DNA from: Flexivirga aerilata
GTDB lineage: Bacteria > Actinomycetota > Actinomycetes > Actinomycetales > Dermatophilaceae
Length of the DNA: 64,000 bases
Direction of reading: 5' to 3'
NCBI RefSeq assembly: GCF_013002715.1
Contig: NZ_JABENB010000001.1
Location: forward strand, 1,178,001-1,242,000
Below are positions 1 through 64,000 of the stretch, in pieces (the first letter of the stretch is position 1; every line of letters starts with the position of its first letter). The translations under genes were made by a program, and so were the position numbers. Under the pieces are notes generated by a model, which did not search any database, was not told the origin of the DNA, and saw only the letters and a program-made list of their open reading frames with translations.

Positions 1-2
1 TG

Positions 3-272
3 GCGTTCCCGACCCTCGACATGCTCGAGGAGGGCTACGAGATCTACCCGGTCATCGACGCGGTCGGCGGCGTCTCGTCGGTCACCCACGAGTCGGCGAT
101 CACTCGCATGGTCCAGGCCGGCGCGCACCCGATCACCTCGCTCGCGCTCGGCTGCGAGCTGATGCGCAACTGGGCCCGCAGCGACGCCGACCTCTACCGC
201 ACGATCATCAACGACTACTTCCGCCGCAAGCGGGAGATCGGCGAGTCCAGCGGCGACCTCTTCCGGCGGTGA
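3..272 (+). CDS. Isochorismatase-like cysteine hydrolase, C-terminal part
   Basis: The gene enters from the left edge; its reading frame is open from base 3 and only the last 89 codons are present. The visible part has the AFPTLD stretch, then GYEIYPVIDAVGG, and a downstream THESAITRMVQAGA helix. This pattern follows the catalytic cysteine in YcaC-type members of the isochorismatase superfamily, so the nucleophile should lie just outside the window. These are cytoplasmic hydrolases of small amides or esters, and the substrate cannot be inferred. The Met codon at base 21 is internal, not the start, because homology continues upstream of it. Confidence 0.75.
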   Translation, partial: AFPTLDMLEEGYEIYPVIDAVGGVSSVTHESAITRMVQAGAHPITSLALGCELMRNWARSDADLYRTIINDYFRRKREIGESSGDLFRR

Positions 273-293
273 CGGGCCGCTAGCCTGACCGTC

Positions 294-755
294 ATGTCGT
301 ATGCCGTTGACTTCCACACCGTCTCGACCGTCGGCCTGGAGTCGTCGCCGGTCACCGACGCACTCGCCGGGCTGCGAGCCAACGAGGCGCGCTACTTCAA
401 GAACAAGTACGACCACACCTTCACCGTCGAGCCGGCCGCGGACGCACAGTCGACCGTCGACTGGGTGAGCGGCATCCTCAAGGACGAACGGGACATCGTC
501 ATCGCCTCGCCGGTGCTGGAGGCGACCGAGTTCGAGGTGGACGGCATCCGCATGGCCTACCTCTTCTACGAGAGCGGCTTGTCGATCAACGTGATGTACA
601 CACTCGCCGACGGGGGCAAGCGCGCCGTCGGCTTCAAGCTGTCGGACGGAATGGACGTGCCCGAGGAACTCGGCGCGTTCAAGTTCGCGCGGCAGAAGTC
701 GAAGCTAGCCGGCACGATCCGTGGCTCCTACTTCGTGATCAAGGGCGAGCACTGA
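294..755 (+). CDS. Uncharacterised 153-residue protein
   Basis: I do not recognise this family. The protein begins MSYAVDFHTV and is soluble in character: no signal peptide, no membrane segment, balanced charge, with alternating beta-rich stretches such as IRMAYLFYESGLSINVMY. A basic patch (KFARQKSKLAG) lies close to the C-terminus. It starts 21 bases after the hydrolase stop and could share its transcript. Codon use matches the neighbours (strong G/C at third positions), which supports real coding. No function is proposed. Confidence 0.7.
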   Translation: MSYAVDFHTVSTVGLESSPVTDALAGLRANEARYFKNKYDHTFTVEPAADAQSTVDWVSGILKDERDIVIASPVLEATEFEVDGIRMAYLFYESGLSINVMYTLADGGKRAVGFKLSDGMDVPEELGAFKFARQKSKLAGTIRGSYFVIKGEH

Positions 756-803
756 GCCCGTGGTCATCGCGGCGAAGGACGTCCTCAAGAACTCTCGCGT
801 GCG

Positions 804-1299
804 ATGAGTGCGTTCGAGGTGTTGGTCGCCGACGAGCGAACCCAGCTCGATGCGTTCGTCGAGGACTACCGCGGCATGATCGAGCACACCCTGGATGGGC
901 TGACCGAGGAGCAGGTGCGCCGCCGCTTGGTGCCGTCGGCGACAACGCTGTTGGGAGTGGTCAAGCACGTGACGTGGATGCAGCGGGTGTGGTTCGAGGA
1001 GTGCATCGGCGGGGGCACCCGCGCGGCGCTCGGCCTGGTGCGGACGCCGGACCAATCCTTCCAATTGGCCGACAACGACACGATTTCCAGTGTGCTCGCC
1101 GCTCACCAGGACGCGTGTATGACGGCGCGCGCGATCGTCGCCGGCCGTGCGCTGGATGAAGTGGTGACCGGTCACCGATCCGGGCCACGCACGGTGCGCT
1201 GGGGTTTACCTCCAGGTGCTGCGTGAGCTCGCGCATCACGCGGCGCACGCCGACATCCTGCGGGAGCAGCTTCTCGCCGCCACCGATCAGGATCAGTGA
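804..1299 (+). pseudogene. DinB/DUF664-family protein, frameshifted near its 3' end
   Basis: The frame from 804 encodes a DinB-like (DUF664) four-helix protein, with LLGVVKHVTWMQRVWFEE typical of the first metal-binding helix. After about 133 codons it runs into WGLPPGAA and stops at 1226. In the +1 frame from 1207 to 1299 the expected family ending reappears: YLQVLRELAHHAAHADILRE, with the His-containing last helix. One surplus base between 1203 and 1207 explains this. With the frame restored the gene would end at 1299, seven bases into the convergent acyltransferase gene. The family includes thiol-dependent transferases and many proteins of unknown role. It may be a true pseudogene or a sequencing error in the GGGGTTT stretch. 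Confidence 0.75.
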
Positions 1300-2459
1300 C
1301 GAACGAGCCTGCGCAGCGCTGCGGTGAAGACCGTGCCGGTGGCCGCCAGGTACGTCCCGTAGAACCGGCGTATGACGGGGCGCGGCGGGCGCTCGAGCAA
1401 CATGATGAGTGCGGCGCACCCCGCCATACGGGCCGAACGCTCGGCTGCGGTGGCCGCGACGAATCTCGCTGTCGGTAGCCGGAGTTCGCCGGCCGCACGC
1501 GCGTAGACCTTGACCGGCACCCCACCGAGCGCCTGGTGCCAGATGCCGGCCGCACCGCCACGCAGGTGGTCGCGCGCGGCCGCACGCATCCTCGGGGTCG
1601 TCAGCGGCGCGGGTGGCAGGATCCCGCGCCGGGCGAGTGCGGCGGTCAGTGCCACTCCGCACACCGAGCCCGCGGCGGTCGATGCGGCGAGCACGGGAAT
1701 GCGACGAGCATCTGCGACGCCGAAGAAGACCAACGCCATCTCGGCCATGATCGGCCAACTGATCGCCTCAGCGAATCCCCACGCGAATCCGACTGCAATT
1801 GCGCGGTTTCCGTCAACGAGATGCGCAACGGCGCGCTGAGCGGGTGAGGTGGGCTGCGCCACCGGGCCTTGCCCCAGAAGGCCGATCACAGCCTCGCGGA
1901 GCTGGTCGGCATCAGTGGTCGACGGGTCCAGCCGTGCTCCAAATCGCACTTCCATCGGGGTCGTGCGGAGTCGCCCGTGCTTGGCGAGCACGTCGCCGGT
2001 GCCGAGCAGTGCCACCGGGACGATCGGCACCCCGCAGTCCTGGGCCAAGCGCACCGCTCCGGAATGAAAGCGGCCGACCGACCCGTCGGTGCTTCGGGTG
2101 CCCTCCGGGTAGATGACCACCGTGCGGCCGTCCGCCAACGGTCCGCGCGCGGCATCGAGCAGAGCGGCGTAACCGCTGCCCCCGTTCCGTCGTACGGGCA
2201 GGCCGCCGGCCAGACCTGACATCAGTGCGCGCCGCCACCAGACGTCGAACCAGTAGTCGGCAGCAGCCGCGAACAACAGGCGGTTGGCGGCCGGCACCGC
2301 GGCCAGTAGCGCAGCGGTGTCGGCGTGCGAGGCGTGATTGGCGACGATGACCTGTCCGCCCGAACACCGTTGTGGCACACCGCTGGTCGTCAACCCACCA
2401 GCCAGTGAGCAGACGGCTCGCCACAGCCCGCGCCGCAGGACGCTTGCGATCGATGACAT
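1293..2459 (-). CDS. Lysophospholipid acyltransferase (PlsC-like) fused to a membrane domain
   Basis: This 388-residue protein has an N-terminal PlsC/AGPAT domain (about residues 30-200). The NHASHAD motif provides the catalytic His and Asp, and YPEGTRS is the phosphate-binding motif. Such enzymes acylate lysophosphatidate or a related lysolipid at the membrane. From about residue 215 a second, hydrophobic region follows (GFAWGFAEAISWPIMAEMAL, then further membrane segments and a VPVKVYARAAG stretch). Stand-alone PlsC proteins of about 250 residues lack it. It is the last gene of a three-gene minus-strand operon behind CdsA and a CDP-alcohol phosphatidyltransferase, 18 bp after cdsA. The acyl-acceptor is unknown; a phospholipid role is inferred from context. 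Confidence 0.85.
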   Translation of the reverse strand: MSSIASVLRRGLWRAVCSLAGGLTTSGVPQRCSGGQVIVANHASHADTAALLAAVPAANRLLFAAAADYWFDVWWRRALMSGLAGGLPVRRNGGSGYAALLDAARGPLADGRTVVIYPEGTRSTDGSVGRFHSGAVRLAQDCGVPIVPVALLGTGDVLAKHGRLRTTPMEVRFGARLDPSTTDADQLREAVIGLLGQGPVAQPTSPAQRAVAHLVDGNRAIAVGFAWGFAEAISWPIMAEMALVFFGVADARRIPVLAASTAAGSVCGVALTAALARRGILPPAPLTTPRMRAAARDHLRGGAAGIWHQALGGVPVKVYARAAGELRLPTARFVAATAAERSARMAGCAALIMLLERPPRPVIRRFYGTYLAATGTVFTAALRRLVRH

Positions 2460-2477
2460 GAATGACTCCTCGAGTGG

Positions 2478-3398
2478 CTAGGCGAGTGCGACGGCGGCCA
2501 GGGGCAGGACGAGCAGGAGAGAGTCGATGCGGTCCAGCAGACCGCCGAAGCCGGGCAACCATTCCCCGGCGTCCTTCACTCCGGCCTGCCGCTTGAACAT
2601 CGACTCCAACAGGTCGCCCAACACACCACCGAATGCGACTGCGAGCAGCAGGCCAGGTGTGATGGTGCCGAGCAGGGTCAGCACGATGAACGCGCCGATG
2701 ACGGCGCCCGCGAGCCCGCCGACGGTCTTGTTGGGGCTGAGCGGGGAGAGCGGACGACGCGCCCAGCCGAAGCGACGAAATCCCTTGCCGCCGCACCACG
2801 CCGCGACGTCGGTGGCCGCGGCGGCGAAGCAGACCAGGAAGGCGTCACGCCAGATGAGCACCATGCTGGCGAGCGACCAGCAGATCCAGATCGAGCCGAA
2901 TCCGGTGAATGCGGCCCGCCAAATGCCGTGTTCCAGATCCCCGGTCAGCACGGACGGCAGAGCGCACAACAACACGATGAGCGGCACCAGGTGCAGCAGG
3001 CCCGGTCGCAACCATGCGGCGAGTGGGTAGGCGACCGCCAGGACGTAGAGGATCGCCGTGTCCGCTCGGGGGAGCTGCACCAGCCGGACGTACTCCCGCA
3101 CGGCGATCAGCGCCAGCACCGCGCAGAGCACCGCCGTCGGTCCCTTGCCGATCCAGATCGGGATGCCCACGACCGGCAGGATCAGCACCCAGGTCACCCA
3201 CTTGGTGACCAATTCCCTCTTGCGAGAGGCGAATACGGCAATCCCGGCGACGGCCAGGATGCTGAGTGTGACCCAGAAGAAGAACACGCCCCGGCCGGTG
3301 ATGTGCAGGTGCACGAACCAGATGTCGACGTCGAGCCGCATCGAGCGACGGTCGAGGTGCAGCACCCGCAGGTAGGTGTCGACCAGCCAGTTGTTCAC
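2478..3398 (-). CDS. cdsA: Phosphatidate cytidylyltransferase (CDP-diacylglycerol synthase)
   Basis: The protein makes CDP-diacylglycerol from phosphatidic acid and CTP in the cytoplasmic membrane. It is about 306 residues long with several hydrophobic segments. It ends with the CdsA signature SMFKRQAGVKDAGEWLPG followed by GGLLDRIDS, which carries the expected K-R, K-D and D-R-I-D residues. The position usually occupied by His in this signature is Phe. I chose the GTG at 3398 because it overlaps the stop of the upstream gene as GTGA, indicating translational coupling; the open frame further upstream lies inside that gene. It is probably an accessory copy belonging to this cassette, since housekeeping cdsA usually sits near frr/pyrH. 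Confidence 0.88.
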   Translation of the reverse strand: MNNWLVDTYLRVLHLDRRSMRLDVDIWFVHLHITGRGVFFFWVTLSILAVAGIAVFASRKRELVTKWVTWVLILPVVGIPIWIGKGPTAVLCAVLALIAVREYVRLVQLPRADTAILYVLAVAYPLAAWLRPGLLHLVPLIVLLCALPSVLTGDLEHGIWRAAFTGFGSIWICWSLASMVLIWRDAFLVCFAAAATDVAAWCGGKGFRRFGWARRPLSPLSPNKTVGGLAGAVIGAFIVLTLLGTITPGLLLAVAFGGVLGDLLESMFKRQAGVKDAGEWLPGFGGLLDRIDSLLLVLPLAAVALA

Positions 3399-4000
3399 CC
3401 GGTCACCCGCTCGATCAGCTCCCGGTGTGCGCCGAGCAGTCGAAGCGTCGCGGTGAGCAGAGAGCCGACGATGATGACGCCGCACACCCACCCGATCAGC
3501 GCTGGGAACGCGGTGGCGACAACCATGGCCAGGCACCGCTCGGTCTTGCCGAACGGACCGCCGTTGCGCCGCGTCGCACCGGCGCCGGCGCCGGCCAGGG
3601 AGGCAGTCGTGGGCAGGGTCGCGGCGACGGCGGCGGTTACAGTGAGCAGCGCGGACCAGCTGGGGAGGCCGTCGGTGCGGGCGGCCAGCGCGAAGAGCCC
3701 GGCGAAGACGATGAGATCCGAGACGCGGTCGCCGATCTCGTTGAGCACGAAGCCCCATGGCCGGCTGACACCTCGAGCCCGCGCGACCGCGCCGTCGAGA
3801 TTGGCTCCGCCGAGGCGTGCCGCGAGCATCAGCAGTGCGGGCAGCCACCAGCCCATCGCGATGCAGATCGCGGCGAGCACGGCGCCGGCGACGCCGAGCA
3901 GGGTGAAGACGTCCGGCGAGATGCCTCGGTCAACCGCGAATTGCACTATCCGACCCAGGCGCCTGCTGTACCACGGCTTCAGTGCGTAGAGCCCTTGCAC
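3395..4000 (-). CDS. CDP-alcohol phosphatidyltransferase family protein
   Basis: This 201-residue integral membrane enzyme is likely to transfer a phosphatidyl group from CDP-diacylglycerol to an alcohol. The family motif is recognisable but altered. LDGAVARARG gives the DG-x2-AR part, and GFVLNEIGDRVSD gives G-x3-N-x3-D-x3-D, with Asn where the third Asp usually stands. The first Asp of D-x2-DG is missing. Hydrophobic helices flank the motif. The GTG start has a strong Shine-Dalgarno (AGGAGG) just upstream, making this the first gene of the operon. CdsA and PlsC downstream suggest a dedicated phospholipid pathway; the alcohol (glycerol phosphate, inositol phosphate or other) cannot be told. 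Confidence 0.8.
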   Translation of the reverse strand: MQGLYALKPWYSRRLGRIVQFAVDRGISPDVFTLLGVAGAVLAAICIAMGWWLPALLMLAARLGGANLDGAVARARGVSRPWGFVLNEIGDRVSDLIVFAGLFALAARTDGLPSWSALLTVTAAVAATLPTTASLAGAGAGATRRNGGPFGKTERCLAMVVATAFPALIGWVCGVIIVGSLLTATLRLLGAHRELIERVTG

Positions 4001-4083
4001 CGCCCCTCCTTGCGTCGCTTGGTCGCATACTGCCGGTTCCGACGTGGTGACGCGCGGAAGCGTTGCGTACCCGTCGTCTCGCT

Positions 4084-4503
4084 CTAGGTGGAGCCGGGTT
4101 CGCCGGTGCTCCCGGATATGAGGTCGATGGCAGTGATGATGTCGGGCAGGGACTCCGGGTGTGCGAGCTGCAGGTGGGCGAGCTCATCCGGCCGGCACCA
4201 GCGCAGGTCGTCGTGCTCGCCGGGCGCCAGGTTGGCTGGCTCACCGTCCCATCGGGTGACCACGAAGCCGTCTGTCGTCAGGTGCGGTGCGTGCACCGTC
4301 AGCGGCACCGGACGAGGATCGCGAACGTGAATGCCCAGCTCTTCCAGGCATTCCCGGACGACCGCATCGCGGGAGGACTCGCCGGGTTCGACGTGTCCGC
4401 CGGGGAGTGCCCACCGGTCGGGGTAGGCCTCGCGCGCCGGGTGGCGGTGTGTCATGAGCACACGATCATTGCGGACGAGCACCGCGGTCGCGTTCAGGAT
4501 CAT
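4084..4503 (-). CDS. Nudix hydrolase
   Basis: The 139-residue protein carries a complete Nudix box (GHVEPGESSRDAVVRECLEE then LGI), matching G-x5-E-x7-R-E-x2-E-E-x-G. It therefore hydrolyses a nucleoside diphosphate linked to another moiety, with Mg2+ on the Glu residues. HRHPAREAYPDRWALPGG just before the box is typical of ADP-ribose/8-oxo-dGTP-like members. The ATG at 4503 was chosen because the protein begins with the expected MILNATAVLVRNDRVLM strand; the open frame upstream of it is the HNH gene read out of frame. It starts 7 bases after the HNH gene stop, so the two are probably co-transcribed. Substrate unknown. Confidence 0.85.
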   Translation of the reverse strand: MILNATAVLVRNDRVLMTHRHPAREAYPDRWALPGGHVEPGESSRDAVVRECLEELGIHVRDPRPVPLTVHAPHLTTDGFVVTRWDGEPANLAPGEHDDLRWCRPDELAHLQLAHPESLPDIITAIDLISGSTGEPGST

Positions 4504-4510
4504 GCCGGGA

Positions 4511-5863
4511 TCAGGCCGCCGTGTGCGCGTGGCCGGGCATGCGGCCGGGGGTGAGATCCCAGGTGACGCCGTCGGGACGGACGTGTGCCATGAACCCGTG
4601 TCGGTGGACTTCCTGATGATGTCGGCAGCACAGGATGGCCGAGTTGGTGAGGCTGGTTTCGCCGCCGGCCCACCAGGGTCTGACGTGATGGACTTCGCAG
4701 AAACCTGGCGGTCGATCACAGCCGGGGAAGGTGCACCCGCCATCGCGTATGACGACGGCCGCGCGTAAACCCTTGGTGACCAGGCGTTCTCGCCGGCCCA
4801 CATCCATCGGTTGGCTGGGTCCGCCGAGGACCGCGGGGATCAGGTCCGCGTCACAGGCGGCGCGGCGGGCGGCTCCGGCATCGAGCACGTCACCGCCCGG
4901 GGTGGTCGCCCCGCCGAGCCCGTCGGTCAGCGACGTGAGGTCCATGGTCAGCAGGATTGTCGCCGCGGAGCCGACGGGCGCCACGTCACCGGCGGCAACC
5001 TTCGCGCCCGCAGCCACAAGCTCCATCAACGCATCCGCGCGGCGTTTGCCCGGAGGGCGTTCATCGCGCGCGGTTTCGCTGCGGCCACCCTCGGTGTCGA
5101 CGGTGGCTGGTCGTGGTGCGGACCCGGCGGTGATCGCCGCCTTGAGCACCGCGGCATTCGCGGGTGCGAGCTCGGCCACGAGCCGGGTCATCCCGGTAGC
5201 GGTCGTGCCCCAGGTGAGGGTTTCGACCTGTTCGAGTTTCGCGTCCTGCACGGAGAGTGCTTCGGTGGCGTAGGTCGCCAGGATCTTCCGGGTCAATGCC
5301 TGCACGCCCTTTGCCCCGAGTGCCGGGTCCAGTTGCAGGAACCAGGCCAGCACCTCGCCCCGGTCGGCGGTCGGGATCACCGGCGCCACCTTGTCCGCAT
5401 TGGTCAACGCCGCCCGCGCGGTCGACACCGTGCACGGCCCTCGTGCGACCGCTTCGGCGATGACGTCGCTCTTACGCTCCCGGCACGCCTCGGCCACCAC
5501 CGCGATCGACTTCGCCTCGACCGGTTCGATGGGCACCCCGGATGCTTCGGCGTGACGGCATACCCACTGGGTGGTGTTCGCCGCCGTCGAGCCCGCGACC
5601 GCCCCACGCTCGACCGCGTCAGCGGTGACCACCGCGGCAATCTGCGCCGACCGCCCGTGCAACCGCAACAGCACCTGGGTCAGTGACTCCACCTGTCCGT
5701 CGCCGAGCTGGTGCACCACCTCCGGCACCTCATCCAGCAACGCGGCAAGCTCCCGCACTCGCTCCAGCACGGTCGGGCCACGCCCCGGCTCAGCGGGCGC
5801 GCGCAGAGCGCTATCCGACAACCCCGGACGCTCCGGCAGCGGCACAGCAGAATCGAGAGACAT
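4511..5863 (-). CDS. DUF222 / 13E12-type HNH endonuclease-domain protein
   Basis: The protein (450 residues) has the long N-terminal DUF222 region of the actinobacterial 13E12 repeat family. Its C-terminal HNH nuclease fold reads RDGGCTFPGCDRPPGFCEVH, then HVRPWWAGGETSLTNSAILC and CRHHQEVHRHG. The two Cys pairs form the structural zinc site and the H-H pair the catalytic core. Genes of this kind occur in many copies in actinobacteria and are often mobile or damage-inducible; their biological role is not settled. A possible SOS-box-like palindrome lies about 70 bases upstream. A Nudix gene follows directly. Confidence 0.88.
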   Translation of the reverse strand: MSLDSAVPLPERPGLSDSALRAPAEPGRGPTVLERVRELAALLDEVPEVVHQLGDGQVESLTQVLLRLHGRSAQIAAVVTADAVERGAVAGSTAANTTQWVCRHAEASGVPIEPVEAKSIAVVAEACRERKSDVIAEAVARGPCTVSTARAALTNADKVAPVIPTADRGEVLAWFLQLDPALGAKGVQALTRKILATYATEALSVQDAKLEQVETLTWGTTATGMTRLVAELAPANAAVLKAAITAGSAPRPATVDTEGGRSETARDERPPGKRRADALMELVAAGAKVAAGDVAPVGSAATILLTMDLTSLTDGLGGATTPGGDVLDAGAARRAACDADLIPAVLGGPSQPMDVGRRERLVTKGLRAAVVIRDGGCTFPGCDRPPGFCEVHHVRPWWAGGETSLTNSAILCCRHHQEVHRHGFMAHVRPDGVTWDLTPGRMPGHAHTAA

Positions 5864-5929
5864 GGGTCTGAATCTCCTTCCGCCGCAATGCGTTTCGTCG
5901 TGTGATCAGGATACCTCCGACTGCTGACA

Positions 5930-5945
5930 ATGTACATATGTTCGA
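5930..5945 (-). promoter_or_regulatory. Possible LexA (SOS) box upstream of the HNH gene
   Basis: Read on the minus strand the site is TCGAACATATGTACAT. It matches the CGAAC-N4-GTTCG type of LexA operator at 8 of 10 fixed positions; one half is perfect and the other imperfect. It sits 67-82 bases upstream of the HNH gene start. Several mycobacterial 13E12-family genes are known to be SOS-induced, which makes the placement sensible, but the match alone is weak evidence. Confidence 0.35.
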
Positions 5946-6083
5946 GGAAATTCGGCACTGCGATCCGCGTGCCTCGCACCACCTGGGATTGGCCGCCGAC
6001 GGGGGCTCGCGACACACGCCCGAGCCGTGTCGCGCGTGGCTCGACAAATTGTTCAGCCGTCCGGGAATGATCCGACCCATCCC

Positions 6084-6110
6084 AAAGTTGAGTCTAGTAA
6101 GCGCAACTTT
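6084..6110 (+). promoter_or_regulatory. HAIR operator 1 (HspR site) upstream of dnaK
   Basis: AAAGTTGAGT, seven bases, then GCGCAACTTT. This is the same architecture as the perfect HAIR box at clpB (AAAGTTGAGT-N7-ACTCAACTTT), with two changes in the right arm. HspR, encoded at the end of this operon, is the known ligand of HAIR elements. The 386 bases between the HNH start (5863) and dnaK (6250) hold no convincing gene. They hold this site, a TTGACA at 6122-6127 that may be the -35 box, a second HAIR-like site and the dnaK ribosome-binding site. Confidence 0.8.
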
Positions 6111-6143
6111 TGCCGAGGGGTTTGACAAGCCGCCGAGACAAGA

Positions 6144-6164
6144 GTTGAGTCGGATGCAGTCAAC
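6144..6164 (+). promoter_or_regulatory. HAIR operator 2 (HspR site) at the dnaK promoter
   Basis: GTTGAGT, seven bases, then AGTCAAC: six of seven right-arm positions fit the HAIR consensus. It begins 17 bases after a TTGACA hexamer and so would overlap the -10 region, an effective place for repression. Together with the site at 6084 it makes a paired operator about 33 bases apart. Confidence 0.7.
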
Positions 6165-6249
6165 CTCGCGAGGGCGACGGGGGGCGTACCGGCGAAGCGA
6201 CATCCGGCATACGAAGACCGAAAATCGAGAACCAAGGGAGAACATCGAT

Positions 6250-8148
<1,899 letters not shown>

Positions 8149-8206
8149 TCACCCCACAAAGCTCTCCGCTCGTTCCTCGCTCCGATGCTTTGCGGGGGCC
8201 CCGATC
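8149..8206 (+). repeat. Stop-to-start hairpin element between dnaK and grpE
   Basis: The 58 bases fill exactly the gap between the dnaK stop and the grpE ATG. Arms CCCCACAAAGC (8152-8162) and GCTTTGCGGGG (8187-8197) pair with one G-U-type mismatch, and GGCCCC follows. The same layout occurs three times in tandem at 43350-43536 with a different but still paired arm (CCCCACGAAGT/ACTTCGCGGGG), so the stem is conserved by compensatory change. It leaves grpE without a recognisable Shine-Dalgarno. It may tune grpE translation or mRNA stability. Confidence 0.8.
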
Positions 8207-8851
8207 ATGACCGACCCCACCCAGGGTCCCCGTCCGGGCTCCTCTGCGGAGGAGCCCGGCGGGCGGCGCCCCGAGGAAGAAGAGCCCACCGGGCCGGTGA
8301 TCCGCGACAAGCGACGCATCGACGAGAACGGCGAGCTCCGCGAATCCCCCTCGGACGCACCGCAACCCGAGGCCGCCGGCAGCGATGCCGGCGCCCCGGG
8401 CGCGGCCGGGGGAGAGCACCCGGACACCGTCCTCGCGGCCGAGCGACTCGCCGACCTGCAGCGGTTGCAGGCCGAATACGTCAACTACAAGCGACGTGTC
8501 GACCGGGACCGTGAGGCCAACAAGGACGCCGCGACCGCCCGCGTGGTCGAGGGCATCCTGCCGGTGCTCGACGACATCTACCTGTCCCGCCAGCACGGCG
8601 ATCTCGAGGGCTCGCCCTTCGAGAAGATCGCCGACAAGCTGCAGGCCGCGCTGACCCGGCTCGGACTTGCACCGTTCGGCGAGGTCGGCGAGGCCTTCGA
8701 TCCGGCCGAGCACGAGGCGCTCATGCACATCGAGGCCGAGGTGCCGGAAGGTTCCGAGGGCACCACGATCGTCCAGGTCATGCAGCCGGGCTACCGGCTG
8801 GGTGAGCGCATCATCCGTCCCGCACGCGTTGCCGTCGCGGATCCGTCCTGA
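8207..8851 (+). CDS. grpE: Nucleotide exchange factor GrpE
   Basis: The 214-residue protein releases ADP from DnaK. The N-terminal 70 residues are acidic and disordered. A coiled-coil with LQRLQAEYVNYKRRVDRDRE follows. The C-terminal beta domain carries the GrpE signature, FDPAEHEALMHIEAE then VVQ-like VQVMQPGYRLGERIIRPARV. The ATG at 8207 directly abuts the hairpin repeat, and no ribosome-binding site is visible. Translation may depend on coupling to dnaK, 58 bases upstream, or on the repeat structure itself. It is second in the HspR operon. Confidence 0.95.
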   Translation: MTDPTQGPRPGSSAEEPGGRRPEEEEPTGPVIRDKRRIDENGELRESPSDAPQPEAAGSDAGAPGAAGGEHPDTVLAAERLADLQRLQAEYVNYKRRVDRDREANKDAATARVVEGILPVLDDIYLSRQHGDLEGSPFEKIADKLQAALTRLGLAPFGEVGEAFDPAEHEALMHIEAEVPEGSEGTTIVQVMQPGYRLGERIIRPARVAVADPS

Positions 8852-8860
8852 GGCAGCCCA

Positions 8861-8918
8861 AGTCGACTTGATCGAGTGGGGAGTTGCCGCACGTGAATTC
8901 CCCACTCGATCAACGACT
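8861..8918 (+). other. Intra-operon hairpin between grpE and dnaJ
   Basis: Perfect 15-base arms TTGATCGAGTGGGGA (8868-8882) and TCCCCACTCGATCAA (8899-8913) enclose a 16-base loop. AGTCG/CGACT extend the stem beyond a two-base bulge. There is no U-run of terminator type, and dnaJ starts 20 bases later with a good AAGGAG site. It looks more like an mRNA processing or stability element, or a partial terminator lowering dnaJ/hspR expression, than a full terminator. Confidence 0.75.
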
Positions 8919-8937
8919 TTCATGAAGGAGCGATTGC

Positions 8938-9984
8938 ATGGCTAGTCAGGACTGGCTGGAGAAGGACTTTTACAAGATTCTCGGCGTCCCGCAGGACGCC
9001 TCCGAGGCCGACATCAAGAAGGCCTATCGCAAACTCGCCCGCAAGTGGCACCCCGACCAGAACCCCGGGGACGAAGCCGCGGAGCAGAAGTTCAAGGACA
9101 TCGGCGAGGCCAACTCGGTGCTGTCCGACCCGGAGAAGCGCCAGGAGTACGACCAGCTGCGCCAGATGGTCAGTGGTGGCGCACGATTCACGGCAGGCGG
9201 TCCCGGCGGGGCAGGCTCCGCCGGCGGCTTCGAGGACCTCTTCGGCTCGATGTTCGGCGGTGGCGGTGGCGGCAACGTCCGCTTCTCGACCGGCGGGCCC
9301 GGTGCCGGCGAGCAGATCAACCTCGACGACATCCTCGGCGCCTTCGGCGGCGGGGGCGGCGCGTCATACGGCTCGCCCTATGGCGGCGGTTATGGCGGCG
9401 GCTACGGCGGGTATGCCGCAGGCCCCCGCAAGGGTGCCGACCTCGAAGCACGCACGACCCTCAGCTTCCGCGACGCCGCGGCCGGCGAGACGGTCGAGCT
9501 GCGCGCCGCCGACGGGCAGACGATCAAGACCCGAATCCCCGCTGGGGTCAAGGACGGTCAGACGATTCGCCTGCGCGGCAAGGGTCAGCCGAGCCCCAAC
9601 GGCGGACAGCCGGGAGACCTGCTGCTGCACGTGACCGTGCTGCCGCACCCGGTGTACGGCAGGGAGGGTGACAACCTCACCGTCGAGCTGCCGGTCACCT
9701 TCGCCGAGGCCGCGCTGGGTGCGACGGTCACCGTGCCGACGATGGACGGCAAGGGCGTGAAGGTGAAGATCAAGCCGGGCACACCCTCCGGTCGAAAGCT
9801 GCGGGTCAAGGGTCGTGGCATCAAGACCAAGTCCGGCTCGGGCGACCTGATCGTCACCGTCCATGTCGTGGTGCCCGAGAAGCTGACCGACGAGACGCGT
9901 GAGGCGGTCGAGAAGCTCGCCGAGCACGACCGTCAGCAAGGCACCGACCCACGAGCGGAGATGACGGCGAAAGCCGCGTCATGA
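8938..9984 (+). CDS. dnaJ: DnaJ-type co-chaperone without zinc finger
   Basis: The 348-residue protein stimulates DnaK ATPase. The J-domain (residues about 9-75) has HPD at 38-40 (KWHPDQNP). A long Gly-rich linker follows, including [11 protein letters not shown], then two C-terminal beta domains ([36 protein letters not shown]). None of the four CxxCxGxG zinc-finger repeats of classical DnaJ is present, so this is a type B (CbpA-like) J-protein. That is notable because the J-protein in many actinobacterial dnaK-hspR operons is type A. A strong AAGGAG precedes the ATG. The stop overlaps the hspR start as ATGA. Confidence 0.95.
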
Positions 9985-10409
9985 CAACCACATCCGACGA
10001 TGCACCGGTCTACGCGATCTCCGCGGCAGCCAAGCTCGCCGGCATACACGCGCAGACGCTGCGCCAATACGACCGCCTCGGGATCGTGACTCCGTCACGA
10101 GCCCGGGGCGGTGGTCGTCGTTATTCGGTGCGCGACCTGGAGCTGCTGCGCGAGGTGCAGCGGCTGTCGCAGGAGGAGGGCGTCTCGCTCGCCGGCATCC
10201 GTCGCATCCTGGAGCTGGAGCACCAGATCGACGCCCTCCAGGCCCGGGTCGCCGAGCTCATGAAGGAAGCCGACCGGCTGCGTGACGACAACGCCGGCCG
10301 GGTTTTCGCCGCCGGCTCGGACGGCCAGATCACCGCGCTGCGCCCGGGGCAGCGTGCGCCCGTCAGCCGGGCGGACCGCGCGCTGGTGGTGTGGCGTCAG
10401 CGGAGCTGA
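9981..10409 (+). CDS. hspR: HspR, MerR-family heat-shock repressor
   Basis: The 142-residue repressor has an N-terminal MerR winged helix ([20 protein letters not shown], then [20 protein letters not shown]). A coiled-coil dimerisation helix ([20 protein letters not shown]) follows. The family binds HAIR elements, usually with DnaK as co-repressor, giving feedback control. Matching sites lie upstream of dnaK (6084, 6144) and clpB (20172). It overlaps dnaJ by four bases (ATGA) and is the last gene of the operon. Confidence 0.96.
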
Positions 10410-10411
10410 CT

Positions 10412-10425
10412 CGGGCTCGAGCCCG
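10412..10425. terminator. Palindrome after hspR, possible transcription end
   Basis: CGGGCTCGAGCCCG is a perfect 14-base palindrome beginning three bases after the hspR stop. It has no loop-forming centre beyond the palindrome itself and no U-run, so terminator function is only suggested by position. Confidence 0.3.
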
Positions 10426-10478
10426 GTGCGGCAGTGATCGGATGTAAGTCCTGTCCCGTTGCTCCGCACTTCATGTCA

Positions 10479-10507
10479 TGGACAGCCGCATCACGAGGTG
10501 CTACGTT
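10479..10507 (+). promoter_or_regulatory. Predicted promoter of the deoxy-sugar operon
   Basis: TGGACA (10479-10484), a 17-base spacer and TACGTT (10502-10507) fit a housekeeping sigma-70-type promoter. Transcription would start near 10514, leaving a leader of about 140 bases before the GTG of the first gene. No obvious copy of the candidate regulator operator at 15673 is present here. Confidence 0.45.
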
Positions 10508-10652
10508 GCACAGACCTCGAGAGATCGGATCTTTCGTCGTGGGCATGTGGGCGCAGCCCGCACGTCCTCTTCCACCCCACCTGGAGGAGTCGCCCGGTGC
10601 CTGCCTCGATCGCCCGTCAGCTCCTGACCGGCCACCACAGCGGAGCAAAACC

Positions 10653-11975
10653 GTGACGAGCACCGTAACGGCGTTGCGAACGCTCGATATTCGCTTCCCG
10701 ACCTCGCGTGAGCTCGACGGCTCCGACGCGATGAATCCCGACCCCGACTACTCCGCGGCCTACGTGATCGTCGAGACCGATGCGCCCGACGGGCTGTCGG
10801 GCCACGGCTTCGTCTTCACCATCGGGCGTGGCAACGAGGTCGCGGTCGCCGCCATCGACGCCCTGCGGCCGATGCTCGTCGGTCACGACGCCGACGCCTT
10901 GCTGGAGGACCTCGGCGCCACCTCACGTGCGCTCATCGGGGACAGCCAGTTGCGCTGGCTCGGTCCCGAGAAGGGCGTCATGCACATGGCGATCGCCGCG
11001 GTGCTCAACGCGCTCTGGGACTTGCGTGCCAAACGGGCGGGTATGCCGCTCTGGCAACTCCTTTCGCGGATGACGCCGGAGGAGCTGGTCGCGCTCGTCG
11101 ACTTCCGCTATCTGTCCGACGCGCTGACCCCGGAGGAAGCGCTGCAGCTGCTGCGTGCGGCCGAGCCCGGGCGTGCCGAGCGGGAGAGGCAGCTGCTCGA
11201 ACGCGGCTACCCGGCATACACGACCACGCCCGGGTGGCTCGGCTACTCCGACGACAAGCTGGAGCGCCTGGCCAAGGAAGCGGTCGCCGACGGCTTCGGT
11301 CAGATCAAGCTCAAGGTCGGCGCGTGCCTCGAGGACGACATCCGGCGGATGAAGATCGCGCGCGCGGCGGTGGGCGCGGATGTCCGCATCGCGATCGACG
11401 CCAACCAGAGGTGGGACGTCGATGAGGCAGTCGAGTGGGTGCGCGCGCTCACGCCCTCCGACCCCTACTGGATCGAGGAGCCCACCAGCCCGGACGACGT
11501 GCTGGGGCATGCGCGCATCCGCCGCGGCGTCAGTCCGGTGAAGGTCGCGACCGGCGAACACGCCCAGAACAGAGTCATTTTCAAGCAGCTCCTGCAGGCG
11601 GGGTCGATCGACGTGCTGCAGCTCGACGCGGCCCGGGTGGCAGGTGTCAACGAGAACCTCGCGATCCTGCTGCTGGCGGCGAAATTTGGGGTGCCGGTCT
11701 GCCCGCACGCGGGCGGTGTGGGCCTGTGCGAAATGGTCCAGCACCTGTCGATGTTCGACTTCGTCGCGCTCACCGGGACGACGCAGGATCGGGTGATCGA
11801 GTATGTCGATCACCTGCACGGGGAGTTTGTCGACCCCGCCGTGGTCAGCGACGGTCACTACGTCGCGCCGACCGCCCCGGGTTTTTCCTCGCAGCTGCGC
11901 GACGACGTGCTGCGAGACTACGAATACCCGGCCGGCCCCGTCTGGCGGGCGATCGCCGAGGAGGATGCTCGATGA
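10653..11975 (+). CDS. fucD: L-fuconate dehydratase-like enolase-superfamily enzyme
   Basis: The 440-residue enzyme is expected to dehydrate L-fuconate to 2-keto-3-deoxy-L-fuconate. Enolase-superfamily features are in order: IKLKVGA with the catalytic Lys pair, [10 protein letters not shown] (metal-binding Asp), WIEEPT and VATGEHAQN (metal-binding Glu residues), [12 protein letters not shown], and [11 protein letters not shown] with the catalytic His. The length and [11 protein letters not shown] ending are those of FucD rather than mandelate racemase. The GTG at 10653 has GGAG seven bases upstream; the further upstream open frame contains the promoter. It opens a five-gene operon linked by overlaps to SDR, mutarotase, aldo/keto reductase and lactonase genes, which fits the non-phosphorylating L-fucose pathway. 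A closely related acid could be the true substrate. Confidence 0.85.
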
Positions 11976-12727
11976 CGGACTACGCCAGGATTCGCGCGCT
12001 GGTGACCGGCGGCGCCAGCGGCATCGGGAAGGCGGCAGCGCGGGAGCTGCAGTCACGAGGCGCTCAGGTCGCCGGGCTCGACCTCGACCCGTCCGGCGCG
12101 CCGGACGGCGCCATCGGGGTGCACTGCGACGTCGCCGACGACGCGTCGGTGCGAGCGGCCGTGCAGGAGGCGGCCGACCGGCTCGGCGGCATCGACGTCG
12201 TGGTCAACAACGCCGGCATCGGCGCCCAGGGCGCGGTCACCGACAACGACGACGACGAATGGCACCGGGTGCTCGACGTCAACGTGCTCGGCATCGTGCG
12301 GGTCACCCGCGCGGCGATGCCCCATCTGCAACAGTCGGACGCGGCTGCGGTGGTCAACACCTGCTCGATCGCGGCGTGGGCGGGGCTGCCGCAGCGTGCG
12401 CTCTACAGCGCGAGCAAGGGCGCGGTGCAGGCACTCACCCTCGCGATGGCCGCCGACTACGTGCGGGACGGCATCCGGGTCAATTGCGTCAACCCCGGGA
12501 CCGTCGACACGCCCTGGGTGGGCCGGCTGCTCGACACGGCCGACGATCCGCGGGCCGAACGTGCCGCTTTAGAGGCGCGTCAACCGACCGGCCGTCTGGT
12601 GCAGCCGGACGACGTGGCCCGCGCCATCGCCTACCTCGCAGACCCGGCCCACGTGTCGACGACCGGCACCGTGCTCGCCGTGGACGGCGGCATGCATGGC
12701 CTGCGGGTGCGTCCTGCCCAGGCCTGA
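11972..12727 (+). CDS. SDR dehydrogenase, probably 2-keto-3-deoxy-L-fuconate dehydrogenase
   Basis: This classical short-chain dehydrogenase (251 residues) has the dinucleotide motif TGGASGIG near the N-terminus, an LD-type acidic residue after strand 2, NNAG, and catalytic Ser plus YSASK. In the known L-fucose pathway an SDR oxidises the FucD product to 2,4-diketo-3-deoxy-L-fuconate, and the gene order supports that role. L-fucose dehydrogenase is the alternative, but the aldo/keto reductase two genes on is the better candidate for that step. The ATG overlaps the fucD stop as ATGA. Confidence 0.8.
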
Positions 12728-12730
12728 GCC

Positions 12731-13048
12731 ATGGACCGGATTGCGTTGCACACCAAGGTCGCTCGCGGCAAGGAAGCTGAATACGCGGCGGCGCACGATG
12801 CGATCCCCACGGAGCTGGTCGACGCCCTGCGCGAGGCCGGCGTGCACACCTGGCGCATCTGGCGCGACGGGCAGGAGCTCTTCCACGTCATCGAGTGCGA
12901 TGACTACGCCCACATGCGCAACTTCCTGCGCGATCACCCGGCCAACGTGCCGTGGCAGGCTCGCATGAGCGAGCTGCTGGAGGTGGAGGACGACTACTCC
13001 GGGGGCGACCGCGGCATCGTCCAGGTCTGGGAGCTTCCGGACGTATGA
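12731..13048 (+). CDS. L-rhamnose/L-fucose mutarotase family protein
   Basis: The 105-residue ferredoxin-like protein begins MDRIALHTKVARGKEAEY and contains WRIWRDGQELFHVIECDDY, the pattern of the RhaM (DUF718) mutarotase family. These enzymes interconvert sugar anomers, here presumably supplying the right anomer of L-fucose or a similar 6-deoxy sugar to the dehydrogenase. It lies 3 bases after the SDR gene and overlaps the next gene by four bases. Confidence 0.85.
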   Translation: MDRIALHTKVARGKEAEYAAAHDAIPTELVDALREAGVHTWRIWRDGQELFHVIECDDYAHMRNFLRDHPANVPWQARMSELLEVEDDYSGGDRGIVQVWELPDV

Positions 13049-14037
13049 CGCAGCGGCGCGCACCGTTGCCCCGTCGCCCGGGGGTGCAGTTGACCCGGCT
13101 GGGGCTCGGCGCGGCAACCCTCGGCAACCTCTACACCCCGGTGTCGGACGAGGCGGCGGATCTGACCTGCGCGGCCGCAGCCGAGGCCGGCATCGAATAC
13201 GTCGACACCGCACCGCATTACGGCCTGGGGCTGTCGGAGCGACGAGTAGCTCGCTGGCTCTCCCGGGAGCCGGGAGTCGTCGTCTCGACCAAAGTCGGAC
13301 GGTTGCTGGAGCCGGTCGATCCGCCCTACCTGCCCGACGACGAGGGCTTCGCGATCGAGGCGAGATTTCGTCGGGTGCGCGACTACTCGGCGACCGGGAT
13401 CAGGCGCAGCCTGGAGAGCAGTCTCGAGCGCCTCGGCATCGATCGGCTGGGCATCGTGTTGTTGCACGACCCGGACGACGTCGAGGAGCAGGCGATGACG
13501 GAGTCGATCCCGGCGCTCGTGCGATTGCGCGACGAGGGGCTGGTCGACGCGATCGGCGTCGGGATGAATCAGTCGGCGATGCTCGCGCGGTTCGTGGAGC
13601 GCACCGACATCGACCTGGTCATGTGCGCCGGCCGCTTCACGCTCCTCGAGCAGGCGGCGCTCGGCGACCTGCTGCCGGCCGCGCTCGAGCACGGCGTCGG
13701 GGTCGTCGCCGCCGGCGTGTTCAACTCGGGCATACTCGCCGAGCCCAGGCCGCCGGACGATGCGACCTACGACTATTTCCCTGCGCCGAAACCCTTGCTG
13801 GACAAGGCTCGTCGGGTCGCCGCCGTCTGCGCCGACTTCGGCGTGAGTCTGCCGGCAGCCGCGGTGCACTTACCACTGCAGCACCCGGCGGTCGTGAGTG
13901 TCGTCCTCGGCATGAGGTCGCCGGACGAGGTGCGCGCCGATGCGTCATACGTCTCTGCGGAGGTGCCGGACGAGCTCTGGGCGGCGCTGGTGCGAGAGGG
14001 CTTGCTCCCGGACACCGTGCTGGGGAGCGGCGCATGA
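13045..14037 (+). CDS. Aldo/keto reductase, probable L-fucose (D-threo-aldose) 1-dehydrogenase
   Basis: The 330-residue TIM-barrel oxidoreductase has the AKR tetrad: D and Y in YVDTAPHYGLGLSERR, K in VVSTKVGR and H in LLHDPDD. Sequence features (RLGLGAATLGNLYTPVSDEA at the N-terminus, VFNSGILAEPRP in the C-terminal half) match the D-threo-aldose 1-dehydrogenase / L-fucose dehydrogenase branch. In this operon it would oxidise the sugar at C1 to a lactone, which the next gene product opens. It starts by an ATGA overlap with the mutarotase gene and ends by another with the lactonase gene. Confidence 0.83.
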   Translation: MTQRRAPLPRRPGVQLTRLGLGAATLGNLYTPVSDEAADLTCAAAAEAGIEYVDTAPHYGLGLSERRVARWLSREPGVVVSTKVGRLLEPVDPPYLPDDEGFAIEARFRRVRDYSATGIRRSLESSLERLGIDRLGIVLLHDPDDVEEQAMTESIPALVRLRDEGLVDAIGVGMNQSAMLARFVERTDIDLVMCAGRFTLLEQAALGDLLPAALEHGVGVVAAGVFNSGILAEPRPPDDATYDYFPAPKPLLDKARRVAAVCADFGVSLPAAAVHLPLQHPAVVSVVLGMRSPDEVRADASYVSAEVPDELWAALVREGLLPDTVLGSGA

Positions 14038-14882
14038 CCCGAGTCGACGCGCACCACCATCTGTGGGATCCCGGGCGACGCCACTACCCGTTCCTCGACG
14101 GCGACGAGCTCGCGCCGATCCGCCAGGTCTTCGGACTCGACGAGTTGCGTGCGATGGCTGCCCAGCTGGGTGTCGACCACACCGTGCTGGTGCAGACTGT
14201 CGCCGACGAGAGCGAAACGCGCGAATTCCTTGCTCTTGCAGGGGCTTCCGGAGGGCTCGTCGCGGGTGTTGTCGGCTGGCTCGACCTCACCGCGCCGGAC
14301 CTGGACGAGCGGATCGCCGCATTGCGGGCGTCGCCGGGCGGTGACCTCCTCGTCGGCATCCGGCACCAGATCCAGGACGAGTCCGACCCTCGGTGGGCGG
14401 AGCGGGAGGACGTGGTCCGTGGCGTCCGCACCGTCGGCGAGGCCGGCCTGGTCTACGACCTGTTGGTCCAGCAGCCGCAATGGGAGGCCGGCCGTCGACT
14501 CGTGGAGCGTTGCCCCGGCACGCGTTTCGTGCTCGACCATGCGGGGAAACCACCGATCGCATCGGGTGAGCTGGCCGCGTGGACGTGGTGGATCGCCGAC
14601 CTCGCGAGGCTGCCCAACCTCGTGGTCAAGGTCAGCGGTCTGGTGACCGAGGCCGACTGGCAGCGCTGGACCGGCGGCGATCTCGCGCCCGTCGTCGATG
14701 CGCTCGTCCAGACCTTCGGACCGCAGCGGCTCATTCAGGGCTCGGACTGGCCGGTGGCCGAACTCGCCGGCCCCACCCCGACCTCCTGGGCGATCGTCAG
14801 TGAGCTGCTTGCGGCTGCGGGCGCTCAGGACGCGCTCGGTGACAACGCGGTCGGCTGGTACAGCCTCGCCGTGACGACGTGA
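14034..14882 (+). CDS. Amidohydrolase-family L-fuconolactonase
   Basis: This COG3618-type amidohydrolase has 282 residues. It starts with MTRVDAHHHLWDP, the HxH metal motif of the family. FVLDHAGKPPI near residue 165 and IQGSDWPV near residue 235 provide further His and Asp ligands. Relatives hydrolyse L-fucono-1,5-lactone, L-rhamnono-lactone or 2-pyrone-4,6-dicarboxylate. The operon makes the fuconolactone role most likely. It is the last gene of the operon. No 2,4-diketo-3-deoxy-fuconate hydrolase and no transporter gene is adjacent, so the pathway must be finished elsewhere. Confidence 0.85.
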   Translation: MTRVDAHHHLWDPGRRHYPFLDGDELAPIRQVFGLDELRAMAAQLGVDHTVLVQTVADESETREFLALAGASGGLVAGVVGWLDLTAPDLDERIAALRASPGGDLLVGIRHQIQDESDPRWAEREDVVRGVRTVGEAGLVYDLLVQQPQWEAGRRLVERCPGTRFVLDHAGKPPIASGELAAWTWWIADLARLPNLVVKVSGLVTEADWQRWTGGDLAPVVDALVQTFGPQRLIQGSDWPVAELAGPTPTSWAIVSELLAAAGAQDALGDNAVGWYSLAVTT

Positions 14883-14960
14883 AACCTATTGACTGACCTA
14901 CGAATGCGGGAAATGCGTCGTGTCGGACCCGGACCTTGTCACCCTCGACCCGACCCGGAC

Positions 14961-15659
14961 TCAGCTGCCGTCGCCGGTTGCGGCGGCGGCCTGCCGGAGC
15001 CACTCCTCGACACCGGCGATGTGCAGCGTCGCAGCCGCGTGTGCGACGTCCGGTTGGCGCGCGCGCAGTGCGTCCAGGATCTGCCGATGCTCCCGGTTGG
15101 TGCGCTCGACCGCCCGCTGCTGGGTCAGGCCGCGCCAGATGCGGGCGCGGTGAGTCGGCCCGGCGATGCTGTCGAGCAGCGACGCGAGCACCGGGTTGCC
15201 CGAGCCGGCCACGATGCGCCGGTGAAACTCGAGGTCTGTCTGCACGAGATCGTCGACCGACGCGTCCGCGGCCAGCGCGTCGAGGTGCTGCTCCAGACCG
15301 GTCAGCTCCTCGTCGGTCATCGCCAGGGCCGCCTTCGCGGTGGCGGCCGGCTCGAGGATGCGGCGCACCTCCAGGAAATTGAGCACGGTGTCGTCCTGGT
15401 GGAAGTCCACGACGAACTCCATCGCACCCATCAGCAGGGTGGGTTCGAGACTGGTGACGTAGGTCCCGTCACCCTGCCGCACGTCGAGCACGTGGATCAG
15501 CGACAGGGCCTTGACCGCCTCGCGCAGCGAATTGCGCGACAGACCGAGGCGGTCGGCGAGGTCGGCCTCCCGCGGCAACTTGCTACCGGGACGGAGCTCG
15601 CCGGTGACGATCATCTGCTTGATCTTGGTGATCGCCTCATCGGTGACGGCCACGAGCAC
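14961..15659 (-). CDS. GntR-family (FadR subfamily) transcriptional regulator
   Basis: The 232-residue protein has an N-terminal winged helix (GSKLPREADLADRLGLSRNS, then LREAVKALSLIHVLDVRQGDGTYV) and an all-helical FCD ligand domain. The metal/ligand-binding Asp and His residues sit at DLEFHRRIV and THRARIW. FadR-type regulators typically sense acids or sugars. Convergent placement just downstream of the deoxy-sugar operon suggests it controls it, probably responding to fuconate or a keto-deoxy intermediate. The GTG start at 15659 was chosen because it places a short MLVAVTDEA N-terminus before the wing. Confidence 0.88.
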   Translation of the reverse strand: MLVAVTDEAITKIKQMIVTGELRPGSKLPREADLADRLGLSRNSLREAVKALSLIHVLDVRQGDGTYVTSLEPTLLMGAMEFVVDFHQDDTVLNFLEVRRILEPAATAKAALAMTDEELTGLEQHLDALAADASVDDLVQTDLEFHRRIVAGSGNPVLASLLDSIAGPTHRARIWRGLTQQRAVERTNREHRQILDALRARQPDVAHAAATLHIAGVEEWLRQAAAATGDGS

Positions 15660-15672
15660 CTCCAGTAGTCAT

Positions 15673-15682
15673 TGGGTATCCA
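15673..15682. promoter_or_regulatory. Candidate GntR/FadR-type operator
   Basis: TGGGTATCCA is a near-palindrome of the TGG-N4-CCA type common at FadR-family sites, 14 bases upstream of the regulator gene start. It may mediate autoregulation. I found no second clear copy upstream of the sugar operon, so the assignment is tentative. Confidence 0.35.
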
Positions 15683-15796
15683 CTCATCATGGCGCGCTGG
15701 GTGCGCTGGTGCCTGCCGGATCCGCAATGTCCGATCGCGGGCGCAGAACGCCCGAGCATGCCACGAACGGCTGGAAGGAGTGCGGCAGCCGCCGGA

Positions 15797-16639
15797 TCAG
15801 GCTCGCCCCTGGTGCACGAGCGCCTCGGCGTGCACCTGCATTGCGTCACCGGCGCGTTCGCGGGCGAGCCGCTTCATGCCGTCGGCCGGATGCACCGGCT
15901 CGGGCCACTTCGGCAGCAGCGAGTCGCCCTCGCGCACCCCGCTGATCCGCCGCCGGAAGAGCGGGATGACCTCGTCGCGCACCCACAGCGACTCCTCGTG
16001 CAGTGCCTGCCGCCACGGGCGCGGCCGGAACGGCGGGAGCTCGGGGATCTTGAGCGTGTGCGGGATGCCGAGCTCCTGCAGCACGTGCCCGGCGAGCCGT
16101 TTGTGACCCGCCTTCGACATGTGGATCCGGTCCGCGCTCCACATGCGCCGGTCGTAGAACTCGGCATACTGCGCGTGGTCGACGAGCACCGCGCCGTAGT
16201 CCTTCGACAGGTCGCGGACGGTCTGGTTGAAGTAGACGAGTCGTCGGCGGACCGGCTCCAGCAGCGGTGTCGCCGTGGGGTCGAACGCCGTGAAGACGAT
16301 GAGTTGCGCTCCGCTTGCTCGCAACCGGCGCACGGCGGCTTCGTAGCGCTCCATCACCGAGCCCATGTTGACCCGCACCGCGAGGATGTCGTTGCCACCG
16401 GCGTAGAACGACAGGTGTGTGGGCCGCATCGCTATCGCGGCGTCGAGTTGCTCGTCGACCACTTCGTCGAGCACCTTGCTGCGGATCGCCAGGTTGGCAT
16501 AGCGCCACTCGTCGTCATAGCGTCCGAGTTGGCGGGCCATCCGATCGGCCCATCCGCGAACTCCGTTGGGGTAGAGGACATTCGGGTCCCCGACACCCTC
16601 GGTATACGAGTCGCCGACGGCGACGAACAGGCCAGCCAT
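15797..16639 (-). CDS. SGNH/GDSL hydrolase
   Basis: The 280-residue esterase-like protein has block I GDSYTEG with the catalytic Ser near residue 10, block III GGND near residue 84 and block V DRIHMSKAGH with the catalytic Asp-His. The family hydrolyses esters of lipids, sugars or small molecules. The N-terminus MAGLFVAVGDSYTEG leaves no room for a signal peptide, so it is cytoplasmic. It is monocistronic and divergent from the next gene. Substrate not inferable. Confidence 0.87.
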   Translation of the reverse strand: MAGLFVAVGDSYTEGVGDPNVLYPNGVRGWADRMARQLGRYDDEWRYANLAIRSKVLDEVVDEQLDAAIAMRPTHLSFYAGGNDILAVRVNMGSVMERYEAAVRRLRASGAQLIVFTAFDPTATPLLEPVRRRLVYFNQTVRDLSKDYGAVLVDHAQYAEFYDRRMWSADRIHMSKAGHKRLAGHVLQELGIPHTLKIPELPPFRPRPWRQALHEESLWVRDEVIPLFRRRISGVREGDSLLPKWPEPVHPADGMKRLARERAGDAMQVHAEALVHQGRA

Positions 16640-16765
16640 TGCAGGGCTGACAGTATGACGGCGCAGTCACGGCAGCACGAACCTCCCGTGGCCGTCCGGC
16701 GACGTGCACGCAACGGCTCGGTGACGTGCACCGCCCGGCACCGCGCTGCTGGCAGAGTAGGACTC

Positions 16766-17038
16766 GTGATCGAGTACTTGATGGTGTTCCCCGATCGTGA
16801 TGCTGCCGAAGAGGTCGCCGAGGAGATCGCGGACGACGACTTCACGTCCGTGCGTGTCCTGTCCGAGGCCCTCGCCGGCGAGGATGATGCGGAGGACGTC
16901 GACTGGGTGGTCCATGTCGTGCAGGACACCGTCGACGACCCCGCGGGCGCGGTGGCACGCGCCTTGTCCGAGCGGTTCGCCGCGCTGGCCGAGGAGCACG
17001 ACGGGTGGCTCGACGACGACCGGTCCACCGGCGACTGA
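16766..17038 (+). CDS. RraB-like (ribonuclease E inhibitor family) small protein
   Basis: The 90-residue protein reads IEYLMVFPDRDAAEEVAEEI, then WVVHVVQ and FAALAEEHDGWLDDD. This reproduces the RraB domain layout: strand, helix beginning after PDR, strand, helix, and the YDGW-like ending. RraB modulates RNase E in Escherichia coli; whether actinobacterial members do so is not established. The GTG at 16766 was chosen because the domain begins immediately; the frame is open further upstream but lies antisense to the SGNH gene. Very acidic C-terminus. Confidence 0.68.
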   Translation: MIEYLMVFPDRDAAEEVAEEIADDDFTSVRVLSEALAGEDDAEDVDWVVHVVQDTVDDPAGAVARALSERFAALAEEHDGWLDDDRSTGD

Positions 17039-17086
17039 CCGAAAATCCGTTCGCCGCCCGGGTCGGGGATTGCCTACTGTGAGCAG

Positions 17087-18091
17087 GTGATTCGGCTTCT
17101 GGACGTCGCTGACGACGGCGAGATGCGATCGGCGTTCGACCTCGGGGTCGAGGTCGGTTCCGTGGACCGTCCGTGGTTCCGCCCGCCGGCGTTCGGGTCC
17201 TGGCTCATCGAGCGGCGTCAGCCCGATCAGGAGGAGCGGCAGGAGCTCTACGGAGTCTTCGACGGCGACCGGCTGACGGGCACGAGCCTGCTGTGGGTCC
17301 CGCTGACCGACAACCTCGACAAGGTGTATGCCGACGTGACCGTCCACCCGCAGGCGCGTCGGCGCGGTGCGGGCACCGCATTGGTGGGGCATCTCGTGGA
17401 CCGTGTGCGGCAACTCCGGCGGCGGGAGGTCTGGGTCGAATCATTCGTACCCCCAGGCGATTTCGCATCCCATCCCTACAGCCGGTTTGCGCACGCGCAT
17501 GGGTTCGAGACCGGGTGGGTGGAAGCAGTGCGGCACCTGCCGCTGCCGATGGCGCGGACCACGCTCGAGCGGCTCGCCGGGGCGGATGCCCCGTCATACG
17601 AGCCGGATTATGAGGTGCGCACGTTCGTCGGGCGCGTGCCGGACGCGCTGCTGCCCGGGCTGGCCGAGTTGATGAGCCTGCTCGCCGTCGATGCGCCGTC
17701 CGGCGATTTCGACTTCGAGGCGGAAGACATCACACCCGACCGGTTGCGCCGCGCCCACGCACGGGAGGAGCAGCAGGGCCGAACGCGCCTGTCCGCACTC
17801 GCGATTCATCGCCGGTCCGGGGTCGTCGCAGCGCAGTCAGACCTCGTTCTCGACGACGACCTAGCAGGGCCGGTGCGTCAGGAGGGCACGTTCGTGCACC
17901 GCGAGCATCGCGGCCATCGTCTCGGTATGGCGACGAAGGTCGCCAACCTGCAGCTCCTGCAACGGGCCAGGCCGGGGCGGCCCTACGTCGTGACGATGAA
18001 CGCGGAGGACAACCAGCACATGGTCGACATCAACGTCGCGCTGGGTTTCGAGGTCGTCGAGCGTCTGGTCGAGTGGGTGCGGAGAGTCTGA
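17087..18091 (+). CDS. GNAT-family N-acetyltransferase, double domain
   Basis: The 334-residue protein contains two GNAT-type folds. The first has VTVHPQARRRGAGTALVGHL, a clear acetyl-CoA-binding motif A (R-R-x-G-x-G/A). The second, degenerate domain has GTFVHREHRGHRLGMATKVA. This tandem layout is shared with mycothiol synthase and many uncharacterised actinobacterial acetyltransferases; it differs from MshD in its substrate-side residues. The GTG start follows a weak ribosome site. The stop codon lies within the first unit of a 15-base tandem repeat. Confidence 0.82.
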   Translation: MIRLLDVADDGEMRSAFDLGVEVGSVDRPWFRPPAFGSWLIERRQPDQEERQELYGVFDGDRLTGTSLLWVPLTDNLDKVYADVTVHPQARRRGAGTALVGHLVDRVRQLRRREVWVESFVPPGDFASHPYSRFAHAHGFETGWVEAVRHLPLPMARTTLERLAGADAPSYEPDYEVRTFVGRVPDALLPGLAELMSLLAVDAPSGDFDFEAEDITPDRLRRAHAREEQQGRTRLSALAIHRRSGVVAAQSDLVLDDDLAGPVRQEGTFVHREHRGHRLGMATKVANLQLLQRARPGRPYVVTMNAEDNQHMVDINVALGFEVVERLVEWVRRV

Positions 18092-18143
18092 ATCTGCACA
18101 GTCTGAATGTGCAAGGCCTGAATCTGTAGGGTCTGAATCCGCC
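18086..18143 (+). repeat. 15-base tandem repeat, about four units
   Basis: Units GTCTGAATCTGCACA, GTCTGAATGTGCAAG, GCCTGAATCTGTAGG and GTCTGAATCCGCC follow each other without gaps. They span the stop of the GNAT gene and the end of the convergent LysR gene. Every unit carries an in-frame or out-of-frame TGA. It may be a slippage-generated minisatellite. Confidence 0.85.
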
Positions 18144-19034
18144 TCAGCCCGCGGCGATCTCGCGCAGCAACTCCAGGGCGCGGCAGGTCACCGGGTTGTT
18201 GCTCGCCGCGTCGCGGACATTGACCGCGATGCCTCGCCGCACCTCGGGGTCGCGCAGTGGCACTGCCTTCGCCGTGCGCGGGAGGGATCCGAGGGTGAGG
18301 GCGGGCACCAGCGTGACGCCGATGCCGGCCGCTGCCAGTGCGAACGTCGTGTGGTGGTCCTGGCAGCGCGCGACCAGGCGTGGGCGGATGCCGACCTGGT
18401 CGAGGGCCTGGCGCAGGATGCGCCCACAGGTCTGTCCCTCGATGCTCTCGTCGATCCACGGCTCGTCGGCGAGGTCGGCGAGGCTGATGGCGTCCTTCTG
18501 AGCGAGCGGGTTGCGCGCGTGCATCACCACGACATACGGCTCGGTGATGAGTGCGTGGCGGGTGTAACCAGCTGGGGACACTTGGTTTTCGCCGATCACC
18601 TCGGTGCGGATGTCGAGGTCGCACATCGGCTTGACGTCCTCGGTGAGCTCGTTGAGGTCGACGGTGATGAGCACGTCGCGAAACTCCCGCTGCAGTTTGG
18701 AGACCAGCTTCGGCACCCACTCCTCGCCGGCCGACGCGAAGCAGGCGATCGACAGGTTGCCGGTGCGCCCGTCGCGCAGGTCGGTGACGACGTCGTCGAG
18801 CCGGGCCAGTGCGCCGATCGCGTCATCGCTCCGGTCGGCCAGCAGGCGGCCCACCGGCGTCGGTGAGATGCCGCGGCCCGCCTTCTCGAAGAGGGTCAGC
18901 CCGGTCTCGCGCTGCAACTGGTTGATGTGCTGGCTCACCGCGGACGGCGTGTAGCCGAGGTGTGTCGCGGCGGCCTGCACCGACCCGCTGGCGACCACCG
19001 ACCGGAAGACCCGCAAACGATGTACGTCCATCAT
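18144..19034 (-). CDS. LysR-family transcriptional regulator
   Basis: The 296-residue regulator has the LysR helix-turn-helix at the N-terminus (HRLRVFRSVVASGSVQAAAT, then LGYTPSAVSQHINQLQRETG). A periplasmic-binding-protein-like effector domain follows. Two Met codons open the frame (MMDVHRL); either could start. The gene is divergent from the unknown gene at 19108, and a CTTCAC-N4-GTGAAG palindrome lies in the 73-base gap. The target is probably the divergent gene, itself unknown, so the effector cannot be proposed. Confidence 0.9.
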   Translation of the reverse strand: MMDVHRLRVFRSVVASGSVQAAATHLGYTPSAVSQHINQLQRETGLTLFEKAGRGISPTPVGRLLADRSDDAIGALARLDDVVTDLRDGRTGNLSIACFASAGEEWVPKLVSKLQREFRDVLITVDLNELTEDVKPMCDLDIRTEVIGENQVSPAGYTRHALITEPYVVVMHARNPLAQKDAISLADLADEPWIDESIEGQTCGRILRQALDQVGIRPRLVARCQDHHTTFALAAAGIGVTLVPALTLGSLPRTAKAVPLRDPEVRRGIAVNVRDAASNNPVTCRALELLREIAAG

Positions 19035-19054
19035 GGGGCAAATCTACAGTGTTG

Positions 19055-19070
19055 CTTCACGGTTGTGAAG
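19055..19070. promoter_or_regulatory. Candidate LysR operator (T-N11-A type palindrome)
   Basis: CTTCACGGTTGTGAAG has perfect six-base arms and a four-base centre, and contains T-N11-A spacings. It sits in the divergent gap between the LysR gene (start 19034) and the gene at 19108, where LysR proteins usually bind to autoregulate and activate the divergent gene. Confidence 0.55.
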
Positions 19071-19107
19071 AAACATTCGCTGGTGCTTTCGGGTCGCGGC
19101 GGCCACG

Positions 19108-19530
19108 ATGGAACACATGACCAGCGCACACACCTTCACCAGTCCCGACCCGATCGACCGCGACGCGGCCCGGGTGCGCCAGGACCTTCGTGGCCTGGAT
19201 CGCACCGGTTCGCAACCGGCACAACGTGTTTCGGCATTGCGGCGGATTCTCTCCGCCGTGCGTGACGCCTGGCTCCAGCAGGAGGAGGCGCAGGAGCGGC
19301 TCGCCATACTCCGGGCGCCCTGGACCCATGACCAGGCCCACTGGGTGCAGGGGCCGAACGGTCCCGAGCTCCACGGCAGCATCCAGCCGCCCCGCGGCGG
19401 TCGTGGACCGGTCACCCGCGGTGGATGGTGCCCGTGCCATCTGCGCGATCACGACGCCTCCGCTGAGCAGGCGCGCCGCGCGGCGCGGCATACCCGCGGC
19501 AGTCGCCTGACCCTGGCCGGCGGTCGGTGA
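19108..19530 (+). CDS. Uncharacterised 140-residue protein
   Basis: No family recognised. The N-terminal half is helical and charged (DAARVRQDLRGLDRTGSQPA, then RRILSAVRDAWLQQEEAQER). The C-terminal part is Arg/Gly-rich with a WCPCHLRDH stretch containing two Cys and two His that could bind metal. No membrane segment. A second Met (MTSAHTF, nine bases on) is an equally good start. It is divergent from the LysR regulator and ends before a strong bidirectional terminator. Base composition matches the neighbours. Confidence 0.6.
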   Translation: MEHMTSAHTFTSPDPIDRDAARVRQDLRGLDRTGSQPAQRVSALRRILSAVRDAWLQQEEAQERLAILRAPWTHDQAHWVQGPNGPELHGSIQPPRGGRGPVTRGGWCPCHLRDHDASAEQARRAARHTRGSRLTLAGGR

Positions 19531-19565
19531 CCCCGGGCCGAGCATGCCTCGGCGAAGAAGCAGCA

Positions 19566-19638
19566 GCGAAAAGGCGAAAAGGCGAAAAGGCCCGGAATGC
19601 ACAGTGTTCCGGGCCTTTTCGCTCTTTCGCCTTTTCGC
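19566..19638. terminator. Very long bidirectional terminator hairpin
   Basis: Arms of 32 bases (19566-19597 and 19607-19638), differing at only two positions, enclose a nine-base loop. The core is AAAAGGCCCGGAA/TTCCGGGCCTTTT, giving A-runs on one side and U-runs on the other. The outer part repeats GCGAAAAG three times. It lies between convergent genes and should terminate both transcripts. Confidence 0.9.
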
Positions 19639-19646
19639 GTCGCGCC

Positions 19647-20111
19647 TCAGGACGAGACGAGCTCGGCGAGCTTGCCGAGCGTGTCGTCCATCTGCTCCTT
19701 GCTCACCAGCGGGAAGAGATTCTTGCTGAGCAGGTCCTTGTCGGTCACCTTGCTCCAGTCGTAGGTCTGCGTCACCAGGGTCTGGTCCGGGCCCTGGGGC
19801 TCGAGCTCCCACACCCACTCCCAGCCGGGCGGCTGGGTGCCGGCCGGCGCCGTCTGCCAGGCGAGCAGTTTGTCCTTGGCATAGCCGGTGACGTGGTTGT
19901 CGGTCCGGTACTCGCCGCCCATGTGGTCGCCCTCCATGTTCATCGTGAAGACGTCGCCGGTCGCCTGGATGCGCTGCGGGCGGTCGGCGCTGCGCACGAA
20001 GCCGGAGCCGTCGAGTCGCACATGGTTGTCGGGGTTGGTGAGCACGTCGAAGATCTGTGCCGCCGGTGCGTCGATGGTGCGCGAGGTCGAGATGCTGGTG
20101 TCCTGGCTCAT
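19647..20111 (-). CDS. SRPBCC (START-like) family protein
   Basis: The 154-residue protein begins SQDTSISTSRTIDAPAAQIF, the first beta strand and helix of the SRPBCC fold. It continues through VLTNPDNHVRLDGSG, GYAKDKLLAWQTAP and WEWVWELEPQG, typical of polyketide-cyclase/AHSA1-like members that bind hydrophobic ligands in a central cavity. The ATG at 20111 fits the fold start; an in-frame ATG 36 bases upstream would add unconserved residues. Monocistronic, ligand unknown. Confidence 0.82.
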   Translation of the reverse strand: MSQDTSISTSRTIDAPAAQIFDVLTNPDNHVRLDGSGFVRSADRPQRIQATGDVFTMNMEGDHMGGEYRTDNHVTGYAKDKLLAWQTAPAGTQPPGWEWVWELEPQGPDQTLVTQTYDWSKVTDKDLLSKNLFPLVSKEQMDDTLGKLAELVSS

Positions 20112-20171
20112 ACCTTCCAACCTGCCCCGGTCCGGCGAGCGATGCAATCACCCGATCGGGCGATGTCCGAT

Positions 20172-20198
20172 AAAGTTGAGTGGAATAGACTCAACTTT
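20172..20198 (+). promoter_or_regulatory. Perfect HAIR operator (HspR site) upstream of clpB
   Basis: AAAGTTGAGT (20172-20181), seven bases, ACTCAACTTT (20189-20198): a perfect inverted repeat and an exact TTGAGT-N7-ACTCAA HAIR core. It lies 166 bases upstream of clpB. HspR repression of clpB is known in Streptomyces and mycobacteria. Confidence 0.93.
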
Positions 20199-20364
20199 AC
20201 GGTCGTTGGCACTGGTGAGACGTGTTTTGCCAGTTCTCTTGCGGGCTGTCCGGGAAGGCGGAATGGTGGCGAGAGCCGGGAAGTCGCAAAGACCCCGCGG
20301 TCGGCATACGACAGTCAAGATTGCGTGAGCAGGACGTTCGAGGCGAGAAGGAGACCGATCAGAC

Positions 20365-22974
<2,610 letters not shown>

Positions 22975-22983
22975 CCCTTCCCC

Positions 22984-23043
22984 GACAGGCCCACTTCCGC
23001 ATCGAGGGGTACAGCAAAATCACCTATTTTGCTGTACCCCTCG
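22984..23043. terminator. Hairpin after clpB, member of a covarying hairpin family
   Basis: Arms CGAGGGGTACAGCAAAAT (23003-23020) and ATTTTGCTGTACCCCTCG (23026-23043) are perfect over 18 bases with a five-base CACCT loop. The 5' flank GACAGGCCCAC at 22984 is shared with hairpins near 24205 and 56858. It ends one base before the stop of the convergent gene and should terminate both transcripts. Confidence 0.85.
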
Positions 23044-23044
23044 T

Positions 23045-24142
23045 TCATGTCCTGTGCCGCTCGATCACCGTGACGTGCTTCGATTTTCGCGGGAGCGGCC
23101 CGTCGGGGATGGGCCATCCGTCGGATGCGCCGGGCCGTATGCCGGCAGCCGACATCAGGTCGTGGAAGCGCTGGACCGGAAGTGCGTCGTCCCAACCCCA
23201 CCGGATCACCGCCTGCACCTTCGGGTGCCGACGCAGCCTGTCCTCGCGAGACTTCTCGGCGCGAAGTACCCGCGCAGCGGCCTCGCCGGTGTGACCTTCG
23301 GGCACGGCGTACTTGCCAGCGCCGTCCGCTTCCCCCACGATGCCGAGCTCGTCCCAATAGAAGTCGGTGCGTCCGATCAATCCCAGCGCATCGGTGAACT
23401 CCACCTGCAACTGCGGCATCGGCAGGTCGAGCTGGAACATCCGGATTCTGCTGAGGGACTCGAGCGGCGACTCACTGGCGCCGTCGGCGAGGAAGGTGGC
23501 GAGCTCCGCCATACGACAACCGCGCGAGCCGGCCGGGAGCGCTTTCGCGAACGCCATCAGCTGGGAACGCTGGGTGAGTTGCAGGTGCAGTGCGGCATCG
23601 CACATCGCCACGGCGGACTCGAGGCCGGCATACCGTGCGTGGTCGATGATCGTTTGCTCGACCGTGGTGACCTGGAGGCCTCCCAGGTCGGTTGTCACCG
23701 GCGGTTGCGTGTTGCGTCGACGGCGGGCTTGCGGTGACCGGCCACGCAACCCCGGCGGCGTCGCGTACTCCACCAGTTCGGTGCGCTCGCCGATCCTGGG
23801 CAGGCCCCAAATCGCGGCCGCTGTGCCCTGGGAGAAGATGAGCCTGCGGTCGGTCGACCGATCAATCGCGAGGGCCATCAGGATGATTCGTTCGTCCTGA
23901 GTCAGGGTGGCAGGGTCGCACTTGGCGAAGGCGGCTCTGCGAAGTCGGGTCCAGTGGACCGCGACTCCGCTCGAGCCCGGCATGCCGCCACTCTTCGCGT
24001 CGGAGACGAGTGTCAGCCGCGCGGACGGGACGGGCACCAGCAGCTGTCGCAGACGAAGCAGTGCATGCTCGCGTTCCGAGCGATAAGCAGTGAGCGGCGT
24101 CGGGCCTACCGGGTCATCGGTGAAAGACTCTATATGCGTCAT
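23045..24142 (-). CDS. AbiEi-type antitoxin-domain protein with nuclease-like C-terminus
   Basis: The 365-residue protein has a middle region typical of the type IV AbiEi family domain (FSQGTAAAIWGLPRIGERTE, then VTTVEQTIIDHARYAGLESA). In the C-terminal part, GRTDFYWDELGIVGEADGAG followed by AEKSREDRLR and VIRWGWDD resembles the PD-(D/E)XK fold of DUF559/Vsr-like proteins (Asp, Glu-x-Asp). Many actinobacteria carry such orphan proteins without an AbiEii toxin partner, and none is adjacent here. The ATG at 24142 was chosen for the start; further upstream the frame crosses a hairpin region. Function unknown; a nucleic-acid role is inferred. Confidence 0.68.
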   Translation of the reverse strand: MTHIESFTDDPVGPTPLTAYRSEREHALLRLRQLLVPVPSARLTLVSDAKSGGMPGSSGVAVHWTRLRRAAFAKCDPATLTQDERIILMALAIDRSTDRRLIFSQGTAAAIWGLPRIGERTELVEYATPPGLRGRSPQARRRRNTQPPVTTDLGGLQVTTVEQTIIDHARYAGLESAVAMCDAALHLQLTQRSQLMAFAKALPAGSRGCRMAELATFLADGASESPLESLSRIRMFQLDLPMPQLQVEFTDALGLIGRTDFYWDELGIVGEADGAGKYAVPEGHTGEAAARVLRAEKSREDRLRRHPKVQAVIRWGWDDALPVQRFHDLMSAAGIRPGASDGWPIPDGPLPRKSKHVTVIERHRT

Positions 24143-24204
24143 ACGTGAGGAGCCTGGCACCGAGCGGCGCCTCGCCCGCGAAGTTATCCACAGGCGGATC
24201 GATA

Positions 24205-24276
24205 GGCACACAAACGCATCGAGCGGACGGGCAAATCGGTGAGTTTTCGTGGGCCGGTCGGTGCGTTTGTGGGCCT
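24205..24276. terminator. Imperfect hairpin of the same family, before the AGE gene stop
   Basis: CACAAACGCA (24209-24218) pairs perfectly with TGCGTTTGTG (24262-24271). The flanks AGGCACAC and GTGGGCCTGTCGG, and the GCATCGAGCGG inside, match the hairpins after clpB and before the MFS gene at 56974. The inner stem is eroded. It lies 6-77 bases beyond the stop of the AGE-family gene (minus strand). The rest of 24143-24281 shows nothing else. Confidence 0.6.
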
Positions 24277-24281
24277 GTCGG

Positions 24282-25505
24282 TCAGCGGCGGGCGAGGGCG
24301 GTGGCGAAGGAGGGTGCGAGGGGGAGGTGGTCGCCGACGAGGAGGCAGGCCTGGAAGGCGTGGTAGACGTCGGGCTTGCCCACCCACGTGTCGCTGGCGG
24401 GGGCATTGCGGGCGTCGAGTTCGTGGTGCCACGAACCGTTTTCGCGGTCGATCAGGTAGCGGTCTGCGTAGTCCCACCACGTCTCGACCGCGTCGTCCCA
24501 GCGCTGCTCGCCGGTCGCGATGCCCAGTGCGTATGCCGCGCCGATCGCCTCACAGACCACCCAGTGCATGCGGGCGTGGACGACCGGCTCGCCGGACCAG
24601 TCGGTCGTGTAGACGAAGCCGTCCGCGCCGTCCACCGCCCAGCCGTCGGTGACCGCGCGATCCGCCAATTGCGTTGCGGCACCCACCAGCCCGCCGTCGT
24701 ATGACGCATCGGTCGCGCGCCGTGCGGCCCGCACCGACAGGGCCAGCCGCGACCACTCCAGCGCGTGCCCGACGGTCGCGCCGAAGGGCCGGAACGGGTC
24801 GGCCGGGCTGTCCCGGTTGTAGTCGGGCAACGGGATGGCGTCGAGGTCGAAGTGCTCGGGGATCCGCCAGTCGCGCTCGCGGGCCCACGACAGCACCTGC
24901 TGAGTCGTGGCTTCGGCGCGATCAAGGTAGGACTGCTCGCCGGTGACGTCGTGCACGGCGAGGAAAGCCTCGACCGTGTGCATGGCTGCGTTCACGCCGA
25001 GGTATGGCTCCGCTTCCACCCAGTCGGCCGAAAACCTCTCGTGCACAAGGTTTTTGTCGCCGATCCAGAAGCGCTGGTCGTGCACTTGGCGGGCCAGGTC
25101 GAGCAGCTCGTCCGCCCGTGGGCGGCGAGCGGCGACCGCGCTGCTCGCCGCCAGCAGCACGAACGCGTGCGCGTAGGCGAGCTTGTCGGAGTCGGAAGCG
25201 GCGCCGCTCGAATCGTCGATGGCGGCATACCAGCCGCCGTGCTCGGTGTCCTGGAAGTGGTCGAGCAGCGACGCGACCCCGTGGTCGGCCATCTCGGCGA
25301 ATTCGCTTCTGCCGGAGAGTAGTCCGAGGGCCGCGACGTGGGTCATGCGGCAGTTGATCCACAACTCCAGCGGCCGGGAGATGAGCGCGCCGGAGTCGTC
25401 CAGCCAGCCGAAGCCGCGGTCGGTCCACGACCGTCGACCGAAGTCCAGAAGTCGATCGGCCTCCGCGCGCATCGCCCGGATCGTCTGCGGCGCAACGTGA
25501 TTCAT
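24282..25505 (-). CDS. AGE-family epimerase/isomerase (YihS-like)
   Basis: The 407-residue (alpha/alpha)6-barrel protein belongs to the N-acylglucosamine 2-epimerase family. The stretches RPLELWINCRMTHVAALGLL, HGGWYAAID, YAHAFVLLAAS, HTVEAFLAVHDVTG and HALEWSRLAL carry the conserved Arg and the two catalytic His of sugar 2-epimerases/isomerases. The RPLELWINCRMTH form suggests the mannose/sulfoquinovose isomerase (YihS) branch. The ATG overlaps the stop of the upstream alpha/beta hydrolase as ATGA, so the two are coupled. The physiological sugar is unknown. Confidence 0.85.
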   Translation of the reverse strand: MNHVAPQTIRAMRAEADRLLDFGRRSWTDRGFGWLDDSGALISRPLELWINCRMTHVAALGLLSGRSEFAEMADHGVASLLDHFQDTEHGGWYAAIDDSSGAASDSDKLAYAHAFVLLAASSAVAARRPRADELLDLARQVHDQRFWIGDKNLVHERFSADWVEAEPYLGVNAAMHTVEAFLAVHDVTGEQSYLDRAEATTQQVLSWARERDWRIPEHFDLDAIPLPDYNRDSPADPFRPFGATVGHALEWSRLALSVRAARRATDASYDGGLVGAATQLADRAVTDGWAVDGADGFVYTTDWSGEPVVHARMHWVVCEAIGAAYALGIATGEQRWDDAVETWWDYADRYLIDRENGSWHHELDARNAPASDTWVGKPDVYHAFQACLLVGDHLPLAPSFATALARR

Positions 25506-26353
25506 CGTGCGAGGGTGGTGATGGCCGTCGCCACGTCGTCGGATGCCTCCCAGGTGAGCATGTGTCCCAGGCCGTCGAACTTGGTCAGCTCCGCGTCGGG
25601 CAGCTCCTGGGCGAGCCGGTCGCCGAGCTTGTGCGGGGTCAGCAGATCGCGGGTGCCGACGAGGATGCGGACCGGCACCGAACGCAGCGCCGGCAGGGAC
25701 GCGATCTCGTCGTGCTTCATGAGTGCACCGTAGAACCCACCGAGCACACTCGCCCGGGTGCCGCGCACGATCCTCGTCGCGTCGCGCACGTCCTCGGGTC
25801 GGGCGCCTTTGCCGAACGCCGTTCTGCGCTGGCCCTTTTCGGTCATCGCGCGCCCGAGCCGGAACGGCACGTGCCGCAGCGCGGCCATCAGGCCGGCCTC
25901 GCCCGCCCGGCCGGTGCCGCGCAGGCCGCCCGCTGCCGTGGACACCAGGGCGACGCCGCGCACCCGCTCGGCGAACTCGTCGGGGGCGACCCCGGCATAC
26001 GCCATGATCGTCATGCCACCCATGGAGTGCCCGCCCAGCACGACCTTCTCGCCGTCGGGCACGGTCGCGCCGATCACCGCGGACAGGTCGCGGCCCAGCC
26101 GCTTGATCGACTCGTCGCCGACCTTGTGGCCACCGCCGGCGAGGGTCGAGCGGCCGTGACCACGCTGGTCCCACAGCACGACGCGCAGTGACGGATCGAG
26201 GCGATCGACCACCGGCAGCCACGAGCGGTGATCCAGGATCCAGCCGTGGCCGAGCACCACCGTCCCGCTCGGGTCGGCGGACGGCTCGCGCACGTAGACG
26301 GCGAGCCGCGCCCCGTCGTCGGTGGTCACGTTCTTCACCTGTAGTGCGGTCAT
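25502..26353 (-). CDS. Alpha/beta hydrolase
   Basis: The 283-residue cytoplasmic hydrolase has an oxyanion segment LGHGWILD, the nucleophile elbow GGHSMGGM near residue 100, the acid in GTRDLLTP near residue 237 and the His in GLGHMLT near residue 266, so the triad is complete. The ATG at 26353 (MTALQVKNVTTDDGARLAV) begins directly at the fold. It is translationally coupled to the AGE-family gene downstream. Substrate unknown; esterase or lactonase activity is likely. Confidence 0.85.
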   Translation of the reverse strand: MTALQVKNVTTDDGARLAVYVREPSADPSGTVVLGHGWILDHRSWLPVVDRLDPSLRVVLWDQRGHGRSTLAGGGHKVGDESIKRLGRDLSAVIGATVPDGEKVVLGGHSMGGMTIMAYAGVAPDEFAERVRGVALVSTAAGGLRGTGRAGEAGLMAALRHVPFRLGRAMTEKGQRRTAFGKGARPEDVRDATRIVRGTRASVLGGFYGALMKHDEIASLPALRSVPVRILVGTRDLLTPHKLGDRLAQELPDAELTKFDGLGHMLTWEASDDVATAITTLAR

Positions 26354-26429
26354 CCCGCCATTCTGACCGAGATGGCCCACGCAGGGAGCGACTCCGGGGA
26401 TACCGATCCGCGCGGGTTCACATTGCGAG

Positions 26430-27134
26430 ATGATCGACCGCATGGTGAGCTCCTCTCCGCCCGGTCGGGCCGGTGGCACCCCCGACCGGCCCGCGATCTT
26501 CTTCGCCGACGCCGCGGAGTGGCGCGCCTGGCTGGAGCGCCACCACGCCACCGAGGACGAGATCTGGATGGGCCTGCGCAAGAAGCACGTCTCCGATCGC
26601 GGCCTGGAATGGGCCGACGCCGTCCGTGAGGCGCTCTGCTTCGGCTGGATCGACTCCAAGTCCGAGCGCATCGACGACGACAGCCGCCGCCAGCGCTGGA
26701 CTCCGCGCCGGCGCGGCAGCACCTGGAGCGCGGTCAACATCGCCGCCGTCGAGGAGCTCCGCTCGCAGGGCCGTATGACGCAGGCCGGCCTCGACGCCTA
26801 CGCGCGGCGCCGGCCGGAGCGCTCGGGCGTCTACTCCTACGAACAGCCGGCCGACGAGCTGCCTGCGGCATACGAGAAGCAGTTGGGCGGTGACCGGCGG
26901 GCGGCCGCGTTCTGGGCCGCGGCGACTCCCGGTTATCGCAAGCTCGCCATCCACTGGGTGCTGGGCGCGAAGCAGCAGGCGACCCGCGACCGGCGGATGG
27001 CGACGCTGGTCGACGACTGCGCGCACGGCCGGCTGATCCCCTCCCAGCGCTACGGCACCGAGCCGCGCTGGGTCGCCGCCGCCGCAGCCGCCGCCGCGGC
27101 GGCCGCAGCCAGCGACCCGCCCGGTCTCGCCTGA
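26430..27134 (+). CDS. YdeI/OmpD-associated family protein
   Basis: The 234-residue protein contains FFADAAEWRAWLERHHATED, WADAVREALCFGWIDSKSER, RRRGSTWSAVNIAAVEEL and FWAAATPGYRKLAIHWVLGA, the characteristic stretches of the YdeI/bacteriocin-protection (OmpD-associated) family. Its biochemical role is unknown. The C-terminus is a run of alanines followed by SDPPGLA, probably disordered. The start may be at 26430 or at the ATG four codons later (MVSSS). Divergent from the alpha/beta hydrolase gene. Confidence 0.8.
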   Translation: MIDRMVSSSPPGRAGGTPDRPAIFFADAAEWRAWLERHHATEDEIWMGLRKKHVSDRGLEWADAVREALCFGWIDSKSERIDDDSRRQRWTPRRRGSTWSAVNIAAVEELRSQGRMTQAGLDAYARRRPERSGVYSYEQPADELPAAYEKQLGGDRRAAAFWAAATPGYRKLAIHWVLGAKQQATRDRRMATLVDDCAHGRLIPSQRYGTEPRWVAAAAAAAAAAAASDPPGLA

Positions 27135-27221
27135 TGAGTCAGGGGGAACCGGGGATGAATCTTCCGCGTCTATCGCACCGGCCCCACCACCCGACTCCAG
27201 ATGGAAGATAGGTTGCCCTGC

Positions 27222-27941
27222 ATGCGACGCACTCTCACCGCCACCGGCACCATCGCGGTCGCCGCATCCCTCGCGCTCACCGGGTGCAGCGGCGGTGGCA
27301 AGAAGAAGTCCGACGCCGCAGCATCGGCAGCCGCCAACCCGGCAGCGATGCTGGCGACGGCGAAGAAGACCCTCGACGAGACCGCCGGTGTGCACTTCAA
27401 GCTGACGTCCCAGAAGGTCCCCGACAAGGCGACCGGACTGCTCAGCGGTGAGGGCGACGGATCGCATGCACCGGCGTTCAAGGGCAGCATCAAGGTGCAG
27501 GTGCCGGTCGCGGGCGCGGTCGACGTGCCGGTCGTCGCGGTCAACGGCAAGGTCTGGGCCAAGACCCCACTCACCCCCAAGATGGCGCAGGTCGACCCGA
27601 AGCAGTTCGGGGCGCCCGACCCAGCGAAGATCTTCGCCACCGAGGGTGGCTTCTCCTCTCTGTTGACCGCGACGCAGAAGCCGAAGTTCGGTGACAAGAC
27701 GCGCAGCGGCAAGGACGTGGTGCAGACCGTGACGGGCACGCTGCCCGGGACGATTGTGAAGAAGAACCTCACGATCGGTGTGGAGGCCGAGACCTACGAC
27801 ACCACCTACCTGATCACCGACAGCGGCGAGTTGCGCTCGGCGACGCTCACCGGGCAGTTCTACAGCCAGTCGACCGACACGTCTTACACGGTCGAACTCA
27901 CCAAGTACGGCGAGCAGGTCACCGTCAGCCCGCCGTCCTGA
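27222..27941 (+). CDS. lprG: LppX/LprAFG-family lipoprotein, LprG-like
   Basis: This lipoprotein of 239 residues has the lipobox LALTGC, so the mature protein is anchored by Cys at about residue 24. A Lys/Ala-rich linker and a LolA-like beta sheet wrapped by helices follow (VHFKLTSQKVPD, VVAVNGKVWAKTPLTPKM, TYLITDSGELRSATLTGQFY). The family carries triacylated lipids across the envelope in mycobacteria, where lprG is co-transcribed with the MFS exporter P55. The same pairing is present here, with the MFS gene 3 bases on. The ATG at 27222 gives a proper signal peptide (MRRTLTATGTIAVAASLALT). Confidence 0.88.
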   Translation: MRRTLTATGTIAVAASLALTGCSGGGKKKSDAAASAAANPAAMLATAKKTLDETAGVHFKLTSQKVPDKATGLLSGEGDGSHAPAFKGSIKVQVPVAGAVDVPVVAVNGKVWAKTPLTPKMAQVDPKQFGAPDPAKIFATEGGFSSLLTATQKPKFGDKTRSGKDVVQTVTGTLPGTIVKKNLTIGVEAETYDTTYLITDSGELRSATLTGQFYSQSTDTSYTVELTKYGEQVTVSPPS

Positions 27942-27944
27942 TCG

Positions 27945-29681
27945 GTGACCTCGGGGATGACGATGCAGCCACCTACTTCCGCACGCCCGCGCGCGTTGCT
28001 GGCGACCGCGTCGGTCGCCGTCGCGCTGGCCGCCGCCGACACGTATGTCGTGGTGCTCGCGCTCCAGGACATGATGAACGGCGTCGGCCTCGGCGTCGAT
28101 GCCCTGCAGAAGGCGACGCCGATCATCTCCGGCTTCCTGCTCGGCTACATCGCCGTGCTCCCGCTGATCGGCAGACTTGCGGATCTCGTTGCGCGACAAC
28201 GGATCCTGGTCGGCTGCCTGTTGCTCTTCGTCGTCGGTTCGGCGATCACCGCGATCTCGGTGGATCTGTCGGTCATGGTCGCCGGCCGCTTCCTGCAGGG
28301 CGTCGGCGGCGGTGGTCTGGTGCCCGCGACGCTCGCGCTGGTCGCCGACCTCTGGCCGCCGGGCAAGCGGGGCACGCCACTCGGCGTGGTCGGCGCCGTG
28401 CAGGAGATCGGCAGCGTGATCGGGCCGCTGCTCGGCGCGCCGATCCTCGCGGTCAGCGATTGGCGAATGATCTTCTGGCTCAACGCAGTTGCCGGTCTGG
28501 TGCTTGCCGCGGCAGTCCTGCTCGTGGGTGGGCGGGGGCAGTCCGACGCCGCCGACCGGTCGCGCGTGCCCTGGTGGTGGTCTGTGCTCACGGCGGTCGC
28601 CGCCCTCGCTGCCTTCGTGCTGCTGGGCCTCGCGCTGTGGGCGCCCGGCGCGCTGACCACCTCGATCCGGTGGGGCGGTCCCTTCGTGCCGTATGGCGAC
28701 AGCACCGCCCGGCTGGCGACCCAGATCGGGGTGTGGGGTCTCATCGCGCTGGCCGTGCTGATCGCGCTCTCGGTGCGCTACTGGTGGCGGACCGTGCGTC
28801 GGATCGATGTGGTGGGAGCGCTGTTGATCGCGCTCGCTCTCGGTGCGCTCGTGCTGACCTTCGCCGCCTCCAATCCGGAGAAGCAGGTCGTCGGGCCGAT
28901 GGGTTACTGGCTGCTGCCGGTGGCCGCGGTCGCCGCCGCGCTCTACGCCTGGCGGCAGCGCACCGCGCCCTCCCCCCTCATCGCGCGCGGCGTGGTCGTC
29001 GGCCGGGTGCGCCCGGCGCTGGTCGTGTCACTGTGCGTCGGGACGGCGATCGTCGCGATCGTGGTCGACATCCCCGTGCTCGCCCGGCTGACCGTCACCT
29101 CGTCGCAGACCGAGGCGGCGCTGATCCTGCTGCGGTTCCTGGTGGCGGTGCCGGTCGGTGCCCTGCTGGGCGGCTGGTTGCTGCGACGACTCGGCCCGGC
29201 ATACGTTGCTGCGCCGGGACTGCTGCTGAGTGCACTCGCGCTCTTCCAGATGTCGACCTGGGGCACGAACACCCTTGACGCCTGGCCACTTCCGACCGTG
29301 ATGCTCGCGCTGGCCGGTCTCGGTGTCGGCGTCGCGATCGCGCCCGTCAACGATGCCGCTCTGTATGACGCGCCGCGCTCCGCACACGGCGTCGTCTCGT
29401 CGCTGGTGGTCGTCGCCCGGATGATCGGCATGGTCGTCGGCCTCGCGCTGCTGACCGCGATCGGGCTGCACCGCTTCTATGCGCGGGTGCAGTCGCTGAG
29501 CAACCCCAGCGAGGAGACGGTGACGGCTGCGGGCATCGTGCAGGTGCAGACGGTCTTCCTCGGTGCGGCGATCGTCGCGCTCGTCGCGGCCGCGGTGGCG
29601 TTGCTGCTCGGCCGTCAGGTCAGCGAGGTCACCGACGAGCCCGCAGCGCGAGGCATCGGCGACGTCGCACTCGACGACTGA
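27945..29681 (+). CDS. MFS transporter, P55 (Rv1410c)-like lipid/drug exporter
   Basis: The 578-residue major facilitator has about 14 predicted membrane segments. The GRLADLVARQRILVGCLLLF loop is motif A (G-x-L-A-D-x3-R-x-R). A long C-terminal membrane half and a short cytoplasmic tail follow. Partnership with the LprG-like lipoprotein directly upstream is the conserved arrangement in mycobacteria and related genera, where P55 and LprG export triacylglycerides and glycolipids and affect drug resistance. Whether this organism exports comparable lipids is inference. GTG at 27945 or ATG at 27957 or 27963 may be the start. Confidence 0.82.
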   Translation: MTSGMTMQPPTSARPRALLATASVAVALAAADTYVVVLALQDMMNGVGLGVDALQKATPIISGFLLGYIAVLPLIGRLADLVARQRILVGCLLLFVVGSAITAISVDLSVMVAGRFLQGVGGGGLVPATLALVADLWPPGKRGTPLGVVGAVQEIGSVIGPLLGAPILAVSDWRMIFWLNAVAGLVLAAAVLLVGGRGQSDAADRSRVPWWWSVLTAVAALAAFVLLGLALWAPGALTTSIRWGGPFVPYGDSTARLATQIGVWGLIALAVLIALSVRYWWRTVRRIDVVGALLIALALGALVLTFAASNPEKQVVGPMGYWLLPVAAVAAALYAWRQRTAPSPLIARGVVVGRVRPALVVSLCVGTAIVAIVVDIPVLARLTVTSSQTEAALILLRFLVAVPVGALLGGWLLRRLGPAYVAAPGLLLSALALFQMSTWGTNTLDAWPLPTVMLALAGLGVGVAIAPVNDAALYDAPRSAHGVVSSLVVVARMIGMVVGLALLTAIGLHRFYARVQSLSNPSEETVTAAGIVQVQTVFLGAAIVALVAAAVALLLGRQVSEVTDEPAARGIGDVALDD

Positions 29682-29685
29682 CCGG

Positions 29686-31173
29686 TCACCGGTCGACTGC
29701 GCCGGTGAATTCGTAGTCGATGAGTTCGGGCTTGGCGAGCTTGCGTTCGTATTCCACGACCGAGCCGGGCCACAGGGTGCGGTTGCGGCCCTCCTCGTCG
29801 AGATACCAGCTGCTGCAACCACCGGCCTGCCAGACGGTGTGCTCGCTGCGCTGGTCGAGCTGCTCCATGTGGGCCGGCACGACCTGCGGGCGCACCGCGA
29901 CGGCGGTCGCGCCGCGATGGTCGCGAGCGTCGAGCAGCTTTGCCACCAAACCGATCTGGGCCTCGATCATCAACACCACGGAGGTATGCCCGAGACCGGT
30001 GTTGGGGCCGAGCAGGAGGAAGAGGTTGGGGTAGTGGGGCACGGTGACGCCGTAGAAGGTGTCGATGCCGGCGTCCCAGTCGGCCTCCAGGGTGTGGCCT
30101 TCCAGGCCGGTCACGTTGAGGTGGCGGTAGGAGCCGCTGACGTCGAATCCCGTTGCCAGCACGAGCACGTCGAGGTCGTGGTGGGTGCCGTCGGCCGTGG
30201 TCACGCCGGTCGTGTCGGCGCTCGTGATCGACGAGGTCTCGACCGTGACGTCGTCCCGGGCCAGCGCCGGGAAGTAGGTGTTGGACATCGTGATGCGCTT
30301 GCAGCCCATCGTGTAGTCCGGTGTCAGCTTGGCGCGCAGCTCCGGATCCTTCACCGCCGAACGCATATGCGCCAGAGCGGCTTTGGATGCCGCCTTGAGG
30401 AGCATCGGCTGTTTGGTGAAGGCGAGCACGCGCAGCTCGTTGGCCGCCTTGATCTTGGCCCGGTGCGCCTTCATCAGCCACGGGCGCTTCTCGTAGGCGT
30501 CGACCAGCCACTCCGGGTAGGCCGGGTCGACCTTGGGCAGCACCCAGATCGGTGTGCGCTGGAAGACGGTGAGATGTTTGGCGTCCTCGGCCAGGTGCGG
30601 AATCGCTTGCACCGCACTGCAACCCGTGCCGATGATGCCGACGCGCTTGCCGATCATGGTCGCGCCGGGATCCCAGGAGGCGGTGTGCATCACCTCGCCC
30701 TGGAAGGTCCGAAGGCCGGGGATGTCGGGCAGCACCGGGTCGTGCAGCGCGCCCACGCCGAGCACGACCGCGCCGGCCACGATCTGGTAGCTGTCGCCGT
30801 CCGCGGTGCCGACCGTGACGTGCCAGGCGCCGAGACCCTCGTCATACGTCATGCGCTGGACGGTGCTGCGCAGCCGGATGTTGTCGCGGACGCCGTACTT
30901 CTCGACGCAGTAGAGCAGGTAGTCCTGGATCTCGTCGGACGTCGCGTAGGCCCGGGACCAGTAGGGGTTGGGCTCGAACGAGAACGAGTAGAGGTGGCTC
31001 GGCACGTCGCACGCGCACCCCGGATAGCGGTTGTCGCGCCAGGTGCCGCCGATCTCGTCGGCCTTCTCGAGGATGACGTAGTCCCGTCCGTCCCGCTGGG
31101 CGGCGATTGCCATGCCGATGCCGGAGAACCCGGATCCGACGATGACCAGGTCGTGGTCGACGCGCGCACTCAT
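29686..31173 (-). CDS. Flavin-containing monooxygenase, Baeyer-Villiger type
   Basis: The 495-residue protein has an N-terminal FAD-binding motif (VIVGSGFSGIGMA) and EIGGTWRDNRYPGCACD. FQGEVMHTASWDP fits the Baeyer-Villiger fingerprint F-x-G-x3-H-T-x2-W. The NADPH-binding GIIGTGCSAVQ lies near residue 180 and the ATGFD motif near residue 335. Such enzymes insert oxygen into ketones or oxidise heteroatoms using NADPH and O2. No pathway partners are adjacent; the next upstream genes encode an ABC exporter and are separated by a long hairpin. Substrate unknown. Confidence 0.88.
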   Translation of the reverse strand: MSARVDHDLVIVGSGFSGIGMAIAAQRDGRDYVILEKADEIGGTWRDNRYPGCACDVPSHLYSFSFEPNPYWSRAYATSDEIQDYLLYCVEKYGVRDNIRLRSTVQRMTYDEGLGAWHVTVGTADGDSYQIVAGAVVLGVGALHDPVLPDIPGLRTFQGEVMHTASWDPGATMIGKRVGIIGTGCSAVQAIPHLAEDAKHLTVFQRTPIWVLPKVDPAYPEWLVDAYEKRPWLMKAHRAKIKAANELRVLAFTKQPMLLKAASKAALAHMRSAVKDPELRAKLTPDYTMGCKRITMSNTYFPALARDDVTVETSSITSADTTGVTTADGTHHDLDVLVLATGFDVSGSYRHLNVTGLEGHTLEADWDAGIDTFYGVTVPHYPNLFLLLGPNTGLGHTSVVLMIEAQIGLVAKLLDARDHRGATAVAVRPQVVPAHMEQLDQRSEHTVWQAGGCSSWYLDEEGRNRTLWPGSVVEYERKLAKPELIDYEFTGAVDR

Positions 31174-31238
31174 GACGTCAACGTTACTTCGCGGCGGCGG
31201 AGTCTCCGGGGAGGGCGCGGCTCGGGCGCCCCGTCGTG

Positions 31239-31306
31239 ACCCTGACGGCGAGATTCACGTCTGACGGTCGAATGTGACCGTCAGATGTGAATCCGACCGT
31301 CAGGGT
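31239..31306. terminator. Large nested hairpin behind the ABC permease gene
   Basis: Outer arms ACCCTGACGG (31239-31248) and CCGTCAGGGT (31297-31306) enclose inner arms GATTCACGTCTGACGGTC (31252-31269) and GACCGTCAGATGTGAATC (31276-31293), which pair over 18 bases with one G-U. The loop is six bases. It lies between the ABC permease stop (31346) and the monooxygenase start (31173), both on the minus strand, so it should end ABC transcription. The CTGACGG word occurs twice per side. Confidence 0.82.
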
Positions 31307-31345
31307 GGGTATGCCGCTGACCCGGGCGGCGCTCGCGGCGTGCCT

Positions 31346-32938
31346 CTAGCCCTCCGGGACCACATCACGGCGGGAGAAGAGCACGACGGCCGCCGCCGTG
31401 AGGAGGGCCGCGATGACGACGAGCAGCCCGAGCGGCACCAGATCACCGGCGGATGCCCCACCCACCGGCGGCAGGTGCCGGAACGGAGAGATGTCGAGCA
31501 CCGCTTCCGGCAGCGAGACGACCGCGCCGAACCACTGCAGCGCGATCAGCAGGCCGAGGACGACGAGCCCGAGCCGGCCCCACCTGCCGCCGAGGCCCAC
31601 GCCGAGCGCCGCGATGCCGGTCATCGTCCAGACCGCGGGCAGTGCGCCGAGCGACGTCGCGAGGATCGAGCCGACATCGCTGCTGTCGCCGCCGGCGAGC
31701 AGGTAGGCGCCCGCCAGGCCGGCGCCGAAGACCACCATCAGAGCGACCGCGCCCAGCAGCGCCCACGCGAGGTGACCGAGCAGGAGCCGGGTCCGCGGCA
31801 CGGCCGCCGCCAGCACCTGTTCGGCCCGTCCCGATGCCTCCTCCCGGCTGAGCACGTCGAGAGCGAGCACACCGTGTGCGCTGAGCACGACGGCCGCGAT
31901 CGGGATGATCGCCGCGAAGTAGACGTCGATCAGGCTCGATCCGCCGCCCATCCGGCGCAGGATGTCGACCGCCGAGCCGGAGTCCTTCAGCAGGGCGAGC
32001 AGGCCGGACGTGATCGCGCCGAGGGCGAGGCCCGCGACGAGAGCGCCGATCAGCCACGAAATCAGCGAACCTCGCTGCAATCTGGCGATCAACCCGGTCA
32101 GGCCGGAAAGGTCTCCGGTCGCCGGCCCGAGCCGCGGCTGCACCACACCGGCGCCGAGATCACGGTGCGACTCGAGCAGGAGCGCGACAGTGAAGAGGAT
32201 CGCGGTCGTCGGCACGAAAAGCAGCAGCACGAGGGGGCGTTCGTCGGCATACGGCCTGGCCTGTTGCGCCCAGCCGATGGGGGAGAGCCACGGCAGGAAG
32301 CCGACTCGATCGTTGCTGTCACCGATCGCCCGCAGCAGGTATGCCGCGCCGAGCGTCGCTCCGACCACTCCACGCGCGGGTCCGACCCGCTCGAAGATCT
32401 GCGCTGCCACGGCGCCGACACCGGCGAAGAACAGCAAGCAGCCCGCCGCGCCGAGTCCGGTGATCAGCGATCCGCTGAGCGAAAGCCCCTGAGCCGCAAG
32501 CAGTCCCGCGGTGAACAAGGCGACCGCGAGTGCCCATCCGAGGCAGCTGAACGCGGTCGTCGTCAGTGCGGTATGACGGCCCAGCATCCCGGCGCGCAGC
32601 AACTCGGCCCGACCGGCCTCCTCCTCGGCGCGGGTGTGTCGCAGCATGGTGAAGCCGCCGACGAATCCGGCGAGGAGACAGGTGAATCCGAGCACTCGCC
32701 ACGCCTGGAATCCGCCGGCGTTCGACAGGTCGAACGCCGGTCCGTAGAGCGCACGCAACGAGGGGTTGGCGTTGACCGTCCCGGTGGCGGCAGCCTGTTC
32801 GGCCGTCGTCGGATAGACGGTTTCGTAGGTGCCCACGGTCGCCGCGGGCATGGCGATCATGATCACCGCCCAGAGCGGCCACCAGATGCGGTCCCGGCGC
32901 AGCTCCAGGCGCAGGTAGGGCACGAATCCCGTTGTCAT
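31346..32938 (-). CDS. ABC transporter permease, ABC-2 exporter type
   Basis: The 530-residue membrane protein has about twelve hydrophobic segments in two similar halves, each with a short cytoplasmic stretch of the HTRAEEEAGRAELLRAGMLG / SREEASGRAEQVLAAAV type (EE-x-GRAE repeated). This is characteristic of the polyketide-antibiotic-exporter-like ABC-2 permeases of actinobacteria. It overlaps the ATPase gene by four bases and forms a two-gene export system with it. The divergent GbsR/MarR-type regulator and palindromic operator suggest induction by a toxic compound. Confidence 0.85.
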   Translation of the reverse strand: MTTGFVPYLRLELRRDRIWWPLWAVIMIAMPAATVGTYETVYPTTAEQAAATGTVNANPSLRALYGPAFDLSNAGGFQAWRVLGFTCLLAGFVGGFTMLRHTRAEEEAGRAELLRAGMLGRHTALTTTAFSCLGWALAVALFTAGLLAAQGLSLSGSLITGLGAAGCLLFFAGVGAVAAQIFERVGPARGVVGATLGAAYLLRAIGDSNDRVGFLPWLSPIGWAQQARPYADERPLVLLLFVPTTAILFTVALLLESHRDLGAGVVQPRLGPATGDLSGLTGLIARLQRGSLISWLIGALVAGLALGAITSGLLALLKDSGSAVDILRRMGGGSSLIDVYFAAIIPIAAVVLSAHGVLALDVLSREEASGRAEQVLAAAVPRTRLLLGHLAWALLGAVALMVVFGAGLAGAYLLAGGDSSDVGSILATSLGALPAVWTMTGIAALGVGLGGRWGRLGLVVLGLLIALQWFGAVVSLPEAVLDISPFRHLPPVGGASAGDLVPLGLLVVIAALLTAAAVVLFSRRDVVPEG

Positions 32939-33852
32939 CGCGCCGAGTCCGACTCGTAGTAGGTCAGGAAGAGGTCTTCGAGACTCGGTGGCGTGCAGGT
33001 GAGAGTGTCCAGGCCGAGCGCCGACAGCTGGTGCACGAGCTGCCCGACGGCGGACGGGTCGGCCTGTGCCGTGATGGCGGTGCCGGTGCCGGCGCCTGCC
33101 GGCGCGATGTGGAGCTCGTGCACGCCGTCGAGGGCGCCCAGTGCGTGCGCGTCGGGTGGGTTGCGCACGACTGCGGTCACCGTCGACCGGCCGAGGTGGC
33201 GCAACTCGCCGAGCGTGCCGGTGTCGATGGTGCGCCCCGCGCGGATGATCGTCACCCGGTCACAGAGACGTTCGACCTCGGAGAGGATGTGACTGGAGAG
33301 CAGCACCGTGCGGCCGTGCGCCTTCTCCTCGGCGAGGGTGTCGCCGAAAGCCTTCTCCATCAACGGATCCAGACCGCTGGTCGGCTCGTCGAGGATGAGC
33401 AGTTCGGCGTCCGAGGAGAACGCGGCGACCAGGGCGACCTTCTGGCGGTTGCCCTTGCTGTAGGTCCGGCTCTTCTTGCGCGGGTCGAGTTCGAACCGCT
33501 CGATGAGCTCGGCCCTCCGGTCACGATCCAGGGTGCCGTGCATCCTGCCGAGCACGTCGATCACCTCGCCGCCGCTCAGCGTCGGCCACAGGCTCACGTC
33601 GCCGGGGACGTAGGCGAGCCGGCGGTGCAGGGTCGCCGCATCGCGCCACGGGTCACCGCCGAGCAGGGTCGCCGTGCCGTCGTCGGCCCGGCTCACCCCG
33701 AGCAGCGTGCGGATCGTCGTCGACTTCCCGGCGCCATTGGGGCCGAGGAACCCGTGCACCTCGCCGGTGCGCACCCGCAGGTCGAGACCGTCCAGGGCGG
33801 TGGTGCGGCCGAACCTCTTGACGAGACCCTGCACGTCGATTGCTGTCGTCAT
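32935..33852 (-). CDS. ABC transporter ATP-binding protein
   Basis: The 305-residue ATPase carries Walker A GPNGAGKST near residue 38, the Q-loop region YVPGDVSLWPTLSG, a variant signature YSKGNRQK in place of LSGGQ, Walker B LLILDEPTSGLDP near residue 155 and the switch His in LLSSHILSEVERL. The C-terminal 80 residues form the extra domain common in drug-export ABC-2 systems. Its partner permease follows with a four-base overlap. It is transcribed divergently from the regulator at 33928 across a shared operator. Confidence 0.92.
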   Translation of the reverse strand: MTTAIDVQGLVKRFGRTTALDGLDLRVRTGEVHGFLGPNGAGKSTTIRTLLGVSRADDGTATLLGGDPWRDAATLHRRLAYVPGDVSLWPTLSGGEVIDVLGRMHGTLDRDRRAELIERFELDPRKKSRTYSKGNRQKVALVAAFSSDAELLILDEPTSGLDPLMEKAFGDTLAEEKAHGRTVLLSSHILSEVERLCDRVTIIRAGRTIDTGTLGELRHLGRSTVTAVVRNPPDAHALGALDGVHELHIAPAGAGTGTAITAQADPSAVGQLVHQLSALGLDTLTCTPPSLEDLFLTYYESDSAR

Positions 33853-33865
33853 ACTCCGACCGTAG

Positions 33866-33893
33866 CTATATTTCAGTAATTTGTGAAATATAG
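33866..33893. promoter_or_regulatory. Palindromic operator between ABC exporter and GbsR/MarR regulator
   Basis: CTATATTTCA (33866-33875) and TGAAATATAG (33884-33893) are perfect 10-base inverted repeats with an eight-base centre, in a conspicuous AT-rich island within very GC-rich DNA. It lies in the 75-base divergent gap, 14 bases from the ATPase start and 35 from the regulator start, where one dimer can control both genes. Confidence 0.85.
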
Positions 33894-33927
33894 AAAATAA
33901 CCGAAGGATCGCCTATCCTCCGCAGGT

Positions 33928-34410
33928 ATGCCGCCCCGTAGCCGACGAACGCCAGCACCCGCCGCCGCGCGTCGTGCCTTCGTCGAGACGCTCGGCGACG
34001 AACTCACCCGCGCCGGCATGAACCGTATGGCGGCACGCGTCTTCGCCGCGCTCGTCTCGACCGACGAGGGCCGGTTGACCGCGGCCGACCTGCAGGAGTC
34101 GCTGCACGCGAGCGCCGGTGCGATCTCGGGGGCGGTGCGCTACCTCGAGCAGGTGCACATGGTGGAGCGCTCGCGCCCCTTGGGCAGCCGGCGTGACGAG
34201 TTCAGCGTCGCGGACGACATTTGGTACGAGGGGCTGCTGCACCGCGGCTCGGTGGTCGACCGGTGGCACGAGGTGATGGCCGACGGGGCGGTGCAACTCG
34301 GTGCGGACACCCCCGCCGGTGAACGTCTCGCCCAGATGGCGGACTTCTTCGCGTTCCTCCAGGTGGAGCTGCCCGCGCTGCTGGAGAAGTGGCGCTCGCA
34401 GCGCGACTGA
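33928..34410 (+). CDS. GbsR/MarR-type transcriptional regulator
   Basis: The 160-residue protein has a winged helix starting AGMNRMAARVFAALVSTDEG, with recognition helix LHASAGAISGAVRYLEQVHM and wing RSRPLGSRRDEFSV. This is the arrangement of the GbsR subfamily of MarR-like repressors, including regulators of drug-export ABC systems. A C-terminal helix mediates dimerisation. It faces the ABC exporter genes across a perfect palindrome and is expected to repress both directions until an effector binds. Confidence 0.88.
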   Translation: MPPRSRRTPAPAAARRAFVETLGDELTRAGMNRMAARVFAALVSTDEGRLTAADLQESLHASAGAISGAVRYLEQVHMVERSRPLGSRRDEFSVADDIWYEGLLHRGSVVDRWHEVMADGAVQLGADTPAGERLAQMADFFAFLQVELPALLEKWRSQRD

Positions 34411-34516
34411 GAGGTCTCGAGCGTCACGTCGCATTCGTGCCAGCGCTCCGCGTTCGGATCGGGTTCCATCGTCGCTAGTTGATGGTGCCGGAGCGTCCGG
34501 CCGCGGAGAGGCTGTT

Positions 34517-35248
34517 GTGCGAGTTGCGTTGGTAACCGGGGGAAACCGAGGTATTGGCCTCGAGGTGGCGCGGGGGCTGGCTGCCGCCGGTCATCATGTT
34601 GTGATCGGAGCGCGCAATGGTGCGACGGCTCAGTGCATCGCGGACGACCTTGTGAAACAGGGGCATTCCGCAACCGCAGTCCAGCTAGATGTGACGGACG
34701 AGAGCCAGGTTGTTGCCGCAGCCGAGCGGATCAGGCAGGCACACGGTCGGCTCGACGTGCTCGTGAACAATGCGGGGATTTTGCCCGAAGCCCGTGGTGA
34801 CGCCGCGGAAATCGTCGACGCGCGGCTCTTCCGAGAGACGTTCGAGACGAACGTGTTCGGTGCCGTCGCGGTCACCGAGTCGTGTATGCCGCTGCTACGT
34901 GCGAGCGAGGGGGCGCGCATCGTCAACGTCAGCACGACGATGGGATCCCTGACGGATCAGACCGACCCGAGCTCGCCCTATTACGCATTGACGATGCCTG
35001 CATATCAGGCCTCGAAGGCCGCGCTGAACAACGTGACGATCGCGTTGGCGAAGCAACTTGCGCAGACGCCGATCAGGGTCACCTCGGTGTGTCCGGGTTT
35101 CGTGCAGACCGATCTGACGCCGATGAACCGCAGTCAGGCGCCGCTCACAGCCGCGGAGGCGGCCGAGGTCGTCATACGGGCGGCGACACTGCCGGCGAAT
35201 GCGAAAAGTGGCACGTTCATCGATGCCGACGGTGTCGTCCCCTGGTGA
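34517..35248 (+). CDS. Short-chain dehydrogenase/reductase
   Basis: The classical SDR (243 residues) has TGGNRGIG, an N-terminal R in GARNG favouring NADPH, NNAG, the catalytic Ser in VNVSTTMGS and YQASK. The region between (SLTDQTDPSSPYYALTMPAY) resembles plant and fungal carbonyl-reductase-like SDRs. The GTG at 34517 follows GGAGAGG. Codon use is less biased than in the neighbours (TTG, GTA, GAA and a rare CTA are visible), hinting at horizontal acquisition. Substrate unknown. Confidence 0.85.
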   Translation: MRVALVTGGNRGIGLEVARGLAAAGHHVVIGARNGATAQCIADDLVKQGHSATAVQLDVTDESQVVAAAERIRQAHGRLDVLVNNAGILPEARGDAAEIVDARLFRETFETNVFGAVAVTESCMPLLRASEGARIVNVSTTMGSLTDQTDPSSPYYALTMPAYQASKAALNNVTIALAKQLAQTPIRVTSVCPGFVQTDLTPMNRSQAPLTAAEAAEVVIRAATLPANAKSGTFIDADGVVPW

Positions 35249-35251
35249 AGC

Positions 35252-35656
35252 TCACGAAGGGAGTGCGGCGACTGCCTCGAGCTCCACCAGCTGGTCCGGA
35301 TAGCCCAGCACGGTGACGCCGGTGAGCGTGCTCGGCACGTCGTGGTCACCGAATGCCTCCGCCACCACGTTCCACGCGCTGACCAGATCATCACGAGAAG
35401 TCGTCGCGACCAGGACCCTGGTGTAGATGACGTCCTGCAGTGTGACGTCGGCGTCCCGCATCGCGGTGCGCAAGTTGGCGAGGCACTGCCGCGCCTGACC
35501 TGCCACGTCACCGATCGCGACTGTTGCGCCGTCCGCATCGAGAGGACATGCACCGGCGAAATAGACCGGACGAGAAGGAGTTTCGGTCGTTGCGGCATAC
35601 GCGTAGGGGACGGTGCCGGTCAGCGACGACGAACGGATCAGGTGCACCGGGCTCAT
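35252..35656 (-). CDS. RidA/YjgF family protein
   Basis: The 134-residue protein of the Rid family contains YAATTETPSRPVYFAGACPL, AMRDADVTLQDVIYTRVLVA and TVLGYPDQLVELEAVAAL. Canonical RidA hydrolyses reactive enamine/imine intermediates using an Arg in the IYTR-VLVA strand followed by a Glu near the C-terminus; both Arg (IYTRV) and Glu (LVELEAVA) are present. It ends three bases from the convergent SDR gene stop. Specific role unknown. Confidence 0.85.
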   Translation of the reverse strand: MSPVHLIRSSSLTGTVPYAYAATTETPSRPVYFAGACPLDADGATVAIGDVAGQARQCLANLRTAMRDADVTLQDVIYTRVLVATTSRDDLVSAWNVVAEAFGDHDVPSTLTGVTVLGYPDQLVELEAVAALPS

Positions 35657-35665
35657 GGCCCCAAC

Positions 35666-36370
35666 TTAGGGATGCAGCAACTTCCGAGCGAGCCAATTGA
35701 TCCACTCGGCGACCTCGGACTCCGCGACCGGCGTCGCGTGCGGTCCAGGCGTTTGGATCGCGCGTTTGCCGGAGCCGCCGAAGCACTCGAACAGCGCCAC
35801 CTGGCCCTCCAGCGGGAAGATCTCGTCGTCCTGCTGCACGTGCAACAGCACCGGTGCGGTGATGCGGGTGGCGGCCTCCGCGTGCCGCCGCGGGGTGTCG
35901 AGAGCGGCCAAGGACGGCGGAGCTGCACGGAGGCCGAACTTGCCGAAAACCGCGCAACGCAAGCGATGTTCGAGGGCAGCCGCAAGGGGTATGCCGAAGC
36001 GCGCACCCATCGACAGGCCCACGACGCCGACCCGGTCCGGGTCGATCCTGCCGCGTGCGGCCAGCAGGTCGAGCCCGGTCAGCCAATCGCTGGTCATCCG
36101 GTCGAGCACGACGTCCATGCCGGTGCGCGCCAGCTGAGCCTGGTAGTCGCCGGACCCGGGCACGGCCGCGCGCTCGCCGTGCAACGGTCCGTCGATCGCG
36201 TATGACGCAACGCCCTGTCGCGCAAGGCGATCGGCGAGGTCCAGGTTGCGAGCCGACAGCTTGTGACCGCTGCCGCCGTGACCGAGCAACACGACCGGTG
36301 GGGGAGGAGCCGACGGGTCGGTCGAGGGTGTCCAGAACACCCCTGGCGCGGGCCCGTCGACCGCGTCCAC
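35666..36370 (-). CDS. Alpha/beta hydrolase, dienelactone-hydrolase-like
   Basis: The roughly 234-residue hydrolase has the oxyanion loop LGHGGSGHK, the nucleophile GLSMGARFG, the acid in VQQDDEIFP and the His in TPGPHATP. It resembles dienelactone-hydrolase-type serine hydrolases. The GTG at 36370 starts 17 bases downstream of the exonuclease gene stop; the frame open further upstream lies inside that gene. It is probably co-transcribed with xth. Substrate unknown. Confidence 0.78.
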   Translation of the reverse strand: MDAVDGPAPGVFWTPSTDPSAPPPPVVLLGHGGSGHKLSARNLDLADRLARQGVASYAIDGPLHGERAAVPGSGDYQAQLARTGMDVVLDRMTSDWLTGLDLLAARGRIDPDRVGVVGLSMGARFGIPLAAALEHRLRCAVFGKFGLRAAPPSLAALDTPRRHAEAATRITAPVLLHVQQDDEIFPLEGQVALFECFGGSGKRAIQTPGPHATPVAESEVAEWINWLARKLLHP

Positions 36371-36387
36371 CGGCTCAGTCCACCTGC

Positions 36388-37176
36388 TCAGTCCAGGGTG
36401 ACGAGCACCGGTGCGTGGTCGGAGGCGCCCTTGCCCTTGCGCTCCTCGCGATCGATCTCCGCGTGTGTCACGCGCTCGGCCAGCGCGGGGGAGCCGAGCG
36501 CGAAGTCGATGCGCATGCCCTGTCGCTTCGGGAAGCGCAACTGCGTGTAGTCCCAGTAGGTGTAGACGCCGGGGCCGGGCGCGTAGGGCCGGACCAGGTC
36601 GGCGAAGCCGGCGTCGACGACCGCGCGGAAGGCCGCTCGCTCCGGCGCGGTGACGTGGGTCTTGCCCTCGAAGAACTCCACGCTCCAGACGTCGTCGTCG
36701 GTCGGCGCGATGTTCCAGTCGCCCGCGAGCATGATCTGCGCGTCGCCGTCGTCGGCCAGCCAGCCCTGCGCGGCGTCCCGCAGCTTGGCCAGCCAGTCGA
36801 GTTTGTAGGCGTAGTGCGGGTGTCCGACCTCGCGACCGTTGGGCACGTAGAGCGACCACACCCGCACGCCGTCGACCGTCGCACCGATCGCGCGCGCCTC
36901 GGAGACGGCCGGGTCGCCATACGCCGGCATCCCGGGGAAGCCGACCTCGACGTCGTCCAGCCCGGCGCGGGAGATGATCGCGACGCCGTTCCACTGGTTG
37001 AGGCCGTGCATCGCGACGTCATATCCGGCGGCGCTGAGCGGCAGCACCGGGAACTGGTCGTCGCGGCACTTGGTCTCCTGCAGCAGCAGCACGTCCAGGT
37101 CGTGCCGCTGCAGCACCTCGACGACGCGGTCGATGCGGGAGCGGATGGAGTTGACGTTCCAGGTCGCGATGCGCAC
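36388..37176 (-). CDS. xth: Exodeoxyribonuclease III
   Basis: The 262-residue protein belongs to the endonuclease/exonuclease/phosphatase fold and should cut at abasic sites and act as a 3'-exonuclease in base-excision repair. It carries all core motifs: MRIATWNVNSIRSR (metal-ligand Asn), LLLQETKC (Glu), AGDWNIAPTDDD (Asp/Asn), VYTYWDYTQLRFPKRQGMRI (DNA-contact loop) and KGKGASDHAPV (catalytic Asp-His). Length matches the ExoA/XthA family. The start ATG opens the first strand directly. Confidence 0.95.
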   Translation of the reverse strand: MRIATWNVNSIRSRIDRVVEVLQRHDLDVLLLQETKCRDDQFPVLPLSAAGYDVAMHGLNQWNGVAIISRAGLDDVEVGFPGMPAYGDPAVSEARAIGATVDGVRVWSLYVPNGREVGHPHYAYKLDWLAKLRDAAQGWLADDGDAQIMLAGDWNIAPTDDDVWSVEFFEGKTHVTAPERAAFRAVVDAGFADLVRPYAPGPGVYTYWDYTQLRFPKRQGMRIDFALGSPALAERVTHAEIDREERKGKGASDHAPVLVTLD

Positions 37177-37194
37177 GGCCCCAACCTACGTGGA

Positions 37195-37803
37195 TCAGTT
37201 GGCGACGGTGAAGCGCGTCCGTCGGTGCTTCGGCTGCTCCAGCTCGTCGGCGATCGCGACCGCGAAGTCCTCTGCGGACACCCGGTCGCCGGCCGGGCTG
37301 TCGTCGCCCGTGCGGTAGGCGCCGGTGCGCTCGCCGGGAGCGATCTCCGGCGCCGGCGACAGGTAGGTCCAGTCGAGCGACTCCGGGGCGCGGCGCAGTC
37401 CGTCCAGCGCCTTGCCCTGGGTGACGGCCTCGGGCTTGTAGACCTCCGGGAAGCCGGGCTGGTCCACCAGCCGGGTGCCGTCCACGGTCAGCGAGCCCGC
37501 GCCGCCGACCACGAAAAGCCTTGTGCCGCCGATGTTCTGCTCGGCGCTGTGCAGCGCGTCGAGCCACTCCTGGTGGTCGCCGCCGGTGCGGCTCGGCCCG
37601 GTCGCCGACACGACCGCGTCGTTGCGCTCGGCCAACTGGCGGACGAAGTCGGCGTCCCCGAGATCGCCCGCGACGCTCTCGGCCGCCCCCGGCACCTGCG
37701 ACCCGTGACGGGTGACGGCGGTGACCTGGTGCCCGCGTCCGGCGAGTTCGCCGGTGAGCCGGGACCCGATCATGCCGCTGGCTCCGATGACTGCGACCTT
37801 CAT
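37195..37803 (-). CDS. NAD(P)-binding oxidoreductase (atypical SDR)
   Basis: The 202-residue Rossmann protein begins MKVAVIGASGMIGSRL (G-x2-G-x2-G) and continues with VTAVTRHGSQV, VVSATGPSR and VVGGAGSL. This is the short NmrA/biliverdin-reductase-like SDR group that lacks the YxxxK site. It is divergent from an HxlR regulator, the usual arrangement for redox- or aldehyde-responsive HxlR proteins that control a neighbouring oxidoreductase. A cluster of GGTA-containing repeats lies in the gap. Confidence 0.83.
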   Translation of the reverse strand: MKVAVIGASGMIGSRLTGELAGRGHQVTAVTRHGSQVPGAAESVAGDLGDADFVRQLAERNDAVVSATGPSRTGGDHQEWLDALHSAEQNIGGTRLFVVGGAGSLTVDGTRLVDQPGFPEVYKPEAVTQGKALDGLRRAPESLDWTYLSPAPEIAPGERTGAYRTGDDSPAGDRVSAEDFAVAIADELEQPKHRRTRFTVAN

Positions 37804-37844
37804 GGCTGCTCCTTACACATGGTGGGTATGACGACAACGGCCAC

Positions 37845-37878
37845 GGTAACCATTGGTATCCTGGTACCTCAAGGTAAC
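37845..37878. promoter_or_regulatory. Candidate HxlR operator, four GGTA repeats
   Basis: GGTAACC, GGTATCC, GGTACC and GGTAAC recur at 37845, 37855, 37863 and 37873, about one helical turn apart, in the 90-base gap between the divergent oxidoreductase and HxlR genes. HxlR proteins bind inverted or direct repeats in such gaps. The last repeat lies 15 bases upstream of the HxlR start, so autorepression is likely. Confidence 0.55.
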
Positions 37879-37893
37879 TAAGGGAGGGAATCC

Positions 37894-38268
37894 ATGACCG
37901 ATCCCGCATGGGTGGGCGACGGTTTCGATCCGGAGTGCCCCACCCGGGTGCTGCTCGACCGGGTCGGCGACAAATGGACCGTGCTGGTCGTCAGCGCCCT
38001 CGCCGACGGACCGATGCGCTTCACCCAGCTGCGCGATCGCATCGGCGGCGTGTCCGGCAAGGTGCTGACGGCGACGCTGCGGGCGCTCGCGCGCGACGGC
38101 CTCGTCATACGGACCGCCTATCCGAGCGTCCCGCCGCACGTCGAATACGAACTCACCGAGCTCGGCCGCTCCCTGTGCGAGCCGATCGACGTGCTGCGCG
38201 ACTGGGCGGAGCAGCACATCGCGGCGGTCGTCGCGCACCGCGAGGGATTCGACGGCGTTTCCGCATAG
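37894..38268 (+). CDS. HxlR-family transcriptional regulator
   Basis: The 124-residue winged-helix protein contains CPTRVLLDRVGDKWTVLVVS, RFTQLRDRIGGVSGKVLTAT and a VEYELTELGRSL wing, the full HxlR signature. The conserved Cys near residue 11 is the redox/electrophile sensor in characterised members. It is divergent from the NAD(P)-binding protein gene, with a GGGAGGG ribosome site. It probably controls that gene and itself. Confidence 0.92.
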   Translation: MTDPAWVGDGFDPECPTRVLLDRVGDKWTVLVVSALADGPMRFTQLRDRIGGVSGKVLTATLRALARDGLVIRTAYPSVPPHVEYELTELGRSLCEPIDVLRDWAEQHIAAVVAHREGFDGVSA

Positions 38269-38317
38269 ACTCCCGGGCGTATCGACGCTGACCCGACAGA
38301 TGGGCGGAGAAATCCCT

Positions 38318-39085
38318 ATGGCGACCGCACTCGTCACCGGCGCGAGCGCCGGCATCGGCAAGACCTTCGCCACCGAACTCGCGTCCCGGGGACACGATCT
38401 GGTGGTTGTCGCACGCAACACGCAACGCCTCGAGGAGCTGAAGGCAGAGCTCGAGCGGCGGCACAACGTCGCGGTCGAGGTCCTGCCGGCCGATCTCAGC
38501 GAGCGACTCGACGTGCAACTGGTGGCCGACCGGCTTGCCGACCCGGCCCGACCGATCGACCTGCTGGTCAACAACGCCGGCTACGGATTGAAGAAATCGT
38601 TCCTGCAGAACGACATTCGCGACGAGGAGGAGCTGCTCGCCGTGCTCGTCCGGTCCGTCGTCGTGCTCTCCCACGCGGCCGCCACCGCCATGCGCGAGCG
38701 TGGTCACGGCGCGATCATCAACGTCTCGTCGGTGGCCGGTTTCCTCGCCTCCGGCACCTACTCGGCGGCCAAGTCCTACGTCACGGTCTTCTCCGAGTCC
38801 CTCGCCGGCGAACTCAAGGGCAGCGGGGTCACCGTCACCGCGCTCTGCCCGGGCTTCACCCGCACCGAGTTTCACGACCGGGCCGGCATCAAGGGCCAGG
38901 GCGCACCTGATTTCATGTGGTTGCAGGCGGATTCGCTGGTCAAGGAATGCCTCGACGACGTCGACAAGGGCAAGGTCGTGTCGATCCCCGGCGCTCAGTA
39001 CAAGCTCATCGCCGGGGCCCTGCGCGTGCTGCCGCGCCCGATCGTGCGCACCGGCAAGCTCGTCCGCCGGCACCGTCCGAAATGA
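38318..39085 (+). CDS. Short-chain dehydrogenase
   Basis: The 255-residue classical SDR has TGASAGIG, ARNTQRLEEL (NADPH-type Arg), NNAGYG, the Ser in NVSSVAGFL and YSAAK. The overall pattern (ASAGIGKTFATELASRGHDL, a C-terminal tail with a basic RTGKLVRRHRPK end) resembles DltE/YqjQ-like SDRs. The ATG at 38318 follows GGCGGAGA. It is seven bases upstream of pyrE and may share its transcript, though there is no functional link. Confidence 0.85.
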   Translation: MATALVTGASAGIGKTFATELASRGHDLVVVARNTQRLEELKAELERRHNVAVEVLPADLSERLDVQLVADRLADPARPIDLLVNNAGYGLKKSFLQNDIRDEEELLAVLVRSVVVLSHAAATAMRERGHGAIINVSSVAGFLASGTYSAAKSYVTVFSESLAGELKGSGVTVTALCPGFTRTEFHDRAGIKGQGAPDFMWLQADSLVKECLDDVDKGKVVSIPGAQYKLIAGALRVLPRPIVRTGKLVRRHRPK

Positions 39086-39092
39086 TGCACCC

Positions 39093-39653
39093 ATGACCGA
39101 CAACGCGATTGAGACCATCCGCGACACCCTGCTCGAGCTGATCAAGCAGCAGGCGATCGTCCACCAGCGGGTCACGCTGTCATCCGGCAAGGAGGCCGAC
39201 TACTACGTCGACCTGCGCCGCATCACGCTCTCCGGCGTCGCCGCGCCGCTCGTCGGTCAGGTCATGCTCGACCTCACCAAGGACCTGTCGTATGACGCAG
39301 CCGGCGGTCTGACCATGGGCGCCGACCCGGTGGCCACCTCGATGCTGCACGCCGCCGCGGCCGACGGTCGCGCACTCGATGCGTTCGTCGTGCGCAAGGC
39401 AGGCAAGGCGCACGGGCTGCAGCAGCGCATCGAGGGGCCGTCGATCAAGGGCCGGCGCGTCGTCGTCGTCGAAGACACTTCCACGACAGGCGGATCCGCG
39501 CTCGAAGCGGTGCAGGCCGTGCGCGAGGCGGGCGGTGAGGTGGTCGCCGTCGCGGTCATCGCCGACCGCGACACCGGGGCGCGCGAGCGCATCGAGGCCG
39601 AGGGCGTGACCTATCTCACGGCATACGGCCTGGCGGATCTCGGACTGGCCTGA
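39093..39653 (+). CDS. pyrE: Orotate phosphoribosyltransferase
   Basis: The 186-residue enzyme converts orotate and PRPP to orotidine monophosphate in pyrimidine synthesis. It has the OPRT N-terminal part (VTLSSGKEADYYVDLRRITL), GGLTMGADPVATSML, the catalytic loop FVVRKAGKAHG and the PRPP-binding signature VVVVEDTSTTGGSA. The ATG at 39093 was chosen because OPRT homology starts at MTDNAIETIRDTLLELIK; upstream the frame is antisense or alternative to the SDR gene. Confidence 0.95.
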   Translation: MTDNAIETIRDTLLELIKQQAIVHQRVTLSSGKEADYYVDLRRITLSGVAAPLVGQVMLDLTKDLSYDAAGGLTMGADPVATSMLHAAAADGRALDAFVVRKAGKAHGLQQRIEGPSIKGRRVVVVEDTSTTGGSALEAVQAVREAGGEVVAVAVIADRDTGARERIEAEGVTYLTAYGLADLGLA

Positions 39654-39729
39654 CCCGCGGCGTTTGCGCAGGTCAACGCCCCTGCTGCCCGACGTCTCAC
39701 ACGCCGCGCGGCACGGCCGTGAGGCAGCG

Positions 39730-39768
39730 GTGACGTCCAGGTAACACCAGCGCGACACCCGCCGAAAC
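39730..39768 (+). promoter_or_regulatory. GlnR-like box upstream of the nitrate assimilation cluster
   Basis: GTGAC, six bases, GTAAC, six bases, GCGAC, seven bases, GAAAC. The actinobacterial GlnR consensus is GTNAC-N6-GAAAC repeated with six-base spacers. Two of the four blocks match fully, two differ at one base, and the last spacer is one base long. The site is 68-106 bases before narK, as expected for GlnR activation of nitrate uptake and reduction. Confidence 0.6.
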
Positions 39769-39835
39769 ACGTCGTTCCTACCTTCGTCCGGCAAGAGCCC
39801 GTCACCCGACGGGCGCCTGCCTGACGGAGGACCAC

Positions 39836-41266
39836 ATGGCTGCGACGGCGCAAACGCGCACGCTGGCACCGCCCACTGACGACGGTCTGGTGCACGGCCC
39901 GGGCCGATGGATCAGCGGCTGGGACCCGGAGAACCGCGGCCAGTGGGAGACGGCCGGTCGCCGCACGGCCCGCCGCAACCTGACCGCCTCGGTCTACGCC
40001 GAGTTCCTCGGTTTCGGCGTCTTCGCGCTGTGGAGCATCGTCGTGCCGCAGTTGCCCAAGTACGGCTACACCGGCGCGGCGGCGCTCACCGACAGCCAGC
40101 AGTTCTGGCTGCTGTCGATCCCCACGCTCGTCGGGGCGACCCTGCGCATCCCCTACTCGCTCGCCGTTCCCCGCTTCGGCGGCCGCAACTGGACGGTCAT
40201 CTCCGCGCTGCTCCTGCTGCTGCCGACGATCGGTCTGGCGCTCGCAATCGGGTCGCACGCCGGCTTCCCGGTGCTGCTCGCGATGGCCGCGCTCGCCGGC
40301 TTCGGTGGTGGCAACTTCGCCTCGTCGATGACCAACATCTCCTTCTTCTACCGCGATGCGGAGAAGGGAAAAGCGTTGGGCATCAACGCAGCCGGCGGCA
40401 ACATCGGCACGGCCGCGGTGCAGTTCGCGGTGCCGGTCGTGATCACCCTGGGTGCGGCCTACTCGACACGCAGCCCGAACCTCCCGGTCGCCGGCTGGCT
40501 CTTCGTGCCGCTCGTGCTGATCGCGGCGCTCTGGGCCTGGCGCCGGATGGACAACCTCAGTGAGGCGCGCTCCGAGCCGGGCACGTATGCCGCGGCGGTC
40601 CGGGCCCGGCATACCTGGGTGCTGTCCTTCATCTACTTCGGCACGTTCGGCTCGTTCATCGGCTTCGCCGGCGCGTTCCCGAAGATCATGAACGACGCCT
40701 TCCCGGGCAACGGCAGCTATGTGATCCTCGGTGCCGGAGTGACTCTCGCCTTCCTCGGCGCCTTCGTCGGGTCGCTGTCGCGCCCGCTGGGCGGTGTCGC
40801 CGCCGATCGGCTGAGCGGCTGGCTGGTCACGGTCGTGTCGTTCGTGGCGATGGCCATCGGTGCCGTCGGTGTGATCGAGGCGCTGCAGGCGAAGAACTTC
40901 GGCTGGTTCATGGCGACCTTCCTGTGGATGTTCGTCTTCACCGGCATCGGCAACGGCTCGATCTACCGCATGATCCCGGCCGTATTCGCCGCAACGGCAA
41001 CCGATTCGAGCGTCGCCGCACGCCATACGGCGCGAAAGGTGGCGGCCGGTGCGATCGGCATCGTCGGCGCGATCGGCGCCTTCGGCGGGTTCGTGATCCC
41101 GCAGGCGTTCTCGGTCGCGAAGTCACACAGCATCGACGCGGCGCACCCCACCGGCACGATCATCCCGGCGTTGTGGCTGCTCATCGTGCTGTATGCCGTG
41201 ATGGCGCTCGTCACCTGGGCGGTCTACGGCAGCAAGCGCTCGTCCGTGGGCGGTGCGCGCATTTGA
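39836..41266 (+). CDS. narK: Nitrate/nitrite MFS transporter NarK
   Basis: The 476-residue transporter has about twelve membrane segments. It shows the nitrate-signature stretch GFGGGNFASSMTNISFFY in TM5 and a second one in TM11 (FTGIGNGSIYRM), the Gly-rich motifs of nitrate porters. The N-terminus has the PGRWISGWDPENRGQWE segment typical of actinobacterial NarK. It heads the nitrate cluster; its TGA shares its final A with the ATG of the nitrate reductase gene (TGATG), indicating coupling. Nitrate uptake with nitrite export is likely. A GlnR-like box lies upstream. Confidence 0.92.
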   Translation: MAATAQTRTLAPPTDDGLVHGPGRWISGWDPENRGQWETAGRRTARRNLTASVYAEFLGFGVFALWSIVVPQLPKYGYTGAAALTDSQQFWLLSIPTLVGATLRIPYSLAVPRFGGRNWTVISALLLLLPTIGLALAIGSHAGFPVLLAMAALAGFGGGNFASSMTNISFFYRDAEKGKALGINAAGGNIGTAAVQFAVPVVITLGAAYSTRSPNLPVAGWLFVPLVLIAALWAWRRMDNLSEARSEPGTYAAAVRARHTWVLSFIYFGTFGSFIGFAGAFPKIMNDAFPGNGSYVILGAGVTLAFLGAFVGSLSRPLGGVAADRLSGWLVTVVSFVAMAIGAVGVIEALQAKNFGWFMATFLWMFVFTGIGNGSIYRMIPAVFAATATDSSVAARHTARKVAAGAIGIVGAIGAFGGFVIPQAFSVAKSHSIDAAHPTGTIIPALWLLIVLYAVMALVTWAVYGSKRSSVGGARI

Positions 41267-43353
41267 TGACGCAAACCCATTGTCCCTATTGCGCGTTGCA
41301 GTGCGCCATGACCCTGACACCGCTGGCGGCCGGCGGGGTCGAGGTCGCGCCACGCGACTTCCCAACCAACCGTGGGGGCCTGTGCCAGAAGGGCTGGACA
41401 TCGGCCGCGCTGTTGACCAGTGCCGACCGCATCACGACTCCCTTGGTGCGGGACGAGCAGGGCGAGCTGGCCCCGGCGACGTGGGAGGAGGCCTACGCGC
41501 GCATCGTTGAAGGTGTGCGCGCCGCGCAGGAGGCGGGCGGACCCGACGCGGTCGCCGTCTTCGGCGGCGGCGGTCTGACCAACGAAAAGGCCTACAGCAT
41601 CGGCAAATTCGCCCGCGTAGCCCTTGGCACTTCCCGGATCGACTACAACGGCCGCTTCTGCATGTCGTCGGCCGCAGCGGCAGGAGGTCGCGCCTTCGGG
41701 CTGGATCGCGGATTGCCGTTTCCCCTCGAGGACCTCGCTGGCGCGGACAGCGTGATGCTGGTCGGCAGCAATCTCGCCGAGACGATGCCGCCGTCGGTGC
41801 AGCACCTGGCCGCCGTGCGCGAGCGGGGAGGATTGATCGTCATCGATCCTCGGCGGACGGCGACTGCCGCGCTCACCGAGGACGGCTGCGGCATGCACCT
41901 CCAACCGCTGCCGGGCACGGACATCGTCGTGCTGCTCGGTCTGCTGCACCTGATCGTCGCGGGCGGCGCCACCGACGACGCCTATCTCGCCGAGCGGGTC
42001 GACGGGTGGGACGACGTGAAGGCCAGCAGCGCCCTGTGGTGGCCGGAGCGGGTCGAGCGCGTCGCCGGCATACCCGTGGACGAATTGCGCGCTGCTGCAG
42101 AGCTTTTCGCGGCTGCCGCACCTGCGGGTGGTGGCGCCGGCGCCTTCCTGCTCACCGGCCGCGGTGCGGAGCAGCACGCCCACGGCACCGACACGGTCAC
42201 GGCCGCGATCAACCTCGCCCTCGCCCTCGGCCTGGTCGGACGCACCGGCTCCGGCTACGGCTGCGTCACCGGTCAGGGAAACGGGCAGGGCGGACGTGAG
42301 CACGGCCAGAAGGCCGACCAGCTGCCCGGCTATCGCAGGATCGACGACCCGGCGGCGCGGGCGCACGTCGGGGCGGTGTGGGGGATCGACCCGGACTCCC
42401 TTCCGGGAGTGGGGCTTCCGGCCGTCGAGCTGCTTGATGCACTCGGGCGCCCGGGTGGTCCGCGTGTGCTCTTCGTGCACGGTGCCAACCCCGCAGTGAG
42501 CGGACCGGACGCCGGCCGGGTGCGGGAGCGACTCTCCGCGCTCGACCTGCTGGTGGTGGCCGACTTCGTGCCGTCCGAGACAGCGCGACTGGCGGACGTG
42601 GTGTTACCGGTCCCGCAGTGGGCCGAGGAGGAGGGCACGATGACTTCCCTGGAAGGGCGAGTGCTGCGGCGCCGCCGAGCCGTGCCGTCGCCGGACGATG
42701 TGCGGGACGAGTTGCAGATCTGGCACGACCTGGCCGAGATGCTCGGATCCCCAGTCGCATTCGAGACCGACCCCGAGCTGGTGATGCAAGAGCTCGCGCG
42801 AGCCAGTGCCGGTGGCGTGGCGGACTATGGCGGGGTCAGCCACGATCGCCTGGATGGCGAGGAGTCGATCTTCTGGCCGTGCCCCGACGGGCAGCACCCC
42901 GGCACGCCGCGTCTCTTCCTCGACCGCTTCGCGACCCCGAGCGGACGCGCCCGCATGGTCCCCGTGACGCCGCGACCGGTCGACGACGACCTGCGCCCCG
43001 ACGCGCCGATCCACCTCGTCACCGGACGTCTCCTGCAGCACTACCAGTCGGGTGCACAGACCCGGCTGGTGCCGGAGCTGATGCGCGGCGAGCCCAGGGC
43101 ATTCGTCCAACTCCATCCGGTGCTGGCCTCGCGCCTGGGCGTCGAGGAGGGCGCCGACGTGCGACTCACCTCGACACGCGGCACGATCACCGCCGCGGCC
43201 CGTCTGTCCGCCGACATCCGGCCGGACACGATCTTCATGCCGTTCCATTTCGCCGGCGAGCAGAGCGTCAATCTGCTGACCAACCCCGCCACCGACCCGA
43301 TCTCCGGCATGCCGGAGTTCAAGGTCTGTGCTGTCGCGGTCACGACGGCATGA
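41266..43353 (+). CDS. narB: Assimilatory nitrate reductase, molybdopterin catalytic subunit
   Basis: The 695-residue molybdopterin oxidoreductase has an N-terminal [4Fe-4S] site (Cys 6, 9, 13 and 40 in HCPYCALQC and GGLCQKG). The bis-MGD-binding stretches RIDYNGRFCMSS, VMLVGSNLAETMPP, GYGCVTGQGNGQGGREHGQK and GAQTRLVPEL follow. The short length and lack of a Tat signal indicate the cytoplasmic NasA/NarB assimilatory type. The Cys of YNGRFCMSS is a likely Mo ligand. The start ATG overlaps the narK stop. Its TGA lies inside the first ATGA of a three-fold hairpin repeat separating it from its electron-transfer subunit. Confidence 0.92.
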   Translation: MTQTHCPYCALQCAMTLTPLAAGGVEVAPRDFPTNRGGLCQKGWTSAALLTSADRITTPLVRDEQGELAPATWEEAYARIVEGVRAAQEAGGPDAVAVFGGGGLTNEKAYSIGKFARVALGTSRIDYNGRFCMSSAAAAGGRAFGLDRGLPFPLEDLAGADSVMLVGSNLAETMPPSVQHLAAVRERGGLIVIDPRRTATAALTEDGCGMHLQPLPGTDIVVLLGLLHLIVAGGATDDAYLAERVDGWDDVKASSALWWPERVERVAGIPVDELRAAAELFAAAAPAGGGAGAFLLTGRGAEQHAHGTDTVTAAINLALALGLVGRTGSGYGCVTGQGNGQGGREHGQKADQLPGYRRIDDPAARAHVGAVWGIDPDSLPGVGLPAVELLDALGRPGGPRVLFVHGANPAVSGPDAGRVRERLSALDLLVVADFVPSETARLADVVLPVPQWAEEEGTMTSLEGRVLRRRRAVPSPDDVRDELQIWHDLAEMLGSPVAFETDPELVMQELARASAGGVADYGGVSHDRLDGEESIFWPCPDGQHPGTPRLFLDRFATPSGRARMVPVTPRPVDDDLRPDAPIHLVTGRLLQHYQSGAQTRLVPELMRGEPRAFVQLHPVLASRLGVEEGADVRLTSTRGTITAAARLSADIRPDTIFMPFHFAGEQSVNLLTNPATDPISGMPEFKVCAVAVTTA

Positions 43354-43536
43354 GCACCCCACGAAGTTCCTCCCCCGCTGCGCTCCTCCGGATACTTCGC
43401 GGGGGCCCCCGCATGAGCACCCCACGAAGTTCCTCCCCCGCTGCGCTCCTCCGGATACTTCGCGGGGGCCCCGCATGAGCACCCCACGAAGTTCCTCCCC
43501 CGCTGCGCTCCTCCGGATACTTCGCGGGGGCCCCGC
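43350..43536 (+). repeat. Triple tandem 62-63-base hairpin repeat between narB and the FAD subunit gene
   Basis: Three head-to-tail units start at 43350, 43413 and 43475 (63, 62 and 62 bases), nearly identical. Each begins ATGAGCACCCCACG, contains arms CCCCACGAAGT and ACTTCGCGGGG and ends GGCCCCGC; the first unit has one extra C. The first 14 bases of each unit equal the first 14 bases of the downstream gene, and the narB stop overlaps the first ATGA. The relative at 8149 has the same layout with compensatory arm changes. It is likely an element that expanded by duplication at an ATGA gene junction. Confidence 0.92.
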
Positions 43537-45069
43537 ATGAGCACCCCACGCATCGTCGTGATCGGGCACGGCATGGTCGCCGCGCGCCTGCTCGACCAGC
43601 TCACCCGCGAGGCAGACGCCGGCGCGCGCCTCGACATCACCGTGCTCGGCGACGAACCACACCGCCCCTACAACCGCCTCTTGCTCGGCGAGGTCGTCGC
43701 CGGCCGCGCCGACCTCGGCGGCCTGACCCTGCCCGAGCCGGCGCCGCACGCCGGCATCGGCGTGCGGGTGTGCCGCGGCGTCGCGGCCGTGCGGGTCGAC
43801 CGCCCCCGTCGGCTCGTGTATGCCGACGACGGCAGCGTCCACCCCTACGACCGCGTCGTCTTCGCGACCGGTGCCGCACCGCGCATTCCGGTGAACAGCG
43901 AGCAACCACACGGAGTCCGGGCGCTGCGCGATCTCGACGACTGCCGTGAGCTGCTCGCGGCCGCCGCCCACCTGCGGCACGTCACGGTCGTCGGCGGTGG
44001 CCTGCTCGGCATCGAGCTGGCCTGCGCCCTGCGCACGCGCGGCCTCCAGGTGGCGCTGGCGCACCGGGGCGATCACCTGATGGACCGGCAACTCCCCGTC
44101 GACGCGGCGGTGGTCGTGCGAGAGCGACTGTCGCAGCTGGGGATTCAGGTCTTCACCGACATCGAGGAGACCACCGTCAGTCATACGCAGGACAGGCTCA
44201 CCGGCGTCGTCCTGTCCGACGGCACCGCATATCAAACCGATCTCGTGGTCGCCGGTGCCGGAGTGCACCCGCGGACCGCGCTCGCTGCGGAGGCCGGGCT
44301 GCCGGTGCGGCACGGCATCGTCGTCGGTGCCGACCTCCACAGCCCTGCCGATCCGCGAGTCGCGGCAATCGGCGACTGCGCCGAGACGCCGGACGGTTGC
44401 CCCGGGCTGCTCGCACCCGGGTGGGAGCAGGCCGACCGCCTGGCCCGGGCGTTGCTCGGGCGCACCGATCAGGTGCAGCGGCAACCGGATCCGATGATCG
44501 TCAAACTCAAGGCCGTGGGCCTCGACGTGCTCACTCTGGGGCCTATGTCGCGCCCGCATCCCGATGCCCGCACGATCGCGCTGCACGACCCACAGGGCGG
44601 TCGCTCCGTCCAGGTGACCGTCGACGGTGAGCGCGTGCTGGCCGCGGTCTGTGTCGGTGCCCCGAAGGTCGCCGCCGAGCTCACGGTCCACTACGAGCGG
44701 GGCACACCGATCCCGGTCGATCCGGCGCTGTTGCTGGTGTCGGCGGCCGCCACCGCGGCCGTTCCGGTCAGCGACAACCCCACCACGATGCCGTCCGCCG
44801 CGACCGTATGCCGCTGCAACGGCGTCGACAAGAAGACGATCGTCGACGCGCACCTGGCCGGTGCGCGCGACCTCGACGCGATCGCCACTCGCACCCGCGC
44901 GACCACCGGCTGCGGCGGTTGCCGGGAGGTCGTGTGCGGTCTGCTCGCCTGGATGGACCAGGCCAACCCACCCGACCCGGATGTTGCACAGCCGAAACAT
45001 GACGGCAACGGCAGTGGAAACACAGCGTTCGTAGATTCGCAGGCAGAGGCACAGGAGGCGTCCCGATGA
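43537..45069 (+). CDS. Nitrate reductase electron-transfer subunit (FAD oxidoreductase with BFD domain)
   Basis: The 510-residue flavoprotein has an FAD motif (IVVIGHGMVAARLLDQL), EPHRPYNRLLL, FATGAAPRIP and an NAD(P)-binding VTVVGGGLLGIELA. The C-terminal BFD-like [2Fe-2S] domain (about residues 420-470) carries VCRCNGVDKK and TGCGGCREVVCG, Cys ligands in C-x-C and C-x2-C. It fits the NasB/NasC-type partner passing electrons from NAD(P)H to the nitrate reductase; it resembles the N-terminal half of NirB. The ATG lies at the end of the hairpin repeat without a clear Shine-Dalgarno. Its stop overlaps nirB by ATGA. Confidence 0.88.
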   Translation: MSTPRIVVIGHGMVAARLLDQLTREADAGARLDITVLGDEPHRPYNRLLLGEVVAGRADLGGLTLPEPAPHAGIGVRVCRGVAAVRVDRPRRLVYADDGSVHPYDRVVFATGAAPRIPVNSEQPHGVRALRDLDDCRELLAAAAHLRHVTVVGGGLLGIELACALRTRGLQVALAHRGDHLMDRQLPVDAAVVVRERLSQLGIQVFTDIEETTVSHTQDRLTGVVLSDGTAYQTDLVVAGAGVHPRTALAAEAGLPVRHGIVVGADLHSPADPRVAAIGDCAETPDGCPGLLAPGWEQADRLARALLGRTDQVQRQPDPMIVKLKAVGLDVLTLGPMSRPHPDARTIALHDPQGGRSVQVTVDGERVLAAVCVGAPKVAAELTVHYERGTPIPVDPALLLVSAAATAAVPVSDNPTTMPSAATVCRCNGVDKKTIVDAHLAGARDLDAIATRTRATTGCGGCREVVCGLLAWMDQANPPDPDVAQPKHDGNGSGNTAFVDSQAEAQEASR

Positions 45070-47615
45070 GTGAAGTCGCACAGCACGTGGTGGTGATCGG
45101 CGGTGGCATGGTCGCCCACCGCTTCGTCGAAGCGCTGCGCAGCCGGGACGAGTCCGGCCGTTGGCAGGTGACCGTGGTCGCCGAGGAGCCGCGGCCGCCA
45201 TACGACCGGGTCGCGCTCACCACCTACTTCACCGGCCGTGACCCCGAAGACCTCCACCTCGGCGACGACGCGCTCTGGCAGGACCCAAAAGTCAGTCTGC
45301 GCAAGGGGATCCGGGCCGTTGCTATCGACCGCGACGGCCGGCACGTCACCCTGGCCACCGGCGAGACGCTCGCCTACGACCACCTCGTGCTCGCCACCGG
45401 TTCCTACGCAGCGGTGCCGCCCGTCGAGGGCAGCGACCTGCAGGGCTGCTTCGTCTACCGCACCATCGACGACGTCGCCGCACTCCGTGGCTATGTCGAG
45501 GCGCTCCGCCGCGAGCACCCGGACCGACCCGTGCGCGGAGCGGTCGTCGGCGGTGGGTTGCTCGGCCTCGAGGCCGCGGGCGCGCTGCGCGAGCTCGGCG
45601 CGCAGAGCACGGTGGTGGAGTTTGCGCCGCGGCTGATGCCTCTGCAGGTCGACGACGGCGGCGGTGCCCAATTGCGTTCTCTCATCGAGGCGCTCGACGT
45701 CACGGTGCGCACCGACACCGCGACCGCCAAGGTGCTCGGCGCCCGGCGCGGACTGGTCACCGGCATGCGGTTTGCCGACGGCAGCGATCTCGACGTCGAC
45801 GTGGTCATCTTCGCGACCGGTGTGCGGCCGCGCGACGAGCTCGGCCGCGGTGCCGGACTCGCTGTCGGTGAGAGAGGCGGGGTGGTTGTCGACTCTGATT
45901 GCAGCACAACGGATGCGGCGATCTCCGCCATCGGCGAGGTCGCCTGCATCGACGGCCGCGTGTGGGGCCTGGTGGCCCCCGGCTACGCGATGGCCGAGGT
46001 CGTCGCGGACCGGATGCTCGGCGGCACGGCGACCTTCCCCGGCGCGGATTCGTCGACCAAGTTGAAGTTGCTCGGTGTCGACGTCGCATCCTTCGGTGAC
46101 GCCTTCGCCACCGCACCGGGCTGCCTCGAGGTGGTCTATGCCGATGCGGTCGCCGGCGTCTACAAGAAGCTGGTCGTCTCCGACGACGCGCGCACCTTGC
46201 TCGGCGGCATCCTCGTCGGCGACGCGTCGTCATACGCCGCCCTCCGCCCGCTCGTCGGCAGCGAGCTCGCCGCCGACCCCAGCGCCTACCTGGTGCCGGA
46301 CAGCGGCGGCCTGCCCGCGGGCGACGACCTGCCCGACGAGGCGACCGTCTGCTCGTGCAACAACGTCAGCGCCGCGCAGATCCGCGGTGCCGTCACCGAC
46401 GATGGCTGCTGTTCGCTCGCCGAGGTGAAGGGCTGCACGAAGGCCGGCACCAGCTGCGGATCCTGCCTGCCGCTGGTCAAGAAGCTGACCGACACAGCGC
46501 TCGAAGCGGCCGGTGTCGCCGTCAGCCGGGGCCTCTGCGAGCACTTCGAGCTGACCCGCGCGGAGCTGTTCAACGCCGTGCAGGTCACCGGCGCCCGCAC
46601 CTTCAGCGAGATCGTCGAGCGGCACGGCCGCGGGCGCGGGTGTGACATCTGCAAACCGGTGGTCGCCTCCATCCTCGCCAGCCTCTACGGCGGCCACATC
46701 CTCGACGGCGAGCAGGGCACGCTGCAGGACACCAACGACCACATGCTGGCCAACCTGCAGAAGGACGGCACCTACTCGGTCGTGCCACGCATCCCAGGTG
46801 GTGAGGTCACGCCCGAGGGTCTGATCGAAATCGGCCGGATCGCAAAGGATTTCGACCTCTACACCAAGATCACCGGCGGTCAGCGCATCGACATGTTCGG
46901 CGCCCGGGTCGAGCAACTCCCGCTGATCTGGCGCCGGCTGGTCGATGCCGGCTTCGAGAGCGGTCACGCCTACGGCAAGTCGCTGCGCACGGTGAAGTCG
47001 TGCGTCGGCCAGACCTGGTGCCGCTACGGCGTGCAGGACTCGGTGGCGATGGCCATCCGGCTCGAATTGCGTTATCGCGGACTGCGGTCGCCGCACAAGC
47101 TCAAGCTCGGGGTGTCCGGCTGCGCACGCGAGTGTGCCGAGGCCAGGGGCAAGGACGCGGGGGTCATCGCGACCGACAAGGGCTGGAATCTGTATGTCGG
47201 AGGCAACGGCGGCTTCACCCCGCGGCACGCGCAGCTGCTCGCCGAGGACCTGGACGACGAGGGACTGATCCGGGCCATCGACCGGTTCTTCGTCTACTAC
47301 ATCCGCACCGCGGACCGTCTGCAGCGCACCGCGCCGTGGCTCGAGGAGCTGCCGGGCGGCATCGACCATCTGCGGGAGGTGGTCCTCGACGACGCGCTGG
47401 GGATCGCCGCCGACCTCGATGCGGCCATGGAGCAGCACGTTTCGTCATACAGCGACGAGTGGCGGGACGTGCTCGAGGACCCTGAGAAGCTCGCCCGCTT
47501 CACCTCCTTCGTCAACGCGGCCGACGTGCCCGACCCGTCGCTGCGCTATGAGCAGGAGCGCGGTCAGCGTCGGCCGGTGCTGGTGGCCGGGGAGCGGATC
47601 GAGGTGCGGCGATGA
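45066..47615 (+). CDS. nirB: NADH-dependent nitrite reductase, large subunit
   Basis: The 849-residue enzyme reduces nitrite to ammonium with six electrons. It has N-terminal FAD and NAD domains (VVIGGGMVAHRF, EPRPPYDRV, AVVGGGLLGLEAA), and a BFD [2Fe-2S] domain (VCSCNNVSAAQIRGAV, GTSCGSC) near residues 425-470. The siroheme/[4Fe-4S] module has Cys ligands in KSCVGQTWCRYG (near residue 645) and GVSGCARECAEA (near residue 685). Its start overlaps the preceding flavoprotein by four bases and its stop overlaps nirD. Siroheme is supplied by the genes immediately downstream. Confidence 0.96.
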   Translation: MSEVAQHVVVIGGGMVAHRFVEALRSRDESGRWQVTVVAEEPRPPYDRVALTTYFTGRDPEDLHLGDDALWQDPKVSLRKGIRAVAIDRDGRHVTLATGETLAYDHLVLATGSYAAVPPVEGSDLQGCFVYRTIDDVAALRGYVEALRREHPDRPVRGAVVGGGLLGLEAAGALRELGAQSTVVEFAPRLMPLQVDDGGGAQLRSLIEALDVTVRTDTATAKVLGARRGLVTGMRFADGSDLDVDVVIFATGVRPRDELGRGAGLAVGERGGVVVDSDCSTTDAAISAIGEVACIDGRVWGLVAPGYAMAEVVADRMLGGTATFPGADSSTKLKLLGVDVASFGDAFATAPGCLEVVYADAVAGVYKKLVVSDDARTLLGGILVGDASSYAALRPLVGSELAADPSAYLVPDSGGLPAGDDLPDEATVCSCNNVSAAQIRGAVTDDGCCSLAEVKGCTKAGTSCGSCLPLVKKLTDTALEAAGVAVSRGLCEHFELTRAELFNAVQVTGARTFSEIVERHGRGRGCDICKPVVASILASLYGGHILDGEQGTLQDTNDHMLANLQKDGTYSVVPRIPGGEVTPEGLIEIGRIAKDFDLYTKITGGQRIDMFGARVEQLPLIWRRLVDAGFESGHAYGKSLRTVKSCVGQTWCRYGVQDSVAMAIRLELRYRGLRSPHKLKLGVSGCARECAEARGKDAGVIATDKGWNLYVGGNGGFTPRHAQLLAEDLDDEGLIRAIDRFFVYYIRTADRLQRTAPWLEELPGGIDHLREVVLDDALGIAADLDAAMEQHVSSYSDEWRDVLEDPEKLARFTSFVNAADVPDPSLRYEQERGQRRPVLVAGERIEVRR

Positions 47616-47995
47616 CTACCGAGACCTGGCACCCGGTCAGCCGGCTCGACGTGCTGCCGCGCGACCGCGCGGTCCCGGCCTTGGTCGACGACCACCAGCT
47701 GGCCGTCGTGCGGCTGGCCGACGACCGTGTCTTCGCGGTCGACCACCGCGACCCATTCAGCGGTGCCCACGTGATCGCACGCGGCATCGTCGGCAGCGCC
47801 ACGGTCGACGGGGTCGAGGTGCCGACCCTCACCTCGCCGATGTTCAAGCAGGTCTTCGACCTGCGCACCGGTCGCTGTCTGGTCGACGACAGCAAACGTC
47901 TCGCAACGTGGGACGTCCGTCTGCGGGATGGGATGATCGAGGTTCGGCCGCGAGCTTCCGGCGCAGCCGAGGACCAACCCGAGGTGGCTTCATGA
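47612..47995 (+). CDS. nirD: Nitrite reductase small subunit
   Basis: The 127-residue Rieske-like protein contains WHPVSRLDVLPRDRAVPALV, VFAVDHRDPFSGAHVIARGI and PMFKQVFDLRTGRCLVDD. As usual for NirD, the Rieske Cys/His cluster ligands are not conserved, so it has a structural or activating role in the NirBD complex. It is coupled by ATGA overlaps to nirB upstream and to the methyltransferase gene downstream. Confidence 0.93.
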   Translation: MTTETWHPVSRLDVLPRDRAVPALVDDHQLAVVRLADDRVFAVDHRDPFSGAHVIARGIVGSATVDGVEVPTLTSPMFKQVFDLRTGRCLVDDSKRLATWDVRLRDGMIEVRPRASGAAEDQPEVAS

Positions 47996-49086
47996 CCGAA
48001 TTCGTCGCACTGGACCTCTCCGGCCGCCGCGCCGTGGTGGTCGGCGGCGGTCCCCGCTCCGCGCAGCGGGTGACCGCGCTGCTCGCCGAGGGCGCCGTCG
48101 TGCGGGTCGTCGCGCCCGCCCTCTGCGAGGAGCTCCGGACGAGGTATGCCGAGCCGACCTCCTTCGAGTGGACTGCCCGCGAGGCGGAGCCGGCCGATCT
48201 CGACGACGCCTGGTGGGTCGCGGCTCCGGAGGCGACCGACGCCGAGCGCGAGACGATCGCCGGGTGGGCGGCCGAGCGCCGCGTCTTCCTCGAGCAGCAG
48301 ACGGCGCGGGTGCTCGACCAGGGCGACCTCGACACGCTGGTCACCGAGTCGGCGATCTCGCTGCGGCAGAAGGACTCCGGCGGGAAGGTCGTGCTCGTCG
48401 GCGGCGGCCCGGGCGCCGATGACCTGATCACGGTCCGCGGCCGGCGCGAGCTCGCCCGGGCGGACGTCGTGGTCACCGACCGGCTGGCTCCGGTCGGCCT
48501 GTTGCGTGAGCTCGGATCGACGGCCGAGGTCATCGACGTCGGCAAGACCCCGCACCATCACCCGGTGCCGCAGGCCGAGATCAACGAGCTGCTGATCGAG
48601 CGGGCGCGGCGCGGCGACTACGTCGTGCGGCTGAAGGGCGGCGATCCCTTCCTGCTCGGCCGCGGCGGCGAGGAGCTGCTCGCCTGCCGGTCGGCGGGGG
48701 TGTCCGTCGAGGTGGTGCCCGGCGTGACCTCGGCCTTCGCCGCACCGGCGGCGGCGTCGGTCCCGGTCACCCACCGCGGTGTCGCGCACGGTGTGCTGGT
48801 GATCTCCGGACACGACGACCTCGACGTGCCGACCCTCGCCGCGTGGCAGCAGACCATCGTGGTGCTGATGGGCATGGGCCGGCTGCGAGAGCTGGCCGCG
48901 GCCCTGGTCGGCGCGGGCAAGCCCGGGGACACCCCGGTCACCGTTGTGCACCGGGCCTGGACGCCGCAGCAGCGGGTGGTGACCGGTGACCTGCTCACCA
49001 TCGCCGACCGGGTCGCCGAGGAGGGCGTCGGCAACCCGTCGGCCATCGTCATCGGCGATGTCACGCGAGTGTTCGACGAGGGCTGA
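47992..49086 (+). CDS. cobA: Uroporphyrinogen-III C-methyltransferase with degenerate CysG-like N-domain
   Basis: The 364-residue protein makes precorrin-2 for siroheme. The SUMT domain (from about residue 125) has VVLVGGGPGADDLITVRGRR, VIDVGKTPHHHPVPQAEIN, VRLKGGDPFLLGRGGEE and PVTHRGVAHGVLVISGH, all diagnostic. The first 120 residues look like a shortened precorrin-2 dehydrogenase domain (RRAVVVGGGPRSAQRVTALL). It lacks the NVVD-type segment with the catalytic Asp, having FLEQQ there, and the dimerisation part. The dehydrogenase/ferrochelatase steps may therefore rely on the CbiX-like gene and another enzyme. ATGA overlap with nirD. Confidence 0.88.
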   Translation: MTEFVALDLSGRRAVVVGGGPRSAQRVTALLAEGAVVRVVAPALCEELRTRYAEPTSFEWTAREAEPADLDDAWWVAAPEATDAERETIAGWAAERRVFLEQQTARVLDQGDLDTLVTESAISLRQKDSGGKVVLVGGGPGADDLITVRGRRELARADVVVTDRLAPVGLLRELGSTAEVIDVGKTPHHHPVPQAEINELLIERARRGDYVVRLKGGDPFLLGRGGEELLACRSAGVSVEVVPGVTSAFAAPAAASVPVTHRGVAHGVLVISGHDDLDVPTLAAWQQTIVVLMGMGRLRELAAALVGAGKPGDTPVTVVHRAWTPQQRVVTGDLLTIADRVAEEGVGNPSAIVIGDVTRVFDEG

Positions 49087-49090
49087 CCCG

Positions 49091-50203
49091 ATGGCCGACC
49101 TGCAGGGCTGCCGGATCGTGCTGACCGGTCAACGTCGTTCCGCCGAGCTCGCCGCTGCGCTCGAGCGGCGCGGCGCCACAGTCGATCACGCGGCGACTCT
49201 GTCGGTGGTGCCGCACGTCGACGACGCCGAACTTCTCACTCGCACCAAGGAACTCATCGACTCACCACCCGACTCAGTGATCATCACCACCGGTGTCGGC
49301 TTCACCGGTTGGCTCGAGGCCGCGGATGCGGCCGGCCTCGCCGCGCCGCTGCTCGACCTGCTGCGGAGGGCGAGGCTCGTCGCGCGCGGACCGAAGGCGC
49401 GCGGTTCGCTGCAGGCAGCCGGTCTGACCGCCGACTGGGTCGCCGAGTCGGAGACCAGTGCGGAGATCCGCGACTTCCTGCTGACCGAGGGAGTGGCCGG
49501 CCGCCGCATCGCGGTGCAGCACCACGGCGCGGGCGCCGACGGTCTGGACGAGGCGTTCGACGAGGCGGGCGCCGACGTGTGCTCGCTGGTGGTCTACCGG
49601 TGGGGTCCGGCCCCCGACCCGGCCGCGGTCGTCGAAGCCGTGCACCGGGTCGCCCGCAAGGACTGTGACGCGGTCACCTTCACCGCCGCTCCCGGCGCCG
49701 TGGCCTTCCTCGACGCGGCCGAGCGCGAAGGTGTCCTCCCGGCTGTCGTGGCGGCGTTCGCCGACCCGGCGGGTGTGCTCGCCGCGGCCGTGGGGGACAC
49801 CACCGCAAAACCGTTGCGGGACAAGGGCATCGAGCCGCTGGTCCCGGACCGGTTCCGGATGGGCGCGCTCGTGCGGGTGCTGGTCGCCGAGCTCGTCGAA
49901 CGTCGCGGGCTGCGCGTGCAGACCAGTGCCGGAGAGCTGCGACTGCTGAGCGGTGCCGCACTGCTCGACGGGCAGGTGCTCGCGCTTTCACCGGCGAGTC
50001 TCGCCGTGCTCCGGGTCCTGGCGGAGGCCGGCGGAGCCGTCGTGTCGCGAGCCGACATCCTCGCGTCGCTGCCCGGAGGGTCGAGCGACCTGCACGCCGC
50101 CGAGATGGCCGTCTCGCGGCTGCGGGAGACGACCCGAGGGCACGACCTGGTCACTACCGTGGTGAAGCGTGGCTATCGACTCGACGTCCGCCGACCGGCC
50201 TGA
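49091..50203 (+). CDS. hemD: Uroporphyrinogen-III synthase fused to a winged-helix domain
   Basis: The 370-residue protein begins with a HemD fold (GCRIVLTGQRRSAELAAALE, IITTGVGFTGWLEAA, VAVQHHG-like IAVQHHGAGADGL, VTFTAAPGAVAFLDAA). It continues from about residue 270 with an OmpR/PhoB-type winged helix (LALSPASLAVLRVLAEAGGA, ADILASLPGGSSDLHAAEMA, VVKRGYRLDV). The same fusion occurs in the mycobacterial nitrite cluster protein Rv0260c. It should supply uroporphyrinogen III for siroheme; the winged helix suggests possible DNA binding. The ATG is four bases after the methyltransferase stop. Confidence 0.88.
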   Translation: MADLQGCRIVLTGQRRSAELAAALERRGATVDHAATLSVVPHVDDAELLTRTKELIDSPPDSVIITTGVGFTGWLEAADAAGLAAPLLDLLRRARLVARGPKARGSLQAAGLTADWVAESETSAEIRDFLLTEGVAGRRIAVQHHGAGADGLDEAFDEAGADVCSLVVYRWGPAPDPAAVVEAVHRVARKDCDAVTFTAAPGAVAFLDAAEREGVLPAVVAAFADPAGVLAAAVGDTTAKPLRDKGIEPLVPDRFRMGALVRVLVAELVERRGLRVQTSAGELRLLSGAALLDGQVLALSPASLAVLRVLAEAGGAVVSRADILASLPGGSSDLHAAEMAVSRLRETTRGHDLVTTVVKRGYRLDVRRPA

Positions 50204-50864
50204 TCACGCGCTCGTCCTCGTCGCGCACGGTACCGACAACCCCGCCGGGCGCCGGGTGATCACGGACCTGCGCGACCTGGTCGCAGCGCAGCTGCCGCAG
50301 GTGCGGGTGCTCGACGCCTACGTCGACGTGCAGCAGCCCGCGCTGGACGACACCATGAAAATGCTTGCCAGCGAAGGGATTCCGACGGTTGTCGTCCCCC
50401 TGCTGCTGTCGGCCGGCTACCACATGCAGGTCGACGTGGCGGATGCCGTCGCCGGGCACCCTGCGGCCGTCGCCGCCACCTCGCTCGGTCCCCATCCGCT
50501 GCTCGCCGAGGTGCTCGCCGACCGCCTCGTGGCCGCGGGCGCCGATCGTAACGGGCCGGTGGTGTGCGCCGTGGCGGGATCCGCCCGGGCCGAGGGCGCG
50601 CTCGACGCGGAGCAGGCTGCGTCATACCTGCAGGAGGTGTGGGGCGGCCCGGTCAGTGTCGGATATCTCTCTGCCGCAACGCCTTCGGTGGCTGAGGCGC
50701 TCGCCGGCCAACCGGGCGCTGCCGTTGCGAGCTACCTGATCGGCCCGGGCTTCTTCCACGATCGGCTACGCGCCCTCGATGCGGTGGTCACCGACCCGCT
50801 CGGCGCCGACGCACGCATCGCCGCACTCGTCGTCGACCGCTATCGGACCCTCGCGGGCCGGTGA
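50169..50864 (+). CDS. cbiX: Sirohydrochlorin chelatase, CbiX-like
   Basis: The 231-residue chelatase has two CbiX-like repeats. The first starts LVLVAHGTDNPAGRRVITDL, with the metal-binding His near residue 20, and has VVVPLLLSAGYHMQVDV with the second His. The second repeat has VVCAVAGSARAEGA and VASYLIGPGFFHDRL. It would insert iron into sirohydrochlorin, completing siroheme for NirB. The GTG at 50169 overlaps the end of hemD by 35 bases; a slightly later start is possible but the HGT strand needs most of this N-terminus. Last gene of the cluster. Confidence 0.88.
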   Translation: MAIDSTSADRPDHALVLVAHGTDNPAGRRVITDLRDLVAAQLPQVRVLDAYVDVQQPALDDTMKMLASEGIPTVVVPLLLSAGYHMQVDVADAVAGHPAAVAATSLGPHPLLAEVLADRLVAAGADRNGPVVCAVAGSARAEGALDAEQAASYLQEVWGGPVSVGYLSAATPSVAEALAGQPGAAVASYLIGPGFFHDRLRALDAVVTDPLGADARIAALVVDRYRTLAGR

Positions 50865-50892
50865 ATCCGCCTGCGCGGTAACGACATACGAA

Positions 50893-50928
50893 AGCGGCGT
50901 CCACCGGGCCGAATCGGTGGACGCCGCT
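50893..50928. terminator. Terminator hairpin after the nitrate/siroheme cluster
   Basis: AGCGGCGTCCACCG (50893-50906) and CGGTGGACGCCGCT (50915-50928) form a perfect 14-base stem with an eight-base loop between the convergent cbiX and metalloprotease genes. No U-run, as common in high-GC actinobacteria. Confidence 0.85.
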
Positions 50929-50953
50929 CGTTCGTGGAGGCCGGCCAGGCTCC

Positions 50954-52249
50954 TTACTTGGCGGCCGACCGGTAGGCCTCGATCGACGTCGGGGCGTCGG
51001 GCTTCACCAGCTCCGGCAGCACCTTGTCGAACTTCGTCGCCAGACTCATGCTCGGCAGCACCCGGTTGGGGTAGTCGGAGTAGGCGACCACGGCCGCGCC
51101 CCAAGCCGCGGCGGCCCTGCGCTGGTTGGGAGTGCCGTGGTGCCCGTCGTTGTCGAAGGCGCAGTCGCCGACGTCGTAGAACGACTCCTCGGTCTGCAGG
51201 ATCTGCTTGGGCGTCATCGCCAGACCCTTCTTGTGGGTGACGAAGTAGGTGCCGAACGAGTCGGCCATCAGCTCGGTGCGACGGGTGGCCTCCGGCCCGG
51301 TGAGGTCGGTGTTGTCGAAGAGCGCGTCCTCGTATTGCACGTGGTGGGCCATCTCGTGGCCGAGCACCGCCTTCGGCCCGACCTGGTTGAGCCCGATCGC
51401 CTTCAGCGCGGCGAGGATGCCGTCGCCGAAGACCATCTTGTCCTTCTGCTTGCGGATCACCGGGTCGGGATCGCCCTTGCCGCTGAACGCGAACGCGTTC
51501 AGCGTGAAGATCGGGTTCTTCCCGTTCTTCAGCGCCGGGTCGGACCTGACCATCGAGATCATGTCGCGCGCGATGTCCTTCGCGTCCGCGGCGCCCACGC
51601 CATACATGTATTGCACGGTCGCGGCGAGGCGGTTCTCGTCGACGACCATCTGGCCGTGCATCGCCATCAGCTGCACGTCGTTCAGCCGCACGTCCCAGAA
51701 GCGCTGTGCGGTGCCGAAGGTCGAGGTCAGCGAGGTCTTGTATGCCGGGAGCAGCTGGTAGCCCGCGCCCTTGGCGGTGCCGAACAGGATGGCGTCGTAG
51801 GTCGGCGCGTCCAGCGCGCCGAGCATGCTGAGCAGCTGCAGGTTGCCCGCGTCGGTGCCCGCGAGGATCGAGTCGACGTAGGCGTCGAGCTTGGTCGGGC
51901 CGCACTGATATTGCGTCGGGTCGATCACGTTCGGGGTGCCCTTGCCGGCGGCTGCGGCCTTGGCCAGCTTGCTGCGCAGGGCGCGTTCGACCGGCGACTC
52001 GTCGATGTTGAGCTTGGTGCGGGCGGCGTCGCGGCGGGCCTGCCAATCGGCGGGCAGCTTCTGCACGATGCGGTCGAAGGTCGCCTTGGTGTCGACGGAC
52101 TTCGCGGCCCGCGAGCCGGCGAAGGCGTCGGAGCTCTTGGTGACGGGTCCGTCATCGCCGGCCGCGGACGCCGCCGGGGCGATGGCTCCGCTCAGCGAGA
52201 CGGTCAGTGCGGTCAGCGCGGTGACCGTCATGGCGCGGGTGTTCTTCAC
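50954..52249 (-). CDS. Secreted zinc metallopeptidase-like protein
   Basis: The 431-residue protein starts with a signal peptide (VKNTRAMTVTALTALTVSLS, cleavage after about ASA). It carries LGHEMAHHVQYED near residue 300, a canonical HExxH zinc site. RRTELMADSFGTYFV about 35 residues on supplies a likely third ligand (Glu/Asp). This is the layout of gluzincin-like neutral zinc peptidases. The GTG at 52249 follows AGGGAGAGG; the open frame further upstream has no homology. Two central regions (ILAGTDAGNLQLLSMLGALD and neighbours) are not recognised. Extracellular or wall-associated role inferred. Confidence 0.82.
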   Translation of the reverse strand: MKNTRAMTVTALTALTVSLSGAIAPAASAAGDDGPVTKSSDAFAGSRAAKSVDTKATFDRIVQKLPADWQARRDAARTKLNIDESPVERALRSKLAKAAAAGKGTPNVIDPTQYQCGPTKLDAYVDSILAGTDAGNLQLLSMLGALDAPTYDAILFGTAKGAGYQLLPAYKTSLTSTFGTAQRFWDVRLNDVQLMAMHGQMVVDENRLAATVQYMYGVGAADAKDIARDMISMVRSDPALKNGKNPIFTLNAFAFSGKGDPDPVIRKQKDKMVFGDGILAALKAIGLNQVGPKAVLGHEMAHHVQYEDALFDNTDLTGPEATRRTELMADSFGTYFVTHKKGLAMTPKQILQTEESFYDVGDCAFDNDGHHGTPNQRRAAAAWGAAVVAYSDYPNRVLPSMSLATKFDKVLPELVKPDAPTSIEAYRSAAK

Positions 52250-52401
52250 GTTCTTGCCTCTCCCTCGAGAAGGCCGCGACGGGTGGCGCGGCCCGGATCT
52301 CATGCTCGCCGGGCGGGCCGGGGAGGACCGGAGGACTTACCAAGTCCGGGAGCAACCCTTACCAAACGCTGAAGGTTGCCTGGGCGCTGCTTCCCGGCGT
52401 G

Positions 52402-53013
52402 CTACTCGCGGGCCGGCTCGTCGCCCGCGCCGGGGTGGGGGATGCTCAGCCAGTAGATGTCGCGCTCGGTCGCGGCGTCGGGCCGTGGGCCGCCGCGGCG
52501 GCGCTCCTCGAAGCGGTGGATCGCGTCGGCGACGACCTGGTCGAGCTGTTCGGCCTCCTCGTCGGTGAGCCAGGCGCCGCGCACCTGGCTGATGGTGGCG
52601 TGCTCGTTCGGGTCGTCGCGGTCGACCAGTTGCTGGATGGTCGCGGCGAGGCGCCGCACGAAACCGTCGAGCAGCGAGCCGGCCACCGAGCCGGCGGTGC
52701 CGGACCAGGCGGCGTCCTGGATGGTGATCCGGTCGGCAGCCATCCGCCACGGCCGTTCGCGACCGTCATGGGAGTCCACCCGCTCGACCACCCCCCAGCG
52801 CTGCATCGCCCGCAGGTGATAGCTCATCGCCGATGGGGTGATCCCGCTCAGCCGAGCTGCCTCGGTGGCGGTGAGCACCCGCCCGCCGCTCAGATGATCG
52901 AGCAGGTCCTGGCGGACCTCGTGCGCCAGCATGCGCATCGCACGCGGATCGGTGAGCGTCAGAACCCGCGCCGGACGTACCGTGTCCTCGCCAGTTTCCC
53001 CCTCGCTGACCAT
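52402..53013 (-). CDS. ArsR-like helix-turn-helix regulator
   Basis: The 203-residue regulator opens with TDPRAMRMLAHEVRQDLLDH, a typical ArsR-type first helix. The recognition region is TATEAARLSGITPSAMSYHL and RAMQRWGVVERVDSHDGRER. The C-terminal half is a helical extension (LLDGFVRRLAATIQQLVDRD, DEEAEQLDQVVADAIHRFEE) of the kind seen in YbzH/HTH_20 regulators of transporter or protease genes. No metal-binding Cys pair is visible. It is divergent from the sensor kinase gene 88 bases away. Confidence 0.85.
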   Translation of the reverse strand: MVSEGETGEDTVRPARVLTLTDPRAMRMLAHEVRQDLLDHLSGGRVLTATEAARLSGITPSAMSYHLRAMQRWGVVERVDSHDGRERPWRMAADRITIQDAAWSGTAGSVAGSLLDGFVRRLAATIQQLVDRDDPNEHATISQVRGAWLTDEEAEQLDQVVADAIHRFEERRRGGPRPDAATERDIYWLSIPHPGAGDEPARE

Positions 53014-53101
53014 GAGCTAGTGCTCCTCCTCTGCAGGAAGTCGTCTGTCGCCACATCGTGCCTCACCAAGTGTCGACTGTGGTGATCTAATCTCAGAAAC
53101 C

Positions 53102-54265
53102 GTGGATTCCATTGCGGTCGGGCGCGAATCGAACGCAATGTTGCCCTTTTGGCGCGGCGCGCAGGTGTTTCGCTTCGCGTCGGTGGTGTATGCCGTGGGC
53201 GCCCAGTTCGTGTCGGTCAACGCCGAGACCGCCAAGGGTTCGGGGGTTGCGGCATACAGCCACCCGACGATCAGCTGGGCATTGATCGCCCTGCTGGTCA
53301 TCTGGTCCGGTGTCGCCGGTCTGGTCTATGCGTTCGAGTTGGCGCCGAAGCCGCCGATGGTGATTGCCGAGATCGTCATCACCGCGGCCCTGATCGCGTC
53401 GACGCTGTGGGTGGTGCGGCCGGAGTATTACCACCACCATCAGAGCCTGCCGTCGACGTTCTGGGTGACCAATGCGGTCGTGTCGATCGCGCTCTTGTGG
53501 GGTCCGATCGCGGGCGGCGTTGCGGGAGTGAGCTTTTCGGTGTTCAGTCTGGTCGTCGAGGACCAGATGAAGAACTTCCTCACCGACGCGACCACGCCGA
53601 TCCTGCTGACCGTCGGGGTCACTCTCGGCATCGGCGCTCGCATCGTGTCGCGCGCGCAGCGGCAGTTCGAACTCGCGGTGCGGATGCAGGCGGCGACGCA
53701 GGAACGGGAGCGGCTCGCCCGTGAGGTGCACGACGGCGTGCTGCAGGTGCTCGCGCTGATGCGCCGGCGCGGCGCGGACGGCCATGGCGACACCGCGGAG
53801 CTGGCCGCGCTCGCCGGTGAGCAGGAGCGTGCGCTGCGTTCGCTGCTGAGCCAGCAGGCGCAGGCTCCCGGCGCCGACCGGGCGACCGACCTGCGCAGTC
53901 GTCTGCAGGCGGATCTGCCTCCGGAGGTTGCGTTTTCGGCGCCGGCGGACGCCGTTGAGTTGCCCGAGTCGGCCGTCACCGAGCTCCTGGCGGTCGTGCG
54001 CACGGCGCTGGACAACACGGCCCGCCATGCCGGGCCGGGCGCACGGTCCTTCGTCCTGCTGGAGGATCTCGGCGACGAAGTGGTGCTCACCGTGCGTGAT
54101 GACGGCGTGGGCATCCCCGACGGGCGGCTGGCCGAGGCCGAGGCGCAGGGCCGGATGGGTGTCAGCAAGTCGATCCGTGGGCGCGTCGAATCCATAGGCG
54201 GCACAGCCCATCTCGACACCGCACCAAACCTCGGCACGGAGTGGGAGTTGCACGTGCGGCGATGA
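53102..54265 (+). CDS. macS: Sensor histidine kinase, MacS-like
   Basis: The 387-residue membrane kinase has five to six N-terminal hydrophobic segments (about residues 20-195) typical of the DUF5931 MacS sensor region. The HisKA_3 H-box LAREVHDGVLQVLALM (His near residue 210) follows, then a HATPase with ALDNTARHAG (N-box), VRDDGVGIPDG and GRMGVSKSIRGR. The start is GTG. The response regulator gene follows 31 bases on. Identification with MacS rests on the architecture plus a near-perfect MacR box downstream at 55053. Confidence 0.82.
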   Translation: MDSIAVGRESNAMLPFWRGAQVFRFASVVYAVGAQFVSVNAETAKGSGVAAYSHPTISWALIALLVIWSGVAGLVYAFELAPKPPMVIAEIVITAALIASTLWVVRPEYYHHHQSLPSTFWVTNAVVSIALLWGPIAGGVAGVSFSVFSLVVEDQMKNFLTDATTPILLTVGVTLGIGARIVSRAQRQFELAVRMQAATQERERLAREVHDGVLQVLALMRRRGADGHGDTAELAALAGEQERALRSLLSQQAQAPGADRATDLRSRLQADLPPEVAFSAPADAVELPESAVTELLAVVRTALDNTARHAGPGARSFVLLEDLGDEVVLTVRDDGVGIPDGRLAEAEAQGRMGVSKSIRGRVESIGGTAHLDTAPNLGTEWELHVRR

Positions 54266-54296
54266 CAGCATCTGCTCGGCGGGGCAGGATGGGCCT

Positions 54297-54956
54297 ATGA
54301 CCGAGCAGGGGAGTACGACCGTCATGGTGGTGGACGACCACCCGATGTGGCGCGACGGCGTCAGTCGCGACCTCGAGGCGGCCGGCTTCAGTGTCGTCGC
54401 GACCGCGGACAGCGTCGCCGCGGCCGGGCAACGGGCCAGGGCGACCCAGCCGGACGTGGTCCTGATGGACATGCAGCTGCCCGACGGCAACGGCGCCGAC
54501 GCGACGACCGCGGTGCTCGAGGCCGTGCCGCAGGCGAACGTGCTCGTCCTGTCCGCCTCGTCCGAGCGCGACGACGTGCTCGACGCCGTCAAGGCCGGAG
54601 CGTGCGGTTATCTGGTCAAGAGCGCATCGGCGGCCGAGCTCATCGAAGCCGTCGAGGCGACCGCCGCGGGGCAGGCGGTGTTCACCCCTGGCCTCGCCGG
54701 GCTGGTGCTCGGCGAATATCGCCGGATGTCGAACGAACCCCCGGCACCGGACGGTCCTCAGCTGCCGAGCCTCACCCCGCGGGAGACCGAGGTGCTGCGA
54801 CTCGTCGCGAAGGGGCTGTCGGCGAAGCAGATCGCCCGCCGGCTCGACCTTAGCCACCGCACGGTCGAGAACCACGTGCAGGCGACCCTGCGCAAGCTGC
54901 AGTTGAGCAATCGCATCGAGCTGACGCGCTACGCCATCGAGCAGGGCCTCGACTAG
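54297..54956 (+). CDS. macR: NarL-family response regulator, MacR-like
   Basis: The 219-residue regulator has a receiver domain (VMVVDDHPMWRDGV, phospho-acceptor Asp in VVLMDMQLPDG near residue 59, LSASSERDD, Lys in YLVKSAS) and a LuxR-type helix-turn-helix (LTPRETEVLRLVAKGLSAKQ, then IARRLDLSHRTVENHVQATL). MacR of Streptomyces recognises TGAGTAC-N2-GTACTCA. TGAGTAGTCGTACTCA lies 97 bases after this gene, in front of the DUF2339 gene, supporting the assignment and a direct target. Confidence 0.85.
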   Translation: MTEQGSTTVMVVDDHPMWRDGVSRDLEAAGFSVVATADSVAAAGQRARATQPDVVLMDMQLPDGNGADATTAVLEAVPQANVLVLSASSERDDVLDAVKAGACGYLVKSASAAELIEAVEATAAGQAVFTPGLAGLVLGEYRRMSNEPPAPDGPQLPSLTPRETEVLRLVAKGLSAKQIARRLDLSHRTVENHVQATLRKLQLSNRIELTRYAIEQGLD

Positions 54957-55052
54957 CAGCCGCGCCCGCCGGGGGTGTCGTCACTCTGGCGTTACTCCCT
55001 CGCACTCCGCGCGGTCCGCCCGGTGAGTGCTCGGCAAATCCTCATGCGGTGT

Positions 55053-55068
55053 TGAGTAGTCGTACTCA
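55053..55068. promoter_or_regulatory. MacR box upstream of the DUF2339 gene
   Basis: TGAGTAGTCGTACTCA matches the 16-base MacR inverted repeat TGAGTAC-N2-GTACTCA, as I recall it from Streptomyces work, at 13 of 14 fixed positions. It is 36 bases before the DUF2339 start and directly downstream of the macS-macR pair. Confidence 0.8.
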
Positions 55069-55103
55069 GGCCGACCGAGCCGCCCGCGAACAGGCTTGTC
55101 GGC

Positions 55104-56840
55104 ATGAACATTTCAGGCACGCACTCAGCGAATACGTCGACGGGGTTCCGGCAGTCCACCGGAGCCCCGCCCTTTGCCGCGCCGGTCCCGCCGGCGCCTC
55201 CGTCCGGCCCCGCCTACGCCGGGTTCGCGGGCCCGACGCCTCCGCACCGGACTCCGTGGTGGCAGCGTGGGGGAGTCGTCAGCAAGCTGCTCGCTCTCAC
55301 CGGCGGCGCGGTCACCCTGACCGGGGTCGTCATGCTCCTCGTGGTCGTGGCGGGCGCCGGACTGCTCACCCCGTGGGTGCGGGTCGGCGGTGGGGTCGCC
55401 CTGTCGCTGCTGCTCGTCGCGGGCGGCCTGCGGGTGCACGGCCGGCCGGGCGGCTGGATCGGCGGCATCGCGCTCGCGGCGACGGGCATCGCGGGTCTGT
55501 TCGTGAGCGTGGTGGCGGTGACGAGCTTCTACGCATGGATCCCGCCGGCCGCCGGGCTCGCCCTGGCCGGGGTGGTCGCGGCGGCCTCGGTCGCCCTCGC
55601 GCTGCGGTGGCGTTCGCAGCTGCTCGCCATACTCGTCACGGTCGGCGTCGCCGCCCTGGCACCGGTGCTCACCGACGGCCTCTCGCCCTCGCTCGCGTGG
55701 TTCCTGATCCTGCTGCAGGCCGCCGGCATCGTGCCGGAGCGGGCACATCGCTGGATCTACCTCGGCCTGGTCCGCACCCTGCCGGCCGCGCTCGTCGCCG
55801 CCGCGGTGCTGACGCAGTCGACCGGTTATGACCGGGCGCTCGCACCACTGGTCGTCGCCGCCCTGGGTCTGGTCTCGCTGGTCGTCTCGCGCGGCCACGA
55901 CGACGACCTGAACGCGCTCGGCTTCGCGGTGGCCTATCTCCCGCTGCTCGCGGTGCTGCCGCAACTGGCCCACCAGGTCGCGTTGGCCGTCGGGCTGGGC
56001 GCGGTTGCGGTCACCGTCGCGGTTGCCGTGGTGTGCCGGCCGCTGCACGTGCTGCGTGTTGCCGCGGTCGCGGGAGTGACCAGCATCGCCACGGTCGAGT
56101 CGGTCGTCTCGCTGACCACCGGTAGCTGGCTCCCGGCCCTGCTCATGGTGCCCGCGGTCACGCTCACCGCGGTCGCCCGGCAGGCGCGTTCGCTGATCGT
56201 GGCCGGCGTGGCGGCGTGCTTCGCGGCGGCGGCCGTGGCGACCTACCTGGTCTTCGCCGGCCCGGCAGCGCTGAGCTTCGCCGACGAGGCGACCGCAGTG
56301 CTGAGCAGCGCCACCATGGTCGGCGGCCTGCTGCTCACGGTCTGGGCGGCGCTCGCAGTGAGTGTCGTGCAGCGCCTCGGCTTCGACCCGCGCGGCGTGG
56401 TGAGCGCGGTCGTGGGCAGCATCATCGGGCTGTATGGCGTGACCGCGGCCGTCCTCTCGTTCGGCACCGCGGTGGGGCGGACCGACGGCTTCCACACCGG
56501 GCACCTCGGGGTGACGGTGATCTGGATGGCGGCGGCGATGTCGCTGCTGGCGGTCGGGCTGCACCTGCCGGCATACGCCAAGGTCGCGCTCGGCGGTGGT
56601 CTGCTGCTGGCCGGTGCCGCGCTCGGCAAGTTGTTCCTCTTCGACCTGGCCACGCTGAGCGGCGCGACCCGCGCGGTCACCTTCATCGCCGTCGGCCTGC
56701 TGCTGCTCTTCGCCGGGTCTCGCTATGCCCAGGCGTTCGCCCGGCGCGGGACCAGCGACATCGGCGGCACCAGCGACCCCAGTGGCACTAGCGACATCAG
56801 CGACACCGGGGGCACCCGCGGCCCGGCGATCGCCGGCTGA
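55104..56840 (+). CDS. DUF2339-family polytopic membrane protein
   Basis: The 578-residue protein has a Pro/Ala-rich N-terminus (FAAPVPPAPPSGPAYAGFAG), then about 16 hydrophobic segments from residue 60 to 565. The hallmark DUF2339 stretches are LLTPWVRVGGGVALSLLLVA near the N-terminus and LGGGLLLAGAALGKLFLFDL, followed by GATRAVTFIAVGLLLLFAG, near the end. The tail after RYAQAFARRG is a hydrophilic repeat of GTSDIGG-like units. Function unknown; such proteins are envelope-associated. A MacR box lies 36 bases upstream, so it is a probable target of the adjacent two-component system. Confidence 0.82.
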   Translation: MNISGTHSANTSTGFRQSTGAPPFAAPVPPAPPSGPAYAGFAGPTPPHRTPWWQRGGVVSKLLALTGGAVTLTGVVMLLVVVAGAGLLTPWVRVGGGVALSLLLVAGGLRVHGRPGGWIGGIALAATGIAGLFVSVVAVTSFYAWIPPAAGLALAGVVAAASVALALRWRSQLLAILVTVGVAALAPVLTDGLSPSLAWFLILLQAAGIVPERAHRWIYLGLVRTLPAALVAAAVLTQSTGYDRALAPLVVAALGLVSLVVSRGHDDDLNALGFAVAYLPLLAVLPQLAHQVALAVGLGAVAVTVAVAVVCRPLHVLRVAAVAGVTSIATVESVVSLTTGSWLPALLMVPAVTLTAVARQARSLIVAGVAACFAAAAVATYLVFAGPAALSFADEATAVLSSATMVGGLLLTVWAALAVSVVQRLGFDPRGVVSAVVGSIIGLYGVTAAVLSFGTAVGRTDGFHTGHLGVTVIWMAAAMSLLAVGLHLPAYAKVALGGGLLLAGAALGKLFLFDLATLSGATRAVTFIAVGLLLLFAGSRYAQAFARRGTSDIGGTSDPSGTSDISDTGGTRGPAIAG

Positions 56841-56857
56841 CCCCACCCCCACCGAAA

Positions 56858-56928
56858 GGCCCACATCCGCTTCGAGCGGCACACCAGATCACCCCGATCT
56901 GGTGTGCCGCTCGAAGCCGTTGTGGGCC
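56858..56928. terminator. Terminator hairpin after the DUF2339 gene, member of the covarying family
   Basis: A perfect 22-base stem (56869-56890 with 56896-56917, five-base loop) is enclosed by GGCCCAC (56858-56864) and GTGGGCC (56922-56928). The inner sequence GGCACACCAGATCACC corresponds base for base to GGTACAGCAAAATCACC of the hairpin after clpB, with paired changes on the other arm. Confidence 0.88.
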
Positions 56929-56962
56929 GGTCGGTCTTGTCAGGCGGTTTATAAAGCACTAC

Positions 56963-56979
56963 TTTCACATATCGTGAAA
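56963..56979. promoter_or_regulatory. Palindrome overlapping the MFS start codon
   Basis: TTTCAC, five bases, GTGAAA. The right arm contains the GTG start codon of the MFS gene. A TATAAA hexamer at 56950 could be its -10 box, giving a leader of only about a dozen bases. A repressor bound here would block initiation of transcription directly. Confidence 0.5.
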
Positions 56980-58182
56980 CATTCGTTTCAAAACTCCGTA
57001 TGGCGACATCGCGACGTCCGCATCGTCGTGCCGGCACGGGCCGTCTCCTTCGTCGGTGACGGGATGCTCGCCGTGGTGCTGCTGTTGCGGTTGCACGACG
57101 GCGGCGCCGGCCCGTGGGCGGTGACCGGCCTGCTGATCGCGACCTCCCTGCCGCTGGTCGTGCTCATCGGACCCGCCGGCCGAGCGGCCGACCGGTGGGA
57201 CTCGCGGACCGTACTCGCGGTGGCGCTGGGTGCCCAGGCGCTCGCCTGTCTCGCGCTCGTGCCGACCACGTCGGTGGCCGGCACCTATGCGCTGGTCGCG
57301 GCGGTCCAGACCGGGCAGGCGTTCGCGGGGCCGACGTGGAGCGCGCTGGTGCCACGGATCGTCAGCGCCGCCGACGACGTTGGCCGCATGGTCGCGCTGC
57401 AGCAGGGGCTCGCCCAGGCCTTGCTGCCGGTGGGCGCGGCGCTCGGCGGCGTCGTCTACGGCCTGGCGGGCGCGCAGGTGGCGATCCTGGTGGACGCCGG
57501 GACGTTCGGCGCGCTCCTGCTGGGCGCGCTCGCGGTCCGCACCAGGCGCGGCGGCCGAGCCGACAGCACTCTCACCGGGCACCCGGCGATCCGGCGCGCG
57601 GGCCTGGTGACGTTACGCGCCGATCCGGTCGTCTGGCCGCTGCTGCTCGGCTCGCTCTTCATGGTGTTGCTGCTCGCCGGGGTCAACGTGGTCGAGGTGT
57701 TCCTGGTCCGTGACGAGCTCGGCATGTCGGCGGCGTGGTACGGCGTCAGCGAGCTGATGGTCATGGTCGGGGCACTGTGCGGCTCCGTGCTGGCCGGGCG
57801 GGTGGACGGCGACAGAGCGCGGGTGAGCACGACGATCGGCGGGTTCGGCGCGATCGCGCTGCTCGTCGTGGTCTGCGGCGTGACGCCGTGGTTCCCGCTC
57901 CTGCTGGTCTGCTCGGTCGGCCTGGGAGTCGCGAGTGCGGCGATGAGCGCGTGTTTCGGCGCGCTGCTCGTGATCCGGTCTCCGGACGCGGTGCGCGGTC
58001 GGATGTCGGCGACGGTCAACGGGCTCATGCAACTGGCGAACGTCGGGTCGCTGCTGATCTTCGGTGCCTTGGGTACGACGCTCGGTGTGCGCCATACCTT
58101 CGTCGCGGCGGCTGCCGTTGCGCTGCTGGTCGCGTTGCGGTTGCGGGCGGTGGCGCCGCAGCCGGAGCTCAGCGGTCGGTGA
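56974..58182 (+). CDS. MFS transporter (efflux type)
   Basis: The 402-residue protein has twelve hydrophobic segments with motif A-like GPAGRAADRWDSRTVL after TM2 and a second-half IRSPDAVRGRMSATVNGLMQ. This is the pattern of MFS_3/enterobactin-exporter-like efflux proteins (EntS/MdfA-like). The GTG at 56974 gives VKHSFQNSVWRHRDVRIVVP before TM1, and no Shine-Dalgarno is visible, so translation may be near-leaderless. The start overlaps a TTTCAC-N5-GTGAAA palindrome. The 3' end overlaps the convergent DedA gene by 14 bases. Substrate unknown. Confidence 0.82.
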   Translation: MKHSFQNSVWRHRDVRIVVPARAVSFVGDGMLAVVLLLRLHDGGAGPWAVTGLLIATSLPLVVLIGPAGRAADRWDSRTVLAVALGAQALACLALVPTTSVAGTYALVAAVQTGQAFAGPTWSALVPRIVSAADDVGRMVALQQGLAQALLPVGAALGGVVYGLAGAQVAILVDAGTFGALLLGALAVRTRRGGRADSTLTGHPAIRRAGLVTLRADPVVWPLLLGSLFMVLLLAGVNVVEVFLVRDELGMSAAWYGVSELMVMVGALCGSVLAGRVDGDRARVSTTIGGFGAIALLVVVCGVTPWFPLLLVCSVGLGVASAAMSACFGALLVIRSPDAVRGRMSATVNGLMQLANVGSLLIFGALGTTLGVRHTFVAAAAVALLVALRLRAVAPQPELSGR

Positions 58183-58849
58183 GGTCCTTCGCGGCCTCGA
58201 CGGTCTCGTCGGCCATCGCCTTCGCCTCGCGGCGGTGCTTGAGGAACTCGTAGATCATCGGCAGCACCGAGACCACCACGACGACCATGATCGCCAGGTC
58301 GATCTTGTCGCCGAGGCCCGGGAACGCCCTGCCGAGCAGCACGCCGGCAAACACGATGATCGCGACCCACAGCACCGCGCCGACCGCGCTCCAGATGAAG
58401 AACCGCTTGCGGTCCATCCGGCTGGCACCGGCGACCAGCGTGATGAAGGTGCGCACGATCGGCACGAAGCGGCCGATCACCAGGGCCTTGTTGCCGTGCT
58501 TGTCGAAGAAGGCGCTGGTCTGCTCGAAGTACTTCTTCTTGAGGATCCGCCCGTCGCGCTCGTAGATCGGCTTGCCGACGGCCCGGCCGATCTCGTAGCC
58601 GACGACGTTGCCGGCGAACGCGGCGATCATCAGCGACGGCACCGAGACCCAGAGCGGGACGTGGAAGTTGTACTTGGCGCTGGAGCTGAACAGGCCGATC
58701 GCGAACAGCAGCGAGTCGCCGGGAAGGATCGGGAAGAGCACGCCGCACTCGATGAAGACGATCAGCAGCGAGACGAAGAAGAAGGCACCCCCGAACTGGT
58801 CGAGCAGATATTGCGGGTCCATGAAGCTCGGGCCGAGGGAGTGCATCAC
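58169..58849 (-). CDS. DedA-family (VTT domain) membrane protein
   Basis: The 226-residue protein has an FIECGVLFPILPGDSLLFAI stretch, carrying the conserved E and P-G-D/E of DedA proteins. YEIGRAVGKPI and the signature FVPIVRTFITLVAGASRM (the G-RF-x-P-x-x-R-x-F part, with GRF immediately before) follow. Such proteins are undecaprenyl-phosphate or phospholipid flippases in several bacteria. The C-terminus is basic then acidic (HRREAKAMADETVEAAKDLT). Monocistronic, convergent with the MFS gene. Confidence 0.92.
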   Translation of the reverse strand: MMHSLGPSFMDPQYLLDQFGGAFFFVSLLIVFIECGVLFPILPGDSLLFAIGLFSSSAKYNFHVPLWVSVPSLMIAAFAGNVVGYEIGRAVGKPIYERDGRILKKKYFEQTSAFFDKHGNKALVIGRFVPIVRTFITLVAGASRMDRKRFFIWSAVGAVLWVAIIVFAGVLLGRAFPGLGDKIDLAIMVVVVVSVLPMIYEFLKHRREAKAMADETVEAAKDLTDR

Positions 58850-58996
58850 AGCGCCAAGGGTACGGGAGCCGCGCTGAGGGAACGCTTAGAGAAAACCGGC
58901 CCGGCGGCGGGGCGGCGAACCGCTCCCCGCGACAGCACCGCCGATCCGGCATGATCAGGACCGTTCCTGTCCGTTGCCCGGTGGAGGGTTGTCGAC

Positions 58997-59944
58997 ATGG
59001 CGGAAACCACGGCGCGGCTGCTGCACCTGCTCGGGCTGCTCCAGGCGAAGGCGGTCTGGACCGGCCCCGAGCTCGCCGAGCGGCTCGGCGTCACGACCCG
59101 CTCGGTCCGGCGCGACATGGAGCGGCTGCGCGAGCTCGGCTATCCCGTGCAGGCCAGCCGGGGCCTCGGCGGCGGCTACCAGCTCGGCGCAGGGCGGGCA
59201 CTGCCGCCGTTGCTGCTCGACCAGGACGAGGCGGTGGCGGTCGCGGTCTGCCTGCGGCTGGCCGCCGGCGGCACGGTCGCCGGGGTCGGCGAAGCGGCGA
59301 TCCGCACCATGACCAAGCTCGACCAGGTGATGCCCGCGAGCATCCGGGCTCAGGTCGCCGCGGTGCAGGAGGCGACCGTGACCGTCGAATATCAGGCGGC
59401 CACGGTCGACGCGGACGACCTGCTGGTGCTCGCCCGCGCGATCCGGGAGACCCACCAGGCGCGTTTCGACTACGTCGCGCGGACCGGTGCGGCGACCTCC
59501 CGGCGCATCGAGCCCTACCGGCTGGTCGCCACCGGACGCCGTTGGTATCTCATGGCTTTCGACCTCGACCGGGACGACTGGCGGTCGTTCCGGCTGGACC
59601 GGATGACCGAGGTGCGCGCCTCGACGTTCGGCTTCACCCCGCGCGCGGCGCCGGACGCCGAGGAGTTCATCCGCCGGTCGGTGCATTCCGGCTGGGACCA
59701 GGAGGCCACCCTGCGCCTGCGCTGCGCCGCCGACGAGGTGCGCGACCACGTCGGCGGCTGGGGCCGGCTGACGCCGGTCGACGAGCACAGCTGCGAGCTG
59801 CGGGTGGGCAGCCACGACGTCGAGCTGATGGCGTGGTGGCTGCTGCGGCTGCCGGTCGACTTCGAGGTGCTCGACAACGAGGAGCTGGTGGCGGCATACG
59901 GCCGGATCGCGCAGCGCGTCGACCGGTTGACGGCCGGCCGCTGA
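58997..59944 (+). CDS. WYL-domain transcriptional regulator
   Basis: The 315-residue protein has a DeoR-like HTH_11 domain at the N-terminus (LLQAKAVWTGPELAERLGVT, then TRSVRRDMERLRELGYPVQA). The WYL domain (RIEPYRLVATGRRWYLMAFD, FRLDRMTEVRAS) carries the R-x-Y-x-L-V and W-Y-L elements, and a WCX C-terminal extension follows (HSGWDQEATLRLRCAADEV). WYL regulators bind nucleic-acid or nucleotide ligands and often control DNA repair or defence genes. A GGTGGAGGG ribosome site precedes the ATG. It precedes the broken gene at 60 kb. Confidence 0.92.
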   Translation: MAETTARLLHLLGLLQAKAVWTGPELAERLGVTTRSVRRDMERLRELGYPVQASRGLGGGYQLGAGRALPPLLLDQDEAVAVAVCLRLAAGGTVAGVGEAAIRTMTKLDQVMPASIRAQVAAVQEATVTVEYQAATVDADDLLVLARAIRETHQARFDYVARTGAATSRRIEPYRLVATGRRWYLMAFDLDRDDWRSFRLDRMTEVRASTFGFTPRAAPDAEEFIRRSVHSGWDQEATLRLRCAADEVRDHVGGWGRLTPVDEHSCELRVGSHDVELMAWWLLRLPVDFEVLDNEELVAAYGRIAQRVDRLTAGR

Positions 59945-59980
59945 GCGGAGGTTCTTGCGGGCGCGACGGGCTTCTGCAAA

Positions 59981-61063
59981 TTGCCGGTGGCGAGCACGCC
60001 GCGGCTCCATCATGTGCCCACGGTGTGGCCGGTGGCCGGGCGCTCCGGGAATCTGCCGCGGGGCCCGAAGCGACCAGAGAACGAGTGGACGCGGGTGGAG
60101 GACCTTCGCTCCTGTGCGGGCTGGCTCGCCTGGTCCCGCCGGATGGCCTCACCCTTCGGTGCGCTCTCGGCGGCGCTCCTCGAACCGGTGCTCGAGGAGC
60201 GTGGCATCGGGCTGAAGGGTTACGACCTCACCGGCTCGAGCGTGGCACCGGCAGCCACACCTTGGAGGTGGTGGGTGCCTACGAACGGCTCCTCGACCTG
60301 CCGTATGGCGAACTCCAGGCGCCCATCCTGTCGCTGGCACGGGTCGTCGACCCGTCGGCGCGGGCGGGCGACTTCCAGCCGGTGGTCGTGCCGCCGGCGG
60401 AGGCGACCGAGTGCGTCGACGGGCTCTACGAACGCTGGGAGAAGGGTGGCGAATTCACCGGTGCCGAGTGGTTGCGACTGGCCCACATCGTAGGCCCGCC
60501 GACCCATCATCCGGTGCCGATCGGCTTGCTGCGCAAGTGGCTTCGCCAATTGATATCGGAGTTGATGCGCAGTGTCCAGCTTGCCTACTTCCCGCGGGAT
60601 GAGGCGGCGTCGGCATTTGCGGCATTCGACCGGACGGCACCGCTGGTCGTGGCTGCGGTGCTCGAACTCACCGCAACACCAGGCGTTTCCGGCGCGGCCT
60701 CCGCGGCCGCTAGTGCGGGCCGCGATCACGGTCGCTGCCGGGTCCGACGTCGAACCCCAGACGCGCATCAACGCCCACTATCTGATCGAGCGACTCGCCG
60801 GCGCCGGCGAGGAGGCCGTGCTGAAGAGGGAGCTGCGCGAGCCGCACCGGGTCGACCTGCGGCGGGTGTGTCTCATCGCGCTGGCGCACGCCGGGCTGGT
60901 GCGCCCCGAGGACGATCTGCGCGGTCTGCTCGCCGTCCCCGAACTGCGGGACACGGTCGTCTACGCGCTCGGCATCAGCGGCCACCCGCAGCTGTCACTG
61001 CCGGAGGCCGACGGCGACGATGCCCGATGGTGGCGCGCCAACGGTGGAGGCTTCTTCGCCTGA
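59981..61063 (+). pseudogene. Broken gene with two compensating frameshifts, unknown HEAT-like protein
   Basis: Plausible protein sequence runs in one frame to about 60235 (CAGWLAWSRRMASPFGALSA, LEERGIGLKGYDLTGS). It switches to the -1 frame up to about 60710 (LEVVGAYERLLDLPYGELQA, PVVVPPAEATECVDGLYERW, SVQLAYFPRDEAASAFAAFD). It then returns to the first frame to 61063 (LVRAAITVAAGSDVEPQTRI, RRVCLIALAHAGLVRPEDDL, DARWWRANGGGFFA). The last part looks like HEAT-type helical repeats. No homologue is recognised. The two shifts cancel, so either the gene decayed or the assembly has two errors. The N-terminus is uncertain. Confidence 0.6.
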
Positions 61064-61072
61064 TGCGGGCGC

Positions 61073-61714
61073 GTGGCACAGTTGCTGCCCGTGCAGGAGG
61101 AGATCGGAGTCGGCCCGTGGCCCGGGGAGTGGCCGACCACACCGGATGGCAGCCCCGATCCGAGGTATGACGAGGCATTGCTCGCCGACGGCGACCGGCG
61201 CAACGTCGAGGACCGCTATCGCTACTGGACGCAGGACGCGATCGTCGCCGACCTCGACCGGCACCGGCACGATTTCCACATCGCCGTCGAGAACTGGGGT
61301 CACGACTTCAACATCGGATCGGTGATTCGCACCGCGAATGCCTTCAATGCCAAGGCTTTCCACATCGTCGGCAAACGCCGGTGGAACCGCCGCGGCGCGA
61401 TGGTCACCGACCGCTACCAGCACGAGTTCCATCACCCGGACGTCGCGTCGCTGCGGGAGTGGGCCGGCGGCATACCCCTGATCGGCATCGACAACGTGCC
61501 CGGGAGCACACCGATCGAGACCTACGAGCTGCCGCGGGAATGTGTGCTGGTCTTCGGCCAGGAGGGCCCGGGTCTCAGCGCCCAGATGCAGGAGGCGTGC
61601 GTCGACATCCTCCACATCGAGCAGTTCGGCTCGACCCGGTCGATCAATGCCGGTGCCGCGGCGGCGATCGCCATGCACATGTGGATCCTGCGGCACGTGC
61701 ACGGCGTGGGTTAG
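61073..61714 (+). CDS. TrmH/SpoU-family RNA methyltransferase
   Basis: The 213-residue SPOUT methyltransferase has motif 1 HDFNIGSVIRTANAFNA (catalytic Arg), motif 2 CVLVFGQEGPGLS and motif 3 IEQFGSTRSINAGAAAAIAM, which form the AdoMet-binding trefoil knot. The family 2'-O-methylates tRNA or rRNA; actinobacterial members of this length are usually annotated as TrmH-like. The GTG at 61073 gives an N-terminal extension of about 60 residues; a GTG 18 bases later is an alternative start. Followed by the ECF42-type promoter. Confidence 0.88.
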   Translation: MAQLLPVQEEIGVGPWPGEWPTTPDGSPDPRYDEALLADGDRRNVEDRYRYWTQDAIVADLDRHRHDFHIAVENWGHDFNIGSVIRTANAFNAKAFHIVGKRRWNRRGAMVTDRYQHEFHHPDVASLREWAGGIPLIGIDNVPGSTPIETYELPRECVLVFGQEGPGLSAQMQEACVDILHIEQFGSTRSINAGAAAAIAMHMWILRHVHGVG

Positions 61715-61732
61715 CACCTTTTTCGCCGGACC

Positions 61733-61759
61733 TGTCGATTGCGGGGCCTCCCGCACGTC
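61733..61759 (+). promoter_or_regulatory. ECF42-type promoter upstream of the DGPF genes
   Basis: TGTCGA (61733-61738), a 17-base spacer, CGTC (61756-61759). The ECF42 consensus I recall is TGTCGA at -35 and CGA/TC at -10. Transcription would begin near 61766, about 50 bases before the first DGPF gene. The encoded sigma factor is the last gene of the same operon, so positive autoregulation is expected. Confidence 0.75.
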
Positions 61760-61816
61760 ATCGTGCTGTCAGAAGAAGTCAACGGGCACGAAACGACGCA
61801 TGACGAGAGGTCATCG

Positions 61817-62173
61817 ATGAGCACGCGATTCCTGGTGTTGCTGCCGGCTCCGGAGGCGGAGTGGGCGAAGCTGCCGCCGGAGGAACACGAGAAGGGGCAG
61901 CGCGCCCACGAGCGGTTCCACAAGGAGTTGGCCGAGGGCGGGCACATCATCCTTGTCGCCGGTCCGTTGCAGCCGTCCGCGCAGGCGCTGTCGATGCGGC
62001 CCGACGGGCACGGCGGGACGACCGTCACCGACGGGCCCTTCACCGAGTCCGTCGAGCAGATCGTCGGGTTCTACCTGATCGAGAGCGACGACCGGGACGG
62101 CGTGATCGCCTGCTGCGAGCAGCTGTCCAGCACCGGTGACCTCATCGAACTGCGCGAGATGCAAGGAGAGTAG
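61817..62173 (+). CDS. DGPF/YCII-family protein 1
   Basis: The 118-residue ferredoxin-like protein has FLVLLPAPEAEWAKLPPEEH and the family hallmark TVTDGPFTESVEQIVGFYLI. DGPF (YCII-related) proteins are the constant genomic companions of ECF42 sigma factors; their biochemical role is unknown. The ATG at 61817 follows GAGAGG. It has the canonical DGPF tetrapeptide, while the next two paralogs have EGPY and DGPY. First gene of a four-gene operon ending in the sigma factor. Confidence 0.9.
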   Translation: MSTRFLVLLPAPEAEWAKLPPEEHEKGQRAHERFHKELAEGGHIILVAGPLQPSAQALSMRPDGHGGTTVTDGPFTESVEQIVGFYLIESDDRDGVIACCEQLSSTGDLIELREMQGE

Positions 62174-62175
62174 AG

Positions 62176-62538
62176 ATGACCGAATACATGATCGTGATCC
62201 TCGGCGACGCCGACCGATGGTGGACGACGATGACGCCGGAGGAACGCAAGCACGGTTACGCCGAATACGGGCGGTTCGCAAAGGAACTCACCGCGCGCGG
62301 CCACCGCATCACCGGGGGAGCGGAGCTGCACGCCAGCGACGAGACCAAGCGCATCGCGCCGGGCAGCGACACCGTCACCGAGGGTCCGTATGCCGAGGCC
62401 GTCGAACAGGTCGGTGGCTTCTACCTCGTCGAGACCGACGACGTCGACGACGTGCTCGACTGCTGCAAGATCATCACCGCGCTCGGTGACGGCGTCGAGC
62501 TGCGCCGCACGGTGACCCAGCAGGAGCGGGCGTCATGA
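62176..62538 (+). CDS. DGPF/YCII-family protein 2
   Basis: The 120-residue paralog of the preceding gene product reads YMIVILGDADRWWTTMTPEE, then TVTEGPYAEAVEQVGGFYLV, with EGPY in place of DGPF. The gene starts two bases after the first paralog's stop, with AAGGAGAG overlapping that stop region as ribosome site. Its stop overlaps the third paralog's ATG. It differs enough from the others (for example ADRWWTTM) to have a separate partner or ligand. Confidence 0.9.
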   Translation: MTEYMIVILGDADRWWTTMTPEERKHGYAEYGRFAKELTARGHRITGGAELHASDETKRIAPGSDTVTEGPYAEAVEQVGGFYLVETDDVDDVLDCCKIITALGDGVELRRTVTQQERAS

Positions 62539-62885
62539 CGAAGTATCTCGTGCTGCTGGCCGGTCGCGAGGGCGAGTGGGAGGCCGCCACCGACGAGCAG
62601 CGCGCGGGCTGGCACCGCGACCATCTCGACTTCGGGCGGGTCGTCGGCGACGACATCCTCGGCGGCGAGGCGCTCGCCGGCACCGACACCGCGACGACCG
62701 TGCGACGGCGCAGCGGGAAGACCGAGCTGACCGACGGCCCGTATGCCGAGACCGCCGAACAGATCGGCGGGTTCTACCTGGTGCAGGCGCCCGATCTGGA
62801 CCAGGTGCTCGCCTGGTGTGAGCTGCTGCCGGAGATCTACACCCTCGAGGTGCGCCCCTGCATCGAGGTCGACCTGTCCGCATGA
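62535..62885 (+). CDS. DGPF/YCII-family protein 3
   Basis: The 116-residue third paralog reads TKYLVLLAGREGEWEAATDE, then ELTDGPYAETAEQIGGFYLV. It overlaps the second paralog by ATGA at its start and the sigma-factor gene by ATGA at its end, so its translation is directly coupled to that of the sigma factor. This arrangement favours a functional link between this copy and the sigma factor. Confidence 0.9.
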   Translation: MTKYLVLLAGREGEWEAATDEQRAGWHRDHLDFGRVVGDDILGGEALAGTDTATTVRRRSGKTELTDGPYAETAEQIGGFYLVQAPDLDQVLAWCELLPEIYTLEVRPCIEVDLSA

Positions 62886-64000
62886 CCACGCTCGAGCAGG
62901 TATGGCGCGACGAGTGGGGCCGGCTGCTGGCCCTGCTCGTCCGCCGGACCCGGCGGCTGGACCTGGCCGAGGACGCGCTCGCCGAGGCATTCGAGACCGC
63001 TGCCCGGCGCTGGCCGCAGGACGGCATCCCCGACAATCCCGCCGCCTGGCTGCTGACCGCGGCTCGGCGGCGGGTGCTGGACCGGCTGCGTGCCGAGGCG
63101 GTCGCGGCCCGCAAGCAGCCCCTGCTCGCGATGGAGGAGGACTCCCGGATGCGGCACCGCACGACGCCGGACGACGACCTGCTCCGCCTGGTGCTGCTCG
63201 CCGCTCATCCGTCGCTGTCGCCGGAGTCGGGCGCCGCCCTCACCCTGCGGCTGGTGCTCGGCGTGCAGACCGCCGACATCGCGCGGCTCTTCCTGGTCGG
63301 CGAGGCGACCATGGCGGCCCGGCTCACCCGCGCCCGCAAGAAGGTCGTCGCCGCGGGCGTGCCGCTCGCCATACCCGGTGACGACGTGCTGGCCGACCGG
63401 CTCGACACGGTCGCGAAGGTCGCCTATCTGGCCTTCACCGCCGGCTACGCGCCCGGCAGCGGGCCGGATGTCGTGCGTGCCGAGCTCGCCGGCGAGGCGA
63501 TCCGGCTGGTGGGACTCTTGCGGTCGAACAACCCTGCCGCACAAGCAAATCCGTCATTGATCGCGCTGGAGGCGTTGATGCTGCTGCAGCATTCCCGCCG
63601 CGACGCGCGGGTCGACGGCAGTGGCCGGATCGTGCTGCTGCCGGACCAGGACCGCACGCGCTGGCACCGCGCCGAGATCGACGAGGGTATGGCGCTGCTG
63701 CAGTCGCTCACCGGAGGCGGTGCGGCGCGGCTGTCGAGCGCGCTCGCCGCGGACTACCTGCTGCAGGCCCTGATCGCCGCCGAGCACGCGCGCGCGGCCC
63801 GGGCGCAGGACACCGACTGGGTGGTGATCAGCGACTTCTACCGGCAACTGGACGACCTCACCGGCTCACCGGTGGTGCGGCTCAACCGGGCGGTCGCCGT
63901 CGCCGAGGCGGGGGACGTCCCGGCCGCGTTCGCCCTGCTCGACGGGCTGGAGGACTCCCTCGGGCGGACGCACCGGTTGCCCGCGGTCCGGGCGGAGCTG
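62882..64000 (+). CDS. ECF42-type RNA polymerase sigma factor with C-terminal extension (runs off the window)
   Basis: The frame opens with ATG at 62882 (MTTLEQVWRDEWGRLLALLV) and remains open to the window edge, 373 codons. Sigma region 2 contains LDLAEDALAEAFETAARRWP and NPAAWLLTAARRRVLDRLRA. Region 4 contains LTLRLVLGVQTADIARLFLV and GEATMAARLTRARKK. A long C-terminal extension with TPR-like helices follows (IRLVGLLRSNN, LIALEALMLLQHSRRDARVD, VVRLNRAVAVAEAGDVPAAF). This architecture plus upstream DGPF genes defines the ECF42 group, which lacks an anti-sigma factor. The last approximately 30 residues are missing. Confidence 0.92.
   Translation, partial: MTTLEQVWRDEWGRLLALLVRRTRRLDLAEDALAEAFETAARRWPQDGIPDNPAAWLLTAARRRVLDRLRAEAVAARKQPLLAMEEDSRMRHRTTPDDDLLRLVLLAAHPSLSPESGAALTLRLVLGVQTADIARLFLVGEATMAARLTRARKKVVAAGVPLAIPGDDVLADRLDTVAKVAYLAFTAGYAPGSGPDVVRAELAGEAIRLVGLLRSNNPAAQANPSLIALEALMLLQHSRRDARVDGSGRIVLLPDQDRTRWHRAEIDEGMALLQSLTGGGAARLSSALAADYLLQALIAAEHARAARAQDTDWVVISDFYRQLDDLTGSPVVRLNRAVAVAEAGDVPAAFALLDGLEDSLGRTHRLPAVRAEL

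Follow-up and report, generated by a model that had tools for sequence, protein, structure and literature searches.

The USS of the Pasteurellaceae occurs at about one copy per kb, and Chi and KOPS are over-represented, short asymmetric words with polarity. In the Neisseriaceae, the DUS comes in species-fixed dialects with a common core (PMC3630211), and the single-mismatch forms of both DUS and USS are over-represented, to a degree that falls with the mismatch load (PMC1939737). The cyanobacterial HIP words, i.e., HIP1 and its alternates, are highly iterated palindromes of 8 bases that are swapped for other words in some genomes and are tied to methyltransferases of the same word (PMC4390886). 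Transformation in the actinobacterium Micrococcus luteus uses comEA, comEC, and Tad/Flp pili, and the part of PMC6370729 used here makes no mention of an uptake word. In the literature covered, sequence-specific uptake was described for Neisseriaceae and Pasteurellaceae only, and the openly licensed PubMed Central literature (preprints were outside the scope) yielded no report of the word described below or of an actinobacterial uptake sequence.

Here, we analyzed a window of the Flexivirga genome, i.e., the whole 64-kb stretch of DNA under study, in which a first-pass annotation had noticed a near-exclusive GTATGNC context for GTATG. The listing of these words with their context bore this out: GTATG was found 98 times on both strands, and 96 of these, 48 on each strand, read GTATGNC, leaving only the two exceptions that the annotation had listed (Table 1). 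The base that followed was G in 92 of the 96 heptamers, in line with the 'usually' of the annotation, and the word is thus the octamer GTATGNCG, with 46 copies on each strand. The strands were therefore equally used, as had been claimed, each reading frame was enriched, and the three copies reported between genes did fall between genes predicted with a GC3 heuristic, on which these intergenic calls rest. The spacing had been put at about 750 bases and is corrected here to a mean of 653 bases.

Table 1. GTATG words in the 64-kb window, with positions numbered on the plus strand.
Feature	Position	Strand	Basis
GTATGNC set, n = 96 (92 are GTATGNCG)	299..63693	both	context listing
GTATGNC, first bases, part 1	299, 1117, 1370, 4747, 7217, 9411, 11041, 11801, 13043, 16653, 17326, 17925, 21351, 23137, 24531, 24699	+	
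GTATGNC, first bases, part 2	25002, 26773, 28043, 28691, 29363, 29984, 31309, 32339, 32571, 33926, 34025, 34884, 35989, 36200, 37826, 39290	+	
GTATGNC, first bases, part 3	40585, 41191, 43818, 44806, 47192, 48144, 51740, 53188, 56432, 56998, 60303, 61165, 62388, 62741, 62900, 63687	+	
Minus-strand copies, first base of CATAC on +, part 1	1425, 5559, 6208, 6608, 9365, 10043, 11215, 13731, 13946, 16165, 17595, 18533, 19305, 19489, 20305, 22787	-	
Minus-strand copies, first base of CATAC on +, part 2	23510, 23629, 24140, 25226, 25996, 26869, 29200, 30843, 32248, 33850, 35173, 35596, 36918, 38106, 39622, 40610	-	
Minus-strand copies, first base of CATAC on +, part 3	41024, 42069, 44182, 45199, 46231, 47446, 50623, 50885, 51601, 53253, 55628, 56572, 58093, 59895, 61471, 63370	-	
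Exception, GTATG without NC after it	4026..4030	-	context listing
Exception, GTATG without NC after it	20109..20113	-	context listing
Intergenic copy (predicted genes)	31309..31316	+	listing and gene prediction
Intergenic copy (predicted genes)	37826..37833	+	listing and gene prediction
Intergenic copy (predicted genes)	50882..50889	-	listing and gene prediction
Closest pair, two facing copies with a spacing of 25 bases, in a predicted gene	40585..40614	both	minimum spacing

The 4.0-Mb genome contained 5,019 copies of GTATGNCG (about 1.3 per kb), 2,555 on the plus and 2,464 on the minus strand, vs. 853 for the control with the letters of the word reversed. In the 12 other core stretches, strand counts went from 11/17 to 18/15, and polarity was absent. 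These data bear on the possibility that the octamer is a recombination word of the Chi type or a different word linked to replication, such as KOPS. Chi sites belong among the highly iterated short words (PMC4390886, in part), and GTATGNCG is, like Chi and KOPS, short, asymmetric, and over-represented; but the strands were balanced in all 13 core stretches and in the genome totals, and the orientation bias of polar words was not observed, making this a very improbable explanation. The argument of the annotation against a KOPS-type polar signal, based on strand balance, holds at these three levels. In addition, the CV of the copy spacing was 0.797, against 0.982 ± 0.048 for random placement, indicating that copies are more evenly spaced than random.

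The null models were run on 13 stretches (304 kb), i.e., the window and 12 of the 17 stretches fetched; L016, L017, L018, L019, and L022 were left out, being word-poor, short, or all N. The sampled genes held 326 copies of GTATGNCG, and 40 codon-preserving shuffles gave 36.1 ± 4.9, with a maximum of 46, while the third-order Markov expectation was 6.3 with the word sites masked and 48.8 when unmasked. The annotation had proposed both checks, and on these stretches its claim withstood them. It had also described coding sequence as bent to fit the word, and in agreement, 47 of 74 ATA and 130 of 343 TAT codons of the sampled own genes fell within it. At the N position of the sampled copies we counted C129, A94, G75, and T28, T being the least frequent. 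The density outside predicted genes equaled that inside. A word without function, left by biased codon use, by its nucleotide context, or by a mutational hotspot, could draw on the fact that many other 8-mers of such GC-rich genomes also depart from these nulls to a moderate extent, but both nulls failed by large factors, and together with the equal density outside predicted genes this leaves such an origin scarcely credible.

The single-mismatch forms of GTATGNCG amounted to 467 in total, vs. 398 expected, a sharp drop after the full word, and only GGATGNCG and CTATGNCG were clearly over expectation. Unlike those of DUS and USS, these forms were hardly enriched, and we counted this weak excess against an uptake reading, along with the length of the word, which is short for an uptake sequence. 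A near-absence of such forms would be in keeping with a conversion process. For cyanobacterial HIP1, it has been proposed that the word is made and maintained by a DNA methyltransferase together with a mismatch-repair bias linked to it, and GTATGNCG could have a similar origin. HIP words have a comparable frequency, give way to other words in some genomes, and have methyltransferase ties (PMC4390886), and in the own genome PF00145 and PF02384 were each matched once and a D12-type methyltransferase (PF02086) is present. Among 35 genomes, 19 had a match to PF01555, 22 to PF00145, and 25 to PF02384; however, two word-rich drafts, G011 (4,835 copies of GTATGNCG) and G176 (2,408), were unmatched for all three families, and GTATGNCG is not a palindrome, unlike HIP words. 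We regard a HIP1-like process as quite improbable; as judged from these three families, maintenance of the word tied to a methyltransferase is disfavored, and so is the modification enzyme, one of three causes offered by the annotation.

With our thresholds, GTATGNCG was found in 19 of 36 genomes of the own family and in 0 of 22 genomes from other families of the order, and the five genomes of Flexivirga all agreed on it. Of the 17 family genomes under the thresholds, some had another dialect, and in some no word was found. Outside the family, GTATGNCG was modestly above its control, though at very low density, in a small number of genomes, most of them from f45 (124 vs. 24 in G158). In the Dermacoccaceae, GTACGNCG exceeded the codon null in Luteipulveratus (119 vs. 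45.5) and Allobranchiibius (177 vs. 53.9), and GTATGNCG stayed close to it (4 vs. 4.1 and 10 vs. 8.6, respectively). Flexivirga showed the mirror image, with GTACGNCG depleted (33 vs. 98.8), a contrast that a bias common to the genera would not be expected to give and that again speaks against a functionless word. Luteipulveratus seemed empty in the blind scan, and its word was recognized only on direct test of GTACGNCG. A further dialect, GGATGCCG, was over the codon null in Microbacterium W1N (118 vs. 23.9) and in the family member G030 (54 vs. 9.7); in family f19, 16 of 17 genomes had at least 0.3 copies of it per kb. Collectively, the dialects are lineage-fixed and have a common core.

Weaker words over the codon null, which we do not assign to this system, were CGACGNCG in Nesterenkonia (500 vs. 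266) and Arthrobacter UM1 (272 vs. 206), CGAGGNCG in Schaalia (86 vs. 39), and CGAAGGGG in Janibacter (91 vs. 15). The word scans found no clear word in Cellulomonas, Arsenicicoccus, G014, G018, G023, G028, or Phycicoccus Soil748, the last with a small GTATGNCG excess (12 vs. 2.5). Gapless sites were too few for a dialect-conversion test, with same-site GTACGNCG in one of three in Allobranchiibius and two of four in Luteipulveratus. A DnaK tree with dialect labels, drawn for orientation only and with Luteipulveratus unlabeled, gave three changes for the GTATGNCG group, a powerless result, as 500 of 500 label shuffles were as low.

In four congeners, retention was higher for the own GTATGNCG sites than for permuted words. 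Stretches bearing relaxase, integrase-like, or resolvase genes (L017, L022, and L259) had few copies, and more were present toward the chromosomal edges of such stretches. Window DNA unaligned to three distant congeners was not word-poorer (1.50 vs. 1.40 per kb), an observation counted against an uptake reading, and the 8,051 window bases aligned to no distant congener held 8 copies. The octamer could also be the site of a chromosome-organizing protein, i.e., a nucleoid or segregation factor, with regular placement under selection and a specificity that drifts by genus. The even spacing, both strands, between-species conservation, and scarcity in mobile DNA fit such a protein equally well, and the nucleoid protein offered by the annotation is a rival; nonetheless, we think it unlikely, as the patchy presence among family genomes is not what one would expect of an essential architectural site.

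The uptake-like cause, also offered by the annotation, fits best because of both orientations, the even spacing, the scarcity in mobile stretches, and the mutually exclusive genus dialects. Judging from sequence, we lean toward GTATGNCG being a DNA-uptake-type 'self' watermark whose dialect varies by genus and whose reader would be ComEA or a minor pilin of the Tad pilus. Like the Neisseriaceae DUS, which the minor pilin ComP reads, it has thousands of copies on both strands, is species-fixed, and has dialects one or two bases apart around the shared core (PMC3630211, in part). It differs from DUS in its 8 bases, 7 of them specified, whereas the DUS given in PMC6370729 has 10, and in its host, a Gram-positive actinomycete, with Flexivirga devoid of PilM-type pili and its receptors candidates. 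With the Pasteurellaceae USS it shares a short non-palindromic form, both strands, and a similar density, in a different phylum.

The Flexivirga genome encodes ComEA and ComEC and has a locus for a Tad pilus, a set like that of M. luteus competence (PMC6370729, in part), and the Tad genes (TadE, TadF-like, and TadG-like) are encoded beside prfB. ComEC was found in 71 and TadE in 72 of 73 genomes, word-free ones included; since both are near-universal in the genomes searched, the presence of this machinery does not predict the word, and it was rejected as a powerless predictor. In the 18 kb around the Allobranchiibius locus, TadA, TadB, and TadC were unmatched beside the Flp-TadE genes, which we counted against an uptake reading. 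PilM_2 was matched in 13 of the 73 genomes and was not found in any of the five Flexivirga genomes. The 13 include G029, which has GTATGNCG at 0.26 per kb, as well as G091, i.e., Microbacterium W1N, a carrier of GGATGCCG with a partial match. The absence from Flexivirga disfavors a type IVa pilus as the carrier of the word, though such a pilus is possible for other dialects.

In the uptake mechanism that we propose, a receptor on competent cells, most likely a Tad minor pilin (TadE, TadF-like, or TadG-like) or the DNA receptor ComEA, would bind free DNA with a preference for the octamer. A single strand would enter via ComEC and be installed by homologous recombination, and biased uptake plus recombination would raise the word, in every frame and on either strand, to the observed density of about 1.3 per kb in all DNA that recombines. 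A receptor preference shifting between genera would give the dialects GTATGNCG, GTATGCCG, GTACGNCG, and GGATGCCG. The enrichment at the level of DNA, the even spacing, the between-species conservation, the scarcity in mobile-element stretches, the dialects, and the ComEA, ComEC, and Tad genes were observed, and uptake as the driving force, the competence of the cells, and the identity of the reading protein are what we infer here. More broadly, the Gram-positive Actinomycetota may have an uptake code with genus dialects, working via a Tad minor pilin or ComEA, whose words share their end around GNCG and switch at positions 2 and 4. Transformation would then have a third self-recognition code of independent origin, present in Dermacoccaceae, Intrasporangiaceae, Ornithinimicrobiaceae, Microbacteriaceae, and perhaps Micrococcaceae; we consider the chances of this wider claim evenly balanced.

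If the uptake reading is true, self-selective transformation would have arisen again, on a different pilus type, and the genetic isolation between genera would be legible from their genomes. Natural competence would be predicted in many actinomycetes not known as competent, and adding the octamer would be suggested for the transformation of non-pathogenic members. Should something other than uptake be the cause, a different factor would be reading a word of 8 bases, placed at intervals of about 800 bases, in many genomes, and this would call for an explanation no less.

The first-pass annotation had described GTATG as nearly confined to GTATGNC in the window, and this was borne out: 96 of the 98 copies on both strands had this context (48 per strand), the exceptions lying at 4026 and 20109, and 92 of the 98 were the octamer GTATGNCG. 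Genome-wide (4.0 Mb, 6 contigs), the word was found 5,019 times (2,555 on the plus and 2,464 on the minus strand), and its backward control 853 times. The null tests were based on 13 stretches with 240 kb of predicted genes, namely the window and 12 of 17 further stretches, L016-L019 and L022 being set aside. A codon-preserving shuffle, put forward earlier as the check on this pattern, gave 36.1 ± 4.9 copies (40 shuffles, maximum 46) against 326 observed, and the third-order Markov expectation, with word sites masked, was 6.3. As had been seen by eye, the word was present in every reading frame, with the three frames in two orientations enriched 4.9 to 19.5-fold, and its density was 1.61 copies per kb outside predicted genes and 1.36 within them. 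Coding sequence was indeed bent to fit: among 74 ATA and 343 TAT codons, 47 and 130, respectively, fell within the word. Spacing was more even than random (CV of 0.797 vs. 0.982 ± 0.048, with none of 500 simulations that low). Single-mismatch words summed to 467 vs. 398 expected, near background, indicating that the excess is nearly all-or-none; the clearest excesses among them were those of GGATGNCG (145 vs. 84) and CTATGNCG (30 vs. 8). The over-representation of GTATGNCG is a DNA-level signal, and that the word has no function at all appears extremely improbable.

Equal strand use had been taken to argue against a KOPS-type polar signal, and the counts agreed, with 46 copies on each strand of the window and from 11/17 to 18/15 in the 12 other core stretches. 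Chi-type words are, with uptake sequences and HIP words, among the causes of highly iterated bacterial words listed in an excerpt of PMC4390886, but because polarity is missing here, both Chi and KOPS are disfavoured, and a Chi-like word is a highly doubtful explanation.

The closest named relative by DnaK, the anchor for finding relatives, was Flexivirga meconopsidis (98% protein identity); NCBI taxonomy places Flexivirga in Dermacoccaceae. A congener (G004) that we infer to be F. meconopsidis from identical word counts was 86% identical to the window across 53 kb aligned; together with the DnaK match, this identifies the organism as a Flexivirga. Of 77 own sites that aligned to G004 without gaps, 59 kept the word there, whereas for permuted words the kept fraction was 0.461 (323 sites). 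Three other congeners retained it at 17/44 (G002), 24/46 (G003), and 17/31 (G001) own sites, vs. 0.292 of 185, 0.258 of 194, and 0.306 of 134 for permuted words, respectively. Stretches bearing mobile-element genes are word-poor. In L022, the opening 14.5 kb, where a TrwC relaxase and a D12 methyltransferase are encoded, contained 3 copies and the following 5.5 kb contained 7. In L017, 1 copy lay in the opening 16.4 kb, where an integrase-like gene is located, and 4 lay in the final 3.6 kb. L259, with a resolvase, had 3 per 20 kb. L016, known from its word count alone, was likewise poor (7 copies per 20 kb). Within the window, the density was 1.40 per kb where three distant congeners align and 1.50 where unaligned, arguing against a general rule of word scarcity in acquired DNA; 8 copies fell in the 8,051 bases for which no alignment to any of the four congeners was obtained.

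Coordinates of gene regions observed in the window and in two other stretches of the genome
Stretch	Coordinates	Genome position	Feature
Window	5902-22974		Chaperone region: DnaK (the anchor), DnaJ, MerR-type regulator, ClpB, named from reading translations
L022	3613-4659		DprA-domain protein (PF02481), same stretch as the TrwC relaxase
L259	1-20000	G000:C1:2497001-2517000	Second Tad-type cluster, in the word-poor stretch with the resolvase

Carriers were defined by thresholds of our own: a density of 0.3 copies per kb or more, and a count no lower than three times that of the backward control. All five Flexivirga genomes contained 5,019 to 8,019 copies, and carriers amounted to 19 of 36 genomes of the organism's family (f1) and none of 22 from the order's other families. 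Among 246 genomes drawn from across the class, 0.3 per kb was reached by 3/5 f1 genomes and 0/241 others; a few non-f1 genomes, mostly from another family (f45), showed a modest ratio to control at very low density. Among 41 named genomes, F. meconopsidis, Metallococcus carri, Knoellia remsis, and the MAG of L034 showed a strong GTATGNCG signal, and Ornithinimicrobium laminariae, O. sediminis, UBA4719, and Phycicoccus Soil748 a weaker one; genomes with counts close to the control included Luteipulveratus and Janibacter terrae.

A blind 8-mer scan of relatives against codon and Markov nulls turned up related words. GTACGNCG was found 119 times in Luteipulveratus (codon null 45.5) and 177 times in Allobranchiibius (53.9), where GTATGNCG stayed at 4 vs. 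4.1 and 10 vs. 8.6, respectively; Flexivirga, with 326 copies of GTATGNCG, had just 33 of GTACGNCG vs. 98.8. This mirror within Dermacoccaceae is the cleanest dialect result, and the mirror words were at or above null in all frames, with 1.59 to 2.35 copies per kb outside predicted genes. GGATGCCG exceeded the codon null in Microbacterium W1N (118 vs. 23.9) and in an f1 member, G030 (54 vs. 9.7). Among 248 genomes drawn from across the order, it reached at least 0.3 per kb in 16/17 genomes of f19, which we infer to be Microbacteriaceae, 1/19 of f1, and 0/212 others (denominators 19 and 212 tallied by eye); the highest f19 count was 4,831 vs. 248 for the control, and the single f1 genome (G005) had counts matching Nostocoides sp. 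Soil756 (G074). CGAGGNCG exceeded the codon null in Schaalia. Separately, Janibacter genes (L032, L035, L037, L040, L116-L119) contained 91 copies of CGAAGGGG vs. 15.2 in several frames, a word that could represent a distant dialect, among other possibilities, and Nesterenkonia (L086, L133-L137) 500 of CGACGNCG vs. 266; we do not claim that CGAAGGGG, CGACGNCG, or CGAGGNCG belong to the same system as GTATGNCG. A run of CTAGGTTTG-type words in UBA4719 (L041; 10 to 11 copies vs. 0.1 expected) is probably a local repeat. In Flexivirga's own stretches, TGCGA/TCGCA was depleted (654 vs. 1,152 expected), as were its extensions.

DNA uptake would best account for GTATGNCG, a putative role that we consider somewhat more probable than its absence. 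In the DUS pattern published in PMC3630211, dialects are fixed per species around a common core, and the GTATGNCG dialects likewise share a core and are fixed per lineage. However, judged by PMC1939737, in which single-mismatch forms of DUS and USS are over-represented, the weak single-mismatch excess counts against uptake, as does the shortness of the word. As for machinery, ComEA (SLBB and HHH_3 domains) adjoins ComEC in the genome, and a Tad locus beside prfB encodes TadA, TadB, TadC, a Flp-like peptide without Pfam match, TadE, and TadF-like and TadG-like proteins whose matches fall under Pfam's cut-off; its neighbours, from reading of the translations, we take to be ftsE, ftsX, and smpB. 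In relatives, ComEA and ComEC matches were adjacent in 9/9 comEC stretches, and TadE adjoined prfB in 6/10 tad stretches, from word-bearing and word-free genomes alike; TadF-like and TadG-like relatives occurred in 8/9 and 6/9 tad stretches, and no TadA/TadB/TadC match was found within the 18 kb searched near Flp-TadE of Allobranchiibius. Since ComEC (71/73 genomes) and TadE (72/73) are near-universal, uptake parts exist but their presence fails to predict the word, and this lack of correlation also argues against uptake. PilM of type IVa pili was found in 13/73 genomes, none of them Flexivirga (0/5).

Two other readings were weighed. That a chromosome-organising protein reads the word is unlikely. 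A methylation-linked, HIP-like process would fit the D12-type enzyme (PF02086) of the genome, but GTATGNCG is asymmetric where HIP words are palindromes with linked methyltransferases, and word-rich G011 and G176 lacked the three families surveyed (PF01555, PF00145, and PF02384), making this process improbable. Searches of openly licensed PubMed Central papers returned no account of this word or of any uptake sequence from actinobacteria. If uptake holds, the system would probably belong to another phylum, and depend on another pilus, than the known uptake-sequence systems.
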